From: Segetibacter sp.
Lineage (GTDB): Bacteria; Bacteroidota; Bacteroidia; Chitinophagales; Chitinophagaceae
DNA length: 64,000 nt
Assembly (NCBI GenBank): GCA_028288485.1
Contig: JAQBNO010000045.1
Span: 1 to 64,000 of the forward strand
Reading direction: 5' to 3'
Shown: piece by piece, positions 1-64,000 of the stretch
How positions within the stretch are numbered: position 1 is the first letter of the stretch
Layout of the letters: each line of letters begins with the position of its first letter
Made by a program: the position numbers and the translations under genes
Notes under the pieces: model-generated
What the model was told of the DNA's origin: nothing
The model's database searches: none
The model's input: the letters and a program-made list of their open reading frames with translations, nothing else

Positions 1-648
1 TTCCGTCAGGGGACAGTGCAGGCTTAGCACTTCTACCTGCTCGAGCAAGCCTTGCAAACTCACCGCCCTGCTAATGCCCAAAGCTTTATCAAACCCATCT
101 GGCTTGTAGGGGTCGTAGAAAATAACATTCATTCCCAAGGCCTTTGCACGTAATGCAGCAGCAGTACCAATTCTACCAAGACCTACAATACCTATGTTCC
201 GATTGCGTAATCGCTTTAACGGCTGCACTTGCGTATAACTCCATTCACCTAAGTCTTTTTGCAAACGGGAATTAAGAAAGGTAATCCCACGTGTTAGCGC
301 TATCATCATGCCTATAGCTGTATCTGCAACATCTTCAGATCCATAATCCGGAATATTAGCTACGGGAATGCCTCGACTTCTTGCATAGGCATGATCTATG
401 TTATCAATTCCAACGCCACCTCGTACAATCAGCTTACATTGTTTCAGTCGGTCGATTGTTTTGGCGGTCATAGAAATTGTATGATACATTACGATAGCAT
501 CGGCATCTTCAATTTTGCCTTCAAGGTCTTTTTCATTGTACGCATTTAATGCAATTACTTCTGCAATGTCGCCAACAATTTTCTTTTCAATAGCGAGTGA
601 GTCGTTAATGAAGTCTGTAATAATGATTTTAAATTTTTTATCCGTCAT
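1..648 (-). CDS. D-2-hydroxyacid dehydrogenase (C-terminal part beyond window edge)
   Basis: Reading the minus strand from the ATG at 646-648 gives 216 uninterrupted codons that run off the left edge, so the C-terminus is missing. The protein starts MTDKKFKIIITDF and has the D-isomer-specific 2-hydroxyacid dehydrogenase layout: an N-terminal substrate domain with the conserved VRGGVGIDNID segment (substrate-binding Arg), then the NAD-binding Rossmann domain with NIGIVGLGRIGTAAALRAKALG. The last visible residues, VLSLHCPLTE, are the usual family segment after the coenzyme-binding Asp (here in FYDPY). The catalytic Glu and His lie outside the window. The family includes phosphoglycerate, glyoxylate and CtBP-like dehydrogenases; the exact substrate cannot be decided from this part. 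It is divergent from the esterase at 816. Confidence 0.88.
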   Translation of the reverse strand, partial: MTDKKFKIIITDFINDSLAIEKKIVGDIAEVIALNAYNEKDLEGKIEDADAIVMYHTISMTAKTIDRLKQCKLIVRGGVGIDNIDHAYARSRGIPVANIPDYGSEDVADTAIGMMIALTRGITFLNSRLQKDLGEWSYTQVQPLKRLRNRNIGIVGLGRIGTAAALRAKALGMNVIFYDPYKPDGFDKALGISRAVSLQGLLEQVEVLSLHCPLTE

Positions 649-815
649 TTCTCCTAATGTTTAGCAATGTCTATTTCAAACAAAGTGTTCCATTACCGTT
701 GGTTGAAGTAATACTTAAACTTTGTAATTAAATAGTTCGGCACAAGGTGCGTTAAATTTTTTATGTTATTTATAGTCTCAATTTTAGTTATTTCCAAAAC
801 CTTTAATTTCATCGC

Positions 816-1952
816 ATGAAAATATTCTTATTTCTATTTGCATTGTTAAGTTTTTTGGTCCCTAAACATTCAAAGTCCCAATACACGTTACGGCTAATTG
901 TAAATGAAGTGGCTACGAAAAACCTGGATGATGTTTATGTAGCAGGTTCATTCAATAACTGGAACCCAAGAGACGAAAAATATAAATTGAAACCGTATGG
1001 CACCAAGCGACGAGCCATTGTATTAAAAGATATCCCTGCGGCTAAATATGAATTTAAGTTTACACGCGGAAGCTTTGACAAAGTGGAGACAACTGCAAAA
1101 GGGGAAGATGTTCCCAACCATGAGATTAATTTAACTACAGATGCATCCCTCGATTTTTCTATACCTGGTTGGAAAGATGATTATCCTGATAAGCCCATAC
1201 CTAATACAGCTTCACCCCAGGTTAAATTAGTCGACAGCGCTTTCTTTATTCCGCAGCTGAACCGTAGAAGAAGAATTTGGGCCTACCTGCCTAAAAGCTA
1301 TGCCACCAGTAAAAAGAGTTACCCTGTTATTTATATGCAGGATGGACAAAATTTATTCAACCGGCAGACAGCGCCTTTCGGCGAATGGGGAGTTGATGAA
1401 ACACTGGACTCGATAATAGCAAAAGGTGGCAAAGAGGCAATCGTTATAGGCATTGATCATGGAGGGGATAAAAGGATGACGGAATACAATCCGTACGACC
1501 ACAAAACTTATGGCAAGGGAGAAGGTAAACAGTACATCGATTTTCTTGCGCTGACGTTAAAACCTTTTATTGACAAAAAATACCGCACCTTAAAAGACTC
1601 TGCGCATACCATTATTGCTGGCAGCAGCATAGGGGGGGTGATCAGTTTATATGCTGTAGCAATGTATCCAAATGTTTTTGGCGGAGCCGGTATTTTCTCC
1701 CCGTCGTTAGCAATAGCTCCTCAAATTTTTGAAGATGTTGAAAAAGCGAAGCTGGGACCGGGTTTTCACAGGATCTATTTCTATGCTGGCAGAGAGGGTG
1801 AACTGATGATACCCGACATGGACAAGATGCTTTCAATTATAGAACGAAAGAGAAACTATGAAACAAGGCGCATCGTTAACCCGCTTGGCAAACACAACGA
1901 GGTTACCTGGCGAAAGGAATTCCCCAGCTTCTATGAATTCATCATGCGGTAA
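816..1952 (+). CDS. Secreted alpha/beta-hydrolase esterase with N-terminal CBM48-like domain
   Basis: The protein has 378 residues and a signal peptide (about residues 1-21). Residues about 24-115 look like the early-set/AMPK-type glycogen-binding fold (YVAGSFNNWNP, then YEFKFTRGSFDKVE). Residues about 135-378 are a putative esterase (esterase D/Fes-like) domain: IYMQDGQNLF, the nucleophile elbow AGSSIGG with Ser271, and a late His360 in GKHNEVTW. Such enzymes hydrolyse acyl or siderophore esters or sugar esters in the periplasm; the substrate is not evident. It is followed after 34 bases by an M28 peptidase on the same strand, so the two may be co-transcribed. Confidence 0.85.
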   Translation: MKIFLFLFALLSFLVPKHSKSQYTLRLIVNEVATKNLDDVYVAGSFNNWNPRDEKYKLKPYGTKRRAIVLKDIPAAKYEFKFTRGSFDKVETTAKGEDVPNHEINLTTDASLDFSIPGWKDDYPDKPIPNTASPQVKLVDSAFFIPQLNRRRRIWAYLPKSYATSKKSYPVIYMQDGQNLFNRQTAPFGEWGVDETLDSIIAKGGKEAIVIGIDHGGDKRMTEYNPYDHKTYGKGEGKQYIDFLALTLKPFIDKKYRTLKDSAHTIIAGSSIGGVISLYAVAMYPNVFGGAGIFSPSLAIAPQIFEDVEKAKLGPGFHRIYFYAGREGELMIPDMDKMLSIIERKRNYETRRIVNPLGKHNEVTWRKEFPSFYEFIMR

Positions 1953-1986
1953 TCGAAACTTACTAACCCCTAACCTTTACCGTTCC

Positions 1987-3132
1987 ATGAAAAAATGTTT
2001 CTTCGCACTTTTTATACTGACAGCTAATTTTTCCTTTTGTCAAGACGTACATCTTGCCCGTAAATGGGTAGATACGTTAAGCTCACCTTTTTTTTGGGGA
2101 AGGGGTTATACTAAAAATGGAATGACGAAGGCTGCGGAATATCTACGTCAGCAATTCATTTCATTTGGTTTAAAGCCCATAAACAACGACGGTTATTTTC
2201 AGCAGTTTTCTTACCCTGTCAACACCTTTCCAGGTGTTATGGAAGTAAGTATTAATGGAAAAGCTTTACAACCGGGAATAGATTTTATCATCTCACCCGA
2301 AAGTAAGGGGGTTCGTGCGAAAGGAAGTCTACAGCAACAGGACAGTACTCATTTTATTGACGCCGCAAACCGCGTTGTTATTTCTCTTGAAGACAAACTT
2401 ACATGGTCTGTCGCCAGCGAAAAGGCCGATTATACGGTCGTGCAGGTTAATAAAAAAGTTTTAGACGCCGCTCCGTCAACCATCGCGGTTAACATCGAGA
2501 ATAAGTTTGTATCAAATTTTAAAACTTTTAATGTTTGCGGATGGGTAAAGGGAACGTTGAGGCCGGATTCTGTAATCGTTATTTCTGCTCACTACGATCA
2601 CCTTGGTGGCATGGGTAACGATACTTATTTCCCAGGGGCTAACGACAACGCCAGTGGTACAGCTTTATTGCTGGGTCTCGCAAAGTATTATGCCGCAAAT
2701 CCCCCGCCTTACACCATCGCTTTTTTCAGTTTTGCTGGCGAAGAGGCGGGACTGAAAGGTTCAAAATATTTTACCGAAAACCCATTGTTCCCGTTAAAGA
2801 ATATTCGTTTCCTTTTAAATCTTGACCTGCAAGGAACGGGTGAGGAAGGTATAACTGTGGTGAATGCATGGGAATTTTCGAAGGAATTTACGCATCTAAA
2901 CGAGGTGAACGACACAGGTAAATTTGTGGTGAAAATAAATTCACGTGGCAAGGCAGCGAATAGTGATCACTACTGGTTTACCGAAAAGGGCGTACGTGGG
3001 TTTTTTTGGTACACGTTAGGGGGAATTAAAGCATACCACGATGTGTTTGACAAAGCGGAAACGTTGCCTTTAAACGAGTACGAAGATCTCTTTAAGCTAA
3101 TACTGAAGTTTAATGAAAGGCTGATGAAGTGA
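1987..3132 (+). CDS. Secreted M28 family zinc aminopeptidase
   Basis: I take the ATG at 1987 (MKKCFFALFILTANFSFCQ) as the start because it opens a clear signal peptide. The open frame extends upstream to 1858, but that part overlaps the preceding esterase in another frame and looks spurious. The mature part carries the M28 metal and catalytic motifs in order: AHYDHLGG, GANDNASGTALLLGLAKYY, FAGEEAGLKGSKYF, NLDLQGTGEEG and SDHYWFTEKGV. The family removes N-terminal residues or dipeptides using two zinc ions, here outside the cytoplasm. About 381 residues, a normal length for a Bacteroidota M28 peptidase with an inserted PA-like region (about residues 90-170). Confidence 0.9.
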   Translation: MKKCFFALFILTANFSFCQDVHLARKWVDTLSSPFFWGRGYTKNGMTKAAEYLRQQFISFGLKPINNDGYFQQFSYPVNTFPGVMEVSINGKALQPGIDFIISPESKGVRAKGSLQQQDSTHFIDAANRVVISLEDKLTWSVASEKADYTVVQVNKKVLDAAPSTIAVNIENKFVSNFKTFNVCGWVKGTLRPDSVIVISAHYDHLGGMGNDTYFPGANDNASGTALLLGLAKYYAANPPPYTIAFFSFAGEEAGLKGSKYFTENPLFPLKNIRFLLNLDLQGTGEEGITVVNAWEFSKEFTHLNEVNDTGKFVVKINSRGKAANSDHYWFTEKGVRGFFWYTLGGIKAYHDVFDKAETLPLNEYEDLFKLILKFNERLMK

Positions 3133-3164
3133 GATTTGGGAACAAGCTGAAGAATAATTATTAA

Positions 3165-3189
3165 ACATTGTTGTGTCACTCACTTGTAC
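3165..3189 (+). repeat. Dispersed intergenic repeat, short type
   Basis: The sequence ATTGTTGTGTCACTCACTTG followed by TAC is a variant of the short repeat core seen at 9042, 40250 and 43505 (same orientation) and at 15582, 59159 and 62736 (opposite orientation). It sits just behind the M28 gene. A related IR-like stretch, GATTGCTTCATGCTTCGCAA, follows at about 3231. Confidence 0.65.
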
Positions 3190-3332
3190 CGCAAATCTTT
3201 ATTGGGCTTTTTTTCAAAATCGTTCTCAAGATTGCTTCATGCTTCGCAACGACGAAGAGTATCTTGATAGATTTGTTGTGCGACTTATAAGACAAAAATT
3301 TGGAGTACCGTCAGTTAAACACATTCCTCCTG

Positions 3333-4032
3333 TCACTTTGTAACTATTACTATTTCCCCTCTAACCAGGCCTTTTGCTTCAGCTTTTAACGTTACCGCGC
3401 CAGGTGCACCTTTAGGTCGTACAATTGCCAGCATCTTTCCCCGAACGTATTTCTTGCCGGTCTAAAGCTCGCCATTTCTGCAGAATTGGCGTTTCCTGTT
3501 GCCGCAATTTCACCAGGTCCAACCACGGAGAATTGTACATGAATAACAGCATCTGGTATTACATTTCCTCCACCATCCACCATTTACGCGGTAACATAAC
3601 TAAGGTCATTTCTATCAGCTTGTATTAATTCCCGGTCTGCTATCAATCTTATTTTAGCTGGCTTAGCCGTTGTTTTTAATACAATTGAATCCACAGCTTT
3701 TCCATCCTCGATCCCGAACGCTTTCAATACACCTGGTTCATAAGTTACATTGAATGTAGTAGTAGTTTTGTTTGTTGTGAAGATGCTCTTTCACCCACAA
3801 CTTTCCGATTCAGTTCAAGCCGGACAGAAGGATAATTCGAGTAAAGATTTACCTGCAACTGTCTTCCTTCTGCCCCTGCAAAGTTCCCGGTCGGGTATTC
3901 ATCCGGCCAGCCTCGGTTTGTTATAGCTTCTTTATGACCTTCAGGTATTGGATTATGTACAATCATTGCAATATTGCTTCGCTTCCACACAATATCCCTG
4001 TACCGCGATTCAGGCTTTTTCCCAGTCTTTGT
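3333..4032 (-). pseudogene. Decayed 3' end of a GH2 family glycosidase
   Basis: On the minus strand, conceptual translation in several frames yields consecutive pieces of the C-terminal region of a Bacteroidota glycoside hydrolase family 2 enzyme (beta-galactosidase/glucuronidase type). They are, in order: ESRYRDIVWKRSNIAMIVHN and PIPEGHKEAITNRGWPDEYP (about 4014-3890); LYSNYPSVRLELNRKVVGE (about 3850-3790); FNVTYEPGVLKAFGIEDGK (about 3750-3695); VVGPGEIAATGNANSAEMAS (about 3520-3460); and APGAVTLKAEAKGLVRGEIV, ending in a stop at 3333. Joining them needs a frameshift near 3770-3780, read-through of a TAA at 3584-3586 and another frameshift near 3425. The catalytic half upstream is absent. 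I see no functional product. Confidence 0.8.
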
Positions 4033-4254
4033 CAAAAAGTTGGCAAAGACTGCCAAGAGCAAATAAATTATTGGAAAAGCAGCCGGTAAAGACTGTTGTT
4101 AAAAAAGAAATGTAGAGAAGAAGATTGTTCATTTAGCAAACCAGTTGAAGTACAATATGCAGAATATAACGCCAAATCGCGAAGGGCGTGTTTTCATGCA
4201 TTGCCGGGTTTGCCATTTCCAGGTGTGGACATGATCGAGTGATAACAAGAGAGA
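4033..4254. other. Non-coding stretch behind the GH2 remnant
   Basis: No gene, RNA or terminator was recognised here. On the minus strand the sequence immediately upstream of the GH2 remnant no longer resembles that family, so the deletion or rearrangement junction probably lies around 4020-4060. Confidence 0.4.
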
Positions 4255-5160
4255 TTATTGGATAATATAAGTTACCCCTTCAATTGCCAGGCTGGTTGCA
4301 GGAAAAACGTCCTTCGCTTCCTGCAAAAATTCGTCGAGCACCTCGTACTTACTACTGAAATGACCAATTAATAGATTCTCTGCATTTGCCCTTACCGCAA
4401 TTTCAGCCGCCTGGGTAGTAGTGGAGTGAAATCGTAGATGAGCCCGGTCTTCGAGTCCTTTCAGGTAAGTAGTCTCGTGGTACAATAAAGAAACGCCTTT
4501 TACTTTCTCGGCTACAATCGGGTTGAAAAGTGTATCGCCACAAAAGGCGTAACTTTTTGCAGGAGCGTTTGGAAGCGTTACTTCCTCATTTAATACTACT
4601 TCCCCGGTTTCGGTAATAACATCTTCACCCATTTTAAGCCTTTCAAAATACCCGGTTGGTAACTGGTAAGAGCCTATTGCCTGTTTATTTATTCTACGCG
4701 GTTTTTTCTTTTCCCTGAAAATAAATCCCCAGCATTCTATCCTGTGAAAAACCCGGAAGCATTCGACAGAGAATTTTGCATCATCCAGTAACATGCCTTC
4801 ACTTTCTAATGGGTGAAAATGTAGTGTATAACCGAATTGGGTATCTGCCGCTGAAAGCATTAAATCGATTATAGGCTTTATAAGAGGCGGGGCGTATAAA
4901 TGAAGGTCCGTATCTCTTCCCAATAACCCCATACTGGTGATAAGACCAGGCAAACCAAAATAATGGTCGCCGTGCATATGAGAAATAAAGATGTGGTTAA
5001 TTCGGCTTCTCCTGATTTTGTACCGTGCCAACTGCATTTGTGTTCCTTCACCGCAATCTATAAGAAACTGGTATTGATCAAGAGTAACCACTTGTGAGGT
5101 CGGATGCCGGTCGTAAGCCGGTAATGCAGAATTGTTGCCTAATATGGTTACTCCGAACAT
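4255..5160 (-). CDS. rnz: Ribonuclease Z
   Basis: The 301-residue protein is a metallo-beta-lactamase-fold nuclease of the short RNase Z/ElaC type. Visible signatures are LGNNSALPAYDRHPTSQVV near the N-terminus, the zinc motif HMHGDHYFGLPG (residues about 61-72), AFCGDTLFNP, LLYHETTYL with the metal-bridging region, and the late GHFSSKY histidine motif. The enzyme trims the 3' end of tRNA precursors in the cytoplasm; this matters here because the tRNA-fMet in this window does not encode CCA. It lies downstream of, and in the same orientation as, the STAS-domain gene, with a gap of about 730 bases. Confidence 0.93.
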   Translation of the reverse strand: MFGVTILGNNSALPAYDRHPTSQVVTLDQYQFLIDCGEGTQMQLARYKIRRSRINHIFISHMHGDHYFGLPGLITSMGLLGRDTDLHLYAPPLIKPIIDLMLSAADTQFGYTLHFHPLESEGMLLDDAKFSVECFRVFHRIECWGFIFREKKKPRRINKQAIGSYQLPTGYFERLKMGEDVITETGEVVLNEEVTLPNAPAKSYAFCGDTLFNPIVAEKVKGVSLLYHETTYLKGLEDRAHLRFHSTTTQAAEIAVRANAENLLIGHFSSKYEVLDEFLQEAKDVFPATSLAIEGVTYIIQ

Positions 5161-5890
5161 TAAGGAAATTAAGATTTTTTTGCGGCATAAAGATAGAGGA
5201 ATTAGGCTTTACATAATTTTCTGTTAACATGGGCCAAAGGGAAATTAACCACAATACAATACACGCTAAAGAGTCTGGTAAAATGGCAGAGCCGGAAAAC
5301 GAATTAGGATAATAAAATTGTTACCAGTATAACACCTTATATTCGAAATAACTAGCTTACGGGGAGGGACCTGCGGTAACAAATCCAGACAATGTACGGC
5401 AGGTGTAAAAAAAAGCGCAGTGTTACCAGAAGTATCGTATCAGCGTCAAGGAATAATTCCCTAAAAACGGGTAGTTATAGTTGCATGGGCAAGAATTGCA
5501 CTCCGATGCAAGTAGTGTGGGAATAAAAGTCCTGTTGCATGTGACCATGCTGTAGCTTTTTTTACTGTAATGCACCCTATTGTTCATTACTTACGTCATT
5601 TGTACATTATCCTTATCAAAGTTTTTTCTATATAAACTTCAGTTTTAATACAACTTTTTTTTAATTTACTCGTTTTTTCTTTAATTGACCGGCCGAGAAA
5701 TTCAAAAGAATTATTTGTAATGGAACAGCGATTAAGGGTATTTAACTGTCTCAATATTTAATGGAAAGTTCTTTTATTTATTAAATGCAGTAAACCAGGT
5801 GGAACAAATGTGTAAGTACAAGTCACGCTGCCGGCGTGGGGAGGTGTTTAAATTGAAAGACTAGTGCGGGTACCGAAAAACGAAGCAGTG
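5161..5890. other. 730-base gap without a recognised gene
   Basis: The stretch between rnz and the STAS gene has no open frame with family resemblance and no tRNA-like cloverleaf that I could see. It contains AT-rich runs (about 5570-5700) and several short hairpin-capable segments. It may hold the rnz promoter and leader, or an unrecognised small RNA. I can assign nothing firmly. Confidence 0.35.
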
Positions 5891-6280
5891 TTAACGAATC
5901 TCTTCACTTTCATCATCGAGCAGTTCTCTTTCTATTTCTTCCATTTGAACGATGTCCCATGCTTCGCTTTCGGTTGCAGTAATATTCATTACTTCGAATA
6001 ACTCCAGCTCTTCAAGTCTTTGTTCTACGGCTGGCTTAATTTCGCAAATCACAAAGGAGGCATTGTTTTCGTAGAACGACTGTTGTAGTTGTGCCAAATC
6101 TTCAGCAGCTTTCGTTTCGATGTTTTCGACATCCACAAGTTTTAATACCACGTTCTTAATCTCTTGCTGTAGAAATTTCGTAACTAATTGGGTAAGGTCT
6201 GCTGCTATATTGTCAGCCAGAATTGATTCCATCAGCGTTACAACATAAAATTTCTCTTTGGTATCAATTTTGACCTTCAT
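5891..6280 (-). CDS. STAS-domain protein (anti-sigma factor antagonist-like)
   Basis: I choose the ATG at 6278-6280, giving a 129-residue protein starting MKVKIDTKEKFYVVTL; the open frame extends 17 codons upstream, but those residues are not family-like. The body has the beta-alpha STAS layout, with NVVLKLVDVENIETKAAEDL where SpoIIAA-type proteins place the phospho-acceptor Ser or Thr loop. The tail is strongly acidic (EEIERELLDDESEEIR). Proteins of this type bind anti-sigma factors or other regulators in the cytoplasm. The position usually held by the phosphorylated Ser is not obvious, so partner-switching regulation is uncertain. Divergent from clpC with about 90 bases between. Confidence 0.75.
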   Translation of the reverse strand: MKVKIDTKEKFYVVTLMESILADNIAADLTQLVTKFLQQEIKNVVLKLVDVENIETKAAEDLAQLQQSFYENNASFVICEIKPAVEQRLEELELFEVMNITATESEAWDIVQMEEIERELLDDESEEIR

Positions 6281-6370
6281 GATTACAGTTTGATTAACAC
6301 GTGTGAATAACGGCACAGCTTCAAGCTTCAAAAATATTCGTTATTATTGTAACAAAGCAATTTAAACTAT

Positions 6371-8908
6371 ATGGATAATAATTTTTCAGCCCAGGTAAAG
6401 GAAATTATTTCGTTCAGCAGAGAGGAAGCTCTGAGGCTGGGAAATGATTTCATAGGGACGGAACATTTGCTACTCGGTTTAATCAGGGAGGGGGAAAATA
6501 CAGCTATCCGCATTTTAAAAACATTAAATGTAGACCTGTATGAACTTCGCAAAGAGGTTGAACTTGCAGTGAAAGATAAAACAGGAAAGAACATCGCAAA
6601 CATCAACAGTCTGCCTTTGACGAAGCAGGCTGAAAAAGTAATTCGTGTAACCGTTTTGGAAGCAAAGGCCTTAAAAAGCCCGCTTGTTGAGACCGAACAC
6701 CTGATGCTTTCAATTTTAAAGAACAAAGAAAATATAGCCACCCAGATCTTAAACCAGTTTGATGTGGATTATGACGTCTTTAGAAACGAATTGGGAATGG
6801 TAAGAAGTAGCGACCCAAGAAGCGAATACACCGAAGATAATGATGATGATTTCGATGAAGACAGGAAAGGCTATTCGCAACAGCAGCGTGCTAAGCAACA
6901 AAGCAATCCGAAAAGCAAAACACCGGTTCTCGATAATTTTGGACGCGACATCACCAAATTAGCAGAAAGCGGCTCTTTAGATCCTATTGTCGGCCGTGAG
7001 AAAGAGATTGAGCGTGTGAGCCAGATCTTAAGTCGCCGTAAAAAGAACAACCCAATTTTAATCGGTGAGCCAGGTGTGGGTAAAACCGCCATCGTGGAAG
7101 GTTTAGCTTTGAGGATTGTTCAAAGGAAAGTTAGCCGTGTATTGTTCGACAAGCGCGTGATAAGTCTTGATCTTGCAGCTCTTGTTGCCGGTACCAAATA
7201 TCGCGGTCAGTTCGAAGAAAGAATGAAGGCTATCATGAACGAACTGGAAAAGAACCGTGATGTGATTTTGTTTATCGATGAGATTCATACCATTGTTGGT
7301 GCTGGTGGTGCCAGCGGCTCCCTTGACGCCTCAAACATCTTTAAACCAGCTTTGGCAAGAGGAGAACTGCAATGCATAGGTGCCTCTACGCTTGATGAGT
7401 ACCGTATGTATATTGAAAAAGATGGTGCATTAGATCGTCGTTTCCAAAAGGTGATGGTAGATCCGCCATCAGTTGATGAAACAATTCAGATACTTATAAA
7501 TATTCAAAGCAAGTACGAGGACTATCATAGTGTTTCTTATTCTGAAGAGGCTATTGAAGCTTGTGTAAAGCTTAGCGATAGGTATATGACAGATCGTCTT
7601 TTGCCCGACAAAGCAATTGACGTGTTGGATGAAGTAGGTGCAAGAGTTCACTTAAAGAACATTAATGTACCTAAAGAAATATTAGACTTAGAAAAGAAGA
7701 TCGAAGATATTAAGCTCGAGAAGAACAAGGTTGTAAAAAGCCAGCGTTTCGAAGAGGCCGCAGCCCTTCGTGATACAGAAAAGAGGTTAGGTGAAGCCTT
7801 GGAAAAAGCCAAAACTCATTGGGAAGAAGAGAGCAAGAACAAGCGTTTCCCTATCGACGAAGAAGCCATAGCTGAAGTAGTGAGCATGATGACGGGTATT
7901 CCTGTTAAGCGTATGGTGGAAGCTGAAACCGAAAAGCTTCGCCGTATGGGTGACGATATGAAAGCCATGGTTGTTGGGCAAAGGGAAGCTATTGCAAAGG
8001 TTACCAAAGCTATTCAGCGTAACAGGGTTGGATTAAAAGATCCTAAAAAGCCAATTGGTACTTTCATTTTCTTAGGCCCTACAGGTGTTGGTAAAACCGA
8101 ATTAGCACGCTCCTTGGCGCGTTATATGTTTGATAGTGAGGATTCCCTCATTCGTATCGACATGAGTGAGTACATGGAGAAATTCACGGTCAGCCGTTTG
8201 GTTGGTGCGCCTCCGGGATATGTCGGATACGAAGAAGGTGGACAACTTACTGAAAAAGTAAGACGCAAACCTTACAGTGTGATTCTGTTAGATGAAATTG
8301 AAAAAGCGCACCCCGATATCTATAATATCCTGTTACAGGTGTTAGACGACGGGCAGCTTACAGACGGTCTGGGTAGAAAGATTGACTTCAAAAACACCCT
8401 GATCATTATGACTTCGAATATTGGTGCACGCCAGTTGAAGGAGTTTGGCGATGGAGTTGGTTTTGCTACAGCAACCCGTGTTCAAAATGCAGACGAGAAC
8501 AATAAAGCTGTTATTGAAAAGGCTTTGAAGCGCACTTTCGCTCCCGAATTTTTAAACAGGATCGATGATGTGGTGGTCTTCAATTCTCTGTCAAAAGAGA
8601 ACATTTTCGAAATTATCGATATTTTAATGAAGGGTGTAATGAAGCGTTTAGCTACCCTGGGTTTCAGCCTGGAGATTACAACAGAAGCAAAAGACTTCAT
8701 AGCTGAAAAAGGATACGATGTTCAGTTTGGGGCAAGACCTTTACACCGTGCTATTCAAAAGTATCTTGAGGACGAATTGGCAGAAGAGATTTTAAGCATG
8801 AACGTTAAGCAGGGAGACGTTCTTATTGCAGACCTTGATAAGGAAAAGGAAAAGATCGTTTTCACCCTGAAAGAAAAAGTTGAGGAAAAAGAACAGAGTC
8901 AGGCTTAG
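6371..8908 (+). CDS. clpC: ATP-dependent Clp protease ATP-binding subunit ClpC
   Basis: The 845-residue protein has the full ClpC architecture. Two Clp-N repeats occupy about residues 1-145 ([20 protein letters not shown] and [12 protein letters not shown]). An acidic linker follows, then AAA+ domain 1 with Walker A GEPGVGKT (about 232-239) and Walker [15 protein letters not shown] motif middle segment ([13 protein letters not shown]) comes next, then AAA+ domain 2 with GPTGVGKT (about 568-575) and [13 protein letters not shown], and the D2-small domain. It unfolds substrates and feeds them to ClpP in the cytoplasm. Length and motif set are complete. A strong terminator follows, so it appears to be transcribed alone. 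Confidence 0.97.
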
Positions 8909-8929
8909 ATGTATTAATTTTAGCTTTTT

Positions 8930-8965
8930 AGCCATCCATCCTTCGGGTTGGGTGGCTTTTTTTTT
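8930..8965 (+). terminator. Rho-independent terminator of clpC
   Basis: A 12-bp stem (8930-8941 with 8946-8957, one mismatch and one G-U pair) closes on a TTCG tetraloop and runs into a stretch of nine T. It lies 22 bases after the clpC stop. Confidence 0.92.
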
Positions 8966-9041
8966 GCCCGCGAAGGCCTGGGATGTCTAACCGGTACGAT
9001 TTCTTTTTCTCTTGTGACCCGGCTTATTCCTCTCTATTCCG

Positions 9042-9065
9042 CATCGTTGCGTCGCACACTTGTAC
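9042..9065 (+). repeat. Dispersed intergenic repeat, short type
   Basis: This carries the exact core GTTGCGTCGCACACTTGTAC preceded by CATC. It is the inverse of the copies at 15582 and 59159, and lies between the clpC terminator and the M4 protease gene. The rest of 8966-9219 shows nothing else I can name. Confidence 0.8.
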
Positions 9066-9219
9066 CCACGGTTACTATTCTCCCAACCCGGTGGTGGTTA
9101 CATGGCGGGGATAAATATTAGGCTTTACGGTTACACTTAGCTAAACATCTTTTTTTGTTAATAAGCTGTTAACGCTTAAATTTAATCGATATTTACTTTC
9201 CAATTCAAAAACTACTCCT

Positions 9220-12200
9220 ATGTCTACAATTCGACCCGTATTACACCGTGTTGTGCTGCTTACATCGGTGCTTTTTTCCTTTTTTCCATTTCAGGTAACT
9301 GCGCAGAAGTCCGAGCTGCAGTTGCAAGAGGCAAGACAGAAAATACTATCAGATAAAAGAGTTTCTGATGTGGTGATGTCGGTAGAAAGATCAACTCCGT
9401 CAACTATAGTTTTTAATATTGAAAGACCAGCTTACAAATCAGCAGAAGCTCCTTCTGCACTTCGATCATACCTTTCTTTACGTAGCGGCTATGACGATTA
9501 TTTAAGAGTTAAAAAAACGTCTATAACTTCTACATTGGAAGTACCGGAATACCAGCAATATTTCAAAGGGGTGAAGGTGCAGTATTCGAGTTATAAAGCT
9601 TTAGTTAAAACTGAAGATATTGTAATGTTGGCGGGAAGCTTTTATGAAATACCTACCGGATTGTCAGTGATTCCATCTATAAATGAAAATGCAGCTTTGG
9701 AAATTGCCAAAAGGCACATTGCAGCAAAAAAGTATGCGTGGGAGGAGGTTCGGGAGATTATTGCAAAAACAACTAATGAAAATGTAAAACTACGTTTGCA
9801 AAAAGAATTGCAGGAATATTTGCCTAAAGGTGAGGTGGTTGTAGTTAAAGATTTTACTAGTGCAGTTCGATCGGATATGCGGCTTGCATACAAGTTTAAT
9901 ATCTACGCGTCGGAACCATTAAGTCGGGGTTATATATATATTGATGCACATTCAGGAAAAGTGTTATTATACGACGCTATTATTAAACATGCATCTGTTC
10001 CAACAACTGTCACAACACGGTATGCAGGGAACAGGGTAATTTATACAAAACAGATTAGTGGTACCGATCCTAATAATGGTCAAACGCTTGTAAGCAGTCA
10101 TCCTACAACTGAGGTGTATGTGCCGGGAGGAAATACATATGTCTTAATAGATGATAGCCGGGGAAATGGAATTGAGACTTATGATTTAAACAATGCGGGT
10201 GGAATACCATTAAATGTAGCTGCTTTATATGCACAGGGAAAAAGTTTTACTGATGTTGATAATAACTGGACGGTTACCCAGCATAAGAGGGGTGGAGCAG
10301 AAGGCGGAGCAGCAGAGGCTGAAAATGATGATATAGCATGGGATGCACACTGGGGAGCAGAAGTAGTGTATGATTATTGGAAAAGCAGGCATAACCGTTT
10401 AAGCTATGATGGCAATAATGCTAATATTAAGAATTTCGTTCATTATGGTCCTGCTTATGACAATGCTTTTTGGAACGGTTCGGCCATGACTTATGGAGAT
10501 GGAAGCGGGGAGCAAGCAGGAGGTTTTAAAGCACTTACTTCGTTAGATGTTTGTGGTCATGAAATAGGACACGGTGTTACTGAACATACGTCTAATTTGG
10601 TTTACGAGAAAGAGTCGGGGGCAATGAACGAGGGATTTAGCGATATATGGGCGGCTTGTGTAGAAAATTTTGTGATTAAGACTATTGATGCCACGTTGGC
10701 AACCAGGTACAAACCCTTTTTTATAGGGGAGCAAATATCGTACACTGATGTGCCCTTACGCCGTATGGATGCTCCTAAACTAGCCGGTAATCCTGACACT
10801 TATGGTGGTCAGAATTGGTCTAATCCTGATTGTATTCCTAATTTAGCTAACGATCAATGTGGGGTACATAATAACAGCGGCGTATTGAACAAGTGGTTTT
10901 ATCTTTTAACATGCGGATCAGGGAATGGCTCCGGTCCTGATGCCGGTTATGTTATTCCGGGCGCTGACGATGGAATGAGAGATAATGGAACTACTGCTCC
11001 TCACAACGATGGCGGTACTTACACTGTAAACGGTTTAGGCTTTACTGTCTCTGAGCAAATTGCTTTTCTTACTGAAATTATGCTTTCCTCTACAGCCACC
11101 TTTGCAGAAGCAAGGGCCATGTCAATAGCTGCTGCTAAAGCTTATAGTGGCGATCCCTGTGGCAGCATTGTTCAATCCGTAACTAATGCGTGGTATGCTG
11201 TTGGTGTTGGAGCAGCCTTCACTACACCTTGTACAACTACCTATGGTTTTGTTTTCCAGCCCGGCATTACAATAAGTGAAGGAAGATCGGGTATTGGTTG
11301 TACAGGTTCAGATACACTGTATTTGCCAATCTTGTTACCTGCTAACTCAACAGCAAGCGTTACCATTACCGGAACAGCAGTGAACGGAAGGGATTACGTA
11401 GCTTCCGCCACTTCATTTACTAACAATACAGGAAGCACAATACAGGATACGCTGCTTATAGCGGTTTACAACGATGGCGTGGTGGAAGCAGCCGAAACAA
11501 TTAATGTTTCAATCTCTGTTACCAATGCGGGAGCCAATCCTGTTAATACTACTTATACTATCTCGGTGGTAGATGATGATGTAGTTCCTGTGATAGGAAG
11601 CGACTCCGTTGTTTTGTTAAACCAGAATTTTGAGGCTGTTACTACCGGATTTAATTTGCCGGCAGGATGGGTTGAAACACTTGAAATTCCTGAAACCGGA
11701 GTGACTGCGGTGGACCCGGGTAAAAACCATTGGGGAGTCTTCAACGTTTCGGCCGGTAAAAGCCTTGCTGTTACAGGAAGGCTGACCAGTCCTGTGCCCG
11801 CTACCTTGCCACCTGCACAATATTATAATACCTCTACCAGTCAAACCCGGGCAAGTACTCCTGTGATTGACGCCCGTGGTTTAAGTGATATTACTTTAAA
11901 GTTTGATTATACAGTTCAGGGTGAAGTGGATCCAAACGGCGTTGACGCTGATCAATTTGGGCTCTTTGACTATATGTCGCTTACCTATTCTTTTGACGGC
12001 GTAACCTTTAGGGAAATGGGTAGGGAATACACCTTTGCTTCTGCAACTCCTACGACAGGCACATTTAATGGACCATTGCCGCCTTTCTTAGATAATAAAC
12101 AGTTTTATTTAGGCTTCCGCTGGTATAACGATGCTAATGCAGGAGGTCCTGTAAGTGTGTCGGTAGACAATGTTTTAATGTATGGATTGCCCAGGCGTAT

Positions 12201-13248
12201 TGAAACTGTAGCTGACCGCGGGGCAAACGAAAGGATAAATGGGGCACAGGAAGTATATTTTTATAGCAGTCCCCAGGGAAATATTATTGCGAAAATAAAC
12301 GCTTCAGGGGCCCATAACTATGGTTGCATAAATACCTCTGTTCAGAGAGCGGGTAATTCAACTTCCACTCTTTATACGCAAAATGACGATGTTCATAAAG
12401 TAGGTGATAAAGTGGTCAGAGTAACACCGGCTACAAACAACGCCAACGGAATTTATTCGATTTCTTTATACTTTACAGAAGAAGAAATCACTGCTATCGA
12501 AGATGCTACTTTAACTGCAAGGCAACAGTTGTACATATATAAAACCTCGGCGTCTACCCCTGGAGGTGCTTCTGCGGCCAACACGGTTAAAACACCCGCT
12601 ACCTATAGTGCAGTAAATGGAGGCGGTATTTTCACTGCCACTTTCAATACTGGTTTTTCCGGCTTTGCCGTCGGGGCCCCTGTTGCAAGAATATATCCTA
12701 TAACCTGTGTTGACTTTAAAGCCATTAGGAACGGGAACAGTGTATATTTAAACTGGAAAGTAAGTGATGAGCAGAATAACCGCCCATACGAGATTGAAAG
12801 AAGTTCGGACGGTGTTAGCTTTACAAGTATTGCTACTGTAAATCCTGATTCGAGAAATGGCGGTATCTATCAATTCAATGATAATGCTCCTAATGGTCTA
12901 ATTCTTTACTACCGGCTGAAACAAACGGATGGAACCGGGCGCTTTAATTACGTTTGTAATGTTCAGCAACTGCGACTGGCCGGTAAAATTTTGTCTATTG
13001 GAAATGCTTATCCAAATCCGGTTAAGGGTACAGCATTGGTAAAAGTAACAAGCAGCGAAAACCGGAAAATTCAAATTGTATTGGTGAACAATTTAGGCCA
13101 GTTATTCAATAAGTATATGCAGCAGGTGACTGAGGGAGTAAACAGTCTCGCGATCAGGTTAAATAAAGCTCCTGCCGGAACTTATAGGATTCATTTTAAA
13201 GATGAAAACGGTAATTTGTTAAATGCTCAGACTATGATAGTGAGGTAG
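9220..13248 (+). CDS. Secreted M4 (thermolysin-family) metalloprotease with Calx-beta and T9SS sorting domains
   Basis: The 1342-residue protein starts with a signal peptide (to about residue 29). An FTP/PepSY-type propeptide (about 50-250) follows. The thermolysin-like catalytic domain has the zinc motif GHEIGHGVTEH (about 445-455) and the third ligand in the segment ESGAMNEGFSDIW. Next come a Calx-beta-like repeat (ITISEGRSGIGCTGSDTLYL to TYTISVVDDD, about 685-790), a jelly-roll/MAM-like segment with ARGLSDITLKFDYTVQGE, an Ig-like region, and a type IX secretion C-terminal signal (SIGNAYPNPVKGTALVKV ... GTYRIHF). It should be exported by the Por/T9SS system and degrade external protein. It is flanked by terminators, hence monocistronic. 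Confidence 0.93.
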   Translation: MSTIRPVLHRVVLLTSVLFSFFPFQVTAQKSELQLQEARQKILSDKRVSDVVMSVERSTPSTIVFNIERPAYKSAEAPSALRSYLSLRSGYDDYLRVKKTSITSTLEVPEYQQYFKGVKVQYSSYKALVKTEDIVMLAGSFYEIPTGLSVIPSINENAALEIAKRHIAAKKYAWEEVREIIAKTTNENVKLRLQKELQEYLPKGEVVVVKDFTSAVRSDMRLAYKFNIYASEPLSRGYIYIDAHSGKVLLYDAIIKHASVPTTVTTRYAGNRVIYTKQISGTDPNNGQTLVSSHPTTEVYVPGGNTYVLIDDSRGNGIETYDLNNAGGIPLNVAALYAQGKSFTDVDNNWTVTQHKRGGAEGGAAEAENDDIAWDAHWGAEVVYDYWKSRHNRLSYDGNNANIKNFVHYGPAYDNAFWNGSAMTYGDGSGEQAGGFKALTSLDVCGHEIGHGVTEHTSNLVYEKESGAMNEGFSDIWAACVENFVIKTIDATLATRYKPFFIGEQISYTDVPLRRMDAPKLAGNPDTYGGQNWSNPDCIPNLANDQCGVHNNSGVLNKWFYLLTCGSGNGSGPDAGYVIPGADDGMRDNGTTAPHNDGGTYTVNGLGFTVSEQIAFLTEIMLSSTATFAEARAMSIAAAKAYSGDPCGSIVQSVTNAWYAVGVGAAFTTPCTTTYGFVFQPGITISEGRSGIGCTGSDTLYLPILLPANSTASVTITGTAVNGRDYVASATSFTNNTGSTIQDTLLIAVYNDGVVEAAETINVSISVTNAGANPVNTTYTISVVDDDVVPVIGSDSVVLLNQNFEAVTTGFNLPAGWVETLEIPETGVTAVDPGKNHWGVFNVSAGKSLAVTGRLTSPVPATLPPAQYYNTSTSQTRASTPVIDARGLSDITLKFDYTVQGEVDPNGVDADQFGLFDYMSLTYSFDGVTFREMGREYTFASATPTTGTFNGPLPPFLDNKQFYLGFRWYNDANAGGPVSVSVDNVLMYGLPRRIETVADRGANERINGAQEVYFYSSPQGNIIAKINASGAHNYGCINTSVQRAGNSTSTLYTQNDDVHKVGDKVVRVTPATNNANGIYSISLYFTEEEITAIEDATLTARQQLYIYKTSASTPGGASAANTVKTPATYSAVNGGGIFTATFNTGFSGFAVGAPVARIYPITCVDFKAIRNGNSVYLNWKVSDEQNNRPYEIERSSDGVSFTSIATVNPDSRNGGIYQFNDNAPNGLILYYRLKQTDGTGRFNYVCNVQQLRLAGKILSIGNAYPNPVKGTALVKVTSSENRKIQIVLVNNLGQLFNKYMQQVTEGVNSLAIRLNKAPAGTYRIHFKDENGNLLNAQTMIVR

Positions 13249-13274
13249 TAATTAGAATGTAAAAATAAACTTTT

Positions 13275-13307
13275 AAAAGGCTGCCCGCATTCAGGCAGCC
13301 TTTTTTT
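13275..13307 (+). terminator. Terminator of the M4 protease gene
   Basis: An 11-bp perfect stem, AAAAGGCTGCC at 13275-13285 with GGCAGCCTTTT at 13294-13304, is followed by a T run. It lies 27 bases after the stop codon. Confidence 0.92.
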
Positions 13308-13346
13308 CAACTATTTGTCACATTTTTGCAGTGGTGATACACCAAT

Positions 13347-14042
13347 ATGAAAAAGATTATAATAACAATAGACGGCTATTCCTCGTGCGGTAAAAGCACG
13401 TTAGCAAAAGCTTTGGCTGCACAATTAAACTATGTATTTATTGATAGTGGTGCTATGTATAGGGCAATTACTTTGTACTTTCTGCGGAACCACGTAGACT
13501 GGAATAAACCTAAAGAAGTGGTCAAAGCGTTGGGAAACATAACGCTCGAGTTTATTTACAGTCAAGAAACTGATATATCAGAAATTCATCTGAACGATGA
13601 AAACGTAGAATGGTTGATCAGGGATATGGTTGTAGCTGAAAACGTAAGTGGAGTTGCCTCAGTTAAAGAAGTTCGGGAATTTGCCGTAGCACAGCAACAA
13701 AAAATGGGCGATACAAAAGGTATTGTAATGGACGGCCGCGATATTGGAACAACTGTATTTCCAAATGCAGAATTAAAAATCTTTTTAACAGCAGATCCAG
13801 CTGTAAGGGTTGAGAGAAGGTTTAAAGAGTTGATACAAAAAAACCCGCACATAACCATAGAAGAAATAAAGTCGAATCTCGAAACAAGGGATTACATTGA
13901 TAGTCATAGGGAGTTCAGCCCGTTGAGAAAAGCACATGATGCCGTAGTACTTGATAATTCAAATCTTACAATGAAAGAGCAATTAAAAATTGCGCTGAAA
14001 CTTGTAAAAGAAAGATTAGAGGTTGAAGAAGAAATTGCCTAA
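13347..14042 (+). CDS. cmk: Cytidylate kinase
   Basis: The protein has 231 residues, the normal size of bacterial CMP kinase. The P-loop is IDGYSSCGKSTLAKALA (about residues 8-24), followed by YVFIDSGAMYRAIT for CMP binding. MDGRDIGTTVFPNAELKIFLTA (Asp and Arg of the NMP-binding site) and the LID region RVERRFKEL follow, then RDYIDSHREFSPLRKAHDAV. It phosphorylates CMP and dCMP in the cytoplasm. It converges on ispH, with 85 bases between the stop codons; cmk and ispH are often neighbours in bacteria. Confidence 0.96.
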   Translation: MKKIIITIDGYSSCGKSTLAKALAAQLNYVFIDSGAMYRAITLYFLRNHVDWNKPKEVVKALGNITLEFIYSQETDISEIHLNDENVEWLIRDMVVAENVSGVASVKEVREFAVAQQQKMGDTKGIVMDGRDIGTTVFPNAELKIFLTADPAVRVERRFKELIQKNPHITIEEIKSNLETRDYIDSHREFSPLRKAHDAVVLDNSNLTMKEQLKIALKLVKERLEVEEEIA

Positions 14043-14127
14043 ATGTTCCGTTAAACTCTTTGACTCCTATGACCTTCGGGTTAGGGAAAGTTAATTAGCC
14101 ACCCTGTTCATGGAATTGAAGCGCAGC

Positions 14128-15354
14128 TTAACCAATTGTATTTGCCATTTCATCTACAGATCTGTCAACCTTATAAAACGAAACAAGTTTCCTGATAACA
14201 GCTTCGACTACCGCATCGGGGCAACTGGCACCACTTGTAATTAGCACTCGTGCCGGCTGTGTAACAGGGAGATAGTTTACAGTATGCAAGTCTTGTTTTG
14301 TATGAAAGTTATGGTGAAGAATTTCCTTTTCTGAAAGAATTTTGTCAGCAGAATCAATGTAATAAGTAGGAAGCTTTTCTTCGCACAATTCAACCAGGTG
14401 CGAAGTGTTGCTGCTGTTATATCCCCCGACAACAATGGCAAAATCGGCCCGCGCTTGTAATAACCCGTAAACCGCTGTTTGATTATCGTTGGTTGCATAA
14501 CATAAAGTATCACGGGTATCTGCAAAACGTTCGTCTATAGTAAATTCGTTTAACTGGAAGTATTGAACCATCACTTGTTTTAAGTAGTCACTGATGGCCT
14601 GGGTATCACTTGCAAGCATCGTTGTTTGATTAACTACGCCAATCCTTTGCAAGTCTCTTTCAACCGAAAATCCTTCGGAGTATCGTCCCTTAAATTCTGA
14701 ATAAAACTTTTCTGGCGGCTTTTCCCCGGTTATATACTTTGCCAACTCAATAGTTTCGTGCATATTGTTTACAACTACAGTTGGTGCATTTGCCGCACTA
14801 TGACTAAAAGTAGCACGCGTTTCTTCATGTGTTGGTTTTCCATGAACTACGATACTATAGCCTTTTTGAGCAATTTGTTCGCTACGATTCCAAACTTTTT
14901 CGACGAAAGGACAAGTTGTATTATATTTTTCGGTTGTAACTCCAACCAAGTTCAGTCTTTTTTCTATAGAAAGCGTAGTGCCGAAAGCAGGTATAATAAC
15001 AATGTCATCAGCAGTCAACTCGTCAAAATTTACCAGGGCGTTTCCTTTGGTATCCTGCAGGAAGCGTACACCTTTATTAACGAGGTCGTTATTCACCTGC
15101 GGGTTATGTATCATCTCACTAAGCAAAAAAATACGTTTTCCAGGGTTTTCATCTATAGTTCGAAACGCTATTTCAATAGCATTTTCCACCCCATAACAAA
15201 AGCCGAAATGACGGGCAAGGAAAATTTGGATAGCTCCGAAATCAAGCAGTGTAGGGGTAAAATCTTTTTTTAATTTATCAGCTTGTTTTCTTTGGCTCTT
15301 AATTGCGCTGATTAAACCACTTCTGTATTTTCCTGGAACGTTAAACTTCTTCAT
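14128..15354 (-). CDS. ispH: 4-hydroxy-3-methylbut-2-enyl diphosphate reductase
   Basis: The 408-residue protein is the long Bacteroidota form of IspH (LytB). It has an N-terminal extension of about 50 residues before the core. The three cysteines that bind the [4Fe-4S] cluster are in HFGFCYGVENAI, NTTCPFVEKVW and SGASCPDAVVEAVI. The conserved acid-histidine motif is GKPTHEETRATFSHS. It catalyses the last step of the MEP isoprenoid pathway, converting HMBPP to IPP and DMAPP in the cytoplasm, so the organism uses the MEP pathway. It starts with MKKFNVPGKYRSG at 15354. Confidence 0.96.
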   Translation of the reverse strand: MKKFNVPGKYRSGLISAIKSQRKQADKLKKDFTPTLLDFGAIQIFLARHFGFCYGVENAIEIAFRTIDENPGKRIFLLSEMIHNPQVNNDLVNKGVRFLQDTKGNALVNFDELTADDIVIIPAFGTTLSIEKRLNLVGVTTEKYNTTCPFVEKVWNRSEQIAQKGYSIVVHGKPTHEETRATFSHSAANAPTVVVNNMHETIELAKYITGEKPPEKFYSEFKGRYSEGFSVERDLQRIGVVNQTTMLASDTQAISDYLKQVMVQYFQLNEFTIDERFADTRDTLCYATNDNQTAVYGLLQARADFAIVVGGYNSSNTSHLVELCEEKLPTYYIDSADKILSEKEILHHNFHTKQDLHTVNYLPVTQPARVLITSGASCPDAVVEAVIRKLVSFYKVDRSVDEMANTIG

Positions 15355-15581
15355 ACATTATTTAAAAGTGCAAGGTACAAAGTGAGAAAGGAATAAAGAT
15401 GTTAAGAGAACAGAGATTAGAAGGATTGTTAGCGGTGAAGAGGAAGTGAATACGACGCTTAATTTGCGAACGCCGCTGGCCTGGCCAAATTATTACGAAA
15501 CGACAAGGAAGTAGAGCACATTTTTTATCCGTCTGGAATATTCCTCCCACCTATTTCAAAATCTGCTAATCGTGGTTCTAT

Positions 15582-15604
15582 GTACAAGTGTGCGACGCAA
15601 CGAT
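15582..15604 (-). repeat. Dispersed intergenic repeat, short type (inverted)
   Basis: GTACAAGTGTGCGACGCAAC then GAT is the exact reverse complement of the core at 9042. It lies in the 350-base gap between ispH and the DegP gene terminator; the rest of that gap shows no gene. Confidence 0.8.
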
Positions 15605-15654
15605 TTTGAGTAGTGGTTTGCTGTTCGTCCCCAAAAAATAACAGTACTAACAAT

Positions 15655-15686
15655 AAAAATGGCCGCTCAAAAGAGCAGCCATTAAG
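15655..15686 (-). terminator. Terminator of the DegP-like gene
   Basis: Read on the minus strand, AATGGCTGCTC pairs with GAGCGGCCATT (one mismatch, TTTT loop), followed by TTTT. It is about 24 bases downstream of the protease stop codon. Confidence 0.85.
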
Positions 15687-15706
15687 TATATGTTTATCTT
15701 TCTATT

Positions 15707-17221
15707 TTAGTCGTTTCCCAGGTTTAAAGGATACCCATAGCTACTTTCATAACCTGGATAAACTCCTTCGAGCTTAACAGTTGTTCCCTTATTCTTTTCA
15801 AGCGCTGCGGTCAGGTCTTCGACGCTTTTAACGACAATTCCATTCACACTGGTTATTACAAAGCCTTCCTGGATTTTCGTTTTGCTAAGATAACCGGTAG
15901 TTGCAATTTTTTTGATTACAACGCCGCCGGGTATATCATAAGCAGCAGCCTTCTTTTTATCAAGCGTTTCGAGCTGTCCGCCTAACTTTTCTATTATCGT
16001 TGCATTTTTTACAACATCCGTATTTCCAGCACGGTTTTTCAACGTTAGGTTAACCGTATTTTCTTTACCATCCCTTAAGAAGGTGACAGTAATTTTATCG
16101 CCTGGTTTGTAACGCGTAACCTGCTCAACCATTTCCGGACCTGTAGAAACCCGTACGTTATTTACTTTGGTTATAACGTCACCTTTTCTAATGCCTGCCA
16201 GGCTGGCTGCCCCGCCTTCAGGTAACCCAGTAACGTATACTCCTTCAAAACTCTCTTTCACTCCAAGTTCAGCTTTTTGTTCCTCGGTAAGACCATTTTG
16301 AGCATATTCAATTCCCAGGTAAGCTCTCTGAACGGTTCCAAACTTCATTAAATCGTTTACTATCTTTTTAACAATGTTCACCGGGACTGCATATGAATAA
16401 CCTGCATAACTACCAGTAGGAGATGCAATAGCTGAATTAATGCCTATGAGTTGGCCGTCGGTATTAATCAGGGCACCACCACTATTACCCGGGTTTACAG
16501 CCGCGTCGGTTTGAAGGAAACTTTCAATCGGACTTTTACTTTGCCTGCTGTTTATACCAATCGACCTTGCTTTTGCACTGATTATACCGGCGGTTACGGT
16601 TACATCTAAAGTAAGCGGATAACCTACTGCGAGCACCCACTGACCTAACTTCACGTCGTCGCTATTACCATACACCATATACGGCAGGCTTTTGCCGTCG
16701 ATTTTCAGCACTGCAATATCACTGCTCGGATCTGCACCAACTAAAGTGGCTTTATACGAGCGCTTGTTGTTGAGGGTGATGTTTATGTCGTCTGCCCCTT
16801 CGATTACGTGATTGTTTGTAACAATATAACCGTCTTCGCTTATCAGAACGCCACTACCGCTTGCACGCTGTTCAGGAATAGTTTGAGATTGAGGTCCTCC
16901 GAAAAGATCTCCAAAATCGTCGCCGAAAAGGTCAGAAAACGGGTTACGTCCGCGCGGGAGGTTATTAGTTACCTGGCGGGCTTTTGTTTTTGTTTTAATA
17001 TGAACCACTGCAGGGGTGGCAGACATTGAGGCTGCTGTAAAATCAACAGGTCCCGCCGCCCTGGTGCCGTCGAAAAAGCCGGCATAATTTACGGGCAGCC
17101 TGCCGGGTTCCTGGGTTCCTGCTGTTTGGGAGTGATGCCATTTCTCAAATCCCCAAACACTGGCAATGGCTGTGGCAGAACTGATGAGTACTACCAAAAG
17201 AACATTTTTGAGTTTCATCAT
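15707..17221 (-). CDS. DegP/HtrA-type periplasmic serine endoprotease
   Basis: The 504-residue protein has an N-terminal signal or membrane anchor (VLLVVLISSATAIASVWGF). The trypsin-like domain carries the triad His138 (VTNNHVIEGAD), Asp168 (SSDIAVLKID) and Ser247 (NPGNSGGALIN). Two PDZ domains follow (about 300-400 with GVYVTGLPEGGAASLAGIRK, and about 410-500). A flexible loop rich in Phe, Gly and Asp (NPFSDLFGDDFGDLFGG) precedes the catalytic domain, like the regulatory LA loop of DegP/DegQ. The family degrades or refolds misfolded envelope proteins. It is a single-gene unit with its own terminator; the promoter was not identified. Confidence 0.95.
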   Translation of the reverse strand: MMKLKNVLLVVLISSATAIASVWGFEKWHHSQTAGTQEPGRLPVNYAGFFDGTRAAGPVDFTAASMSATPAVVHIKTKTKARQVTNNLPRGRNPFSDLFGDDFGDLFGGPQSQTIPEQRASGSGVLISEDGYIVTNNHVIEGADDINITLNNKRSYKATLVGADPSSDIAVLKIDGKSLPYMVYGNSDDVKLGQWVLAVGYPLTLDVTVTAGIISAKARSIGINSRQSKSPIESFLQTDAAVNPGNSGGALINTDGQLIGINSAIASPTGSYAGYSYAVPVNIVKKIVNDLMKFGTVQRAYLGIEYAQNGLTEEQKAELGVKESFEGVYVTGLPEGGAASLAGIRKGDVITKVNNVRVSTGPEMVEQVTRYKPGDKITVTFLRDGKENTVNLTLKNRAGNTDVVKNATIIEKLGGQLETLDKKKAAAYDIPGGVVIKKIATTGYLSKTKIQEGFVITSVNGIVVKSVEDLTAALEKNKGTTVKLEGVYPGYESSYGYPLNLGND

Positions 17222-17451
17222 GTATTTTTATTTACGTTGTCTTTTAATTGGTGACAAAATATATGCCTTATAACGAGCAAGTTAATTAAAGTGTTTAATT
17301 CATTGATTATCAAAAGAACCATTTAACAAGTTATTGACGAAGGTTGTCGTAGAACGGAAAAAAAGTCAGGTCGTACTTTATTAAAATGACTGAAAGGCAC
17401 TAAACCTATTATTTCTAAAAGTACTTCTTAATAAGCAGAATAGTAAAAAAG

Positions 17452-18447
17452 TTAGAGACTCATGGCAAATTTCATTGTATCGATGCCATCGGCATAATCG
17501 GTTAATGAAGGCGTTTGGGCTTTACCAAAAGGTATAGCATTATGGCCAATTATGCATTGAACATCGGTGTTGTTTTGCAACGACTCCAGGTCTTCTTTGT
17601 TTTTATAATTTTCGTAATTCACCTGGCTGACAGCAGTAAAAAGGGAGGCGTTTTTAGAAAGTAAAATAGTTCCGTTGGTCATGTAGAATTTATTACCCAT
17701 CATCAGGAGCGCCAACTGGTAGTCGTAATTATGCTTGTATTTATGGAAATCTTCATAGTGCTCGTACTTATTTAAAGCCTGCAGCAAAGCTTCAAAATTA
17801 TAATTTTCCGGAACGTATAATTTGGTAACGTTGCGGCATCCTAGCCCAAAATAAGTTTGAATATCGTCAGCCAGTTTTTCCAATTCTTCCGTGGTTTCTG
17901 TTCCGTCAATTACTGCAACACTGGTACGGTTGCGACGAATAATATTTGGGTATTTGCCAAAATAATAATCAAAATACCTGCTGGAGTTATTGCTGCCCGT
18001 AGCGATGTAAGCGTCGCATCCTTTCAGGTTTTCGGCAAAGGAAATATAATCTTCAACCTGTACTTCCCATTCAGCCATTACAGAAACGAGGTGTTTAATA
18101 AGAACACTGTCTTTCGAAGAAAGCTTAATTCTTTGCTTGTGACCGGTGATAAAAATGCAGAGCATGTCATGAAACCCCACCATCGGAATATTTCCGGCCA
18201 TCACTACACCTACAGTAACCGGGTTTTCATTTTCTTCCGGTACACCATAATCATTCACCCAATTGTCGAGTTTATCTTTCTGTAAAAAAGCACTTATTAT
18301 ATTTTCAGCAGCCATTTCTATAAATTCCGGTACAAACCAGGGATTACCCCGGTTAGCCTGTTCTTTTGCCGCTATCCAGTTCTGGCCATTTTTTTGCATA
18401 TAGTCTCCCAGCCTGACCAATAGTTCAATTCGTTGTTGTAAAGTCAT
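17452..18447 (-). CDS. LuxC-like acyl-CoA reductase
   Basis: The 331-residue protein resembles the LuxC acyl-CoA reductase family (aldehyde-dehydrogenase fold) in its short Bacteroidota form, against about 480 residues for luminescent-bacterium LuxC. Features include VGVVMAGNIPMVGFHDMLC, the segment AYIATGSNNSSRYFDYYF and GLGCRNVTKLYVPENYNFE, which carries a Cys in the expected catalytic neighbourhood. The family reduces fatty acyl-CoA or acyl-protein to aldehyde with NADPH. It is divergent from the dicluster ferredoxin at 18511, 63 bases apart, an arrangement I recall as common in the phylum. A LuxE-like partner lies far away at 56343. The real substrate in this phylum is unknown to me. Confidence 0.82.
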   Translation of the reverse strand: MTLQQRIELLVRLGDYMQKNGQNWIAAKEQANRGNPWFVPEFIEMAAENIISAFLQKDKLDNWVNDYGVPEENENPVTVGVVMAGNIPMVGFHDMLCIFITGHKQRIKLSSKDSVLIKHLVSVMAEWEVQVEDYISFAENLKGCDAYIATGSNNSSRYFDYYFGKYPNIIRRNRTSVAVIDGTETTEELEKLADDIQTYFGLGCRNVTKLYVPENYNFEALLQALNKYEHYEDFHKYKHNYDYQLALLMMGNKFYMTNGTILLSKNASLFTAVSQVNYENYKNKEDLESLQNNTDVQCIIGHNAIPFGKAQTPSLTDYADGIDTMKFAMSL

Positions 18448-18510
18448 TACTCAAACCTTATTTTTGCGTGCAAAACTACATTGAATAACACTATATAAAC
18501 TGAAAACAAT

Positions 18511-18858
18511 ATGGCAATAAAAATTACTGATGAATGTATTAACTGCGGTGCGTGTGAACCCGAATGTCCGAATAATGCTATTTACGAAGGTGGTGTCGAA
18601 TGGTCAATGAGCGATGGAACTACAGTTAAAGGAACCTATGTATTGTTAGATGGAACGGTTGTAACGGCAGATAAAAGAATGTCTCCGATAGCAGTAGATA
18701 CTTATTATATAACTCCAAATAAATGTACAGAATGCCAGGGATTTCATGAAGAGCCGCAATGCGCCGCTGTATGCCCGGTAGACTGTTGCGTGCCCGACGA
18801 AATGTATGTAGAAACAGTAGAGGAGTTAATGGCAAAAAAGGAAAAAATGCATCTATAA
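18511..18858 (+). CDS. 4Fe-4S dicluster ferredoxin
   Basis: The 115-residue protein has the N-terminal cluster motif [19 protein letters not shown] and a second set, [22 protein letters not shown], separated by an insert of about 45 residues. This is the Allochromatium-type 2[4Fe-4S] ferredoxin seen in Bacteroidota. It carries electrons in the cytoplasm. It is divergent from the acyl-CoA reductase and followed by its own terminator. Confidence 0.95.
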
Positions 18859-18876
18859 CTACTTTTAGCAACTCAT

Positions 18877-18911
18877 TAAAAAAGGTGAAGAATTTTCTTC
18901 GCCTTTTTTTA
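18877..18911 (+). terminator. Terminator of the ferredoxin gene
   Basis: The stem AAAAAGGTGAAGAA pairs with TTCTTCGCCTTTTTTT (one G-T or mismatch position) and ends in a T run, about 20 bases after the ferredoxin stop. Confidence 0.88.
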
Positions 18912-19149
18912 TAACCTTGCCATTAGAAATTTATCGGGCATTGTTATTCGCCCGGATGTTTTGTGTTTTTGTCTCGCTGTGGCAGCAAAAAAGGCTGCTA
19001 AAAGGATATACGGTACAAGTAGCTCACATTACCGAAGGGATTCATTCCGACAGCCGCCGTTCCAAAAGGTTCCTATGCCGGCTCCAAAAGAATTGCTTCT
19101 TTCCGTCCTTGTTATTTTTTCACTTTCTTTGCGTCGCAAATTCAATCCA

Positions 19150-20139
19150 ATGATCAGAAAGAAAATTGCCTTTGTTACCGGCGGCTATAGCGGCGAAGCT
19201 GTTATTAGTTATAAAAGTGCGATTACAATTGAAAATAACTTAGATAAAGAAAAATACGATGTTTATAAAATTGATATTCATTCTACCGGATGGTGGTTTG
19301 AAACGGAAGTGGGGGAGGAAGTTGCGGTAGACAAGAACGATTTTTCTATCAAAATCAATGGAGAAAAAATAACTTTTGATGCTGTTCTGATCGGTATTCA
19401 CGGCACACCGGGTGAAGATGGAAAGCTCCAGGGATACTTCGATCTGCTGAAAATTCCTTATACCAGTTGTAGTGCAGCCGCATCGGCCCTAACTTTTAAC
19501 AAACGTTACACAGTAGCAGTTGCAGCTTTCGGTGGAATAAATGTTGCAAAGTCGCTTCATATATTCAAGCACAGCCCTGTTACGGCTGAAGCCATTTTGC
19601 AACAACTACGACTTCCTGTTTTTGTAAAGCCGAATAACGGAGGAAGCAGTATTGGAATGAGCAAAGTAACAGAAGATTCAGAATTGGCAGGCGCATTGGA
19701 GAAAGCTTTCAAAGAAGACGACCAGGTATTGGTTGAAGAGTTTATAAAGGGCAGGGAATTTACTATTGGCGTGTTTAAAAGCGGGGGTAATATTATCACC
19801 TTACCCATTACTGAAGTGATTCCGAAAAATGATTTTTTTGATTATGAAGCCAAATATGTAGCAGGAATGAGTAACGAAGTTACCCCTGCAGTGGTAGATG
19901 AATCAATAGCTGATAAAGTAAGGGGGAATGCAAAAAGAGCGTACGAGTTGCTGGATTGCCGCGGTGTTGTTAGAATTGATTTTATTTATAACGAAGCTAC
20001 CGGGGAGCCTTACATGCTCGAGGTGAATACAGTGCCAGGCCAGAGCGAAGCAAGCATTGTTCCACAACAGGTTCGGGCAATGGGATGGACTTTAAAAGAG
20101 TTTTATTCGGCACTGATAGAAGAATGTTTCAAATATTAA
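19150..20139 (+). CDS. ddl: D-alanine--D-alanine ligase
   Basis: I start at the ATG at 19150 (MIRKKIAFVTGGYSGE), where the family similarity begins; the frame stays open upstream to 18961, but that part looks like chance coding. The protein has 329 residues with the ATP-grasp layout: VLIGIHGTPGEDGKLQGYFDLL, LPVFVKPNNGGSSIGMSKV (ATP loop), VLVEEFIKGREFTIGVF and the metal-binding PYMLEVNTVPGQSE. It makes the D-Ala-D-Ala dipeptide for peptidoglycan in the cytoplasm. It is followed after 28 bases by the PASTA protein, then a rhodanese, likely as one operon. Confidence 0.95.
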   Translation: MIRKKIAFVTGGYSGEAVISYKSAITIENNLDKEKYDVYKIDIHSTGWWFETEVGEEVAVDKNDFSIKINGEKITFDAVLIGIHGTPGEDGKLQGYFDLLKIPYTSCSAAASALTFNKRYTVAVAAFGGINVAKSLHIFKHSPVTAEAILQQLRLPVFVKPNNGGSSIGMSKVTEDSELAGALEKAFKEDDQVLVEEFIKGREFTIGVFKSGGNIITLPITEVIPKNDFFDYEAKYVAGMSNEVTPAVVDESIADKVRGNAKRAYELLDCRGVVRIDFIYNEATGEPYMLEVNTVPGQSEASIVPQQVRAMGWTLKEFYSALIEECFKY

Positions 20140-20167
20140 TTTACTTTCAATTTTTTAAAACCAGTTT

Positions 20168-21013
20168 GTGTTTAAATTTATAACGCATAGATCTATTTGG
20201 GTTAGTATAGTAGTAGTGATTGTATTAGCGACCCTGCTCATCTTACTATTTTTTGGATCTCTTGATTTTTTAACTAAACATGGACAGTACGAAAAAGTGC
20301 CTTCGGTTGTTGGAAAAAATATAGATGCAGCGAGAAAGTTATTGGAAGATAGAGGTTTCGAAGTAGCCATACAGGACAGTCTTTATATCGATACTTTTCC
20401 GAAACTGGCCGTAATTAAACAAAGCCCGGATGGTGATGCCAGCGTTAAAGTAAACCGAACCATTTATCTTACTATTAACCGTGCACAGCCTCCTATGGTG
20501 GAGATGCCTAACCTGGTAGGTTTCTCTTTGCGAAATGCCGAAATGTACCTTGAAAACCTGGGTCTGCATTTAGGCGATACCACTTTCAGGCCCGACATTG
20601 CTAAAAATTCCGTTCTTGAACAGATATATAATGGTCAGCCGATAAAATCAGGAACCAAGATCTTTATGGGTAGTACCATAAGCTTTGTTTTGGGAAATGG
20701 GGTTAGTGACCTTGAAATAGTGGTTCCCGACTTAATGGGTAAGCGATTCGCGCAGGCGAAATCAATACTCAGAAGTCTCGATATAAATTACACGCCTGTT
20801 TTCGATCCCGATGTTACCGACCAGGAAAATTCCTTCGTTACCCGGCAAAATCCGCAAAAGTATTCCGAGTCTTCCGATGGCGAAAAAAGGTATAACCGCA
20901 TTAAACCGGGTCAAACAATTGATCTATGGTTAAGCACGCAACCTTTAATAACTGCTACCGACAGTACCGGTACAGGTGAAACTGTTCCTCCCAACGAAAA
21001 TGATGAACAATAA
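20168..21013 (+). CDS. Membrane-anchored protein with three PASTA domains
   Basis: The 281-residue protein appears to start at a GTG (20168), since the membrane anchor follows at once: residues about 10-32, ISVW-like VSIVVVIVLATLLILLFFG. Three PASTA repeats follow: about 40-105 (VPSVVGKNIDAARKLLEDRGF), 110-180 (MPNLVGFSLRNAEMYLENLG) and 183-265 (VPDLMGKRFAQAKSILRSLD). PASTA domains bind peptidoglycan or muropeptides. There is no kinase or transpeptidase domain, unlike PknB or PBP2x, so this is a stand-alone envelope sensor or scaffold facing the periplasm. The position directly after ddl supports a cell-wall role. Confidence 0.88.
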   Translation: MFKFITHRSIWVSIVVVIVLATLLILLFFGSLDFLTKHGQYEKVPSVVGKNIDAARKLLEDRGFEVAIQDSLYIDTFPKLAVIKQSPDGDASVKVNRTIYLTINRAQPPMVEMPNLVGFSLRNAEMYLENLGLHLGDTTFRPDIAKNSVLEQIYNGQPIKSGTKIFMGSTISFVLGNGVSDLEIVVPDLMGKRFAQAKSILRSLDINYTPVFDPDVTDQENSFVTRQNPQKYSESSDGEKRYNRIKPGQTIDLWLSTQPLITATDSTGTGETVPPNENDEQ

Positions 21014-21025
21014 AAACTCTGCATT

Positions 21026-21334
21026 ATGCGACACATAACAGTTAATGAATTAAAGGCCCGCATAGACGCAGGCGAAAAACTAAACCTTCTCGATGTAAGG
21101 GAAGACAGCGAAAGGGCTGATTTCAATTTCGGAGGTACTCATTATCGATTGGGTCGTATCCAGAGTTTGGATATTGAAGAGGTGCAGGATTTGAAGGATG
21201 AAGAAGTAATTGTTTATTGCCGGAGTGGTAATAGAAGTCAGACTGCGTGTATGATTCTTGAACATATGGGATTCAAGAATACTGTCAACGTAACCGGCGG
21301 AACCTTACAGTGGATAGAAAAATTCGGAAGATAG
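21026..21334 (+). CDS. Single-domain rhodanese-like protein
   Basis: The 102-residue cytoplasmic protein is one rhodanese domain. It has LLDVREDSERADFNFGG and the active-site loop VIVYCRSGNRSQTA with Cys65, ending GGTLQWIEKFGR. Such proteins carry sulfur as a persulfide or act in redox handling. It lies 12 bases after the PASTA gene and is probably the last gene of a ddl-PASTA-rhodanese operon. Confidence 0.92.
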   Translation: MRHITVNELKARIDAGEKLNLLDVREDSERADFNFGGTHYRLGRIQSLDIEEVQDLKDEEVIVYCRSGNRSQTACMILEHMGFKNTVNVTGGTLQWIEKFGR

Positions 21335-21450
21335 AATTTGTTTTTTTTGTACCAGGCAGCCGAACTTTCCTCCACTTTTCTACTAATGAACTCGTTGCTG
21401 TCTTGATTTTTAACGTTTATTTTGATACCGGCTTTTTGTACTATAAGAAT

Positions 21451-21560
21451 CATCGTTGCTACGCTCAGTTCAACTTTTAATTCTTCGATAGAACTTAGCG
21501 TACCAGTTTTTTTTTACCCTGAGCGAAGCCGAAGGGTACCCTGAGCGAAGCCGAAGAGGA
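21451..21560 (+). repeat. Long-type dispersed repeat (hairpin plus CTGAGCGAAGCC segments)
   Basis: CATCGTTGCTACGCTCAGTT is followed by a degenerate second arm (GAACTTAGCGTACC). Two tandem copies of ACCCTGAGCGAAGCCGAAG come next, at about 21517-21555. The architecture matches 57355-57440 and 49672-49775. Confidence 0.75.
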
Positions 21561-21886
21561 CGTCCGTCTGCATTGCTATTGGCAGCAAAAGAGTAAGGTC
21601 GGTCCCTGTTTTTATCGATTGGTGTTATAATATTCGCTTCCGACAACAGTTATTGCATAAGGGACATCAACCGGTTGGGTGCCGCGCGAAGGCATTCTGA
21701 ACCAACGAAGCGGTTTCAGAAACAACCGGGTGGAGTCGCATTGCAATGACGAAATCATGCGGCTTGAGCTATAAATGTTCGCACAAAAGTTCATTTTGCA
21801 TGGTTTGGGAGCCGGCCCTAAGGTTTCTTGCGTCGTACACTTGAATTTTTGATTTGCTCCGCTGCTTTTACCAAATGATATATAAA
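21561..21886. repeat. Repeat-derived intergenic stretch
   Basis: No gene is visible. It contains a segment of another common repeat style (CATTGCAATGACGAAATC at about 21739) and a degenerate copy of the short core (TTGCGTCGTACACTTG at about 21828). The stretch behaves like a sink for degraded repeats between the convergent rhodanese and TonB-receptor genes. Confidence 0.5.
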
Positions 21887-21912
21887 AAACAAGGGCCGCC
21901 ATGCAGCCCTTA
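21883..21912 (-). terminator. Terminator of the TonB receptor gene
   Basis: On the minus strand AAGGGC pairs with GCCCTT, with an inner G-C extension, followed by GTTTTTTAT. It is about 20 bases after the receptor stop. Confidence 0.8.
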
Positions 21913-21931
21913 TTTTCTTTAATTTTGGAGA

Positions 21932-24322
21932 TTATAATTTGATATTTATTCCTCCCATTACGTTGGTTCCTGCCATTGGGAAGTAATAATTTTCGGTAGT
22001 AGTCTTACCACCATAAATGTAACTGAAAGTATACCCGTTGGGTTCATACTTCCTGTTCAACACATTGAAAACAGAAGCGATGAAGTTGATCTCTTTAAAC
22101 AATCTGTTTTTAATGGTATAGATAAATCTTACATCCTGCACAAAGTATGGTCGCAGACTGCGAGCTATGTCTTCAGTATTGTCGAGGTATTGCCTGCTGA
22201 CATATTTGCTTAGAAAACTTAATTCTGCGTTTTTTACTGGTAATACATTAACAGTAACACCACTTATTACAGACGGTGAAAAAGATATATCAGCATTGTT
22301 ATGACTGATTAACACTTGTCCTCCGTTGTCATAATCATCCAGGTATTCTTCCGATTGTTTTATTTTATTCCTGCTTAAGGTAGTATTTGCTGCTATATTC
22401 ATCCAGCTTGTCAGGTTGGCTTTCGCCTGTAATTCTACACCAAGCCGGTAACTGTTAGGCACGTTTACACGAGTGTATGCACCTACATCATTTATTTGCC
22501 CGGTTAATATGAGTTGGTTTTTGTATAACATATAATAGCCTGTTGCACCAAGGCTAAATTGGGTTGTTCTTTTTTCTATGCCTAATTCAAAGTCGTGAAG
22601 CGTTTCATGTTTCGGTTGTTGCGCCACACCCGCTTCAAAGTCATCCCGGTTTGGCTCTTTATTTCCCACTGCGTAGCTTAGAAATGCCTGTAAGCCGTTA
22701 AAATTATAACTGATACCGGCTTTTGGATTTAGAAATTGAAATTCTCTTTTTACAAACATAGCAGGATTATTTCTGAAGCCTTCCATATTGTAGTTCACTT
22801 TCCGATATTGTACATCCACATAAGCATCGAAGCCCTTACTTAGAGAACGTTGCAATTTTGTGTAAACATTGATATCTGTTTTTAGCGCATCTAAATTATA
22901 CCATTGATAATCTTTTGGAATACTTGTAGCAGCCCATATAATATTTCCGTGATGGTTTCCTTCGTATTGGTTCCATCCGCCGCCAAGTGTTAACTGGTTT
23001 TTGTTCTTTTTGTATTGTAGAGAAAGTATCTGCCCATAATAATTGTTATCGAGCCAAAGTTGCCTTACAAGATCAGTTTTGGTCGAGGTATCCGTTCCAA
23101 AAACAGCATTTGGTAATCCATACCTTGAAAACCGTTGTTCTGCTTTATATTGTTCATAATATCCTTTACCTTTTATTAGGAACACCCCGGTATTAAAGGA
23201 TAAATAATTGCTGAACGAATGATTGAAAAACAGCTGGAAGTGGTCCTGTTGATAGTTGTCGGTCTCGTTATTATAAGGTTCCCCTGGTTTTTCTGTTCCG
23301 GAAGAATTGAAGGTACGGTTGGTTTCAAGCATACTTTCAGGTACACCGTTCCACGCCTGGTAAGTTTTTTCAGTTCCGGAAAAGAAGTTGAATCTAACGG
23401 TAGACTTCTTATTAATGTAAGCGGTTGAAAAATACAGAGATTTTAAATTGGTAGAAGCCCTGTCGATGAATCCGTCGCTGCTGATTCGGCTAAGCCTTGT
23501 ATCAACTGTTAGATGACCATCAATGAGGCCACTTCCCGCCTTTATAGTATTTTTTATGGAGTTAAAAGAGCCGTAACTATTATTGAATTCACCATAAGGC
23601 TTGTCGTTAAATTCATTAGTGCTAAGATTTAAACTTGCGCCAAAGGCGCCGGCACCATTACTGCTCGTTCCCACTCCCCGCTGTACCTGGATAGAGTTTA
23701 TCGAAGACGCAATGTCGGGAAGGTCAACAAAAAAAGATCCCTGGCTTTCTGCATCATTGTACGGGATGCCATTGATCGTAACATTAATCCGGCTGGCATC
23801 GCTTCCGCGAATGCGAATGCCTGTATAACCGATGCCATTGCCGGCATCAGAATTAATTACAACGCCTGGTACCTGGTTAAGCAGGAACGGAAGGTCATGG
23901 CCCGTATTGTTTTTTTCGATTTCGTTCTTGCCAATATTTGTTATGGCAAAAGGTGCTTTTTCCGGTGCTCTTATGCTCTTTATTTCCAATGGCTCAAGAA
24001 AATAGGCATTAGTCGTTAAAGCAACATCGGTGGTAGTAATGCCGCTGCTAGCTTCGATGGTAATTGTTCTTTTTTGCATACTTATATGCTCAGTCACTAA
24101 ATGATAAATGCCTTTTTTCTTCAGTCCCTTAAACTGGTAATAACCGTTAACGCCGGTACTTTGGCTCGATACGGTTCTGCCGTCTTTTTCTAAAGAAATA
24201 GTAACTGCTTCAACTGGTTCGTTTGTTTGTTCGTGGAAAACCCGACCTTTAATTGTATATTGAGCGCTCGTTATCAGCACTATACAAGAGGCGAAGATTG
24301 TTCCCAAAAATTGTTTCATCAT
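21932..24322 (-). CDS. TonB-dependent outer-membrane receptor, probably for thiamine or a precursor
   Basis: The 796-residue protein has a signal peptide. A carboxypeptidase-regulatory-like N-terminal domain follows (YTIKGRVFHEQTNEPVEAVT, about 22-105). The plug domain contains NNTGHDLPFLLNQVPGVVINSDAG and GYTGIRIRGSDASRINVTING. A long beta-barrel ends MAGTNVMGGINIKL. Such receptors import scarce ligands across the outer membrane using TonB energy. The ligand call rests on the TPP riboswitch directly upstream on the same strand: riboswitch-controlled TonB receptors have been described for thiamine uptake in this phylum. No inner-membrane thiamine transporter (PnuT-type) or biosynthesis gene follows, so the unit is one gene. 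Confidence 0.9.
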   Translation of the reverse strand: MMKQFLGTIFASCIVLITSAQYTIKGRVFHEQTNEPVEAVTISLEKDGRTVSSQSTGVNGYYQFKGLKKKGIYHLVTEHISMQKRTITIEASSGITTTDVALTTNAYFLEPLEIKSIRAPEKAPFAITNIGKNEIEKNNTGHDLPFLLNQVPGVVINSDAGNGIGYTGIRIRGSDASRINVTINGIPYNDAESQGSFFVDLPDIASSINSIQVQRGVGTSSNGAGAFGASLNLSTNEFNDKPYGEFNNSYGSFNSIKNTIKAGSGLIDGHLTVDTRLSRISSDGFIDRASTNLKSLYFSTAYINKKSTVRFNFFSGTEKTYQAWNGVPESMLETNRTFNSSGTEKPGEPYNNETDNYQQDHFQLFFNHSFSNYLSFNTGVFLIKGKGYYEQYKAEQRFSRYGLPNAVFGTDTSTKTDLVRQLWLDNNYYGQILSLQYKKNKNQLTLGGGWNQYEGNHHGNIIWAATSIPKDYQWYNLDALKTDINVYTKLQRSLSKGFDAYVDVQYRKVNYNMEGFRNNPAMFVKREFQFLNPKAGISYNFNGLQAFLSYAVGNKEPNRDDFEAGVAQQPKHETLHDFELGIEKRTTQFSLGATGYYMLYKNQLILTGQINDVGAYTRVNVPNSYRLGVELQAKANLTSWMNIAANTTLSRNKIKQSEEYLDDYDNGGQVLISHNNADISFSPSVISGVTVNVLPVKNAELSFLSKYVSRQYLDNTEDIARSLRPYFVQDVRFIYTIKNRLFKEINFIASVFNVLNRKYEPNGYTFSYIYGGKTTTENYYFPMAGTNVMGGINIKL

Positions 24323-24392
24323 GCATTTTTTTATGCGGTTAAATAATCTGGGAACAGGGAAATGCAGACAGGAGAGGGCAATAAAGTAGTTG

Positions 24393-24484
24393 ACACCTTC
24401 CCTTCGCAGGAATTACCCTGTTCAGGTTCAACGGGTTTGATCTCAGCCTCAAGCATTTGCTTTCAGCACCCCGGGGAAGAAACC
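24393..24484 (-). promoter_or_regulatory. TPP (THI-element) riboswitch
   Basis: The minus-strand sequence has the conserved thi-box parts in order: GGGGTGCT (5' side), GCTGAGATC (the pyrimidine-sensing CUGAGA), ACCCGTTGAACCTGAACAGG, then GGTAATTCCTGCGAAGGGA. P1 closes with CTTCCC (24474-24479) and GGGAAG (24397-24402). The 3' end is about 70 bases before the TonB receptor start, so it should repress that gene when thiamine pyrophosphate is plentiful. Confidence 0.95.
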
Positions 24485-24575
24485 GGCTGGTTTCTATGCT
24501 GTAAAAATAACTGTGAAAAATTGATTTACCATGTAACTTTTTTTGATCTAGACCGTTTAACCTAAAAATTGAAGA

Positions 24576-25304
24576 ATGAAGCGTGTTATTTTATTGATGT
24601 TGATAATTGGAGGAGGCTTTATTGGTAAGGCACAAAATATAGTATACGACGAAAATGCAGAAGTACGTACTGTAGCCACTTTTAATAGTATGGAAGTTTC
24701 AGGGGCGGTGTCTGTTTATGTGTCTCAAGGTAGTGTACAAGGTATAGCTGTAAGTGCAGGAGAAGAAAAATACAATAGCAAGATCAAAACAGAAGTTAAG
24801 AACGGAGTTTTACAAATTTCTGTAGATGGAGGAGTTTGGAACGGCTTTAACTGGACAGACAGGAAATTGAAGGCTTATGTTACTGTAACAAATCTTAACC
24901 GTCTCGACGTGTCTGGTGCCTCGTACCTAAGTATCAGCGGCACTTTAAATAGTGATAATTTAAAAGTTGATGTTTCCGGGGCAAGTGAAATAAAAGGCAT
25001 CATTAATGTAAATAATTTAAATATGGATATCAGCGGTGCTTCAGTTTCCCGTTTATCCGGTACTGCTAAAGAAGGTCTGATTGATGCAAGTGGTGCTGGA
25101 AAGGTAAATAGCTATGACCTGGTAATTAATAATTGTAAGGCTTCTTCATCAGGAGCTTCAAACATAAGGGTTACTGTAAACGGAGAATTAAATGCGGATG
25201 CAAGCGGCGGTTCTACTATTTATTATAAAGGCGCTGGTGTTGCCAAAGTAGTAAATTCAAGCGCAGGTGCAAGTATAAAAAACCGAAGTGGTAATGATGA
25301 TTAA
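24576..25304 (+). CDS. Head-GIN domain (DUF2807) secreted protein
   Basis: The 242-residue protein has a signal peptide (MKRVILLMLIIGGGFIGKAQ). A parallel beta-helix-like head-GIN domain follows, made of repeated VDVSGAS / MDISGAS / DASGAG / SSSGAS turns, a signature of DUF2807. These proteins are common in Bacteroidota and are thought to be exported auto-transporter or adhesin-like; the function is unknown. It is divergent from the riboswitch-controlled receptor and followed by the promoter of tRNA-fMet. Confidence 0.88.
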   Translation: MKRVILLMLIIGGGFIGKAQNIVYDENAEVRTVATFNSMEVSGAVSVYVSQGSVQGIAVSAGEEKYNSKIKTEVKNGVLQISVDGGVWNGFNWTDRKLKAYVTVTNLNRLDVSGASYLSISGTLNSDNLKVDVSGASEIKGIINVNNLNMDISGASVSRLSGTAKEGLIDASGAGKVNSYDLVINNCKASSSGASNIRVTVNGELNADASGGSTIYYKGAGVAKVVNSSAGASIKNRSGNDD

Positions 25305-25330
25305 AAGATTTGTAAAAAGAAAATAAAAAG

Positions 25331-25362
25331 TTTGGCTGGTAATCTTCCCACCCTTACTTTTG
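25331..25362 (+). promoter_or_regulatory. Bacteroidota-type promoter for tRNA-fMet
   Basis: TTTG at 25331-25334 and TACTTTTG at 25355-25362 are separated by 20 bases. This matches the phylum's primary-sigma consensus (TTTG, 17-23 spacer, TAnnTTTG). The tRNA starts about 86 bases downstream. Confidence 0.75.
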
Positions 25363-25448
25363 CACCCACATCGGGAATATAGCAGTAGGTTGTGAAGAAT
25401 GTGGTGCCCCGGTGAAACAAAAGATAAAGCGATTTTACAAACTTATAT

Positions 25449-25520
<72 letters not shown>

Positions 25521-25653
25521 CATTGAATTTTCTGTTGTACTGGCATAAAAGGAAAACAAAACCTGAAAGCGTTCCAATAAAGGGAGCTTTCAAAGCTAAG
25601 ACCAGCAGATAAGAAATACGCAGAGCCACAATTGGCTACTAAGAATTCTAAAG

Positions 25654-25692
25654 AAGCGAATATGTCCTGAGAGGGAGTATCCGCTTTTTTTA
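25654..25692 (+). terminator. Terminator after tRNA-fMet
   Basis: AAGCGAATA (25654-25662) pairs with TATCCGCTT (25678-25686), with one mismatch, followed by TTTTTTTATTTT. The region 25693-26073 shows no gene or RNA I can name. Confidence 0.75.
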
Positions 25693-26073
25693 TTTTAATG
25701 AAAGTACCGGTAAACGGGATGTTACCGCCGGGAAAAATTCAAAGGAATTGCATTAAGACTTATAAGGTGCGAATACTTTTAGCAGCCTTATAAATTAACA
25801 TCGGCAGAAGGGATGGAACCGGATAACTAACGACTACGAAACAAAAGAGAAGGTTAGTGCTGGTCGGAGTTGGCGCAATTAAATGATCTTGCTTTTTCCC
25901 CGGCTTGAACTTGCAGCCGAAATGCCGGTACTATAGCGCAAATAGGATAAATACAGCAATGCCCTCGCGGTTGTACGGTTTTTCAGGTGCGTTTGACCAT
26001 TCTGCCAATTCCTCTTATTCCATGTTTTAATTACCCTTATATTACCTGCTTTACGTCTAATTTCTTAAAAACC

Positions 26074-27132
26074 GTGAAAAAATACCAATTCATAGACTCG
26101 TTAAGGGGAATAGCGATCATTATGGTTATACTTGTACATAGCTATTACGCTTCCGAAAAATTCACCTTTAGCTTAAGTCCTATTACCAGGCAGGTCTTCA
26201 TTTCCGGTCAATACGGAGTCCAGTTATTTTTCCTGTTGAGTGCTATAACATTATTTATTTCAGGAAAAAAGAAATGGCTAACAGAAGAAAACGCTACTGC
26301 AAATTTTTTCAGAAGGAGATTTTTTAGAATTGCACCTTTGTATTTTATTGCTATTATTTATTATACAATACAAAATACAACAGGGTTTAAATTTCTCTCA
26401 ACTGGCGTTCCCGCTCATCTTTTGGAAATAAAGCCGATAGTTCTTAATTTTTTGTTTCTTCATGCTTTAGTACCACATTACATAAACAGCGTTGTCCCTG
26501 GCGGGTGGTCAATAGGAGTAGAAATGCTTTTTTATTGTCTTGTCCCTTTATTGATAAAGGGGATGAGAAACTTAAATTACAGTATTATTTTTTTTTCCTG
26601 CAGCGTCTTTTTTATGGTTGTTTGTAATCTGGTTATAAGTCCTTTTATAAGTACCGAGGATAAATATTTTTTATACTTTTATCTACCATCACAGTTACCA
26701 GTATTCTTTTTAGGAATAGCCTGCTATTACTTTATTATAGTTAAAGACCGCACCGTGAAAAAGAACGCTTTATTTTTACTGTTACTCTCTTCTGTTCTTT
26801 TGTTCTATTTCGGAATAAGTTATCACATTAGCGCTTCCCTTATTTTCTGCTTACTTATATATTATTGCTACGTTAGTAATAGCAGAATATTGGTAAATAG
26901 GGTCACCGAGTATATTGGAAAGATGAGTTTCAGTTTGTACATCGTACATTTTGCTGCTATCTTCCTTCTTAAAAAGGTAGGGTTAATTGGATTGATACCA
27001 GTTACGGGATCAGTTTCAGAGATCCTGAATCATTTTTCAAACTTTGTTATTGTGATCTCTGTATCCTCTGCAATCTCATATGTGACCTATAATTATTACG
27101 AGATGCCGTTACTAAAGAGGTTTAGTAAATAA
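26074..27132 (+). CDS. Acyltransferase-3 (OafA/NodX-type) membrane O-acyltransferase
   Basis: I choose the GTG at 26074 (MKKYQFIDSLRGIAII), the usual start of this family; the frame is open upstream to a GTG at 25987, but those residues are not family-like. The protein is about 352 residues with around ten membrane segments. It has the family motif FIDSLRGIAIIMVILVHSYY (catalytic-type His in LVHSYY) and the FRRRFFRIAPLYF segment. It likely transfers acyl groups to an extracytoplasmic polysaccharide or O-antigen. Base composition is strikingly AT-rich (many TTT, ATT and TTA codons) compared with its neighbours. There is no surface-polysaccharide cluster alongside, and the gene sits between tRNA-fMet and the glycan locus, which suggests transfer. 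Confidence 0.88.
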   Translation: MKKYQFIDSLRGIAIIMVILVHSYYASEKFTFSLSPITRQVFISGQYGVQLFFLLSAITLFISGKKKWLTEENATANFFRRRFFRIAPLYFIAIIYYTIQNTTGFKFLSTGVPAHLLEIKPIVLNFLFLHALVPHYINSVVPGGWSIGVEMLFYCLVPLLIKGMRNLNYSIIFFSCSVFFMVVCNLVISPFISTEDKYFLYFYLPSQLPVFFLGIACYYFIIVKDRTVKKNALFLLLLSSVLLFYFGISYHISASLIFCLLIYYCYVSNSRILVNRVTEYIGKMSFSLYIVHFAAIFLLKKVGLIGLIPVTGSVSEILNHFSNFVIVISVSSAISYVTYNYYEMPLLKRFSK

Positions 27133-27582
27133 ATACTTGTTTACTGAGAAACATTTATATCAGGTTTTTGTACGTCATCAGTTATTTATCTAATACCAGC
27201 TTCCTTAGAACTGTTCTATTGCTCGCCACCAAATCTTTCGCCTTTAATCGCTTTTTTTATGTTACTGTTTATGTTTTATATGCTGCAAGGCTTAATGAAA
27301 TGTATGTAGGTTTATGCGAGTAAACTTGCTGAAAGATGCTAATCAGAGAAAAGTGCGCAAAAAGGGTTGGACAATCAAACTCAGGCCCCGGGAAATGTTT
27401 TGCCATAGAACTCTTATAATTGTTTCAGGAGCGGCCGAATGAGTAGTATTTTTCATCGTTCCCGCTCAGCGACACCCTTTTGCAATTTGTTCAAAACTTA
27501 GCCTCCCACACATGCCATCCGGGAAATATATTTGAATAATTATTTTAGCATTGCTTCTTCTTATACACTAAGAGGATCGTAA
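27133..27582. other. 450-base gap before GH31
   Basis: No gene or repeat core was recognised. TATATTTG at 27527-27534 matches a -7 element, but no convincing -33 TTTG is at the right distance. The start of the glycan locus transcript probably lies here. Confidence 0.4.
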
Positions 27583-29940
27583 ATGTTAAACGAACATCAC
27601 CTCTATTTTCTAGTTATGCTTTTACGATTGCTCCGTATCCACTTAGGTATTTTTCTTACGCTATTATCTTTCTGTTTAATAGTAGATGGACAAAAGATTA
27701 TGACAGGTGGCAAACCAGGCCGACTTGAAATAAGGCAGGCGGGGGAAAGTAGTGTTCGCATTACTCTGAAAGCCTTGAATTTTAAAGAGGATTTTCCATT
27801 TACTCCCGCAGTAGTTGAGCGCAATTATCCTGCACCTGTAATTAGCCTTACCAGGGTTGGGAAGGTGGTCAAAAGAAAAGCAGGTGCTTTAAATATAGAA
27901 GTTGGTGGCAGTCCGTTGACTATTGTTATCCGTAATCGAAGCGGCCGGCTCGTTCAGCAACTGGTTTTTGGAAATGAAGGCAATTTAACTTTCAGCGTGA
28001 ACGATGCGCCAGTCCTGGGACTCGGCGAAGGAGGACCAAAACCTGAAGCCGGGATGAATTGGCGCGCTCTGCCTGTTCAATTCGATAGGCGAGGTAGATA
28101 TGACAGCATGCAGCCGAGGTGGCAAGCCGACGCCTATGGTTCAAGGAATCCGGTACCCCTGCTTGTTGGAACAGATGGTTGGGCCATATTTGTAGCAACT
28201 CCATGGGTTGAGGTTGATCTAAGAAAAAAAGAAAAAGGAGTTTTTGTTCCCTGGATGCCTGCAAATAACTCTTTTACTCCTCAAAATCACGCAAACCAGC
28301 AGCTAAACTTAGGAAAAGGACTTCCACCAACAGACACTGCATTGAAAGGATTTTATGATCTTTTTGTTTTTGATGCTCATGAACCTGCTAAGTTCATGAA
28401 AGACTTTTCTGAAATAACGGGTCCTTCAGTTATGCCTCCCAAATGGGCTTTAGGTTATATGCAATCGCATCGTACACTTACCAATGAAAACCAAATGCTT
28501 GGAATTGTTGATACTTTTCGGGAGAAGAAGATTCCGGTGGATGCAGTAATATACCTGGGAACAGGATTTGTGAAAAAGGGCTGGAATAAAATGCAACCTT
28601 CGTTTGAATTTAATCCTGAAGTTTTCCAAAACGATCCCAAAGATTTTATTACCAAAATGCATGAACGCAATGTAAAAGTGATTTTACATATGGTGCCACG
28701 GGATCGCGATAAATTACCGGGCCTGGTCGGAAATATTCCTGCAAAACGAGGTGAAGTGGTAAACGCCTCCCACATACAGAGTTATTGGAAGCAACATCTT
28801 ACCTTAATGGATCTCGGCGTCGACGGGTTTTGGCCCGATGAGGGAGACTGGTTTAATCTTTTTGAACGCCTTAAAAGACATCAGCTGTATTACCAGGGCC
28901 ATATTTCTTACAATCCGAATTTAAGACCGTGGAGTTTACAAAGAAATGGATTTCCGGGAATAGCACGTTGGGGCGGCTGGGTGTGGTCAGGAGACACTGA
29001 GTCTTCCTGGAAAACGCTCGAAGCGCAAATTGCCGTAGGACTCAATTATTCAATAAGTATTGGTCCTTTTTGGGGAACTGATATTGGAGGTTTTTTTTCT
29101 ACTAAGGAACTGACAGGTGAGCTTTATGCCAGATGGATTCAATTTGCATCATTCTGTGGTTCATTCAGGTCACATGGAAGAACCTGGAGAACACGGCTGC
29201 CATGGGGATGGGGGATGGGTAATATGGAACCAATTGAAGACAAAACCCCTCCACTCCAAACTGAGTTAAATAATCCAGCAATAGAAGGTGTCGCAAAAAA
29301 ATATATTGAGCTGCACTACCAACTTTTACCCTACAACTACACCCTGGCATGGCAAGCACGTACAACAGGACTTCCACTAATGAGGGCGTTGTGGTTGCAT
29401 TACCCGGAGGACGAAAATGCGAGGGGATTAGCAACAGAGTATCTATGGGGAAGGGATATTTTAGTTGCACCCGTATTTGAGAAAGGAGCTACCAGCCGAT
29501 CTGTTTATTTACCTCCGGGTGAGTGGTATGATTGGTGGACAAAATCTAAGTTAGCAGGAGGTCAAACAATTAGCAAAGAAGTCACTCTTGCTACAATGCC
29601 TGTTTATGTTAGGGCTGGTGCTATCATACCAGTTGATCCGATAAGACAATACGTAACACAAGAGGTAACAGAGCCAACAACCTTAAAAATTTTCAGAGGT
29701 ACTAATGGTGAGTTTACGTTGTATGAAGATGATGGAATAAGCCTTGATTATCTTAAGGGAAAGGGAAGCTTAACCCAAATTATTTGGAATGACAAGACGA
29801 AGGAGTTATCGATAAAATCAGTTACCCCACAGGGACTAAAAATCATTGGTAATCCGCGCCCATTTAAAGTTGAACTTGTGCCGGAAGGAATTACCAAAGA
29901 TGTACATTATTCGGGACAGGAAACCTCCGTGTGGTTCTGA
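27583..29940 (+). CDS. Glycoside hydrolase family 31 (alpha-xylosidase/alpha-glucosidase type)
   Basis: The 785-residue protein has an N-terminal hydrophobic signal (LLRIHLGIFLTLLSFCLIVDGQ). AGAGG precedes the ATG at 27583; an alternative in-frame ATG at 27616 would place the signal peptide at the very start. The order is an N-terminal beta-sandwich, then a (beta/alpha)8 barrel with GVDGFWPDEGDWF, whose Asp (about 419) is the expected nucleophile. Next come IGPFWGTDIGGFF, with the likely acid/base region, and GSFRSHGRTWRTRLPW, and C-terminal beta domains (VAPVFEKGATSRSVYLPPGEWYDWW). The family cleaves alpha-linked glucose or xylose; alpha-xylosidase fits the neighbouring pentose-type genes but is not proven. 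It acts in the periplasm or outer membrane. Confidence 0.92.
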   Translation: MLNEHHLYFLVMLLRLLRIHLGIFLTLLSFCLIVDGQKIMTGGKPGRLEIRQAGESSVRITLKALNFKEDFPFTPAVVERNYPAPVISLTRVGKVVKRKAGALNIEVGGSPLTIVIRNRSGRLVQQLVFGNEGNLTFSVNDAPVLGLGEGGPKPEAGMNWRALPVQFDRRGRYDSMQPRWQADAYGSRNPVPLLVGTDGWAIFVATPWVEVDLRKKEKGVFVPWMPANNSFTPQNHANQQLNLGKGLPPTDTALKGFYDLFVFDAHEPAKFMKDFSEITGPSVMPPKWALGYMQSHRTLTNENQMLGIVDTFREKKIPVDAVIYLGTGFVKKGWNKMQPSFEFNPEVFQNDPKDFITKMHERNVKVILHMVPRDRDKLPGLVGNIPAKRGEVVNASHIQSYWKQHLTLMDLGVDGFWPDEGDWFNLFERLKRHQLYYQGHISYNPNLRPWSLQRNGFPGIARWGGWVWSGDTESSWKTLEAQIAVGLNYSISIGPFWGTDIGGFFSTKELTGELYARWIQFASFCGSFRSHGRTWRTRLPWGWGMGNMEPIEDKTPPLQTELNNPAIEGVAKKYIELHYQLLPYNYTLAWQARTTGLPLMRALWLHYPEDENARGLATEYLWGRDILVAPVFEKGATSRSVYLPPGEWYDWWTKSKLAGGQTISKEVTLATMPVYVRAGAIIPVDPIRQYVTQEVTEPTTLKIFRGTNGEFTLYEDDGISLDYLKGKGSLTQIIWNDKTKELSIKSVTPQGLKIIGNPRPFKVELVPEGITKDVHYSGQETSVWF

Positions 29941-30233
29941 GCAGGAATGTGTTCAGTTTTTTTCTAAGCGACTGTTAACTTACTTGTAAGCGCAGATCTA
30001 AATGCAAATAAAAAATATCGTTTCTATTAACATTTATATGCAATTACCCGAAGGAAAACGGTTTCAAAGGAAAGTTCAATTCCTATAGCAATAATCCGTT
30101 AAAATCGAAAGTGTGTAAACTTAGCCGAGAGGTGGAAGGTTTTTTTAATAGTCAGTAACCTTATTTTACTTCCCGTCGCATAAATAGGTGTAACGAATTT
30201 TTGGGAACCGAACTGCATTGCTACTATTTTCCA

Positions 30234-30346
30234 TGGTTGCCACGCTCGGTTCACAAGCAGCTTTTCATAGCAGCGCGGCAGTTATCCTTAGGCCTGTTCA
30301 TGGTTGCACTCTTATACGTTTGGTGCAATACGAAGCAATGCCTACT
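30234..30346 (+). repeat. Long-type dispersed repeat, degenerate
   Basis: GGTTGCCACGCTCGGTTCAC, AAGCAGCTTTTCATAGCAGC and then GTTGCACTCTTATAC align with the repeat at 49672-49775. The second hairpin arm is lost. It occupies the gap between GH31 and the XRE regulator; the rest of 29941-30418 shows no gene. Confidence 0.7.
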
Positions 30347-30418
30347 TGTCGCGTTTTGGGGCGAAACCTACCAGCGTAAAGTGAAATTAATTTTTCTAAA
30401 AAATTTTTTTAAAAAAAA

Positions 30419-30448
30419 ATTGATTGAATAGTAATTTGTGTACTTTTG
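30419..30448 (+). promoter_or_regulatory. Probable promoter of the XRE-cupin regulator
   Basis: ATTG (30419-30422), an 18-base spacer and TACTTTTG (30441-30448) fit the Bacteroidota promoter consensus. The start codon lies 56 bases downstream. Confidence 0.5.
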
Positions 30449-30504
30449 AATTCAACAAGGTTGAATGAAGTGAAACATAGGTGTAAAAAAGTAAACAGAG
30501 TTTA

Positions 30505-31074
30505 ATGTTAGAAGCGTTGCTGCTGGATGAAAAAATAAACAATCTCAACATTGGGGACCGTATTAGGATTTTACGTAGTAATCAAAAAAGGACACTCCAG
30601 GAAATTGCAGATGCGAGTGAACTTTCGAGGAGCATGATTTCTAAGATTGAGAATAATAAAACCGTTCCTTCAGTAGCAGCTTTAGTAAAAATTGCCCAGG
30701 CATTGGGAACTACTATATCTAGTCTGCTTGAGCATAACGGATTTTTAAATGCTATCATTACAACAAGGCATAAAGCAGAAGAGAACGTCACGGCCACAGA
30801 TAAAGGTTATTCCATTTACCCTTATGCGTCGGAATACCATGAAAAGAAAATGCAGCCGTTTTTGTTTGTTGCAAAAAAAGGTGAAGTAAAACCACACGAA
30901 GTGTCGCATGAAGGTGAAGAATTTATCTACATCATCCGCGGGCAAATGAAAATGCAGGTGGGAGAAGCTGAATATCTTTTAAAAACAGGAGACAGCCTCT
31001 ATTTTAACTCGTTACAAAAGCATGGGATAATGCCTGTTTCAGAAGAAGTTATGTACCTCGATATTTTTGTATAA
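30505..31074 (+). CDS. XRE-family transcriptional regulator with C-terminal cupin
   Basis: The 189-residue protein has an HTH_3 domain at about residues 17-72 (IGDRIRILRSNQKRTLQEIA, DASELSRSMISKIENNKTVP) and a cupin_2 domain at about 110-185 (EGEEFIYIIRGQMKMQVGEA, FNSLQKHGIMPV). This architecture (PuuR/SutR-like) binds DNA and senses a small ligand in the barrel. It is placed directly before SusC, where Bacteroidota loci usually have an ECF sigma/anti-sigma pair or a hybrid two-component sensor. It is therefore the best candidate regulator of the glycan locus; the ligand is unknown. Confidence 0.92.
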   Translation: MLEALLLDEKINNLNIGDRIRILRSNQKRTLQEIADASELSRSMISKIENNKTVPSVAALVKIAQALGTTISSLLEHNGFLNAIITTRHKAEENVTATDKGYSIYPYASEYHEKKMQPFLFVAKKGEVKPHEVSHEGEEFIYIIRGQMKMQVGEAEYLLKTGDSLYFNSLQKHGIMPVSEEVMYLDIFV

Positions 31075-31527
31075 TTGAGATAAATACCACTAAAAATTAA
31101 AGCAGTAGCTGTTAAAGGAACTGAAGGTTTAATAGTTGAATAATTGTGAAGAAGAGGTGTTTTAAACACAATCCTATTACACTTGTTGTGGCCCTTTATG
31201 CCCTTAATTTTGCAGGTTTTCCACGATAAATTGACGCTTTTTTTCTGATAATAAAAACGATTGAAATTCTAATGCCAATATTCCACCTCCATATTTATAG
31301 TCTTTAGGCTGAGTCTTTTCGGCAAAACAAATTGATCATCGCTGGTAGAAGAATTATTTCTTCGAAAGGATAATTTATTGTCGCCAATAGAGAGATAGGT
31401 GTATCAAATTCGAATAACGATTTAGATTCTAAAGTCTCTCCAGATAAGAGAACGAATAGATTATTAACTGTAAAGCAAATCAAGGCTTTGCAGGTGACTT
31501 TTTTGAAATATAAATAAAAATTGCCGT
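31075..31527. other. SusC leader region
   Basis: This 450-base AT-rich gap has no recognisable gene. It must contain the promoter of the susCD genes and any operator for the XRE-cupin protein, but I could not identify a convincing palindrome or -33/-7 pair. Confidence 0.4.
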
Positions 31528-34500
31528 ATGAACATGTTTACAAAACGATTGCCTGAAGCAGGTATGCTATCCTCGCTTCTGATTGTGCTGTTGTTGCTTT
31601 TTTGCAATTCAGCAATGGCTTTTGATCCCACAAAAGGTAGGGTTACCGATGCATCAGGAAAACCTCTTGAAGGCGTTACGGTAACTGTAAAGGGAAAAGG
31701 TTCTGCTACCACCACTTCCTCTGATGGAACTTTTACCATCGATGCCACTAAAGGCACAGTACTTACCATTTCTTATGTCGGTTTTGAGGACCAGCAGGTA
31801 TCGGTTTCGACTGGACGAGACCTCAGCATTGTAATGAAAGAAAAAGTCAATACAATGGACAATGTTATTGTGATTGGTTATGGTACTCAATCAAAGAAGG
31901 ACCTTACCGGCGCAATAGGTTCAATATCTGAAAAGGATATTGAAAAATCTTCCATTACTACACCTGACCAGGCATTAAGAGGTAAGGTTTCCGGTGTTCA
32001 GGTTCGTACAAACTCTCACGCTCCGGGTGGTGGTATTGCCGTTCAAATACGTGGTACTGCATCTATCTCTGCTGGTGGTTCTCCTCTATATGTAATAGAT
32101 GGTATGCCAATCTCTAATGACTTCGCAACAGGTAGAAGCTCTGACGCAGGTACCTTCGGATCTCCTCCCAACCCACTTAACTCAATCGACCCGTCCGACA
32201 TTGCTTCCATCCAGGTTTTAAAAGATGCATCTGCTACGGCTATCTACGGTTCTCGTGCTGCAAATGGTGTGGTGTTAATCACAACTAAACGTGGTAAAAC
32301 AAATGAGCATACCGTTAACCTTGATTACTCTTATGGAGTTGCTAAACTAGGTAATAAGCTTCCTTTTTTAAATGCAACCCAATGGGCAGAGCAGGCAAAT
32401 GCACGTGCCGTAGCTTTGGGACAGACCAAGGTTTATTCTGACGCTCAAGTTGCCTCATTTGGCACAGGAACCGACTGGCAGGATGAGGTTTATCGTACTG
32501 CGGGCAGAAAGAATTACAAATTGTCCTTTGCTGGTGGTGCCCAAGGTGTAAGGTACATGATCTCAGGAAACATGTCTGACCAGGATGGTATCGTTCGTGG
32601 GTCTAATTTTAAACGGTATGGAACTACTATTAACCTTGATGCTGACGTAAGCAAAAGATTAAAGATCGGCCAAAGCCTGATGTTCACCATCACCAATAAT
32701 AAAATAGTTCCTACTGATACAAAAGGTTACGAAGGCGTTTCTAACGTAATAGATGCAATTTTTGAAGCTCCTCCAACTGTACCTGCAAGAGATAGTTTAG
32801 GAGAGCCAACAAACATTGCCAGGTACCCGCTTGGCGGGGGTCGCGAAAATCCGCTTATCATGACCGATAAATACAATCAGTTGGCTAACACCAGTCGTAT
32901 TATTGGTAACGTTTTTGCAAATTACAGCGTTGCCAAAGGACTTGACCTTAACGTAAGATTCGGCTACGACATCAACGACTGGAGGTATCATGAGTATTTC
33001 CCTATTGGATCGGAAGCATCGGCAGGCTCAAATGGTCGTGCAAGACAATCAAGCATGAAGAATATAAACCTTGCTAATTCTAATACCTTAACGTATAATA
33101 CTACCCTAAACAATATTCATAAGCTAACTGTTTTAGGTGGTTTTACTTATCAAACAAACAAAATGGAATCAATGGATGCATCATCTTTTGGTTTCCCTAG
33201 TGATATCTTTCAATATTATAATCTTGGTCTTGGTAGTAGTGTTCAAACTCCGGGTAGTACTCAGCAAGAGTGGACACTTATTTCTTACTTAGGCAGGGTT
33301 AACTATTCACTGTATAATAAGTACCTACTTACTGCATCAGTTCGTGCGGATGGTGACTCGAAATTCGGAAAGAATAATAAATACGGTTTGTTCCCTTCAG
33401 TATCATTTGCATGGCAATTGGCTGAGGAGAATTTCATTAAAAACATGAATGTTTTCAGCCAGCTGAAGTTCCGTGCGAGCTATGGTAAAACAGGTAATGA
33501 ATCAATTGGTGTTTATCGTTCACTTTCATTGTTAGGTACTTCATTCGGTACAAGATCTTCTTATATTTTTGGTTCTACACGTTACCCCATCGCATTCCCT
33601 CAAAACCTTGCAAATCCTGATTTAAGTTGGGAGAAAACAGGTGAATATAATTTGGGTCTTGACATGGGATTCTTCACCAACCGCGTTAACCTGTCTTTGG
33701 ATTATTATTACAAGAAAACAACCGACCTTTTGTTAGATGTTCCGGTACCTTCTCAAACTGGTTTCGGAGGCGTACTCCAGAATACCGGAGCTATGCTGAA
33801 CAAAGGTGTTGAAATAGGTTTGAACACTGTTAACTTAACTGGTAAGTTCAACTGGAACACCAACTTCAACATATCATTTAACAAAAACACTATCCTTGAT
33901 TTAGGCGGTGCACCGTACCTGTACAGCGGTTGGGTAGGTGGAGGTAACGTTACTCCGCACGATAAAAATACAGCCCGTTTGCAACCAGGTCACTCTGTAG
34001 GTGAATTTTACGGTTCTATCTACGAAGGTATTTGGCAATCACAGGAAGAAATCGATAAAGTAGGTACAATGCCTGCAGCAAAACCCGGTGATATACGGTA
34101 CAAAGACGTAAATGGTGATGGTAAATACGACACAGAAAGTGATGACGTATTCTTAGGAAACCCAAACCCGAATTTCACTTTTGGATTTACCAATGATTTA
34201 AATTACAAAAACTGGAGCTTGCATGTATTCATGTATGGCGAATATGGCAACGAGGTTTTGAACCTGGCAGCTCAGCAGCTCGCTTTAGATGGTTTAGGAC
34301 CTTCCGCTAAACGTTTGGATATGTGGACACCTACAAACACTAAGGGTGCTTATCCTGGTGCCCGTGTTTCAAATCCACAAAGAGTAAGTTCCATATTAAT
34401 TGAAGACGGATCTTTCCTTCGTATTCAAAACGTGTCTATAGGATACAACTTACCAGTAAAAGGTTTGCTTTCCGGAAAACTTATCAGGAGTGCACGTATC

Positions 34501-34656
34501 GGAGCAGGTGTCGATAACCTGGCTGTATTTACTAAGTACTCTGGCTACGATCCTGAGGTTAATGCTTTCGGTTCAAGTAACACATCGAAAGGAATGGATC
34601 GTTTTGGTTATCCTCCTTCTCGTATAGTAAGCTTCAATATTTCTCTTGGTTTTTAA
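31528..34656 (+). CDS. SusC/RagA-family TonB-linked outer-membrane transporter
   Basis: The 1042-residue protein has a signal sequence and a CarboxypepD_reg-like domain (GRVTDASGKPLEGVTVTVKG to YVGFEDQQVSV). The TonB/plug region has MDNVIVIGYGTQSKKDLTGA, ALRGKVSGVQVRT and GGSPLYVIDGMPISNDF. The large barrel ends PPSRIVSFNISLGF with the terminal aromatic residue of outer-membrane proteins. It forms the import channel for an oligosaccharide, lidded by the SusD protein encoded next. Length is normal. The two are clearly co-transcribed, with only 22 bases to the chosen SusD start. Confidence 0.97.
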   Translation: MNMFTKRLPEAGMLSSLLIVLLLLFCNSAMAFDPTKGRVTDASGKPLEGVTVTVKGKGSATTTSSDGTFTIDATKGTVLTISYVGFEDQQVSVSTGRDLSIVMKEKVNTMDNVIVIGYGTQSKKDLTGAIGSISEKDIEKSSITTPDQALRGKVSGVQVRTNSHAPGGGIAVQIRGTASISAGGSPLYVIDGMPISNDFATGRSSDAGTFGSPPNPLNSIDPSDIASIQVLKDASATAIYGSRAANGVVLITTKRGKTNEHTVNLDYSYGVAKLGNKLPFLNATQWAEQANARAVALGQTKVYSDAQVASFGTGTDWQDEVYRTAGRKNYKLSFAGGAQGVRYMISGNMSDQDGIVRGSNFKRYGTTINLDADVSKRLKIGQSLMFTITNNKIVPTDTKGYEGVSNVIDAIFEAPPTVPARDSLGEPTNIARYPLGGGRENPLIMTDKYNQLANTSRIIGNVFANYSVAKGLDLNVRFGYDINDWRYHEYFPIGSEASAGSNGRARQSSMKNINLANSNTLTYNTTLNNIHKLTVLGGFTYQTNKMESMDASSFGFPSDIFQYYNLGLGSSVQTPGSTQQEWTLISYLGRVNYSLYNKYLLTASVRADGDSKFGKNNKYGLFPSVSFAWQLAEENFIKNMNVFSQLKFRASYGKTGNESIGVYRSLSLLGTSFGTRSSYIFGSTRYPIAFPQNLANPDLSWEKTGEYNLGLDMGFFTNRVNLSLDYYYKKTTDLLLDVPVPSQTGFGGVLQNTGAMLNKGVEIGLNTVNLTGKFNWNTNFNISFNKNTILDLGGAPYLYSGWVGGGNVTPHDKNTARLQPGHSVGEFYGSIYEGIWQSQEEIDKVGTMPAAKPGDIRYKDVNGDGKYDTESDDVFLGNPNPNFTFGFTNDLNYKNWSLHVFMYGEYGNEVLNLAAQQLALDGLGPSAKRLDMWTPTNTKGAYPGARVSNPQRVSSILIEDGSFLRIQNVSIGYNLPVKGLLSGKLIRSARIGAGVDNLAVFTKYSGYDPEVNAFGSSNTSKGMDRFGYPPSRIVSFNISLGF

Positions 34657-34678
34657 AAAATTATTTAAACGATTGTCG

Positions 34679-36247
34679 ATGAAAAAGAATTGTTATAAAA
34701 TATCTAATAAAGCTCCTTTTCTTATACTTGGTTTAGCGATATTCAGCTTATTAGGTTGTTCAAAGAAACTGGAAGAAAAGGTTTACAGCCAGGTGCCGGT
34801 TGATCAGTTCTATAAAACAGAGGACCAGGCACAATTGGCACTAAACGGTGTTTACAGCCGCGCCCTTTGGAATGACCCATACAGAGACGCCCAGGTTATT
34901 ACCTTAGGCGATGTTACTGCAGGTTTACTTATAGGTGGAGGTTCAGCGAATGGGTCTGGTGACAGATCTGGTATCAGCAACGAATGGAATACCTACTCAT
35001 GGACACCTGATGCAATAGAACTAACCAGCGTCTGGAACTTCACCTTTGAGACAATTAACATGGCCAATACCCTGACTGATAAGTTGGAAACTTCTGCTAT
35101 TCCTGCCAGCTCAAAAGCTAAAATATCAGGACAGGCTAAGTTTTTAAGAGCTTTCCACTATTTTAATCTTGTTCGTATGTTTGGCGGAGTTCCTCTTCAC
35201 GTACACGGAACTTCTGATCTTAGTGAAGCTTATAAAGCACGAAATACTCCTGAAGAAGTATATGCCCAGATAATAATTGACCTTCAACAGGCTCAAACAG
35301 AAATGGCCCCTTTTAATGCCAGTGACCAGGCCAATGGAAGAGCTACCTCTGCTGCTGCAACTGCCTTACTTGCCAAAGTTTACCTTCAGCAGCGTAACTG
35401 GCAAAAAGCTGCGGAAGAGGCCAAAAAAGTAATAGACCTGAATTACTTTACCCTAATGGCCGATTATGAAAACATCAATAACCCCGATTTTCAAAACGGA
35501 AGAGAAAACTTGTTTTCTATTCAGCATGGTGGAAATGCCAACAGTAGTTCTCAGCAGTATCAGACAAGGATGATCTATTTGTATGGACCTCCCGCACAAA
35601 CATTGCCCGGCGGACAAAATATCCAATTCCATACGCTTAAAGACCTTGTAATTTTCCAGGCAAGAAAAGAATTCTTCAATTCTACACCTAATACATATAG
35701 AAAATGGTGGACAATGAGGGATAGAATGCCGTACTATTATAAGGGAGGCGTAAGTGCTGCTAACTTGGTAATGGATACTGTAAAGATGTATGCGCCGTTT
35801 GTAACTAAATTTCATCGTATTAACCTGTCAACAGGTGCATTAAGAGAAGGTGTTAACTTCCCGCTTATTCGTTATTCTGATGTCTTGTTAGCATACGCAG
35901 AAGCGTTAAACGAAGCGAACGGCCCTTCACAGGCAGCGTACAATGCTATTAACACGGTTCGAAGAAGAGCCAGGGCAGTAGGCACTCCAATGGCACAGCC
36001 TGAAACTGTTTATCCTGATCTAAGTAACCTGAGCAAAGATCAATTCAGAGATGCGATTTTAACTGAATATGCAAATGAGTTTGTTGGAGAAGGCCATTTT
36101 AGATACGATTTGCTTAGACACGATCGTTTGATTACTACTGTAAAGGCATTGGGGATAACCGCTGCTGCCGACAAGCATAAATTGTTTCCTATACCTGGCA
36201 TCCAGATGAGCCGTAACAAAAGCCTGGTGCAAAATCCAGGTTATTAA
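34679..36247 (+). CDS. SusD/RagB-family glycan-binding lipoprotein
   Basis: I start at the ATG at 34679 (MKKNCYKIS), which opens a lipoprotein signal with the lipobox FSLLGCSKK; the frame extends into the end of SusC at 34646. The 522-residue protein has the SusD signatures: VDQFYKTEDQAQLALNGVYS near the N-terminus, TPR-like helices (KFLRAFHYFNLVRMFGGVPL, RATSAAATALLAKVYLQQRN) and the C-terminal PLIRYSDVLLAYAEALNEAN, NTVRRRA and GEGHFRYDLLRHDRL. It captures the glycan at the cell surface for the SusC partner. Confidence 0.97.
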   Translation: MKKNCYKISNKAPFLILGLAIFSLLGCSKKLEEKVYSQVPVDQFYKTEDQAQLALNGVYSRALWNDPYRDAQVITLGDVTAGLLIGGGSANGSGDRSGISNEWNTYSWTPDAIELTSVWNFTFETINMANTLTDKLETSAIPASSKAKISGQAKFLRAFHYFNLVRMFGGVPLHVHGTSDLSEAYKARNTPEEVYAQIIIDLQQAQTEMAPFNASDQANGRATSAAATALLAKVYLQQRNWQKAAEEAKKVIDLNYFTLMADYENINNPDFQNGRENLFSIQHGGNANSSSQQYQTRMIYLYGPPAQTLPGGQNIQFHTLKDLVIFQARKEFFNSTPNTYRKWWTMRDRMPYYYKGGVSAANLVMDTVKMYAPFVTKFHRINLSTGALREGVNFPLIRYSDVLLAYAEALNEANGPSQAAYNAINTVRRRARAVGTPMAQPETVYPDLSNLSKDQFRDAILTEYANEFVGEGHFRYDLLRHDRLITTVKALGITAAADKHKLFPIPGIQMSRNKSLVQNPGY

Positions 36248-36556
36248 TACTTTCATTTGAGGGCTAAATCAGTTTGCAATTAAAGCTGGAAAAGCTCAGA
36301 GTTTATAACCGAATAATACAAGTTCGTTTGCAAAGGGTAATAGTATTTGCGGTCTCGCAACAGCTGCAATTACTGTTACCCCCGCAAAATTAATTTGCAC
36401 TGCATCTGATATTACCTTTATTACCACCTAAGCGGTCTACAACTACAACGGTGTTATGTGTTAATCATAAAACGTTTCGGTTAATCTTTTATCAGTAATT
36501 CAACCCTTACAGCCTCAACACTAAATCAGCCATTAAACAGAGTAGAAAATGTAGTT
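36248..36556. other. 309-base gap between SusD and the first GH39 gene
   Basis: No gene, hairpin terminator or repeat core was recognised. It could hold a separate promoter for the hydrolase genes. Confidence 0.35.
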
Positions 36557-38284
36557 ATGAAGCAAACAATTTCTTTACAAATAATAGCTGTAGGTTTTTA
36601 CGTTGCCATTTTAACGTCTTTTGTTGCTGGTAGTTCAGTTTATTCACAAACTCGTAGTCTTTCTGAACCAGTTAGGATAAATATTGATTTCAACAAAAAT
36701 AAAGGACCAATGAAGCCGATTTGGGCCTTCTTTGGCTACGATGAACCGAATTATACTTACATGAAAGACGGTAAGAAATTACTTACCGAAATCGCTCAAT
36801 TAAGTAAAGTGCCGGTAAATGTTAGAGCACATAGTTTGTTGGTTACCGGTGATGGGAAACCAGCCTTAAAGTGGGGGTCAACAAATGTTTATACCGAAGA
36901 TGCAAATGGTAGCCCGGTTTATAGCTGGAAGATCATTGACAGTATTTTTGATACCTACATTACGAGGGGAATGAAGCCGATCGCCCAGATTGGTTTTATG
37001 CCTGAAGCTTTATCGGTTAAACCGCAACCCTACAACCACCAATGGGTGCCGGGACAAAAGACTGCATCGATTGCGAGCGGCTGGGCTTACCCACCGAAAG
37101 ATTATGTAAAATTTGCAAACCTTGTATATGAGTGGGTAAAACACTCGGTAGCAAGATATGGTAAAGCAGAGGTTGAGTCGTGGTACTGGGAATTGTGGAA
37201 TGAGCCTAATATCCATTACTGGCAGGGAACAACGGAAGAGTACATTAAGTTGTATGACTATACTGCTGATGCTGTTAAACGTGCTTTACCAACAGCTAAG
37301 GTTGGAGGGCCTGAAGTAACAGGACCGGGATCTGAAGACGCTTCAACATTTATGATAGCATTTTTAGATCACGTTACAAAAGGAAAAAACTACGTAACAG
37401 GTAAAATTGGTTCTCCTATTGACCTGATCACTTTTCATGCGAAAGGTGCACCAACACTTGTAAACGGAATGGTTCAAATGAATGTTGGTAAACAATTACG
37501 TGATATAGACCAGGGATTTAAAATAGTAAGTTCTTACCCTTCTTTAAAACATTTGCCCATTATTATCGGCGAGTCAGATCCCGAAGGCTGTGCGGCGTGT
37601 TCTGAAGATTTTCACCCACAGAACGCTTACAGAAATGGTACGATGTATTCAAGTTATACCGCTGCATCATTTGCAAGAAAATATGAGCTGGCTGATGACA
37701 GAAAAGTGAATTTATTAGGAGCAGTAACGTGGGCTTTTGAATTCGAAGATCAACCTTGGTTTCGCGGTTTTAGAGACCTTGCAACAAATGGTGTTGATAA
37801 ACCGGTTTTAAACGTTTTTAGAATGTTTGGAATGATGCACGGAAACAGGGCAGAAATAAAACAAAACCTTTCCTATGATTTCAGGTCGGTTCGCGACTCA
37901 AGTGTAAGAGGTTCAAAACCCGATATAAATGCGATAGCTGCAAAAGATGATCGCACAGCTACGGTTATGGTTTGGAATTATCACGACAATAATGACCTCA
38001 CAAAACCAGCTTCCCCTGTAACAATCGAAATGAATGGCATTCCAACAGGAAAAGTAATGATGCGCCATTACAGGATCGATCAGAAGTTCAGCAACTCCTA
38101 TGAAGTATGGAAGGGAATGGGATCACCAAAAGCTCCGTCACCCGCCCAGGTCGAGGAACTTGAAAAAGCAGGTCAACTGCAATTATATACTTCACCGGAA
38201 TGGGTAACTGTAAAAAATGGACAACTTAATGTAAAAATGGAATTACCGGTTCAGGCTGTTTCACTCGTGCAATATTCATGGTAA
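36557..38284 (+). CDS. GH39-like glycosidase, paralogue 1
   Basis: The 575-residue protein has a signal peptide ending near SSVYSQ. Its (beta/alpha)8 catalytic domain has clan GH-A features: the acid/base Glu216 in WELWNEPN and the likely nucleophile Glu339 in LPIIIGESDPEG. ITFHAKGAPTLVNGMVQM lies between, and a C-terminal beta domain carries ATVMVWNYHDNNDL. This best fits family GH39 (beta-xylosidase, alpha-L-iduronidase and others), with a divergent nucleophile strand. It acts outside the cytoplasm. It is the first of three tandem paralogues and is very close to the second over most of its length. Confidence 0.85.
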   Translation: MKQTISLQIIAVGFYVAILTSFVAGSSVYSQTRSLSEPVRINIDFNKNKGPMKPIWAFFGYDEPNYTYMKDGKKLLTEIAQLSKVPVNVRAHSLLVTGDGKPALKWGSTNVYTEDANGSPVYSWKIIDSIFDTYITRGMKPIAQIGFMPEALSVKPQPYNHQWVPGQKTASIASGWAYPPKDYVKFANLVYEWVKHSVARYGKAEVESWYWELWNEPNIHYWQGTTEEYIKLYDYTADAVKRALPTAKVGGPEVTGPGSEDASTFMIAFLDHVTKGKNYVTGKIGSPIDLITFHAKGAPTLVNGMVQMNVGKQLRDIDQGFKIVSSYPSLKHLPIIIGESDPEGCAACSEDFHPQNAYRNGTMYSSYTAASFARKYELADDRKVNLLGAVTWAFEFEDQPWFRGFRDLATNGVDKPVLNVFRMFGMMHGNRAEIKQNLSYDFRSVRDSSVRGSKPDINAIAAKDDRTATVMVWNYHDNNDLTKPASPVTIEMNGIPTGKVMMRHYRIDQKFSNSYEVWKGMGSPKAPSPAQVEELEKAGQLQLYTSPEWVTVKNGQLNVKMELPVQAVSLVQYSW

Positions 38285-38458
38285 TTAAAAAAATAAAAAG
38301 TTATTACGGTTTAATGTAGATACACTAGCGGGGAACGCGACTATGGGAAAATAAAAGAGCTTAAACGGATACGTTATAACCTCCGGCGATGCACAATCTT
38401 AATTTTCAAATCGACTTAATAAATCAACAGAAGTAATTCAAACGACTATAACTATTTT

Positions 38459-40192
38459 ATGAAGAAGGAAAGTTTTTTATACAGGTGCACAGCTTACCTT
38501 TTTTTAGCTGTAACCTTCACGGCTGGTACAAGCAACTCCCTGTATTCGCAGGGCAGGAATGCAGGTTCTTCTGAACCTGTTTCAATAAGTGTTGATTTCA
38601 ACAAGAAGAAAGGTCCCATGAAACCTATCTGGGCTTTCTTCGGATACGATGAGCCCAACTATACTTACATGAAAGACGGTAAAAAACTACTTACAGAGAT
38701 CTCTAAACTAAGCAGGGTACCAGTGAATGTAAGGGTACATAGTTTATTGGTTACGGGTAGTGGAGAAGCGGCTTTAAAATGGGGATCAACGAATGCTTAT
38801 ACGGAAGATGCTAAAGGCAATCCGGTTTACAACTGGAGGATAATCGACAGCATTTTCGACACTTTCATTGCCAGGGGAATGAAGCCGATAGCACAGGTTG
38901 GATTTATGCCTGAAGCGCTGTCTACAAAACCACAACCATACCGCCATCATTGGACACCCGATGCGAAATATAACGAGATCTTTACAGGATGGGCGTATCC
39001 TCCAAAAGATTATGTAAAATTTGCGAAGCTGGTTAATGAATGGGTTAAACACTCCGTGGCAAGATACGGCAGAACAGAAGTTGAATCATGGTATTGGGAA
39101 CTGTGGAATGAACCAAACATTGATTATTGGAAGGGAACAACCGAGGAATACCTTAAGTTATACGATTATACCGCAGATGCTATTAAACGTGCTTTACCGA
39201 CTGCAAAAGTTGGTGGTCCGGAAGTAACCGGACCAGGATGGGAAGATGCTGCAGTATTTCTGAAAGCATTTTTGGATCATGTTACAAAAGGTAAAAACTA
39301 TGTAACAGGTAAAACCGGTTCACCGGTTGATTTAATTACCTTTCATGCCAAAGGATCACCTACGTTGGTAAACGGAATGGTTCAGATGAACGTAGGCAGG
39401 CAAATGCGTGATATTGATGCCGGCTTTAAGATACTTAGTGATTATCCTACCTTAAAACATTTGCCAATCATTATTGGAGAGTCTGATCCTGAAGGTTGTG
39501 CCGCGTGTTCAGAAGATTTCAGCCCGCAGAATGCTTATAGAAACGGTACAATGTACTCCAGTTATACGGCGGCATCATTTGCCAGGAAATATGAAATGGC
39601 CGATGACAGGAAGGTTAATTTGCTAGGAGCTGTAACCTGGGCCTTCGAGTTTGAAGATCAACCATGGTTTCGTGGTTTTAGAGACCTTGCAACAAATGGT
39701 GTTGATAAACCAGTGTTGAATGTTTTTAGAATGTTTGGAATGATGCAGGGTAACAGGGCAGATGTAAAACAAGATCTTGCTTATGATTTCAGAACTTTTC
39801 GTGACTCTAGTGTTCGTGGAGCTAAACCCGACATAAATGCTATTGCTGCAAGAGATGATCGCAGCGCAACAGTGATGGTTTGGAATTATCATGATAACAA
39901 CGACCTTACAATTCCTGCTTCGCCTGTAACTATAAATATGGGTGGCTTACCTGATGGTAAAGTGCAGTTACATCATTACAGGATCGACCAGAAGTTCAGT
40001 AATTCCTATGAAGCATGGAAGAAAATGGGCTCGCCAAAAAATCCATCTGCACACCAGGTCGCCGAACTTGAAAAAGCAGGTCAATTAGAACTGTACACTT
40101 CGCCTGAATGGATAACCGTTAAAAACGGCAAGGCAGAAATGAAAATGGAATTACCAAGGCAGGGCGTTTCATTTTTAAAATATTCGTGGTAA
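38459..40192 (+). CDS. GH39-like glycosidase, paralogue 2
   Basis: The 577-residue protein aligns with paralogue 1 with an offset of two residues and identical key motifs: acid/base Glu218 (WELWNEPN) and candidate nucleophile Glu341 (IIIGESDPEGCAACSEDF). Whole blocks such as TMYSSYTAASFARKYE and GFRDLATNGVDKPVLNVFRM are the same. Differences concentrate in the signal peptide, the loop around residues 160-180 (HHWTPDAKYNEIFTG) and the C-terminal domain. It probably arose by recent duplication. The gap of 174 bases to paralogue 1 has no terminator. Confidence 0.85.
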   Translation: MKKESFLYRCTAYLFLAVTFTAGTSNSLYSQGRNAGSSEPVSISVDFNKKKGPMKPIWAFFGYDEPNYTYMKDGKKLLTEISKLSRVPVNVRVHSLLVTGSGEAALKWGSTNAYTEDAKGNPVYNWRIIDSIFDTFIARGMKPIAQVGFMPEALSTKPQPYRHHWTPDAKYNEIFTGWAYPPKDYVKFAKLVNEWVKHSVARYGRTEVESWYWELWNEPNIDYWKGTTEEYLKLYDYTADAIKRALPTAKVGGPEVTGPGWEDAAVFLKAFLDHVTKGKNYVTGKTGSPVDLITFHAKGSPTLVNGMVQMNVGRQMRDIDAGFKILSDYPTLKHLPIIIGESDPEGCAACSEDFSPQNAYRNGTMYSSYTAASFARKYEMADDRKVNLLGAVTWAFEFEDQPWFRGFRDLATNGVDKPVLNVFRMFGMMQGNRADVKQDLAYDFRTFRDSSVRGAKPDINAIAARDDRSATVMVWNYHDNNDLTIPASPVTINMGGLPDGKVQLHHYRIDQKFSNSYEAWKKMGSPKNPSAHQVAELEKAGQLELYTSPEWITVKNGKAEMKMELPRQGVSFLKYSW

Positions 40193-40249
40193 ATACCAGT
40201 GGTTGACTCGGCGATTTGTTTTTTGCTAGTCGACTTCAGGTTCTTTTAT

Positions 40250-40414
40250 CATCATTGTTGTGTCACTCACTTGTACGCAGGATATTCAATTCAGCCTTTT
40301 AAACAAGCGACGTTGAAGGGTAATGTCAAGACTACCTGAACTTGTAAAGGGGCTTTAAAATAGAACTTTCGATTTGTTGCTTTTCTTGTTACCGCACAAG
40401 TGTGCGACGCAACG
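40250..40414. repeat. Pair of short dispersed repeats in inverted orientation
   Basis: CATTGTTGTGTCACTCACTT then GTAC (40250-40276) faces ACAAGTGTGCGACGCAACGG (about 40396-40415). The two copies bracket about 115 bases, so the whole 165-base unit could fold or move as one element. It lies between the second and third GH39 genes. Confidence 0.7.
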
Positions 40415-40514
40415 GAAGCCCAATAATTAGCGTTAGCCTGGCTCATAAAAAAGACAGCAGGTAAGCAAAGGTTTAAAATACTTTTACACCAATTCAAAAA
40501 GAGAGATTTAAATT

Positions 40515-42224
40515 ATGAATAACAAAAAACCGCTATACAAATTTATTGTGTACTGTTTCGTTGCTGTTACTGTTTTCACAACCGGGGCGGCTCATTCACA
40601 AAAAGGAAACGCTGTTTCAATACGTGTAGATCTAAAGAAGACGGTAGGAGACATGTACCCGATGTGGGCATGGTTTGGCTACGACGAGCCCAACTACACT
40701 TACATGAAAGATGGTAAAAAGTTGCTGAGCGAAATAGCGGCTTTAAGCCCTGTTCCTGTGTACGTGCGTGCCCACAGCCTTATGGTCACCGGCGACGGTA
40801 CCCCTGCATTAAAGTGGGGAAGCACCAATATGTACAGGGAGGACGCAAACGGCAATCCCATTTACTATTGGAATATTGTTGACAGCATTTTTGATACCTA
40901 TGTACAACGCGGTATGAAACCGCTGGCCCAAATTGGTTTTATGCCCGAAGCCCTGAGCACCAATCCTCAGCCTTACCGCCATAATTGGAAGCCGGGAGAT
41001 AAATACACCGATATCATGACTGGCTGGAGCTACCCTCCTAAGGATTACAATAAATGGCGTGAACTGGTGTACCAATGGGTAAAACACTGCGTAGAGCGTT
41101 ATGGAAAAAAAGAAGTGGAAAGCTGGTATTGGGAAGTATGGAACGAGCCGAACGGCCACTATTGGCAGGCATCGATGGAAGATTTTTTTAAGCTGTACGA
41201 TTATGCTGCAGACGGACTGAAAAAAGCTTTGCCAACTGCCAGGATCGGCGGCATTAACATCGCCGGCCAGCGGTCGGAAAAAGCCAAACTCTGGACGAAC
41301 AGCTTTATAAAACATGCTATTAGCGGCACCAACTATGCCACGGGAAAAATTGGTTCGCCAATGGAAGCGATTCTGTTTCATGCAAAGGGCGAACCCAGGC
41401 TTGTGAATGGCGTTGTACGCATGAATATGGCCCCGCAACTCCAGGACATTTCTTCGGGATTTAATATAGTCGCTTCATACAAGGAAACTAAAAACCTGCC
41501 CGTGATCATCGGCGAAAGCGATCCCGAAGGTTGTGCTGCATGTGGTATGGCTACAAATCCGCAAAATGCCTACCGTAATGGCACAATGTACAGTAGTTAT
41601 ACAGCCGCTTCATTTGCCCGGAAATATTTGCTCGCCGATAAATACGGCGTCAACTTCCTCGGTGCGGTTTCGTGGTCATTCGAATTTGAGAACCAGCCCT
41701 GGTTTTATGGCTTCCGCGACCTGGCTACCAATGGCGTTGATAAACCTGTACTGAACGTATTCCGCATGTTTGGTAAAATGAGTGGCAAACGTGCAGACGT
41801 ACAAAGCCCACGAATGACCCCGCTTCAAAATATCGTCGACAGCAGTGTGAGGGGACCACAAACCGAAATAGGTGCACTGGCTTCTATCGATAAAAAAACA
41901 GCTGGTATTATGGTCTGGAACTACCACGACCTCGACCTGCAGGGGGCCGGCGAGCCGGTTCGTTTAAGTATTGGCGGCATACCTGCGTCATCAGTTACAC
42001 TTACCCATTACACAATCGACAACGAACATAGTAACAGCTATGAAGTTTGGAAAAAAATGGGTTCTCCCCAAAACCCTACCAAAGAACAAATAGCCACATT
42101 GGAAAAAGCGGGCCAGTTGGAAACCGTAGGCAAGCCCACGAAAAAGAGTGTGAAAGGTGGTAAGTTGCTGGTGGATATTGTACTGCCAAGGCAAGCAGTA
42201 TCACTTGTAAAGCTTGATTGGTAG
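40515..42224 (+). CDS. GH39-like glycosidase, paralogue 3 (divergent)
   Basis: The 569-residue protein is colinear with paralogues 1 and 2 (offset minus five). It keeps acid/base Glu211 (WEVWNEPN) and candidate nucleophile Glu334 (VIIGESDPEGCAACG), with a signal peptide ending AAHSQ. Many surface positions differ, for example GGINIAGQRSEKAKLWTNSF where the others have GGPEVTGPG. Codon use is visibly more G+C-rich than in paralogues 1 and 2, suggesting a different age or origin. It is separated from paralogue 2 by a repeat pair and followed after 50 bases by the dehydratase gene, so it may begin a second transcription unit. Confidence 0.85.
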   Translation: MNNKKPLYKFIVYCFVAVTVFTTGAAHSQKGNAVSIRVDLKKTVGDMYPMWAWFGYDEPNYTYMKDGKKLLSEIAALSPVPVYVRAHSLMVTGDGTPALKWGSTNMYREDANGNPIYYWNIVDSIFDTYVQRGMKPLAQIGFMPEALSTNPQPYRHNWKPGDKYTDIMTGWSYPPKDYNKWRELVYQWVKHCVERYGKKEVESWYWEVWNEPNGHYWQASMEDFFKLYDYAADGLKKALPTARIGGINIAGQRSEKAKLWTNSFIKHAISGTNYATGKIGSPMEAILFHAKGEPRLVNGVVRMNMAPQLQDISSGFNIVASYKETKNLPVIIGESDPEGCAACGMATNPQNAYRNGTMYSSYTAASFARKYLLADKYGVNFLGAVSWSFEFENQPWFYGFRDLATNGVDKPVLNVFRMFGKMSGKRADVQSPRMTPLQNIVDSSVRGPQTEIGALASIDKKTAGIMVWNYHDLDLQGAGEPVRLSIGGIPASSVTLTHYTIDNEHSNSYEVWKKMGSPQNPTKEQIATLEKAGQLETVGKPTKKSVKGGKLLVDIVLPRQAVSLVKLDW

Positions 42225-42274
42225 GTTAGGCGCTGCAGAATTAAAAAGATCAAATAAAAACGAAATAAAAAATA

Positions 42275-43444
42275 ATGAAAATACAAGCGGTCAGAACAAA
42301 ATTATATCAATGGCAAGGCCCTGTTAAAACAACGGATACAATTTTCGCCACACCCTTAAGTGCATTGCCATTCCAGGACGATTCACAAGCTCCTTTCCGG
42401 TTTTTCAGCTGGCTTGTAGTTGAAATTGAAACCGATGAAGGACATGTAGGCATAGGTAACGCAGGTTTATCGCCCGACGTTACTAAAATGATCATTGATA
42501 CAAAACTAAAGTCGCTGCTGATAGGAGAAAATCCGCTGAATACTGAATACCTGTACGAAAAGATGTTCCGGTCAACAGTTGCCTTTGGACGAAAAGGTAC
42601 TGTGCTTGCTGCTATCAGCGCTTTGGATATCGCCCTTTGGGATATTAAAGGACATGTAATGCAACAGCCGGTTTTTATGCTCATGGGCGGCAGAACAAAA
42701 CCTTTTATACCAACTTATTATAGTCGCTTATACACCCGCAACCTTGAAAGTCTCGCTGCCGAAGCGGCAGATTTTAAGTCGCAAGGTTTTACCGGTTTCA
42801 AGTTACGTTGCGGTTACCCTTTAACAGAAGGTAAGGCGGGCATGAAGAAAAATATTGAAATGGTAAAGGTTGTTCGCGAAACGGTTGGTGACGACGCGGA
42901 TATTATGTTGGAAGCTTACATGGGTTTTAATTTTACCTATGCGAAACAATTTTTGCAGGCCTTGGAACCCTATAACCTCCGTTGGGCGGAAGAACTGCTG
43001 TTGCCCGACGAGATCCATAATTTCGCGAAGCTCAAACAGTATACCGATATTCCTCTTTCAGGCGGCGAGCACGAATATGGTCGTTACGGTTTCCACGATC
43101 TTATAAAAGCAGATGCCCTTGATATTTTCCAGTTTGATACCAATCGGGTTGGCGGATTTACTGAAGCCCAAAAGATCTGTAATATGGCTTTCATGCACGG
43201 AATTGAAGTAATTCCTCATGGCGGACAGATGCACAATCTGCACGTAGTCATGAGCTCTTTCGCCTCTCCAATGGCCGAGTATTTCCCGCAAACCGAGATT
43301 GAAGTAGGCAACGAAATGTTCTGGTACATTTTTGATGGAGAAGCTATTGCAGAGAATGGAGTTCTTCAGTTAGATGATAAGAAACCCGGTGTTGGTCTTA
43401 CATTAAAAAACGACTACCTGGATCAATTTAAGATAATAGAATAA
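42275..43444 (+). CDS. Enolase-superfamily sugar-acid dehydratase (L-rhamnonate dehydratase-like)
   Basis: The 389-residue protein belongs to the mandelate racemase/enolase superfamily. Motifs resemble L-rhamnonate dehydratase: FTGFKLRCGYPLTEGKAGMK, the metal ligands in DIMLEAYMGFNF and RWAEELLLPDE, GGEHEYGRYGFHDL, FDTNRVGGFTEA and catalytic-type His315 in VIPHGGQMHNLHVV. The reaction would be dehydration of an aldonate to its 2-keto-3-deoxy acid in the cytoplasm. RhmD-type enzymes are known to take more than one aldonate. With a pentose-type neighbourhood the natural substrate could be a pentonate (xylonate, arabinonate or lyxonate) rather than rhamnonate. The next gene is an SDR. Confidence 0.85.
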   Translation: MKIQAVRTKLYQWQGPVKTTDTIFATPLSALPFQDDSQAPFRFFSWLVVEIETDEGHVGIGNAGLSPDVTKMIIDTKLKSLLIGENPLNTEYLYEKMFRSTVAFGRKGTVLAAISALDIALWDIKGHVMQQPVFMLMGGRTKPFIPTYYSRLYTRNLESLAAEAADFKSQGFTGFKLRCGYPLTEGKAGMKKNIEMVKVVRETVGDDADIMLEAYMGFNFTYAKQFLQALEPYNLRWAEELLLPDEIHNFAKLKQYTDIPLSGGEHEYGRYGFHDLIKADALDIFQFDTNRVGGFTEAQKICNMAFMHGIEVIPHGGQMHNLHVVMSSFASPMAEYFPQTEIEVGNEMFWYIFDGEAIAENGVLQLDDKKPGVGLTLKNDYLDQFKIIE

Positions 43445-43504
43445 CATATTATAGCAGTAATACAACGAGAGTTTTTTTGTTATCAGCAAATTAATTCTAT
43501 TTAA

Positions 43505-43528
43505 CATCGTTGTGTCACTCTCTTGTAC
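43505..43528 (+). repeat. Dispersed intergenic repeat, short type
   Basis: CATCGTTGTGTCACTCTCTT then GTAC is a close variant of the core. A second repeat style (GGATTGCTTCGCCAAGC ... CAGTGACGAAGG, about 43617-43663) follows. The gap 43445-43726 is otherwise empty. Confidence 0.7.
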
Positions 43529-43726
43529 TAATGGTAACATTATTTGGCCGGGACGAGCTGTCATTGCCAGGAATTAAGCAATTTGCTGCACTAAGAGCAG
43601 GTTGATTAATTGGCGGGGATTGCTTCGCCAAGCTACGCAAGGCCGGCAGTGACGAAGGCTAGTGATGGTTGTTGTAAGAAACGAAGCAATTACTGTTTTT
43701 ATAATAGAATAACTAAAAAGACAATC

Positions 43727-44503
43727 TTGGAAAAAAGAATACTTGATTTATTTAAACTAGACGGACACGCAGCATTAGTAATAGGCGGCAACCGTGGGCT
43801 TGGATTAGCCATGGCAAAAGCGCTGGCAGAGGCAGGGGCAAGTATCTGTATTGCCGCCCGTTCGCAAAAAGAAAATGAAGAAGCTGAACAAACGATCAGG
43901 GAATTATACGGCGTTGATTGTATGAGCGCTGTTTGTGATGTTACTTCCGAAGAGAGTGTGAAGCAAACCGTTCAACAAACCGTAGAGCGGTTTGGAAAAA
44001 TAGATATTTTAATCAATTCCGCCGGTATCAATATCCGTGGTGCAATCGAAGATTTATCACTGGAGGATTTTAATAAAGTACAACAGATTAATGTTACGGG
44101 CTCATGGTTAGCCTGCCGCGAAGTGGTGCCGGTGATGAAGAAGAATGGCTACGGCCGTATCATTAACATTGGTTCAATGCTTTCTGTTACTGCCATACCC
44201 GAACGCACACCTTACGCCACAAGTAAGGGAGCTGTTTTACAGCTTACCCGCTCGCTGGCAATGGAAGTAGCAAAAGAAAATATTAATGTAAACGCTATTT
44301 TACCCGGCCCGTTTGCTACCGATTTAAATCTGCCCTTGACCAATGATCCTGAAAAGTATAAAGCTTTTATTTCTAAAATTCCCATGGGCCGTTGGGGTGA
44401 ATTATATGAAATAGCCGGGATAGCGCTTTACCTCGCCAGTCCTGCATCGAGTTATGCAACCGGCGGTTGTTTTTCAGTCGACGGAGGATGGATCACAGTT
44501 TAA
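43727..44503 (+). CDS. Short-chain dehydrogenase/reductase (sugar or sugar-acid)
   Basis: I place the start at the TTG at 43727 (MEKRILDLFKLDGHAALVIGG). The frame stays open to 43610, but that part is repeat sequence, and no ATG is near the domain start. The 258-residue protein is a classical SDR: GGNRGLGLAMAKAL for NAD(P), LINSAGINIRG, Ser in INIGSMLS, and YATSKGAVLQLTRSLAME with the Tyr-x-x-x-Lys pair. It resembles gluconate-5-dehydrogenase and 2-keto-3-deoxy-sugar-acid dehydrogenases. In the locus it may oxidise the free sugar (like XylB) or a keto-deoxy acid; the sequence does not decide. Confidence 0.85.
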   Translation: MEKRILDLFKLDGHAALVIGGNRGLGLAMAKALAEAGASICIAARSQKENEEAEQTIRELYGVDCMSAVCDVTSEESVKQTVQQTVERFGKIDILINSAGINIRGAIEDLSLEDFNKVQQINVTGSWLACREVVPVMKKNGYGRIINIGSMLSVTAIPERTPYATSKGAVLQLTRSLAMEVAKENINVNAILPGPFATDLNLPLTNDPEKYKAFISKIPMGRWGELYEIAGIALYLASPASSYATGGCFSVDGGWITV

Positions 44504-44520
44504 TTCAGCAGCAGAAGAAG

Positions 44521-44542
44521 TTGCCGGCCAGGCGGCCGGCAA
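44521..44542. other. Perfect GC-rich hairpin
   Basis: TTGCCGGCC (44521-44529) pairs with GGCCGGCAA (44534-44542) across a four-base loop. No T run follows on either strand, so it is not a classical terminator. It lies in a G+C-rich gap between the SDR and the AraD1-like gene. Confidence 0.6.
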
Positions 44543-44692
44543 AAGAAAAAGTTGCGGGTGGGCTACCCTCAACGGCGGGCTCGCCCCGGTTGGGTCGCCT
44601 GCCAACTGCCAGCGTTTTCGGTAATCTAAAATTCTGACGTGCTCAACGCACTTGCAAGCGGCTGTTCGGGCACGACTAAAAATTAAATAATT

Positions 44693-45706
44693 ATGAAAGA
44701 AAGCATAAGGTTGGTTCAGCTTAGTCACCCTACTGAAGGGCGACGGGTAGCTTTGGTTCAGGAACCGTCACTTGCATTATTAAACGATGCTGCTTCTGTT
44801 TACGAGCTAGCCCATGCGGCTCTCGAAAAACAGGAGAAATTGGAAAAACTGGTTCTATCCCGTTTGTCTGATCAGTTATTAGATTACGATGCAGTATACG
44901 AAGGTGAAAGTGAATGGAAATTATTGCCTTCTTTCGACCATCCTCAAAATCCTGCTGCCTGTATTGTTTCCGGTACAGGTTTAACCCATAAAAACAGTGC
45001 GCTTAACCGCCAGATGATGCACCAGGCGCAAGAGCTTACGTTAACGCCCAGCATGCAGATGTACCAGTGGGGCGTAGAAGGCGGTCACCCTGAAACTGGA
45101 TCTGTCGGTGTTCAACCCGAGTGGTTTTATAAAGGAACCGGAGATGCTTTGCGTGGACATAATGAAAGTTTGGAAATTCCTGCATTTGGAAACGATGGGG
45201 GAGAGGAACCTGAAGTAGCCGGTGTTTATATAGTTGACCGCAATGGAAAACCGTGGCGGATAGGGTTTACAACAGGCAACGAATTTTCGGACCATGTAAT
45301 GGAGAAAAAAAACTATCTCTACCTGGCGCCATCCAAGCTAAGAAATTGCTCGATCGGGCCCGAACTGGTATTGACTCCGGATTTTGAAGAAGTGCGTGGC
45401 ACTGTCGGTATCGCCAGGAACGGAACCACTATCTGGTCAAAAGAAATAAAGTCTGGTGAAAAAAATATGGCCCACAGCCTCGAAAATCTAGAACACCATC
45501 ATTTTAAATACCCTGGCCACCGTATTCCGTTCCAGGCTCACGTTCACTTTTATGGTGCCGACGCGTTCAGCTTTGGCGAACAAATTCAGTTGCAGGAAGG
45601 CGACGTGATGAATGTACAATGGGAAGAACTGGGCCGGACTTTAAAAAATCCGTTACGACTTGCGAGGGAAGAAGAAAAGTTGGTGGTGGTTGAGGCGATG
45701 AGATAA
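44693..45706 (+). CDS. AraD1/GguC-family protein (FAH fold), probable 2-keto-3-deoxy-sugar-acid dehydratase
   Basis: The 337-residue protein matches the AraD1/GguC branch of the fumarylacetoacetate-hydrolase superfamily. Signatures are SGTGLTHKNSALNRQMMHQA, GVQPEWFYKGTGDALRGH, the metal-site segment NDGGEEPEVAGVYIVDRNGK, GNEFSDHVMEKKNYLYLAPS, SGEKNMAHSLENLEHHHFKY and QAHVHFYGADAFSF. Relatives such as XylX-type enzymes dehydrate 2-keto-3-deoxy-pentonates to alpha-ketoglutarate semialdehyde. That fits the semialdehyde dehydrogenase encoded at 49874. The alternative is a 2,4-diketo-3-deoxy acid hydrolase, also FAH-fold. Cytoplasmic. Confidence 0.85.
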   Translation: MKESIRLVQLSHPTEGRRVALVQEPSLALLNDAASVYELAHAALEKQEKLEKLVLSRLSDQLLDYDAVYEGESEWKLLPSFDHPQNPAACIVSGTGLTHKNSALNRQMMHQAQELTLTPSMQMYQWGVEGGHPETGSVGVQPEWFYKGTGDALRGHNESLEIPAFGNDGGEEPEVAGVYIVDRNGKPWRIGFTTGNEFSDHVMEKKNYLYLAPSKLRNCSIGPELVLTPDFEEVRGTVGIARNGTTIWSKEIKSGEKNMAHSLENLEHHHFKYPGHRIPFQAHVHFYGADAFSFGEQIQLQEGDVMNVQWEELGRTLKNPLRLAREEEKLVVVEAMR

Positions 45707-45712
45707 CTGCTT

Positions 45713-45783
45713 GTCAAATGTGAAACGTCAGACGTGGAACCCCTCCCCGCTTTTCACGTTTCACCTTTCACGTTTGACAAACA
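45713..45783. repeat. Imperfect inverted repeat
   Basis: TTGTCAAATGTGAAACG near 45713 faces CACGTTTCACC and CACGTTTGACAA near 45760-45783. The arms could fold into a long interrupted hairpin between the AraD1-like gene and GH3. It may act as an RNA processing or termination signal, or be another mobile repeat. Confidence 0.55.
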
Positions 45784-45866
45784 ACAATTTCTAATTGACT
45801 TGTCATTTCTGTTTCTCAGTAACACTATAACTGCGGGTTTAATTATTTGCTATAAAATTATTTGCA

Positions 45867-48092
45867 ATGAAAAAGGCCTCTAACGATTTGTCCTGCCATA
45901 GGTTTCTGTTGACTATGCTTGTTGTATTCCTTTTAATACAGCCGCTTAAGGCACAACCCGGAAATACTCCACTTTATCTTGACTACAACAAGCCTGTTGA
46001 GCAACGTGTAAGGGACCTGATGTCGCGAATGACATTAGAGGAAAAAGGGATCTTCTTAAACCATGTCGGGCCCGACATTGAGCGATTTAAAATCAAATCG
46101 GATAAATGGAACCAGAACCTGCACGGAGTTGTCTGGGACCGGCCCACAACCATGTTCCCGGTATCAATAGCAGCCGCGGCAACATGGAACCCTAAACTTA
46201 TTAATGAAGTCGCTACCGCCATTTCTGACGAAGCGAGGGCAATCTATAATGGCTGGCACCTGGACTCTAACTTCCAGGGGTATAAAAAAGGACTGATCTA
46301 TCGTTCACCTGTAATTAATGTTAGTCGCAATCCTTACTGGGGTCGTATTAATGAATGTTTTGGAGAAGACCCCTTTTTAATAGGCCGTTTAGGTGTTGCT
46401 TATGTAAAAGGTCTACAAGGCGATGATCCAAAATACCTGAAACTGGTAGCTACATTAAAGCATTATGCGGTAAATAACGTTGAAGCCAACCGGCAGGCGC
46501 TTTCCGCTACTGTAAGCGAACGCATGCTGCACGAGTTCTGGTTGCCGCATTTCAAGGACTGTATTGTTGAAGGTGGCGCTCAATCTATCATGGCATCGTA
46601 TAATGCTATCAATGGCATTCCCAGCAACATAAATAAATTAATGCTTACTGAAATCCTGAAAGACAAATGGGGTTTTAAGGGCTTTGTCGTCTCAGATCTT
46701 GGTGGGGTAAAGTCGATGGTGACCGGCCATAAGAAAGGTGAAATGAGCTATGAACAAGCGGTTGCTCAATCTTTGGTTGCCGGTTGTGATTTCTCTGACA
46801 AAGAATTTATGGAATTCATACCGGCAGCAGTCAGGCAGGGATTACTTCCCGAAGCAAGGCTGAATGATGCAGTATATCGTGTAATGCGCGACCGCTTTCT
46901 TTTAGGAGATTTTGATCCGTTTGATAAGGTTCCTTACAGTAAAATTCCGGTGTCTGTTATTGGAAATGAGGCGCACCGCCAATTGGCATTAAGAGAAGCT
47001 CAACAGTCAATTGTATTACTATCGAATAAAAATAAAGTTCTTCCGCTTGATAAAAGCAAAATAAAAACTATTGCCGTTATTGGTCCACACGCCGATATTT
47101 TTACTGCAGGCGGTTACAGTGGTAAACCCATGGAAGCTATAACACCGATGCAGGGAATAAAAAACCGTGCAGCCGAAGGAACTGAACTGATTTTTGCAAA
47201 GGGATCTGTTATCCCTGCCGCCCCACGTAGAAACAATTCTACCGCGCCGGCTCCTGTAATCCCGGTTTTTAATACTGCAGAAGAATTAGTCAAGGCTGCT
47301 GAAGCAGCAAAGAAAGCAGATGTTGCCATTTTGTTTTTGGGTACAACGCTCGATGTTGAAGCCGAAGGCCGCGACCGTACTTCTTTAGGTTTGCCTGGTA
47401 ACCAGGAAGAACTTTTTAGAACGGTGTTAGCCGCTAATCCAAAAACTATTGTAGTTCTTATGAATGCGGGTCCATTAACAATTCCGGCTATAAAAGAAAG
47501 TGCACCTGCTATTATTGAAGGTTGGTGGGGTGGCGAACAAGGGGCCAATGCAATCGCTGATGTAATTTTTGGCAACGTTAATCCGGGAGGTAAATTACCA
47601 TTTACAGTATATGCTTCAGAAGCCCAGGTTCCTTCGCAAGACGAATATGATGTAACCAAAGGGTTTACCTATATGTACCTGAATGGAAAGGCTCTTTTTC
47701 CTTTCGGGCACGGATTAAGCTACACCAATTTTAAGTATGCTAACCTGAAACTCTCCAACAACAAGATACCAGCCACAGGTAAGGTAACGGTAAGCGTAGA
47801 TGTTACAAATACAGGTAAAATGGTTGGTGATGAAGTAGTTCAGTTATATGTACATGATGTTGAAGCAAGTGTAAAAAGACCCGCCAAAGAACTCAGGGGA
47901 TTTGAACGTATCACACTAAACCCGGGACAAACTAAGACGGTGTCGCTTACTTTAACTGGCGATAAGCTGGCTTTCTATGATGAGAAGTCCCACGGCTTTA
48001 TCGTTGAGCCTGGTGCTTTTGATCTATATGTAGGAAGCTCTTCTGAGGATATCCGGCTGCAAACAAAGCTGAATGTTATAAAAGGCAAATGA
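45867..48092 (+). CDS. Glycoside hydrolase family 3 (beta-glucosidase/beta-xylosidase)
   Basis: The 741-residue protein has a signal peptide ending LKAQPG. The GH3 N-terminal barrel contains RMTLEEKGIFLNHVGPDIER, INVSRNPYWGRINECFGEDP, LKHYAVNNVEANRQ and the nucleophile Asp277 in FKGFVVSDLGGVKSM. The GH3 C-terminal domain and a fibronectin-III-like domain (VSVDVTNTGKMVGDEVVQLY, LRGFERITLNPGQTKTVSLT) complete it. It removes beta-linked glucose, xylose or arabinose from chain ends in the periplasm. The QxNxE-like segment EAEGRDRTSLGLPGNQEEL is usual for the family. Xylosidase activity would suit the locus but is inference. Confidence 0.94.
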   Translation: MKKASNDLSCHRFLLTMLVVFLLIQPLKAQPGNTPLYLDYNKPVEQRVRDLMSRMTLEEKGIFLNHVGPDIERFKIKSDKWNQNLHGVVWDRPTTMFPVSIAAAATWNPKLINEVATAISDEARAIYNGWHLDSNFQGYKKGLIYRSPVINVSRNPYWGRINECFGEDPFLIGRLGVAYVKGLQGDDPKYLKLVATLKHYAVNNVEANRQALSATVSERMLHEFWLPHFKDCIVEGGAQSIMASYNAINGIPSNINKLMLTEILKDKWGFKGFVVSDLGGVKSMVTGHKKGEMSYEQAVAQSLVAGCDFSDKEFMEFIPAAVRQGLLPEARLNDAVYRVMRDRFLLGDFDPFDKVPYSKIPVSVIGNEAHRQLALREAQQSIVLLSNKNKVLPLDKSKIKTIAVIGPHADIFTAGGYSGKPMEAITPMQGIKNRAAEGTELIFAKGSVIPAAPRRNNSTAPAPVIPVFNTAEELVKAAEAAKKADVAILFLGTTLDVEAEGRDRTSLGLPGNQEELFRTVLAANPKTIVVLMNAGPLTIPAIKESAPAIIEGWWGGEQGANAIADVIFGNVNPGGKLPFTVYASEAQVPSQDEYDVTKGFTYMYLNGKALFPFGHGLSYTNFKYANLKLSNNKIPATGKVTVSVDVTNTGKMVGDEVVQLYVHDVEASVKRPAKELRGFERITLNPGQTKTVSLTLTGDKLAFYDEKSHGFIVEPGAFDLYVGSSSEDIRLQTKLNVIKGK

Positions 48093-48167
48093 GTTTTTTC
48101 GCCAAAGGCAGGGGAGTAAATAAATACAGGCTATTGCTGAATAGATAAACATCAGTAGAAGAGGGTG

Positions 48168-48238
48168 ACCGTTCGGCTTTGCTCAGGGTAAACTGCCAGG
48201 GGGAGTAATCAGATTTAGTACAAGCGAGCGTGGCAACG
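48168..48238 (-). repeat. Long-type dispersed repeat (inverted, shortened)
   Basis: GTTCGGCTTTGCTCAGGGTA followed by GTACAAGCGAGCGTGGCAAC is the reverse complement of the layout at 49672 and matches 52244-52340. It lies in the GH3-MFS gap. Confidence 0.7.
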
Positions 48239-48312
48239 GCTGCTAAATCTATATTCCCTTGTTAGGCTCAAAAAAAATCACTAAAAAACGAACGATTGTA
48301 AATAGATAAAAT

Positions 48313-49605
48313 ATGGAACTTGCTTCGCCTCTGCTAAACCCTGTTAAATTACCTAAGATGAGATGGGTAATGATAACCATGGCTTTTCTCGCAACTTTGC
48401 TTAACTATGTTCACCGGTTATCATTTACCTATTTGAGTGCCGACGGCGAGCTGAGGAAGATGATTCCTGACAGTGCCTTTGGCGACATTGCTGCTGCTTT
48501 TTTCATTGCCTATATGATCTCCAACGCGTTTTCAGGGTATGTGATAGATAAATTAGGAACACGGTTAGGCTACTCTTTGTGTATGGCTTTCTGGACAACC
48601 GCCGGCCTTTTTCATGCATTTGTAGTATCTCCTTTTCAATTCGGCGTAGCCCGGTTCTTTTTAGGAATAGGGGAGGCAGGTAACTGGCCCGCTGCTCTTA
48701 AGTTAACCAGCGAATGGTTTCCGCCACATGAGCGATCGACAGCTTCCGGCATCTTTAATAGTGGAAGTGCATTGGGTGTCATCATCGTTCCTCCTTTAGT
48801 CGCTTTCCTGGGAACCAATTATGGCTGGCAGGCTACCTTTATCATACTTGCTGTCTTTGGTTACCTGTGGCTGGCCGTATTCTGGTTTTTATATTACACG
48901 CCCAATAAATCAGAAAAAGACACTAAAGTAAAGATTATTCCGCCTGTTAAGCTTTTTAAAACCCGTTTCGTATCGATGTTCGCTCTTTCTAAATTCTTCC
49001 TCGATCCGGTGTGGTATTTTGTTACATTCTGGATTGGAAGGTATTTGGTTGATGTGCATCATTTAACGTTAACGCAAATCGGGTTTTATGCTATACTTCC
49101 GTTTATAATAGCTGACTTAGGAAATATTGTCGGCGGGTATTTCACCCAGTTTATTATTAAAAAAGGAATGCCTATTCATAAAGCGAGAAAACTCTCTATT
49201 TGTTTATCTGCAGCTATTATGGCCGCTCCGCTTTTGCTGGCGCCGTTCATTATACATTCACCCATTTCTGCCTTGATCGTTTTTGGAATCACTGGTTTTG
49301 GTTACACATCCTATACGGCTAATTCACTGGCTACTCCTGCCGATATTGTTCCGGCCAGTGCTACTGCCACCGTCTGGGGACTGGGATGTATCGGTACCGG
49401 TTTGGGTGGGGCCCTTTTTAATTTTCTTTCCGGCCGCTCTCTATCACTCGTTACAACAACAACCCATGATTATACTGCCGGTTACAATACTTTGTTTTTA
49501 GGCTATGGAGTGCTTGCCGTAATCGGTCTTTTGGTAGTGTGGTTTTTAATAGGACCTTTTACTAAAAACGAAGAGTTACATGCCTACGTGGAAGCGGGAA
49601 AATAA
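48313..49605 (+). CDS. MFS transporter of the anion:cation symporter (ExuT-like) type
   Basis: The 430-residue protein has twelve predicted membrane segments and resembles the ACS subfamily (hexuronate, galactonate and glucarate permeases). Landmarks are NYVHRLSFTYLSADGELRK, the A-motif region VIDKLGTRLGYSLCMAFW, FFLGIGEAGNWPAALKLTSE and RSTASGIFNSGSALGVIIVP. It imports sugar acids or similar anions across the inner membrane with protons. The family suggests that the locus may take up an oxidised sugar (uronate or aldonate) rather than a neutral one, which is compatible with the sugar-acid enzymes around it. Confidence 0.88.
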   Translation: MELASPLLNPVKLPKMRWVMITMAFLATLLNYVHRLSFTYLSADGELRKMIPDSAFGDIAAAFFIAYMISNAFSGYVIDKLGTRLGYSLCMAFWTTAGLFHAFVVSPFQFGVARFFLGIGEAGNWPAALKLTSEWFPPHERSTASGIFNSGSALGVIIVPPLVAFLGTNYGWQATFIILAVFGYLWLAVFWFLYYTPNKSEKDTKVKIIPPVKLFKTRFVSMFALSKFFLDPVWYFVTFWIGRYLVDVHHLTLTQIGFYAILPFIIADLGNIVGGYFTQFIIKKGMPIHKARKLSICLSAAIMAAPLLLAPFIIHSPISALIVFGITGFGYTSYTANSLATPADIVPASATATVWGLGCIGTGLGGALFNFLSGRSLSLVTTTTHDYTAGYNTLFLGYGVLAVIGLLVVWFLIGPFTKNEELHAYVEAGK

Positions 49606-49671
49606 TGAGGCAATTGGTTTTCTGTAATTACTTTTTCATTTTTTGGAACCGGCGGAGGCACGTTTTTTCAA

Positions 49672-49775
49672 CATCGTTGCCACGCTCGGTTCACAGGCAG
49701 TTTTTCATAGCAGCCTGTGAACCGAGCGAAGTTGAAGGGTACGCTGAGCCGGGCGAATGGTCGCACTCTTGTACT
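49672..49775 (+). repeat. Long-type dispersed repeat with perfect 16-bp hairpin
   Basis: CATCGTTGCCACGCTCGG opens the unit. CGCTCGGTTCACAGGC (49683-49698) pairs perfectly with GCCTGTGAACCGAGCG (49713-49728). GAAGTTGAAGGGTACGCTGA and the terminal GCACTCTTGTAC follow. This is the most complete copy in the window. Confidence 0.85.
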
Positions 49776-49873
49776 TATTTCGGCTTTTTGGGGAGAGCAA
49801 ACGTCCTAATGCGGCAATTTCAACCCAACTATTCAAACTGAAACAATTCGAATAACTAAATAATAAATTAGGT

Positions 49874-51466
49874 ATGACACTTACAGGTGAAAATTTTATA
49901 GGATTTAAAAACAGTGCAGAGGGTAATAAAAGTTTCCAGGCCTTTGGATCAACAACCAATGATTATTTGCCGGGTAATTTCACTATTGCAACTAAAGAAG
50001 AATTTGAAACGGTTCTTGCGCTGGCCGATGGGGCTTTTCCAATTTACCGGGAAGTGCCGGCAGCAAAGAGGGCCGATTTTTTAGACGCAATAGCACATGA
50101 AATTAGTGAACTGGGTGATGCTCTGGTAGAAAGATGCTGCCAGGAGTCGTCGCTTCCTGCGCCTCGTATTATAGGCGAAAGGGCGAGGACATGTGGTCAA
50201 TTACAAATGTTTGCAAAGCTATTGCGTGACGGCTGGTGGGTAGATGCACGGATCGATGTTGCTCTTCCTGACCGTTTGCCTCTGCCAAAGGCAGACATTA
50301 GACGAATGCTTATTCCTATCGGCCCCGTTGCTGTTTTTGGAGCAAGTAATTTTCCTTTAGCCTTTTCCACCGCCGGAGGTGATACGGCATCTGCTTTAGC
50401 AGCCGGCTGCCCGGTAGTAGTAAAATCACATTCTTCGCACCCGGGAACAAATGAATTGGTATCTTCTGCTATAATAAAGGCAGCCAAAAAAACCGGAATG
50501 CCCGAAGGCGTATTTTCTTCTGTTTATCTTTCTCACGAAGATTCTGTAAACCTCGTAAAACATCCTGTTATAAAAGCGGTAGGATTTACGGGTTCACGAA
50601 GTGTTGGTATGCGCCTTTTTGATGCAGCCGTTTCAAGGCCTGTGCCAATACCTGTTTACGCAGAAATGAGTGCGATCAATCCTGTAATACTTTTTGAAAA
50701 TGCGTTAATTGAGCAAAAGGATAAAATTGCAAAAGACCTTGCTGCCTCTGTTGTATTAGGCGCTGGTCAGTTTTGTACCAATCCCGGCCTCGTTTTAATG
50801 GTTGACAGCGATGCTTCTCTCAATTTCAGAACTGCTTTTGCAGAACAATTTGCTGCTACAGCTCCTGCGCCAATGCTCAACAGGAATATTCATAAAGCAT
50901 ATAATGAAGCGGTAAAGTCTTTTCAAAGTGCACCTGAGATCTTTGTATTGGCAAAATCAGCTAAAGAAGCTGCAGCCGAAAGATATGAAGCGCACCCGGT
51001 AGTTCACATGGTGAGTGCTTCAGATTTTATGTCGAAAAAAGAATTCTCAGAGGAGATTTTCGGACCTGCCACCTTATTAGTTATTTGTAAGGACCAGCCT
51101 GAATTGCAGGCGACACTACAAGCACTCGAAGGGCAATTGACAGCAAGCATACACGCAGCTCCTGCTGATGAAGCAGCGTTGAAACCTATAGTAAATATCG
51201 TTTCGGATAAAGCAGGGCGGGTTATATACGGCGGATATCCTACAGGTGTAGAAGTCTGTCATTCTATGCAACATGGCGGACCTTTTCCCGCCACCAGCGA
51301 TGCCCGGGCAACATCAGTGGGATCTGCCGCAATTTACAGGTTTGTTAGACCGGTAGCTTATCAAAGTTTTCCCGATCACTTACTTCCTGAAGCTTTACAA
51401 AATGCAAACCCTTTAAATATTCTTCGCCTGGTAGATGGTAATTGGACGACTAATCCTATCACCTAA
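49874..51466 (+). CDS. Alpha-ketoglutarate semialdehyde (2,5-dioxovalerate) dehydrogenase-like ALDH
   Basis: The 530-residue protein is an aldehyde dehydrogenase of the NADP-preferring KGSADH type. It has GPVAVFGASNFPLAFSTAGG for coenzyme binding, KSHSSHPGTNELVSSAI, GFTGSRSVGMRLFDAA, the general base Glu in VYAEMSAINPVILF and the catalytic Cys in VVLGAGQFCTNPGLVL. Family members oxidise alpha-ketoglutarate semialdehyde to alpha-ketoglutarate, the last step of oxidative pentose and of glucarate/galactarate routes. It closes the carbohydrate locus and is followed by a strong terminator. The ALDH fold is certain; the substrate is inferred. Confidence 0.9.
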   Translation: MTLTGENFIGFKNSAEGNKSFQAFGSTTNDYLPGNFTIATKEEFETVLALADGAFPIYREVPAAKRADFLDAIAHEISELGDALVERCCQESSLPAPRIIGERARTCGQLQMFAKLLRDGWWVDARIDVALPDRLPLPKADIRRMLIPIGPVAVFGASNFPLAFSTAGGDTASALAAGCPVVVKSHSSHPGTNELVSSAIIKAAKKTGMPEGVFSSVYLSHEDSVNLVKHPVIKAVGFTGSRSVGMRLFDAAVSRPVPIPVYAEMSAINPVILFENALIEQKDKIAKDLAASVVLGAGQFCTNPGLVLMVDSDASLNFRTAFAEQFAATAPAPMLNRNIHKAYNEAVKSFQSAPEIFVLAKSAKEAAAERYEAHPVVHMVSASDFMSKKEFSEEIFGPATLLVICKDQPELQATLQALEGQLTASIHAAPADEAALKPIVNIVSDKAGRVIYGGYPTGVEVCHSMQHGGPFPATSDARATSVGSAAIYRFVRPVAYQSFPDHLLPEALQNANPLNILRLVDGNWTTNPIT

Positions 51467-51520
51467 ACTGATCCTGGCACAAGTAGTTTTGGCTCTCATA
51501 CGGTTGTTTTTTTATGGACA

Positions 51521-51555
51521 GGTCATGCTTCTTTTGGAGCATGACCATTTTTATT
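51521..51555 (+). terminator. Terminator of the KGSADH-like gene
   Basis: GGTCATGCT (51521-51529) pairs perfectly with AGCATGACC (51538-51546) and is followed by ATTTTTATT. It lies 55 bases after the stop codon. Confidence 0.85.
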
Positions 51556-51859
51556 GGCGACCATTTTTATTGCAATCTTTTTATAATTCAGCGGTAAAAA
51601 AGGAACGTCGGAACGGATCATGTTCGAGGGGGCATGCCGATACTTTTTTTACAAAATAGCTGCCATTTTTGGAAAAACGCGAAGTAAACTTTCTCCCAAT
51701 CATTCCCCCGGGCGGCCGCTTCTGGCTGTGTTCCTGCAACATTAATATCTTTATTCAAAGTAGTTCCCTTGAGCGGGACAAGTACCGTCACTCGAAGGCG
51801 GAACGGCATATGGCGAATGGCACCTTCGCAAATGTTTATTCAGCTTATTTAATACAATA

Positions 51860-51892
51860 AAAAATCCCGCCATTTGGCGGGACAATTTTTTT
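51860..51892. terminator. Bidirectional hairpin terminator
   Basis: TCCCGCC (51865-51871) pairs with GGCGGGA (51876-51882). A T run follows on the plus strand and a matching A run precedes it, so it could stop transcription both ways. No gene is recognised immediately upstream, which leaves a possible unrecognised small transcript in 51556-51860. Confidence 0.75.
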
Positions 51893-52243
51893 TGCTTTCC
51901 TGTTAGACTTAATGGCTTTTCAAGGTAAAAGGATTACAAATAGTTTTTAGAACCTTTGGATTGGTTTCTGAACAATTGGATAACGGTTTCGAAATAGATA
52001 TTGAATAATTGGATGAAGCAAAGATATTAGGTGCGCGGAATTTAATAGAAGTTAAAGAGATTAACATATGCTCAAAACGGACAGAAGTTTGTATCAGCAG
52101 TGATAGAAGCCGTACGTATTGAAGTTGCTGCAATCGGGGTCTTAAAATACCGCCTTTGTTACTAATAGTAGATAAAAAATAATGGTTAGCGACGCTTAAT
52201 TAAAACCAGTGTTAATAACAAGAGTAATCCTTGCAGTGTGCAA
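51893..52243. other. Gap of about 350 bases without a recognised gene
   Basis: An open frame of 74 codons on the minus strand (51909-52133) has no family resemblance. The segment contains loosely repeated GGATTGG / AATTGGAT phrases (51955-52015), probably degenerate repeat sequence. Confidence 0.35.
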
Positions 52244-52340
52244 CCCTTCGGCTAGCTCAAGGTACCCTTCGACAGGCTTGGGGTAAAAAAACTGCCACGT
52301 ACAGTCGAATGCTACAGTACAAGCGAGCGTGGCAACGATG
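52244..52340 (-). repeat. Long-type dispersed repeat (inverted)
   Basis: CCCTTCGGCTAGCTCAAGG, CCCTTCGACAGGCTTGGGG and GTACAAGCGAGCGTGGCAAC then GATG form the inverse of the plus-oriented long copies at 21451, 49672 and 57355. Confidence 0.75.
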
Positions 52341-52374
52341 TTTAATTAACGACTGCAGCTGGTAACCAAAAAAA

Positions 52375-53226
52375 TCACATTACTTTTCTTGCGTGGCTTG
52401 AATATATGGAAGGCAAAGAATATTTTGAATACAAAAGGGTCAGCAAAAAAGGCGACATCTCCCAATAAGGTATTCGCATGATGAAGTGGTCGAGTAAGAG
52501 AAAGAATATAAAGCCGGCAGCCAGTGCCTTATCAAATTTCCTGGTAAAAAAACCTGTTATAAAAGTTAGCTCGAGTAGGGTAGCGCCTGCATACAAAATG
52601 TAACTGAGGTGGGCATGATTGATGAGCCAATAAGTAAATGAAGTATACCAGCCGGCAGGCGAAGAAGCGATGTATTCTTTATGATGATAAAGAAGAATTG
52701 CACTCATTTGTTGCGGGTTAAATATTCCTTCCTGGACAAACTTCCACACCGCTGCCGACACAAAAAAATACAGGAAGAAGTACCGCAGTGCATGGAAAAT
52801 GAAATAAAAACTTTTTAGATCAACAGTCATAAACAGGATAGGAAAGAGCAGCCACGGTGTAAATGCCTCGATACTGTTTGTTGGATATAAAGTGAAGCAT
52901 TGAATATAAAGCCAGTTAACAACCAGCATTAGTGCAGCTACGATACTTGCCAGCCGCGGATTTTTTCTATAGGTGAGCCAGTGCAAGAAAGGCATCGAAT
53001 AAAAGGTGATATCAAAAACCAGCCAGCCGCCAGGATTATTTAAGAGCCAGCGGTGGATGCCAGTTTTCATGAGCAGCCAGGTAAACAAGTCGAAGCGCGT
53101 GCTAAACAGTATCGGCTTTAACTGGAAGAGCATAAGTCCATTCAATAATTTATAAAAGAACAGCACATAAAATAATATGCAGAATGCAGCAGTTACCTGT
53201 TTCCTATGTTCCCGGGTTAATTGCAT
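52375..53226 (-). CDS. Multi-spanning membrane protein of unknown function
   Basis: The 283-residue protein has about seven or eight hydrophobic segments, for example AAFCILFYVLFFYKLLNGL, SIVAALMLVVNWLYIQ and ALAAGFIFFLLLDHFIM, and a basic tail. Its general shape, with a conserved-looking HALRYFFLYFFVSAAVWKF and LDHFIMRIPYWEMSPF, recalls HTTM/DoxX-like membrane proteins, but I cannot assign it to a family. Its first ten bases overlap the end of the gene at 53217-53735, so the two are co-translated and probably work together. Confidence 0.75.
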   Translation of the reverse strand: MQLTREHRKQVTAAFCILFYVLFFYKLLNGLMLFQLKPILFSTRFDLFTWLLMKTGIHRWLLNNPGGWLVFDITFYSMPFLHWLTYRKNPRLASIVAALMLVVNWLYIQCFTLYPTNSIEAFTPWLLFPILFMTVDLKSFYFIFHALRYFFLYFFVSAAVWKFVQEGIFNPQQMSAILLYHHKEYIASSPAGWYTSFTYWLINHAHLSYILYAGATLLELTFITGFFTRKFDKALAAGFIFFLLLDHFIMRIPYWEMSPFLLTLLYSKYSLPSIYSSHARKVM

Positions 53227-53735
53227 TGTTGCGAAAGCACAGTAACGGAGTCTGTTGCGATTAATTTATTTGAAGTAAAACGATATTGGTGAAAGCAGAT
53301 ATTTAAAGTGTTCGTAGGTTGATTTGTAATTTGTGCGAGGTAGTTTTTATACCAGTTTTCAAATTGCTGGTAATTGCATTGCAGCAGGAAGTTTTTGTCG
53401 TTTGCTGATAGATGAAGTTTTGTAAGGAGTCTTTTAATATCTGTCCTGAACAATTTATTATTGCTGTTAATGCCAGCGTAGTATTGCAAAGGAAGCATGA
53501 TTTTATCCCATTCCTGGATGGAAAAATCCTGCCCACGAAGCATTTTTCCATTTTGCTGCACCTCAATTATTTCGTACGAATCTTTTAGTTTTGACACTGC
53601 GCTGAACATGCCATAATGATAAAAAGGCGATATCACTAGTCCCTGCTTGAAATTGATAAATAACTGCGCGGCAACAAAGAATATCATGATTAAAAACAGC
53701 CACCTGCTATGTTTGTAAACCTTTTGTAGGAACAT
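53217..53735 (-). CDS. Single-span membrane protein with extracytoplasmic domain, unknown
   Basis: The 172-residue protein has one N-terminal membrane segment (WLLFLIM-like WLFLIMIFFVAAQLFINF). An extracytoplasmic domain of about 140 residues follows, with YHYGMFSAVSKLKDSYEIIE and WDKIMLPLQYYAGINSNNK. I recognise no family. It overlaps the next gene (52375-53226) by ten bases, indicating translational coupling with that multi-spanning protein. Confidence 0.75.
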   Translation of the reverse strand: MFLQKVYKHSRWLFLIMIFFVAAQLFINFKQGLVISPFYHYGMFSAVSKLKDSYEIIEVQQNGKMLRGQDFSIQEWDKIMLPLQYYAGINSNNKLFRTDIKRLLTKLHLSANDKNFLLQCNYQQFENWYKNYLAQITNQPTNTLNICFHQYRFTSNKLIATDSVTVLSQQCN

Positions 53736-53766
53736 AAAAAATGCGGAGATAAGTTACACTCCGCAT
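53736..53766 (-). terminator. Terminator of the M42 peptidase gene
   Basis: On the minus strand ATGCGGAG pairs with CTCCGCAT, followed by TTTTTT. It lies between the M42 stop and the start of the next membrane gene, about 44 bases after the stop. Confidence 0.85.
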
Positions 53767-53809
53767 AGTTACAAAATTTATGTGCAGGTTTCGATTTAAA
53801 TGTCGCTTC

Positions 53810-54928
53810 TTACAAATAATTCAGGTTTGTTTGGGGCGTTAATGTCAGCAACGTTTCATACATCAGCTTAATAGTGTTTTCAATATCGTTTTTGTGCAGC
53901 ATTTCGACCGTCGTGTGCATATAACGAAGTGGAATGGAAATTAACACAGAGGGACAGCCGTCGTTTGCATAAGCAAAGCTATCGGTATCGGTTCCGGTAC
54001 TGCGGCTGATTGCTCTTAGCTGAACAGGTATTTCAGACTTTTCAGCAACATCCTGCACGAAGGTTAAAAGTTTGTTGTGAACAGCAGGGCCATAAGCAAG
54101 AGACGGACCTTTGCCCGAGCTGCAATCGCCTTCAATCATTTTATTGATCATAGGAGTAGTGGTGTCGTGCGTAACATCGGTGATGATGGCTACGTTAGGT
54201 TTAATTCTTCGTGCAATCATTTCTGCACCCCTTAAACCAATTTCTTCCTGCACGGCATTTACGATATATAAAGAGTAGGGAAGCTGCTTATTATTTTCTT
54301 TCAGTAACCTCGCTACCTCCGCAATCATAAATCCCCCGATGCGGTTATCCATTGCGCGGCCGATGTAATAGTCGTACGCCAATTCTTCGAAACCTTCGTC
54401 ATAAGTAATCACTGCGCCTACATGAACGCCCAGGTCTTCCACTTCTTTTTTGTTTCTTGCGCCACAATCTAAAAACAGGTTGTCTACTTTTGGCTGTGGT
54501 TCTTTTTGCTCAGGATTTGAAAGACGTGTGTGAATCGCGGGCCAACCGAAAACAGCTTTAACGGGGCCGTTTTTACCATGAATAATCACTCGTTTGCTCG
54601 GGGCGATCTGGTGATCAACTCCGCCATTTCTCTTTAAATAGATCAGGCCGGTATCGGTAATGTAATTTACAAACCAGCTTATTTCATCTGCGTGAGCTTC
54701 AATAACCACCTTGAAAGGCTGGTTTGGATTGATGATACCTACGGCAGTTCCGTAAGGATCAACAAACTTTTCATCAATATAAGGTTGCAGGTAATCGAGC
54801 CAAATTCTTTGCCCACCAAATTCGAAACCTACGGGGGAAGGATTATTTAGATAATTACGTAAAAAAGTGTGGGAAGCAGCATTCAATATAGTTGGTTCGT
54901 TTTTTTTTTCTTTTTTTGATTTCGACAT
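53810..54928 (-). CDS. M42 family metallopeptidase (deblocking aminopeptidase/endoglucanase-like)
   Basis: I use the ATG at 54926-54928 (MSKSKKEKKNEPTILN); the frame opens at 54967 inside the previous gene. The 372-residue protein has the M42/M18-type metal site: EAHADEISWFV, RAMDNRIGGFM (bridging Asp), NAVQEEIGLRGAEM (catalytic Glu pair), ITDVTHDT and the final RYMHTTVEML. It cleaves N-terminal residues in the cytoplasm as a large oligomer. It follows the UbiA-like gene with two bases between stop and start, so these two genes are translationally linked. Confidence 0.92.
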   Translation of the reverse strand: MSKSKKEKKNEPTILNAASHTFLRNYLNNPSPVGFEFGGQRIWLDYLQPYIDEKFVDPYGTAVGIINPNQPFKVVIEAHADEISWFVNYITDTGLIYLKRNGGVDHQIAPSKRVIIHGKNGPVKAVFGWPAIHTRLSNPEQKEPQPKVDNLFLDCGARNKKEVEDLGVHVGAVITYDEGFEELAYDYYIGRAMDNRIGGFMIAEVARLLKENNKQLPYSLYIVNAVQEEIGLRGAEMIARRIKPNVAIITDVTHDTTTPMINKMIEGDCSSGKGPSLAYGPAVHNKLLTFVQDVAEKSEIPVQLRAISRSTGTDTDSFAYANDGCPSVLISIPLRYMHTTVEMLHKNDIENTIKLMYETLLTLTPQTNLNYL

Positions 54929-54930
54929 TT

Positions 54931-55839
54931 CTATTTTTTTAATAATAATATACTGGTTATTCCACACAGAGCTTTCACAAATACAAGGCCATCAACGACC
55001 ACAAGATAATATAAAACACTTCTTTGCTTCCGGTACTGCATTGTAATTATAACCAGGAACAAATAAGGAATTAGCAGAATTAAAGTTTGGCAGACGGAAA
55101 AATGTTGCTGCCAACGGAAGATAAAAAACACAGTAAGGTTTAAAATGATTAGTGGAACAAGTACAAAACGAAAGGTGTTCCTGATGCCAAATATTACCGG
55201 CAGTGTTTTTAGTCGGTGCAAAAAGTCGTTGCGATAATCTTTTATATCGAAGATGACGGCATTAGTAGAGAAGAGCAAAAAGTTAAGTACAAACAAGAGC
55301 AGTGATGGTAAAATTGGGATATTATCGCGGTTTTCATTTTGTAATTGGAACAAAAGGAGCGGGTAAACAGTTACCCAACCGGCCCAGGTAAAACCAACGA
55401 TAAACGGTTTTATCCAGCCGGTTTGCCTTATTTTCTTTAATCCCAGGAAAGGTGAAGAAAAAGTATACCACGCTGCAATTAGCGGGAATAGAAAAATAAA
55501 AGCAAGTTGAAGAGGTGAGAGTAGTATAAGGAAATGGAAATTTGTGGCAATAAGAAAGACCGCTAACAGAACTGCTGAAATTTTAAAAAAATAAAGCGTT
55601 CTCTTTATCTGTAGCAAATTACTCCGGTACCACAACGTTCGTTCATTATAATTTTTTGCACCTACGCTTCTAACATAGATCCTTGTATAATAAATACAGG
55701 TGCAAAAAAAAATAAACAGGTAAAAAGGAACTTTATTCACCGAAACATCGACGAGCAGGTTTGTTTCGATACATAGTAACACTGCATAAATTCCTAAGAA
55801 GAAATTGCCATAAAAAAACCACCGGGTTAAATTCTTCAA
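54931..55839 (-). CDS. Divergent UbiA-like membrane prenyltransferase
   Basis: The 302-residue protein has eight or nine membrane segments. A loop resembling the second UbiA Asp motif is present (AVIFDIKDYRNDFLHRLKTLPVIFG, with DxKD and the downstream TLPVxFG). The first Asp motif (NDxxDxxxD) is not recognisable; the corresponding loop reads YYTRIYVRSVGAKNYNERTL. The fold call is therefore good, but prenyl transfer activity is doubtful. Located between a small lipoprotein gene and the M42 peptidase on the same strand. Confidence 0.7.
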   Translation of the reverse strand: MKNLTRWFFYGNFFLGIYAVLLCIETNLLVDVSVNKVPFYLFIFFCTCIYYTRIYVRSVGAKNYNERTLWYRSNLLQIKRTLYFFKISAVLLAVFLIATNFHFLILLSPLQLAFIFLFPLIAAWYTFSSPFLGLKKIRQTGWIKPFIVGFTWAGWVTVYPLLLFQLQNENRDNIPILPSLLLFVLNFLLFSTNAVIFDIKDYRNDFLHRLKTLPVIFGIRNTFRFVLVPLIILNLTVFFIFRWQQHFSVCQTLILLIPYLFLVIITMQYRKQRSVLYYLVVVDGLVFVKALCGITSILLLKK

Positions 55840-55846
55840 CAGCGGC

Positions 55847-56290
55847 TTATTGTCGTATAATAACTATTTGCTCGCTGATTGCTGTATCGCTTTTGTTGTT
55901 GGCTTTATCTTTCAAAACGAATCTAAACAGAAGGGTATCATTTTCAGGGGTGCCGGGGGGATTGCCGGTTATTAAAAAGTTCTGGTAACCTAACTCTACT
56001 CTCAGAATGCCTTTTTGTTTACTTGGTGCATCCGGCACTTTTAACTTAAAAGAATCTCTTATAGTAGGAGTGATCCTTTTATTTAACCTGATTTTTTTCA
56101 TGTACAGTGTATCGCTGACATCTCCCTCGAGGTCAGTGAAATCAAATTCGAATGACAATGTTCCGTTTAGCGGAACAATATCATTACTTACAGATTTTAT
56201 TTTTAAAGTAGGTCTTGAATCTACGCCGTCTTTGCCGCAGCCCGTTAAAACGCCTATTATAAAGATTGTTAGCAATATCTTTGTGGTCAT
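55847..56290 (-). CDS. Small lipoprotein of unknown function
   Basis: The 147-residue protein has a lipoprotein signal with the lipobox IGVLTGCGKDG. The remainder looks like a single Ig-like beta-sandwich (LKIKSVSNDIVPLNGTLSFE, FDFTDLEGDVSDTLYMKKIR). It is likely anchored in the outer or inner membrane. It is seven bases upstream of the UbiA-like gene, so probably in the same operon. No family is recognised. Confidence 0.8.
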   Translation of the reverse strand: MTTKILLTIFIIGVLTGCGKDGVDSRPTLKIKSVSNDIVPLNGTLSFEFDFTDLEGDVSDTLYMKKIRLNKRITPTIRDSFKLKVPDAPSKQKGILRVELGYQNFLITGNPPGTPENDTLLFRFVLKDKANNKSDTAISEQIVIIRQ

Positions 56291-56342
56291 TTGTTTCGTT
56301 TACATTTCAAATTTAGTTAAAACCCTTGATGGATAAGTAGTA

Positions 56343-57320
56343 GTGGAAGCGATTGTTAACAATATTTTGTCAGTCTCAGCTAATTCTTTCGGAGACGTTG
56401 CAATAGAAATTTTTAAATACCAGTACCGGGAGAATAAGGTTTACAAGCGGTGGGTGGATGCGCTGAACGTTAGCGTGACGGCGGTAAAAGAGCTTACTCA
56501 AATTCCTTTCCTTCCTGTTTCTTTCTTTAAGACGCACGATGTTATTTCGGGAAACTATGTTCCCGAACTGGTCTTCGAAAGCAGTGGAACCACCGGGACG
56601 ATTAACAGTAAGCACTTTGTAAAACAATCCGCTATATATACTCAAAGTTTTACCAAAGGATTTAACCTGTTTTATGGAGATCTTACTGAATGGTGCATTA
56701 TAGGCTTGCTGCCGTCTTACCTCGAAAGAAAAGGCTCTTCTTTAATAACGATGGTGGAAGAATTAATAAAACTTTCAGGACACTCAAAGAGCGGTTTCTA
56801 TCTATACGAGTTTGATACGCTTGCCACCGTTTTAAAAGAACTGGAGGCAAAGCAGCAAAAAACTTTACTGATAGGAGTAACCTTCGCCCTGCTTGATTTT
56901 GCCGAGCAGTTTCCCATGCAACTTCAATACACGACTATAATGGAAACGGGTGGAATGAAAGGCCGGCGCCGCGAAATGATCAGGGAAGAAGTTCATTCAT
57001 TGTTACAAAAGCAATTCAACCTGCCGGCTATTCATTCAGAATATGGAATGACCGAACTGCTATCGCAGGGCTATTCCTTTGGCGAAGGCATTTTTAATAC
57101 CGTTCCATGGATGAAAGTGCTGGTGAGAGATGAAGATGACCCGTTATTAATTACAGAAAAGGGCAGGGGATTGATAAATGTAATAGACCTTGCAAATATT
57201 CACAGCTGCAGTTTCATTGCTACCGACGATGTTGGGAAAATACTCGAAGATGGAAGTTTTGAAGTGGCAGGTCGCCGGGATAACAGTGATATCAGGGGAT
57301 GCAGCCTTATGGTTATATGA
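56343..57320 (+). CDS. LuxE-like acyl-protein synthetase
   Basis: The 325-residue protein begins at a GTG (56343) and resembles the LuxE/PaaK branch of adenylating enzymes. It has FLPVSFFKTHDVISG, FESSGTTGTINSKH (P-loop-like ATP site), METGGMKGRRREMIREEVHS, IHSEYGMTELLSQGYS and the C-terminal GRRDNSDIRGCSLMV. LuxE activates a fatty acid as acyl-AMP and passes it to a Cys for reduction by LuxC. A LuxC-like reductase is encoded 38 kb away, so the pair may form a fatty-acid reductase system without a luciferase. Divergent from the lipoprotein gene. Confidence 0.85.
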   Translation: MEAIVNNILSVSANSFGDVAIEIFKYQYRENKVYKRWVDALNVSVTAVKELTQIPFLPVSFFKTHDVISGNYVPELVFESSGTTGTINSKHFVKQSAIYTQSFTKGFNLFYGDLTEWCIIGLLPSYLERKGSSLITMVEELIKLSGHSKSGFYLYEFDTLATVLKELEAKQQKTLLIGVTFALLDFAEQFPMQLQYTTIMETGGMKGRRREMIREEVHSLLQKQFNLPAIHSEYGMTELLSQGYSFGEGIFNTVPWMKVLVRDEDDPLLITEKGRGLINVIDLANIHSCSFIATDDVGKILEDGSFEVAGRRDNSDIRGCSLMVI

Positions 57321-57354
57321 TTTTTTGTTCCAGGCGTTTCCACTCCGGTTAAAC

Positions 57355-57440
57355 GTCGTTGCTACGCTCAGTTCAACTTTTAAGTTATTAATTGAACGGA
57401 GCGTAGCAGTTTTTACCCTGAGCAAAGTCGAAGGGTTGCA
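57355..57440 (+). repeat. Long-type dispersed repeat with near-perfect 16-bp hairpin
   Basis: GCTACGCTCAGTTCAA (57361-57376) pairs with TTGAACGGAGCGTAGC (57392-57407), one mismatch. ACCCTGAGCAAAGTCGAAGG and CAGTACG follow. Same layout as at 49672. The rest of 57441-57633 shows nothing. Confidence 0.85.
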
Positions 57441-57633
57441 GTACGTTCATCTGCAAATATTCAATTAAGCATTTTTCGCCGCTCGTAGCAAAACCTGTGT
57501 TTATACAAATATTCAATCCCACTTTGTTTTCGTTGTACGATAAGTTCAACCATCTTTTAACAGTCAAATGTAGTCGACCGACTTTTCATTCATCCAATTG
57601 TCTTAATTTTAAAGAAAGCAATTCGACTTTCCT

Positions 57634-59049
57634 TTGATAAGTTTCATTTTAAATGATAAAGAAGTTAAAACCGCGCTGCCTCCCGGTATGTTGCTGCTCG
57701 ACTTTGTGCGGTACGAAAAACATTTGACGGGAACTAAAATCGGCTGCCGTGAAGGTGATTGCGGCGCCTGTACAGTTTTGGTTGGTGAACTGAAAAATGA
57801 AGAAGTCGACTATCGCTCTTTTACTTCGTGCCTCACCCCTTTGGGAAATGTACATGGTAAACATGTAGTAACTATAGAAGGTGTAAATATGCACGAACTT
57901 AACCCGCTGCAACAAGCAATGGCGGATTGCTCTGCTACGCAGTGTGGCTTTTGCACACCCGGTTTTGTAATTTCATTGGCTGGTTTTTGTTTAAGCAAAA
58001 AAGAAGCTACTGCCGAAAATGCTATTGCATCAATTGATGGAAATATCTGCCGTTGTACAGGCTACAAGTCAATTGAACGGGCAGCTTCACAAGTGAGTGT
58101 GTTGTTGGCGAACAGGTGTGAAGAAGAACCTTTACAATTTGTTACGGAAAAAAGTATTCTTCCCTCTTATTTCGCAACAATAAAAGAAAGGTTGAAAGCT
58201 TTGGCGCTGCAGTTAAACGGCGACCTAAAGCAGGAAAATAAGCTTGCCTCTTTTGTTGGTGGCGGTACAGACCTTTATGTACAGAAGCACGACGAAATGA
58301 AGTATGCTGATATCCATTTTATGTTTTGTAATGCGGGTTTAAAACAAATAGTCAAAGATGGTAATAAATGTATTCTTGGTCCGTCGGTTACTGTTACTGA
58401 TTTGCAGGAGTCGCCAGTTATACAGGAATACTTTCCCGCCTTTTACAACCAGGTAAAACTTGTTTCATCAACGCCTATCCGCAATATGGCGACTATTGCC
58501 GGAAACTTTATCAATGCCTCTCCTATTGGTGATTTTACTATTTTCTTTCTGGCGTTAAACGCTAGAATCGTTTTAAGTGATGGCTACACATCAAGAGAAA
58601 TCTTTCTTAGAAAAATGTATAAAGGATATAAGCAACTGGATAAAAAACCGGAAGAATACATTGAGCGGGTCTGGTTCGAGCTTCCGGCGCGGAACCAACT
58701 TTTCAATTTTGAAAAAGTAAGCAAGCGTACTAACCTGGACATAGCAAGTGTAAATACTGCAATGCTGGTAACAACCACTAATAATGTAATAACCGAAGCA
58801 AGTATTTCTGCGGGGGGAGTGGGTCCCATACCAGTGTATTTGGCCAAAACATCTGCATTCTTAACCGGTGAATTATTAAACGAAGAATTGATTCTAGAAG
58901 CAACAGGTATAGCGCAGGCAGAGATAAGCCCAATCAGCGATACAAGGGGAACAGCAACATACAAAAGCTTATTGTTAAGCCAGTTGATCAAGGCGCATTT
59001 TATAACCCTGTTTCCCGATTTAAAGATTGAAAAATTATTGGTTGTTTGA
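57634..59049 (+). CDS. xdhA: Xanthine dehydrogenase small subunit (2Fe-2S and FAD domains)
   Basis: The protein has 471 residues. Translation most likely begins at the TTG at 57634, since MISFILNDKEV is the normal family N-terminus and no ATG is in frame nearby. The 2Fe-2S cysteines are in GCREGDCGACTVLVG, SATQCGFCTPGFVIS and NICRCTGYKS (residues to about 160). The FAD domain has FVGGGTDLYVQ and NMATIAGNFINASPIGDFT. It carries electrons from the molybdenum subunit to NAD during oxidation of hypoxanthine or xanthine. Its large-subunit partner follows at 59224 and the XdhC maturation factor at 61554. Cytoplasmic. Confidence 0.93.
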   Translation: MISFILNDKEVKTALPPGMLLLDFVRYEKHLTGTKIGCREGDCGACTVLVGELKNEEVDYRSFTSCLTPLGNVHGKHVVTIEGVNMHELNPLQQAMADCSATQCGFCTPGFVISLAGFCLSKKEATAENAIASIDGNICRCTGYKSIERAASQVSVLLANRCEEEPLQFVTEKSILPSYFATIKERLKALALQLNGDLKQENKLASFVGGGTDLYVQKHDEMKYADIHFMFCNAGLKQIVKDGNKCILGPSVTVTDLQESPVIQEYFPAFYNQVKLVSSTPIRNMATIAGNFINASPIGDFTIFFLALNARIVLSDGYTSREIFLRKMYKGYKQLDKKPEEYIERVWFELPARNQLFNFEKVSKRTNLDIASVNTAMLVTTTNNVITEASISAGGVGPIPVYLAKTSAFLTGELLNEELILEATGIAQAEISPISDTRGTATYKSLLLSQLIKAHFITLFPDLKIEKLLVV

Positions 59050-59158
59050 ATGGCGATTTTGGAAATACTAATACACGAAGGAAATAAGTTTCACTAACAC
59101 TTTGTGCAACTTACTATTCGTTGCGTCTTCGTGGTTCTCCGGCGAATAGAATGCAGAA

Positions 59159-59182
59159 GTACAAGTGTGCGACGCAACGATG
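59159..59182 (-). repeat. Dispersed intergenic repeat, short type (inverted)
   Basis: GTACAAGTGTGCGACGCAAC then GATG is the exact reverse complement of the core at 9042. It splits xdhA and xdhB, which would otherwise be adjacent (174-base gap). Confidence 0.8.
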
Positions 59183-59223
59183 TCGAAAAGAAATGGGGAC
59201 GCTGACTACCAAAAAAATAATTA

Positions 59224-61539
59224 ATGAGAAATATAGATTCGCGAACACATACAAGGGGAGAGTCTATTTACATAGATGATATTCCACTCGTTCAGGGCAC
59301 TTTATTTGGTGCTGCTTTTCCTTCGCCGATTGCTCACGGAAAGATTAAATTTTTGGATGTTTCGGTTGCACAGCAGATACCGGGTGTAATAAGGATTTTT
59401 ACTTATGAGGATATAACCGGAGAAAACCAGATTGGCGGAATTGTACAGGACGAACCTCTATTGGCTGAGCATGAAGTGCATTTTTGTGGAATGCCAGTCG
59501 CTTTTGTGGTGGCGGAAACAGATGAGATCGCAAAGGCTGCGGTTAAGCAAATTAAAATTGATATTGATCCTTTACCAATTATAACTGATCCTCGTGAAGC
59601 GCAGGCGAAAGGTGAATTGATCGTTCCGCCAAGAACGTTTAGCTTAGGTGATACAGAGGCTGCATGGGGACAATGCGAATATATTTTTTCAGGCGTTGCA
59701 GATACGAACGGGCAGGAGCATTTATATATTGAAACACAGGGCGCATATGCAATTCCGCAGGAGAACAACAGTTTGAAGATCTATTCTTCTACCCAGAGTC
59801 CGAGAGCTACACAGTTTGCTTCATGCAGGGTAATTGGAGTGCCAATGCACCAGGTAGAGGTAGATGTAATACGACTTGGTGGCGGTTTTGGCGGTAAGGA
59901 GGACCAGGCAAATGTTTGGGCTGCTTTATGTGCACTTGCCGCTTTTCATTTGAAAAAGCCGGTGAAGTACTGCCTTGGTAGAATGGAAGATATGGCTATG
60001 ACGGGAAAGCGCCATCCTTACTCAACTGACTTTAAAATTGGGCTTGATAAGGATTTGAAGATGGTTGCTTATGAAGCGGATTTTTATCAAAATGCTGGTG
60101 CGGCTGCAGACTTGTCGCCGGCAATAATGGAAAGAACTTTATTTCATTGCACTAGTACCTACTTTGTTCCGAATGTAAGAGCAACTGCTTATAGTTGTCG
60201 TACGAATTTGCCTCCAAACACCGCCTTCAGGGGTTTCGGTGGTCCGCAGGCGAAGTTTGTAATGGAAGCAGCAATAGCAAAAGCAGCAGAGAGTATAGGT
60301 GTAGATGCGTGTGTGATACAAAAGAAAAATCTGAATAAAACGGGGGATGAATTCCCGTACGGTCAAATAGCGGTAAGTGAAGCGCAGGCGTGCTGGACCA
60401 AGGCCGAAACAATTTATAATATTGGCGAGATACGGAAAGAAGTCGAAGGATTTAATGCGTCGAACAAGCTCAATAAAAAGGGTATTTCTTTTATGCCTGT
60501 TTGTTTTGGCATCTCGTTTACCAATACCTCGATGAACCAGGCGAGAGCTTTGGTACATGTTTATACTGACGGAAGCGTGAGCGTGAGTACGGGGGCGATT
60601 GAAATGGGACAGGGGGTGACTACCAAAATGTTGCAGGTAGCTGCCCATGTATTTTCTATAGGTTCGGATAAGGTTAGAATTCAGCCTGCCAGCACCAGCC
60701 GGATTGCCAATACATCTCCATCGGCTGCAAGCGCTACTGCCGATCTTAACGGTAAAGCAACCTTTATGGCCTGTACCGCTATTGCAGATCGGTTGAAAAA
60801 AGTGGCAGCGGAAGAGTTGGATGTAGCAGTTGAGAAGATTGTGCTTAAGGATGAATTTGTATACGCAAATGGTGAAAAGACGGGATTGGAATGGAAGAAA
60901 CTGGTAATGGCAGCTTATTTAAAACGCGTTAGCTTGTCAGAACATGCACACTATGCTACGCCAGAAATTTATTTCGATAAGTCGAAAGAAAAGGGCCATC
61001 CATTCGCTTACCATGTTTATGGAACTGCAATAACTGTAGTAACCGTAGATTGCCTTCGTGGCACTTATAGCTTTGATGCTGTAAAAATTGTTCATGATTT
61101 TGGCACTACTATGAACCCGGCGATTGACAGAGGGCAGATAGAAGGCGGGCTGGTGCAGGGAATGGGTTGGATGACAATGGAGGAAATTATTTATGATAAA
61201 GAAGGGCGTTTGCGTTCGAATGCTTTGTCAACTTACAAGGTCCCCGATATTTATTCCGTTCCAAAGCAAATAGAAATCAATTTTCTTCAAACAGATATAG
61301 ATAACGTCGCCATCTTTCGTTCAAAAGCGGTGGGGGAACCACCTTTGATGTATGGTATCGGGGCTTTTTTTGCTGTCAGAAATGCAATCAAAGCTTTTAA
61401 TCCGTCTGCAGTTATTGCATTTAATGCACCAATGACTCCCGAGAAAACGTTGATGGCGTTGTACTCAAACCCCCGACCCCTAAAGGGGAGTGAGAAAGAT
61501 TTTCTTGCAACTTCAGTCAACATTGCAAACAGCATTTAA
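59224..61539 (+). CDS. xdhB: Xanthine dehydrogenase molybdopterin-binding large subunit
   Basis: The 771-residue protein has the molybdenum-hydroxylase motifs in order: ESIYIDDIPLVQGTLFGAAF, IRLGGGFGGKEDQANVWAAL, NLPPNTAFRGFGGPQAKFV, GAIEMGQGVTTKMLQVAA and the catalytic-Glu segment KAVGEPPLMYGIGAFFAVR. It binds the molybdopterin cytosine dinucleotide or molybdopterin cofactor and hydroxylates purines. It is full length for a bacterial XdhB. The substrate-site residues of xanthine dehydrogenase cannot be verified by eye, so another purine or aldehyde is possible. Followed after 14 bases by xdhC. Confidence 0.93.
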   Translation: MRNIDSRTHTRGESIYIDDIPLVQGTLFGAAFPSPIAHGKIKFLDVSVAQQIPGVIRIFTYEDITGENQIGGIVQDEPLLAEHEVHFCGMPVAFVVAETDEIAKAAVKQIKIDIDPLPIITDPREAQAKGELIVPPRTFSLGDTEAAWGQCEYIFSGVADTNGQEHLYIETQGAYAIPQENNSLKIYSSTQSPRATQFASCRVIGVPMHQVEVDVIRLGGGFGGKEDQANVWAALCALAAFHLKKPVKYCLGRMEDMAMTGKRHPYSTDFKIGLDKDLKMVAYEADFYQNAGAAADLSPAIMERTLFHCTSTYFVPNVRATAYSCRTNLPPNTAFRGFGGPQAKFVMEAAIAKAAESIGVDACVIQKKNLNKTGDEFPYGQIAVSEAQACWTKAETIYNIGEIRKEVEGFNASNKLNKKGISFMPVCFGISFTNTSMNQARALVHVYTDGSVSVSTGAIEMGQGVTTKMLQVAAHVFSIGSDKVRIQPASTSRIANTSPSAASATADLNGKATFMACTAIADRLKKVAAEELDVAVEKIVLKDEFVYANGEKTGLEWKKLVMAAYLKRVSLSEHAHYATPEIYFDKSKEKGHPFAYHVYGTAITVVTVDCLRGTYSFDAVKIVHDFGTTMNPAIDRGQIEGGLVQGMGWMTMEEIIYDKEGRLRSNALSTYKVPDIYSVPKQIEINFLQTDIDNVAIFRSKAVGEPPLMYGIGAFFAVRNAIKAFNPSAVIAFNAPMTPEKTLMALYSNPRPLKGSEKDFLATSVNIANSI

Positions 61540-61553
61540 AGGAGAAGTAATTG

Positions 61554-62525
61554 ATGAAAAAAAAGTTAGCTGTTTGGAAGTTGATCAGTAAAAGTCTGCA
61601 GGAAAATGTTCCGGTAATGCTTCTTTATGTGCTGGAAAGCTTTGGCAGTAGTCCTGGCAGGGAAGGTTTTTGTATGGCTGTAAATGCAATGGGTGAAATG
61701 GTGGGTTCTATCGGGGGTGGAATAATGGAGCATAAGTTTGTGGAGATGGCGAAATCGAAGCTCAAAGATAATTATGAAGGCTATGAGATCTACAAACAAA
61801 TCCATGATAAAGCTTCACTACAATTTCAAAGCGGAATGATCTGCTCGGGTGAACAGACCAACTTAGTGTATAGAGTAAGGGATGAAGAGTTTAATGCTGT
61901 AAACAAAATAATTGGCTGTATTGAGAATAATAAAAGTGGCCAGCTTACATTATCTGACACAGTGATGTCATTTGCTGAAGAAATTCCCGAAGTGGATATA
62001 AGATTTGAGAGGTTGGGTGAAAAAAAGGAAGATTGGATTTACGAAGAGAAAATTGGGTACAAAAACCATCTTTATATTATCGGGGCCGGACATTGTGCTT
62101 TGGCTCTAAGTAAATTGATGAGTACTATGGATTTTTGTATGCACCTGTACGATGACCGGGAAAGCCTGAACATTTTTTCAGAAAACGAGTTTGTTCAAGA
62201 AAAGCTCATTGTAAAAGATTACGGTGAGTTGAGAACTTTAATTCCTCCTGGCTCCAGCCAATATGTGGTGGTAATGACTGTAGGCTACCGGACAGATGAT
62301 ACAACAGTACGTGCATTAATGGATAAAGAGTTTAAATATTTTGGAATATTAGGAAGTAAAAAGAAAATTGAAAAGATGTTTACTACCTATCGGGAAGAAG
62401 GAATTGACGAAGCTCTTTTAGCAAAAATTCATGCTCCTGTGGGTGTGCCTGTTAATAGCCAAACTCCTGAAGAAATTGCCATAAGCATCGCTGCCCAAAT
62501 CATTAAGGTGAAAAATGGACAATAA
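61554..62525 (+). CDS. xdhC: XdhC-type molybdenum cofactor insertion protein
   Basis: I use the ATG at 61554, preceded by AGGAG at 61540-61544; a TTG just before it is also open. The 323-residue protein has the XdhC N-terminal domain (LESFGSSPGREGFCMAVNAM, VGSIGGGIMEHKFVE, with the conserved Cys) and a C-terminal Rossmann domain (LYIIGAGHCALALSKLM, VVMTVGYRTDD, GILGSKKKIEKMF). It sulfurates molybdenum cofactor and delivers it to XdhB. Its place right after xdhB supports this. Confidence 0.93.
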   Translation: MKKKLAVWKLISKSLQENVPVMLLYVLESFGSSPGREGFCMAVNAMGEMVGSIGGGIMEHKFVEMAKSKLKDNYEGYEIYKQIHDKASLQFQSGMICSGEQTNLVYRVRDEEFNAVNKIIGCIENNKSGQLTLSDTVMSFAEEIPEVDIRFERLGEKKEDWIYEEKIGYKNHLYIIGAGHCALALSKLMSTMDFCMHLYDDRESLNIFSENEFVQEKLIVKDYGELRTLIPPGSSQYVVVMTVGYRTDDTTVRALMDKEFKYFGILGSKKKIEKMFTTYREEGIDEALLAKIHAPVGVPVNSQTPEEIAISIAAQIIKVKNGQ

Positions 62526-62845
62526 CACTGCTTCAAATTTAAAATTAGACGTGAAACTGATCCTAATTCACCTTTATTTAAATTTTTGCAATGGAAACAT
62601 TATGGAAATGCTTGAATGAAGATGATTAGTTTTGAAAACAATTATTGATTTAAAGGGACAAAATCTTCTTGAGATAAGTCATTTTTTTATTCGTTTATTT
62701 TTCCAGCCCTCCAGGCAGCCCATTAATAACTGGACGTACAAGTGAGCGACGCAACAAAAGCCGAACAGAAATACCTCTGCTAAGTACACAAAAAAACTTC
62801 TCTTTAAAAAAGATGCGCCTTACTTTTATCGCGTATTTATTATTT
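62526..62845. other. Gap before recQ with a short repeat
   Basis: The only recognisable item is an inverted short repeat core, GTACAAGTGAGCGACGCAAC, at 62736-62755. No gene, terminator or clear promoter was seen. Confidence 0.55.
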
Positions 62846-64000
62846 ATGACTATCTCTCCCAATCCTCAAAAAATTCTTCAAACAGTCTTTGGTTACGATT
62901 CCTTTCGCCATAACCAGCAGGAGATAGTTGAACACGTTTTAGCCGGAAACGACTCTGTGGTACTGATGCCCACGGGTGGAGGTAAAAGCTTATGTTACCA
63001 GGTTCCTGCTTTGTGCCTGCCCGGTGTGACCATAGTGGTAAGTCCGTTAATCGCATTAATGAAAGACCAGGTAGATGCACTAAAGGTGAACGGTATTGAA
63101 GCGGCTTTTTTAAACAGTACACAAAGTCCGGCTGAACAATCTTTTATTTTTAAACAGTTACAGGCTAACCGGCTGAAGTTATTATACCTGGCCCCGGAGC
63201 GTTTAATGGGTAACGAAACACAATTCCTCGGGTTTTTAAAGCAAATACAGGTTTCGTTATTTGCGGTGGATGAAGCACATTGTATATCGCAATGGGGGCA
63301 CGATTTCAGGCCGGAATATTTAATATTAGGCCAGTTGAAGGAAAGCTTTCCCGGCATTCCCCTGATTGCATTAACAGCTACAGCAGATGATCTTACCAAG
63401 CAGGACATCATTCATAAGCTTCATTTTACTGAGTATAAAGTTTTTGAGAACAGTTTTAACCGCCCTAACATCTACTATTACGTAAAGCCAAAAAGTAATT
63501 ATTACGACGAGTTGGTAAGCTATTTAAAGCAACACAAAGACGATAGCGGAATTATTTACTGTTTAAGCAGGGCCGCAACTGAACGTCTTGCTGAAGATTT
63601 AAAAAGTGATGGTTTTAATGCGGAAGCCTATCATGCAGGAATTGAAAAAAATCTGAAGGACGAAAGGCAGGACAAGTTTTTGCGGGACGATATAAAAATA
63701 ATGATAGCAACGATTGCCTTCGGAATGGGCATCAATAAAAGTAATGTGCGGTTTGTAGTGCATGTTGATCTTCCCAAAAATATTGAAGGGTATTACCAGG
63801 AAACCGGGCGGGCCGGCAGAGATGGATTACATAGTGAAGCGATACTTTTTTATGGTGCAGGCGATGTAATGAAATTGAAAAAGTTTGCCGAAGTAGAAGG
63901 CAATGCGGCTCAGACAAAGATCATGCTTCAAAAGCTTGATAAGATGAGCCGGTTTTGCGAAACAAAGACCTGCAGAAGAAAGTTTCTCCTGAACTATTTT
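62846..64000 (+). CDS. recQ: ATP-dependent DNA helicase RecQ (C-terminal part beyond window edge)
   Basis: The 385 visible residues start at the ATG at 62846 (MTISPNPQKILQTVFGYDSF); an in-frame ATG at 62813 would add eleven less family-like residues. Helicase motifs are in order: FRHNQQEIVEHVLAG (motif 0), LMPTGGGKSLCYQVPAL (I), VVSPLIALMKDQV (Ia), AVDEAHCISQWGHDFRPEY (II with the aromatic loop), ALTATAD (III), SGIIYCLSRAATE (IV), IMIATIAFGMGINKSNVRFV (V) and YYQETGRAGRDG (VI). The frame runs off the right edge just as the zinc-binding domain begins (MSRFCETKTCRR). It unwinds DNA in recombination and repair. Confidence 0.96.
   Translation, partial: MTISPNPQKILQTVFGYDSFRHNQQEIVEHVLAGNDSVVLMPTGGGKSLCYQVPALCLPGVTIVVSPLIALMKDQVDALKVNGIEAAFLNSTQSPAEQSFIFKQLQANRLKLLYLAPERLMGNETQFLGFLKQIQVSLFAVDEAHCISQWGHDFRPEYLILGQLKESFPGIPLIALTATADDLTKQDIIHKLHFTEYKVFENSFNRPNIYYYVKPKSNYYDELVSYLKQHKDDSGIIYCLSRAATERLAEDLKSDGFNAEAYHAGIEKNLKDERQDKFLRDDIKIMIATIAFGMGINKSNVRFVVHVDLPKNIEGYYQETGRAGRDGLHSEAILFYGAGDVMKLKKFAEVEGNAAQTKIMLQKLDKMSRFCETKTCRRKFLLNYF

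Follow-up and report, generated by a model that had tools for sequence, protein, structure and literature searches.

A SusC/SusD glycan-utilisation locus of Segetibacter sp. with a candidate cassette for Weimberg-type sugar oxidation

Glycan-utilisation loci of Bacteroidota normally end at the monosaccharide, and shared isomerase/kinase pathways take over from there. The xylXABCD genes of Caulobacter are an example of the Weimberg pathway (Route II), and an L-lyxonate pathway was reportedly described in Pseudomonas aeruginosa by Ghasempur in 2014. We analysed a window of 64,000 nucleotides from Segetibacter sp. (contig JAQBNO010000045.1), in which a glycan-utilisation locus contains candidate genes for sugar oxidation. 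Like the Weimberg systems of Caulobacter and Herbaspirillum (PMC6336799), this locus is predicted to convert an aldose or aldonate via 2-keto-3-deoxypentonate (KDP) and alpha-ketoglutaric semialdehyde to alpha-ketoglutarate, with a predicted FAH-fold KDP dehydratase and a candidate alpha-ketoglutaric semialdehyde dehydrogenase (KGSADH). In contrast to them, its dehydratase is of the enolase type and not of the IlvD/EDD type, the cluster has no lactonase, the setting is a SusC/SusD locus and the importer is of an acid-carrying type. The best explanation, with a probability of about 0.55, is that a SusC/SusD glycan-utilisation locus carries a portable oxidative catabolic cassette, and that the released sugar is oxidised to alpha-ketoglutarate by a Weimberg-type route. 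The sugar probably has five carbons.

The genes were called from an ORF listing and a profile search. All genes named in the preliminary description are present, and all are on the forward strand. A SusC-type TonB-dependent transporter (31528..34656; TIGR04056, 885 bits, above the cut-off) and a SusD-type surface lipoprotein (34646..36247; PF07980/PF14322) lie with carbohydrate-active enzymes on this single strand, as in a polysaccharide utilisation locus, and an XRE-cupin transcriptional regulator (30505..31074; HTH_3 and Cupin_2) precedes them. The ORFs of 150 aa or more between 27.5 and 51.5 kb include no recognised lactonase, kinase or isomerase, as the preliminary description had said.

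The locus encodes a GH31 alpha-glycosidase (27583..29940; PF01055/PF21365/DUF5110), a xylosidase/arabinosidase-like GH3 glycosidase (45867..48092; PF00933/PF01915) and three GH39 enzymes. The GH31 and GH3 enzymes appear to be secreted, from signals judged by eye. Solved relatives of the GH31 enzyme are mostly alpha-glucosidases and alpha-xylosidases (best 6jr8, E 6.6e-65; Xyl31A 2xvg, E 2.3e-60), and homologues in the GH31-type cassette loci match it at 40–67%. The top NCBIfam models for the GH3 enzyme are beta-xylosidases, below cut-off. The GH39 enzymes a (36557..38284; PF01229, E 2.3e-53), b (38459..40192; E 1.9e-55) and c (40515..42224; E 3.4e-51) score 175–189 bits against a cut-off of 26 and belong to this family; a and b are tandem paralogues with 80% identity, and c is 59% identical to b. 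The acid/base and nucleophile residues, Glu218 (WNEP) and Glu341 (GESDP), are invariant in 15 aligned sequences. The AlphaFold2 model of GH39 b (pLDDT 77.7) fits GH39 beta-xylosidases best (Z 33–34), followed by alpha-L-iduronidases (Z 29–30). The GESDP and HxKG motifs are also invariant in the alignment, and we take them to look like those of an iduronidase.

The sugar-acid dehydratase (42275..43444; PF13378/PF02746) belongs to the MR subgroup of the enolase superfamily (MR/MLE). Its top NCBIfam model is L-rhamnonate dehydratase (224 bits, below the cut-off of 393), the nearest solved chains are 3sqs, 3stp and 3ssz, and homologues in proteobacterial clusters, which we take to serve the ascorbate-to-L-lyxonate route, are 45–51% identical. 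At the family level, model scores, solved chains and homologues all identify its relatives as aldonate dehydratases. K176xR178, D288 and H315 are invariant in five aligned sequences; the KxR motif and His-Asp dyad, which we take as the rule for the L-lyxonate dehydratase (LyxD) family, are thus present. In the tree, the Bacteroidota MR proteins lie outside the LyxD clade: a long branch (support 99/100, length 0.98) divides them, as a clade of their own, from the ascorbate-type and Gemmatirosa/Acidobacteria enzymes, which of the latter are true LyxD being our assumption. An enolase-type enzyme in place of IlvD/EDD had been proposed; the replacement was borne out, but enolase-type pentonate dehydratases are already known, the D-arabinonate dehydratase of Sulfolobus being named as one (PMC6336799).

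Downstream lies a classical SDR (adh_short_C2), a sugar or sugar-acid dehydrogenase. The gene is the expected one, but its start is likely TTG at 43727 (43727..44503) and not 43610, because the resulting 258 aa are the length of most orthologues. Its closest solved relatives are gluconate 5-dehydrogenases (1vl8, E 4e-61), R104 is invariant in 31 of 31 sequences, and among the best 25 of 237 models only the generic PRK07231 'glucose 1-dehydrogenase' scores above its cut-off.

The next protein (44693..45706) belongs to the AraD1/GguC family (NF040903, 423 bits against a curated cut-off of 340) and matches no Pfam family at E 0.001. All 32 aligned AraD1 rows conserve E143 and the Glu-x-Glu pair, and the alignment retains the positions of Glu114, Glu143 and Glu145 of Sulfolobus KdaD. 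AraD1 proteins of the GguC kind are presumably COG3970. One COG3970 enzyme has been characterised as a D-KDP dehydratase (PMC6336799). Judged by family and by the KdaD catalytic positions, AraD1 is of the KDP-dehydratase kind and supplies the predicted KDP dehydratase of a Weimberg route. The aldehyde dehydrogenase (ALDH; 49874..51466; PF00171) is a predicted KGSADH. Its likeness to KGSADH is drawn from its relatives (solved chains 3v4c and 1eyy); no curated KGSADH model is reached, and none of the best 25 of 36 NCBIfam models attains its cut-off. It is 46% identical to the ALDH of a Ruegeria cluster with MR and DHDPS genes.

The MFS importer (48313..49605) is anion:cation symporter (ACS)-like, as had been described, but the name 'D-galactonate transporter' comes only from TIGR00893 at 176 bits, below the cut-off of 395. 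In four other loci TRAP genes take the place of the MFS gene, and the sequence relatives of the TRAP binding protein include chains reported with sugar acids. An excerpt of PMC11668362 gives these as 7BBR with KDG, 4N8Y with galacturonate and 4X8R with glucuronate, and the paper itself warns that a ligand carried along through purification need not be the native one.

The gene order was also found in other genomes: a cassette of MR, SDR, AraD1 and importer genes recurs with like neighbours in about 30 Bacteroidota loci, and the oxidation genes travel with hydrolases as a cassette. The grouping is therefore not due to chance. Neighbours were counted in the 28 loci in which over 3.5 kb of sequence follows the MR gene. 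The SDR adjoins MR on its downstream side in 27 of them, AraD1 lies at most three genes away in 26, and 27 have an importer among the seven genes that follow (23 MFS, 4 TRAP, none with both). From stretches of about 10 kb fetched on either side of MR, 21 loci extended beyond 8 kb in both directions. GH39 or GH31 was found within this distance in 19 of the 21, the XRE-cupin regulator in 13 and the ALDH in only 7, and each of the 15 cassette genomes searched has at least one ALDH of the same family. The preliminary description of the pathway as belonging to this locus does not stand, since the cassette is shared by loci whose SusC/SusD pairs are unrelated to one another; the tie between a non-phosphorylative set and a glycan locus stands, with an AraD1 that is dehydratase-like in sequence. 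One locus (L038) has AraD1 and ALDH side by side with GH31 but without MR or SDR, a pairing that fits consecutive steps.

XylA was found in 15 of the 15 cassette genomes searched and AraA in 14, and therefore the common pentoses are already served by isomerases. With XylA in every genome searched and MR relatives in clusters that we presume to be of the ascorbate/L-lyxonate kind, the Caulobacter-like xylose route of the preliminary description is not supported. RhaA (PF06134) was found in none of the 15 genomes, and RhaI-like isomerase homologues in all 15, each below the curated cut-off.

In the Weimberg-type route, the secreted GH39, GH31 and GH3 enzymes would trim oligosaccharides, probably pentose-rich ones of the arabinan/pectin or xylan kind, to an aldose, and the sugar or aldonate would cross the inner membrane via the MFS protein. 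The SDR would form an aldonolactone, which may open spontaneously or by a lactonase encoded elsewhere. MR, an aldonate dehydratase by family, would convert a pentonate to KDP; first guesses are L-arabinonate or L-lyxonate, either of which would yield L-KDP. AraD1 would then give alpha-ketoglutaric semialdehyde and the ALDH alpha-ketoglutarate, so that an enolase-type dehydratase would serve Route II and a kinase and isomerase would be unnecessary. This route is supported by the recurrence of the cassette, by consecutive MR, AraD1 and GH39 genes in Gemmatirosa and by alphaproteobacterial GH39 loci with other oxidative families. Some observations run against it: the ALDH is in few loci, no lactonase is in the locus, the importer is acid-type, the SDR is near gluconate 5-dehydrogenases, XylA and AraA are common, GH39 often occurs without MR (12 of 13 sampled Bacteroidota genomes with GH39 gave no MR match), and two loci with MR and SDR (L045, L046) have no AraD1 nearby.

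The order of hydrolysis, import of the sugar and oxidation inside the cell is uncertain, because the importer is acid-type and replaced by TRAP in four loci. For an ACS-like MFS or TRAP protein an acid is a more fitting cargo than a free pentose, and an aldose 1-dehydrogenase acting in the cytoplasm is an odd partner for such an importer. In an alternative that we regard as unlikely, oxidation of the aldose takes place before it reaches the cytoplasm, or the acid is already part of the glycan, and a pentonate enters via MFS or TRAP. The SDR would then not be the first step but act on a sugar acid, for example in an epimerising or keto-acid step, with MR, AraD1 and ALDH as before. The importer type, the ligands reported for the TRAP relatives, the relationship of the SDR and its invariant Arg104 are consistent with this. 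So is a GSDH-type (glucose/sorbosone dehydrogenase) gene in L051, but it was identified in this one locus and none was seen in the Segetibacter locus; a similar-looking gene in L048, from an NCBIfam scan only, matches a PVC-type heme-binding model below cut-off. In addition, the alphaproteobacterial GH39 enzymes have no visible signal peptide and lie beside a cytoplasmic-type oxidoreductase, and thus oxidation there is probably inside.

Import of an acid would also fit a hexuronate, a reading that we consider improbable. A released uronic acid would be oxidised by the SDR to a hexarate and dehydrated by MR; AraD1 would dehydrate and decarboxylate the product to alpha-ketoglutaric semialdehyde, and the ALDH would form alpha-ketoglutarate. 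The iduronidases within GH39 and the motifs noted above point this way, as do a GH39 gene beside KduI, a KduD-like SDR and an ACS-like MFS (L128), PL22-type genes near GH39 in L121 and Gemmatirosa, and mutarotase genes in three loci. However, MR scores best with aldonate and not hexarate dehydratase models, the C2–C4 configuration of the presumed L-lyxonate type fits, by our reasoning, no common hexarate, the IlvD/EDD genes of the alphaproteobacterial sets point to an aldonate, and the GH39 fold is closer to xylosidases. We also know of no AraD1 that decarboxylates.

The diketo-hydrolase route (Route III), raised for L-rhamnonate in the preliminary description and known for KDP in Herbaspirillum (PMC6336799), would have MR form 2-keto-3-deoxy-L-rhamnonate or KDP, the SDR oxidise C4 and AraD1 hydrolyse the diketo acid to pyruvate and lactate or glycolate, with the ALDH incidental. 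The constant MR-SDR-FAH core without ALDH, the top MR model and the absence of RhaA from the 15 genomes speak for it, but it is very improbable: its hydrolase comes from another FAH branch (PMC6336799) than the GguC kind, AraD1 proteins show Ser and Asn at the hydrolase His-x-x-Glu place (by hand alignment only, as automatic alignment did not line up this region), L038 pairs AraD1 with ALDH in the absence of MR and SDR, and RhaI-like homologues, though below cut-off, are in every genome.

Returning to the Weimberg-type reading, the ascorbate-type clusters (L083–L086, L088) share with the locus a homologous MR dehydratase, as does the L-lyxonate pathway; Ruegeria has a homologous ALDH, and Sphingomonas (L083) has araD1 directly 3' of its MR homologue, where Variovorax and Ruegeria have a DHDPS-family gene. 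Unlike them, the locus lacks PdxA, cytochrome b561, SMP-30 and YncE genes and adds the SDR, glycoside hydrolases and SusC/SusD, and its MR clade is separate. The alphaproteobacterial GH39 loci (L091–L093, L094 in part) have the same GH39 subfamily (46–50% identity) adjoining an oxidative sugar-acid set, but this consists of Gfo/Idh/MocA, amidohydrolase, IlvD/EDD and DHDPS genes instead of SDR, MR and AraD1; the importer is of ABC type, and the GH39 N-termini, judged by eye, show no signal peptide. In L091 a sugar ABC transporter and a PfkB-type kinase lie in between. This parallel set was found in three annotated loci on plasmids, and two of the seven plasmid GH39 records (L090, L096) have neither it nor MR.

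A broader reading is put forward tentatively, as a joint claim that may well not hold in all its parts. Across four phyla, one GH39 exo-hydrolase subfamily would be repeatedly linked with genes that oxidise the released sugar by a non-phosphorylative route, in two largely non-homologous sets (SDR/MR/AraD1 and Gfo-Idh-MocA/IlvD-EDD/DHDPS); in Bacteroidota the sugar would enter as an acid via interchangeable MFS or TRAP proteins, and the MR clade would have a new dehydratase specificity, directed at a pentonate from pectin or arabinan that is outside the reach of XylA and AraA. The proposed route would bypass glycolysis and end in the citric-acid cycle. If true, it would give a function to a so far unassigned enolase-superfamily clade and to the Bacteroidota AraD1 proteins. 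It would also mean that glycan loci can be served by importers of the TRAP or ACS type, and would predict that these soil and water bacteria have a dedicated oxidative route for some sugar or sugar acid. Comparing the dehydratase alone, MR homologues on haloarchaeal plasmids, like the RhcD-annotated L-rhamnonate dehydratase, are 41–42% identical.

The locus comprises thirteen genes, all on the + strand at 27583-51466 in the ORF listing, in a source genome of 6.4 Mb. In the profile search their order was GH31, XRE-cupin regulator, SusC, SusD, three GH39 enzymes (GH39a-c), an enolase-superfamily sugar-acid dehydratase of the MR subgroup (MR), a predicted sugar or sugar-acid dehydrogenase (SDR), an AraD1/GguC-family protein (AraD1), GH3, an MFS permease and a predicted alpha-ketoglutaric semialdehyde dehydrogenase (ALDH). 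The gene families and single strand named in the preliminary description were thus confirmed by both methods. GH39a and GH39c showed 80% and 59% identity to GH39b, and these tandem paralogues are visible as DNA repeats too. The 5' flank (21932-27129) holds genes for TonB-plug and DUF2807 proteins and for an acyltransferase, and the four genes inspected 3' of the locus lie on the opposite strand.

To find the same arrangement elsewhere, the MR alignment was scanned once against genome contigs, and 39 loci were obtained, 33 of which contain Bacteroidota-type genes (L044-L072, L074, L075, L079 and L081). MR was readable in 32 of the 33 (not in L081), and more than 3.5 kb was available downstream in 28 of these 32. 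The neighbour counts omit L038, L042, L043, L073, L076-L078, L080 and L082; L080 and L082 are enolases with 29% identity in an unrelated context. Three contigs were reached twice (L039/L044, L040/L068 and L041/L056); only the L044-L081 set was counted. SDR directly follows MR in 27 of the 28 loci, the exception being the frameshifted metagenome contig L079. AraD1 lies within three genes after MR in 26 loci (exceptions, L045 and L046), and an importer within seven genes in 27 (exception, L061). The importer is of the MFS type in 23 loci and a TRAP set in four (L055, L058, L072 and L074), and the two never occur together. Where both flanks exceeded 8 kb (21 loci), GH39 was present in 17, GH31 in two, either of them in 19, SusC in 16, XRE-cupin in 13 and ALDH in seven. 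The SusC/D pairs are 58-79% identical to that of the window in some of the cassette loci and only 24-35% in others. Since these pairs diverge while MR-SDR-AraD1-importer recurs, this cassette is a unit common to loci that differ in SusC/D type, and its conservation is the stronger side of our finding. The cultivable strains Spirosoma fluviale DSM 29961 and Dyadobacter soli DSM 25329 are among its hosts. No published description of the cassette was found in the literature searched, where the term 'AraD1' is confounded by a plant gene of the same name, and no paper there joined the Weimberg pathway with polysaccharide utilization loci.

The cassette is rare. MR was detected at E 1e-100 in one of 395 evenly drawn Bacteroidota genomes, that of the window itself, and AraD1 exceeded its cut-off in 10 of the 294 family genomes examined. 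The gene order, which the preliminary description proposed to look for in other Chitinophagaceae, recurred in part: four of the nine other AraD1 loci fetched from the family carry the cassette (L039, L040, L041 and L043), and in three AraD1 is 41-43% identical with unrelated surroundings. Of the remaining two, L038 reads GH31-AraD1-ALDH and L042 ends at the contig edge. L040 comes from the same genus as the window, and L040 and L068 are one contig, from Segetibacter sp. 3557_3. Three of the fetched loci deserve separate mention. L045, whose record is named 'MAG: Williamsia sp.' (Actinomycetota), contains SusC, GH39 and the cassette with an 87% identical MR, and its contig is probably misbinned. 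Directly 5' of the cassette in L048 (3295-9187), a FucP-like MFS, a mutarotase-like protein, two SDRs, an FAH hydrolase, an amidohydrolase and an alcohol dehydrogenase were recognised by eye, and the stretch reads as a second non-phosphorylative deoxysugar cluster. On the Puia metagenome contig (L079, 6714-9718), MR is split over two frames, by either assembly error or decay, and there is no intact SDR between MR and AraD1.

AraD1 is a predicted 2-keto-3-deoxypentonate (KDP) dehydratase. It had no Pfam match at E 0.001 and scored 423 bits against a cut-off of 340 for NF040903, a family that we take to be the same as COG3970. The COG3970 protein C785_RS13680 is reported to convert D-KDP to alpha-ketoglutaric semialdehyde, with a 34-fold lower kcat/Km on L-KDP (PMC6336799). 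Glu143 of AraD1 aligns with Glu114 of the Sulfolobus KDP dehydratase KdaD, and a Glu-x-Glu pair with KdaD Glu143/Glu145; these residues are kept across 32 aligned AraD1 proteins, with EEAE in place of EEPE in L061 and Gemmatirosa. The hydrolase dyad appears to be missing from AraD1 in a hand alignment, the dyad region being left unaligned by automatic alignment with an FAH hydrolase. The family model also matches in Caulobacter, Haloferax and Sulfolobus, and one of these matches exceeds the cut-off. AraD1 homologues occur in 132 plasmid records, of which the Sphingomonas and Gemmatirosa contexts were examined, and SDR had no plasmid match at E 1e-45. Most cassette loci are without ALDH; this ALDH family is represented at E 1e-100 in all 15 cassette genomes searched, so the final step could come from elsewhere in the genome. 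The predicted pathway is a new, glycan-locus-coupled form of Route II (Weimberg-type, KDP to alpha-ketoglutarate) or L-lyxonate-type catabolism. The earlier proposal that the released sugar is oxidised inside the locus stands in kind, as an oxidative, non-phosphorylative process; its details (the sugar, the SDR step, a lactonase and the mode of import) are tentative.

We read the co-occurrence of GH39 as the best evidence for the proposed oxidative pathway. Across four phyla, one GH39 subfamily adjoins genes for sugar-acid oxidation whose products are in part non-homologous, although it often occurs without them. A Gemmatirosa plasmid, one of seven plasmid records with this subfamily, carries MR, AraD1 and GH39 together with one PL22-type and one GH31-like gene inside 18 kb. 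In one acidobacterial metagenome contig, MR and GH39 are on opposite strands and the MFS is 32% identical. The alphaproteobacterial loci L091-L093 combine GH39 with Gfo/Idh/MocA, IlvD/EDD, a DHDPS-family gene (29-70% identity among the three loci) and an amidohydrolase; genes for sugar ABC transport and a PfkB-type kinase intervene in L091. In L094, GH39, Gfo and IlvD were assigned by similarity, with no DHDPS-like or amidohydrolase-like match, and neither oxidative set was seen in the plasmid records L090 and L096. The IlvD/EDD protein of L092 scored 670 bits, below the cut-off of 882, with the L-arabinonate dehydratase model. The GH39 proteins of L091-L094 have no visible signal peptide, and an oligopeptide-type ABC importer is annotated in L091-L093. 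At E 1e-100 the subfamily was found in 13 of 395 Bacteroidota genomes; the 12 other than that of the window had no MR match, apparently in the same 395-genome draw, nor did the stretches fetched around GH39 contain one. Around these 12 GH39 loci, where Pfam was applied to ten genes from four loci, we found GH127 with alpha-L-arabinofuranosidase-type and melibiase-type proteins (L123), GH43 with an arabinofuranosidase-like gene (L124; L125 by similarity), GH106, GH88/105 and a PL22-type protein (L121), and KduI, an ACS-like MFS and a KduD-like SDR just below the model cut-off at 329 bits (L128). By eye, a GH51-like gene was read in L120 and apparent pectin genes in L127; nothing related was recognised around GH39 in L118, L119, L122, L126 and L129. 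These neighbourhoods hint at arabinan or pectin. The modelled fold of GH39b is nearest to GH39 xylosidases (Z 33-34), followed by iduronidases (Z 29-30).

As first guesses for the substrate we take L-arabinonate and L-lyxonate, because both would yield L-KDP; D-xylonate is among the other possibilities. The mutarotase assigned by similarity in L054, L066 and L068, and also by Pfam in L066, argues for an aldose. Anions are the usual cargo of ACS-type MFS and TRAP transporters, and a uronic acid would fit both an acid-type importer and the mutarotase. TRAP genes (DctP, Q and M) replace the MFS within the SusC/D loci L055, L058, L072 and L074, DctP being identified by Pfam in L055 and by similarity in the others. 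The best-scoring chains for the TRAP binding protein (4ovr, 4ng7, 4x04 and 4p1l) presumably have hexuronate ligands. Its relatives also include 7BBR, 4N8Y and 4X8R, for which KDG, galacturonate and glucuronate are reported, with a warning that ligands carried through purification may be non-native (PMC11668362). The sugar-acid reading of the TRAP systems follows from these sequence matches and one passage of that paper on three of the chains. A structural model of the binding protein, from an alignment of four sequences, had a pLDDT of 39 and was set aside as evidence; it matched DctP chains in Foldseek at TM 0.13-0.14, and unrelated folds were at the top in VIA-align (Z up to 4.0).

L-rhamnose seemed to be supported by the lack of RhaA (PF06134) in all 15 cassette genomes searched, and was weakened by RhaI-type homologues in all 15 (384-521 bits, each below the cut-off of 646.75). 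Since XylA is present in 15 and AraA in 14 of these genomes, in addition to the RhaI-like proteins, isomerases for the common sugars are already there. D-xylose keeps some plausibility through GH31, GH39, GH3 and GH43, whose relatives all include xylosidases. A Weimberg xylose pathway as in Caulobacter, to which the preliminary description had likened the locus, is nevertheless not adopted as such, because XylA is universal among the 15 genomes, MR is not of the IlvD/EDD type, and the relatives of MR are not among the known xylonate enzymes.

The nearest solved chains to MR (3sqs, 3stp and 3ssz; 391-411 bits) are of unassigned or putative function. At E 1e-60, MR matched 41 plasmid records; among the 25 listed, 21 were 44-53% identical and four, haloarchaeal, 41-42%, and these 25 are annotated as L-rhamnonate dehydratase (12), mandelate racemase (one), enolase-like (one) or not at all (11). 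In five annotated plasmid regions examined, a PdxA-like gene always adjoins MR, and SMP-30 and/or YncE genes occur in four; cytochrome b561 is found in Sphingomonas and Variovorax, and ALDH in Ruegeria. We take these regions to encode the ascorbate-to-L-lyxonate route. AraD1 can replace DHDPS in MR clusters, because Sphingomonas has AraD1 after MR where Variovorax and Ruegeria have a DHDPS-family gene; neither was seen in the Paraburkholderia and Caballeronia regions. In a tree of 42 rows, in which the distant L080 and L082 were placed unsurely, a branch of length 0.98 (99/100) separates the Bacteroidota MR from the ascorbate-type group together with the Gemmatirosa/Acidobacteria pair. The barrel motifs agree and the 20s loop differs. 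From this separation and the loop, the Bacteroidota MR is a cousin and not a member of the ascorbate-type group, and its substrate could have changed. Ascorbate catabolism, which these relatives suggested, is dismissed, as PdxA, b561 and YncE were not seen in the 15 of 33 Bacteroidota loci inspected. A gene flanking L063, a candidate SMP-30 lactonase, had no Pfam match, and a lactonase is not claimed there.

The spacers on both sides of SDR are long (43445-43726, 282 bases, 5'; 44504-44692, 189 bases, 3'). The MR-SDR gap is at most 25 bases in most orthologous loci, and about 509 bases in L044, the closest relative. A REP-like palindromic intergenic element is interspersed at 30236-30251, 48222-48237, 49676-49691 and 52321-52336, with a perfect 16-bp inverted repeat at 49683-49728. 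Its 16-mer, GTTGCCACGCTCGNTT, has 152 copies in the genome (81 + 71), as against 0 when read backwards.
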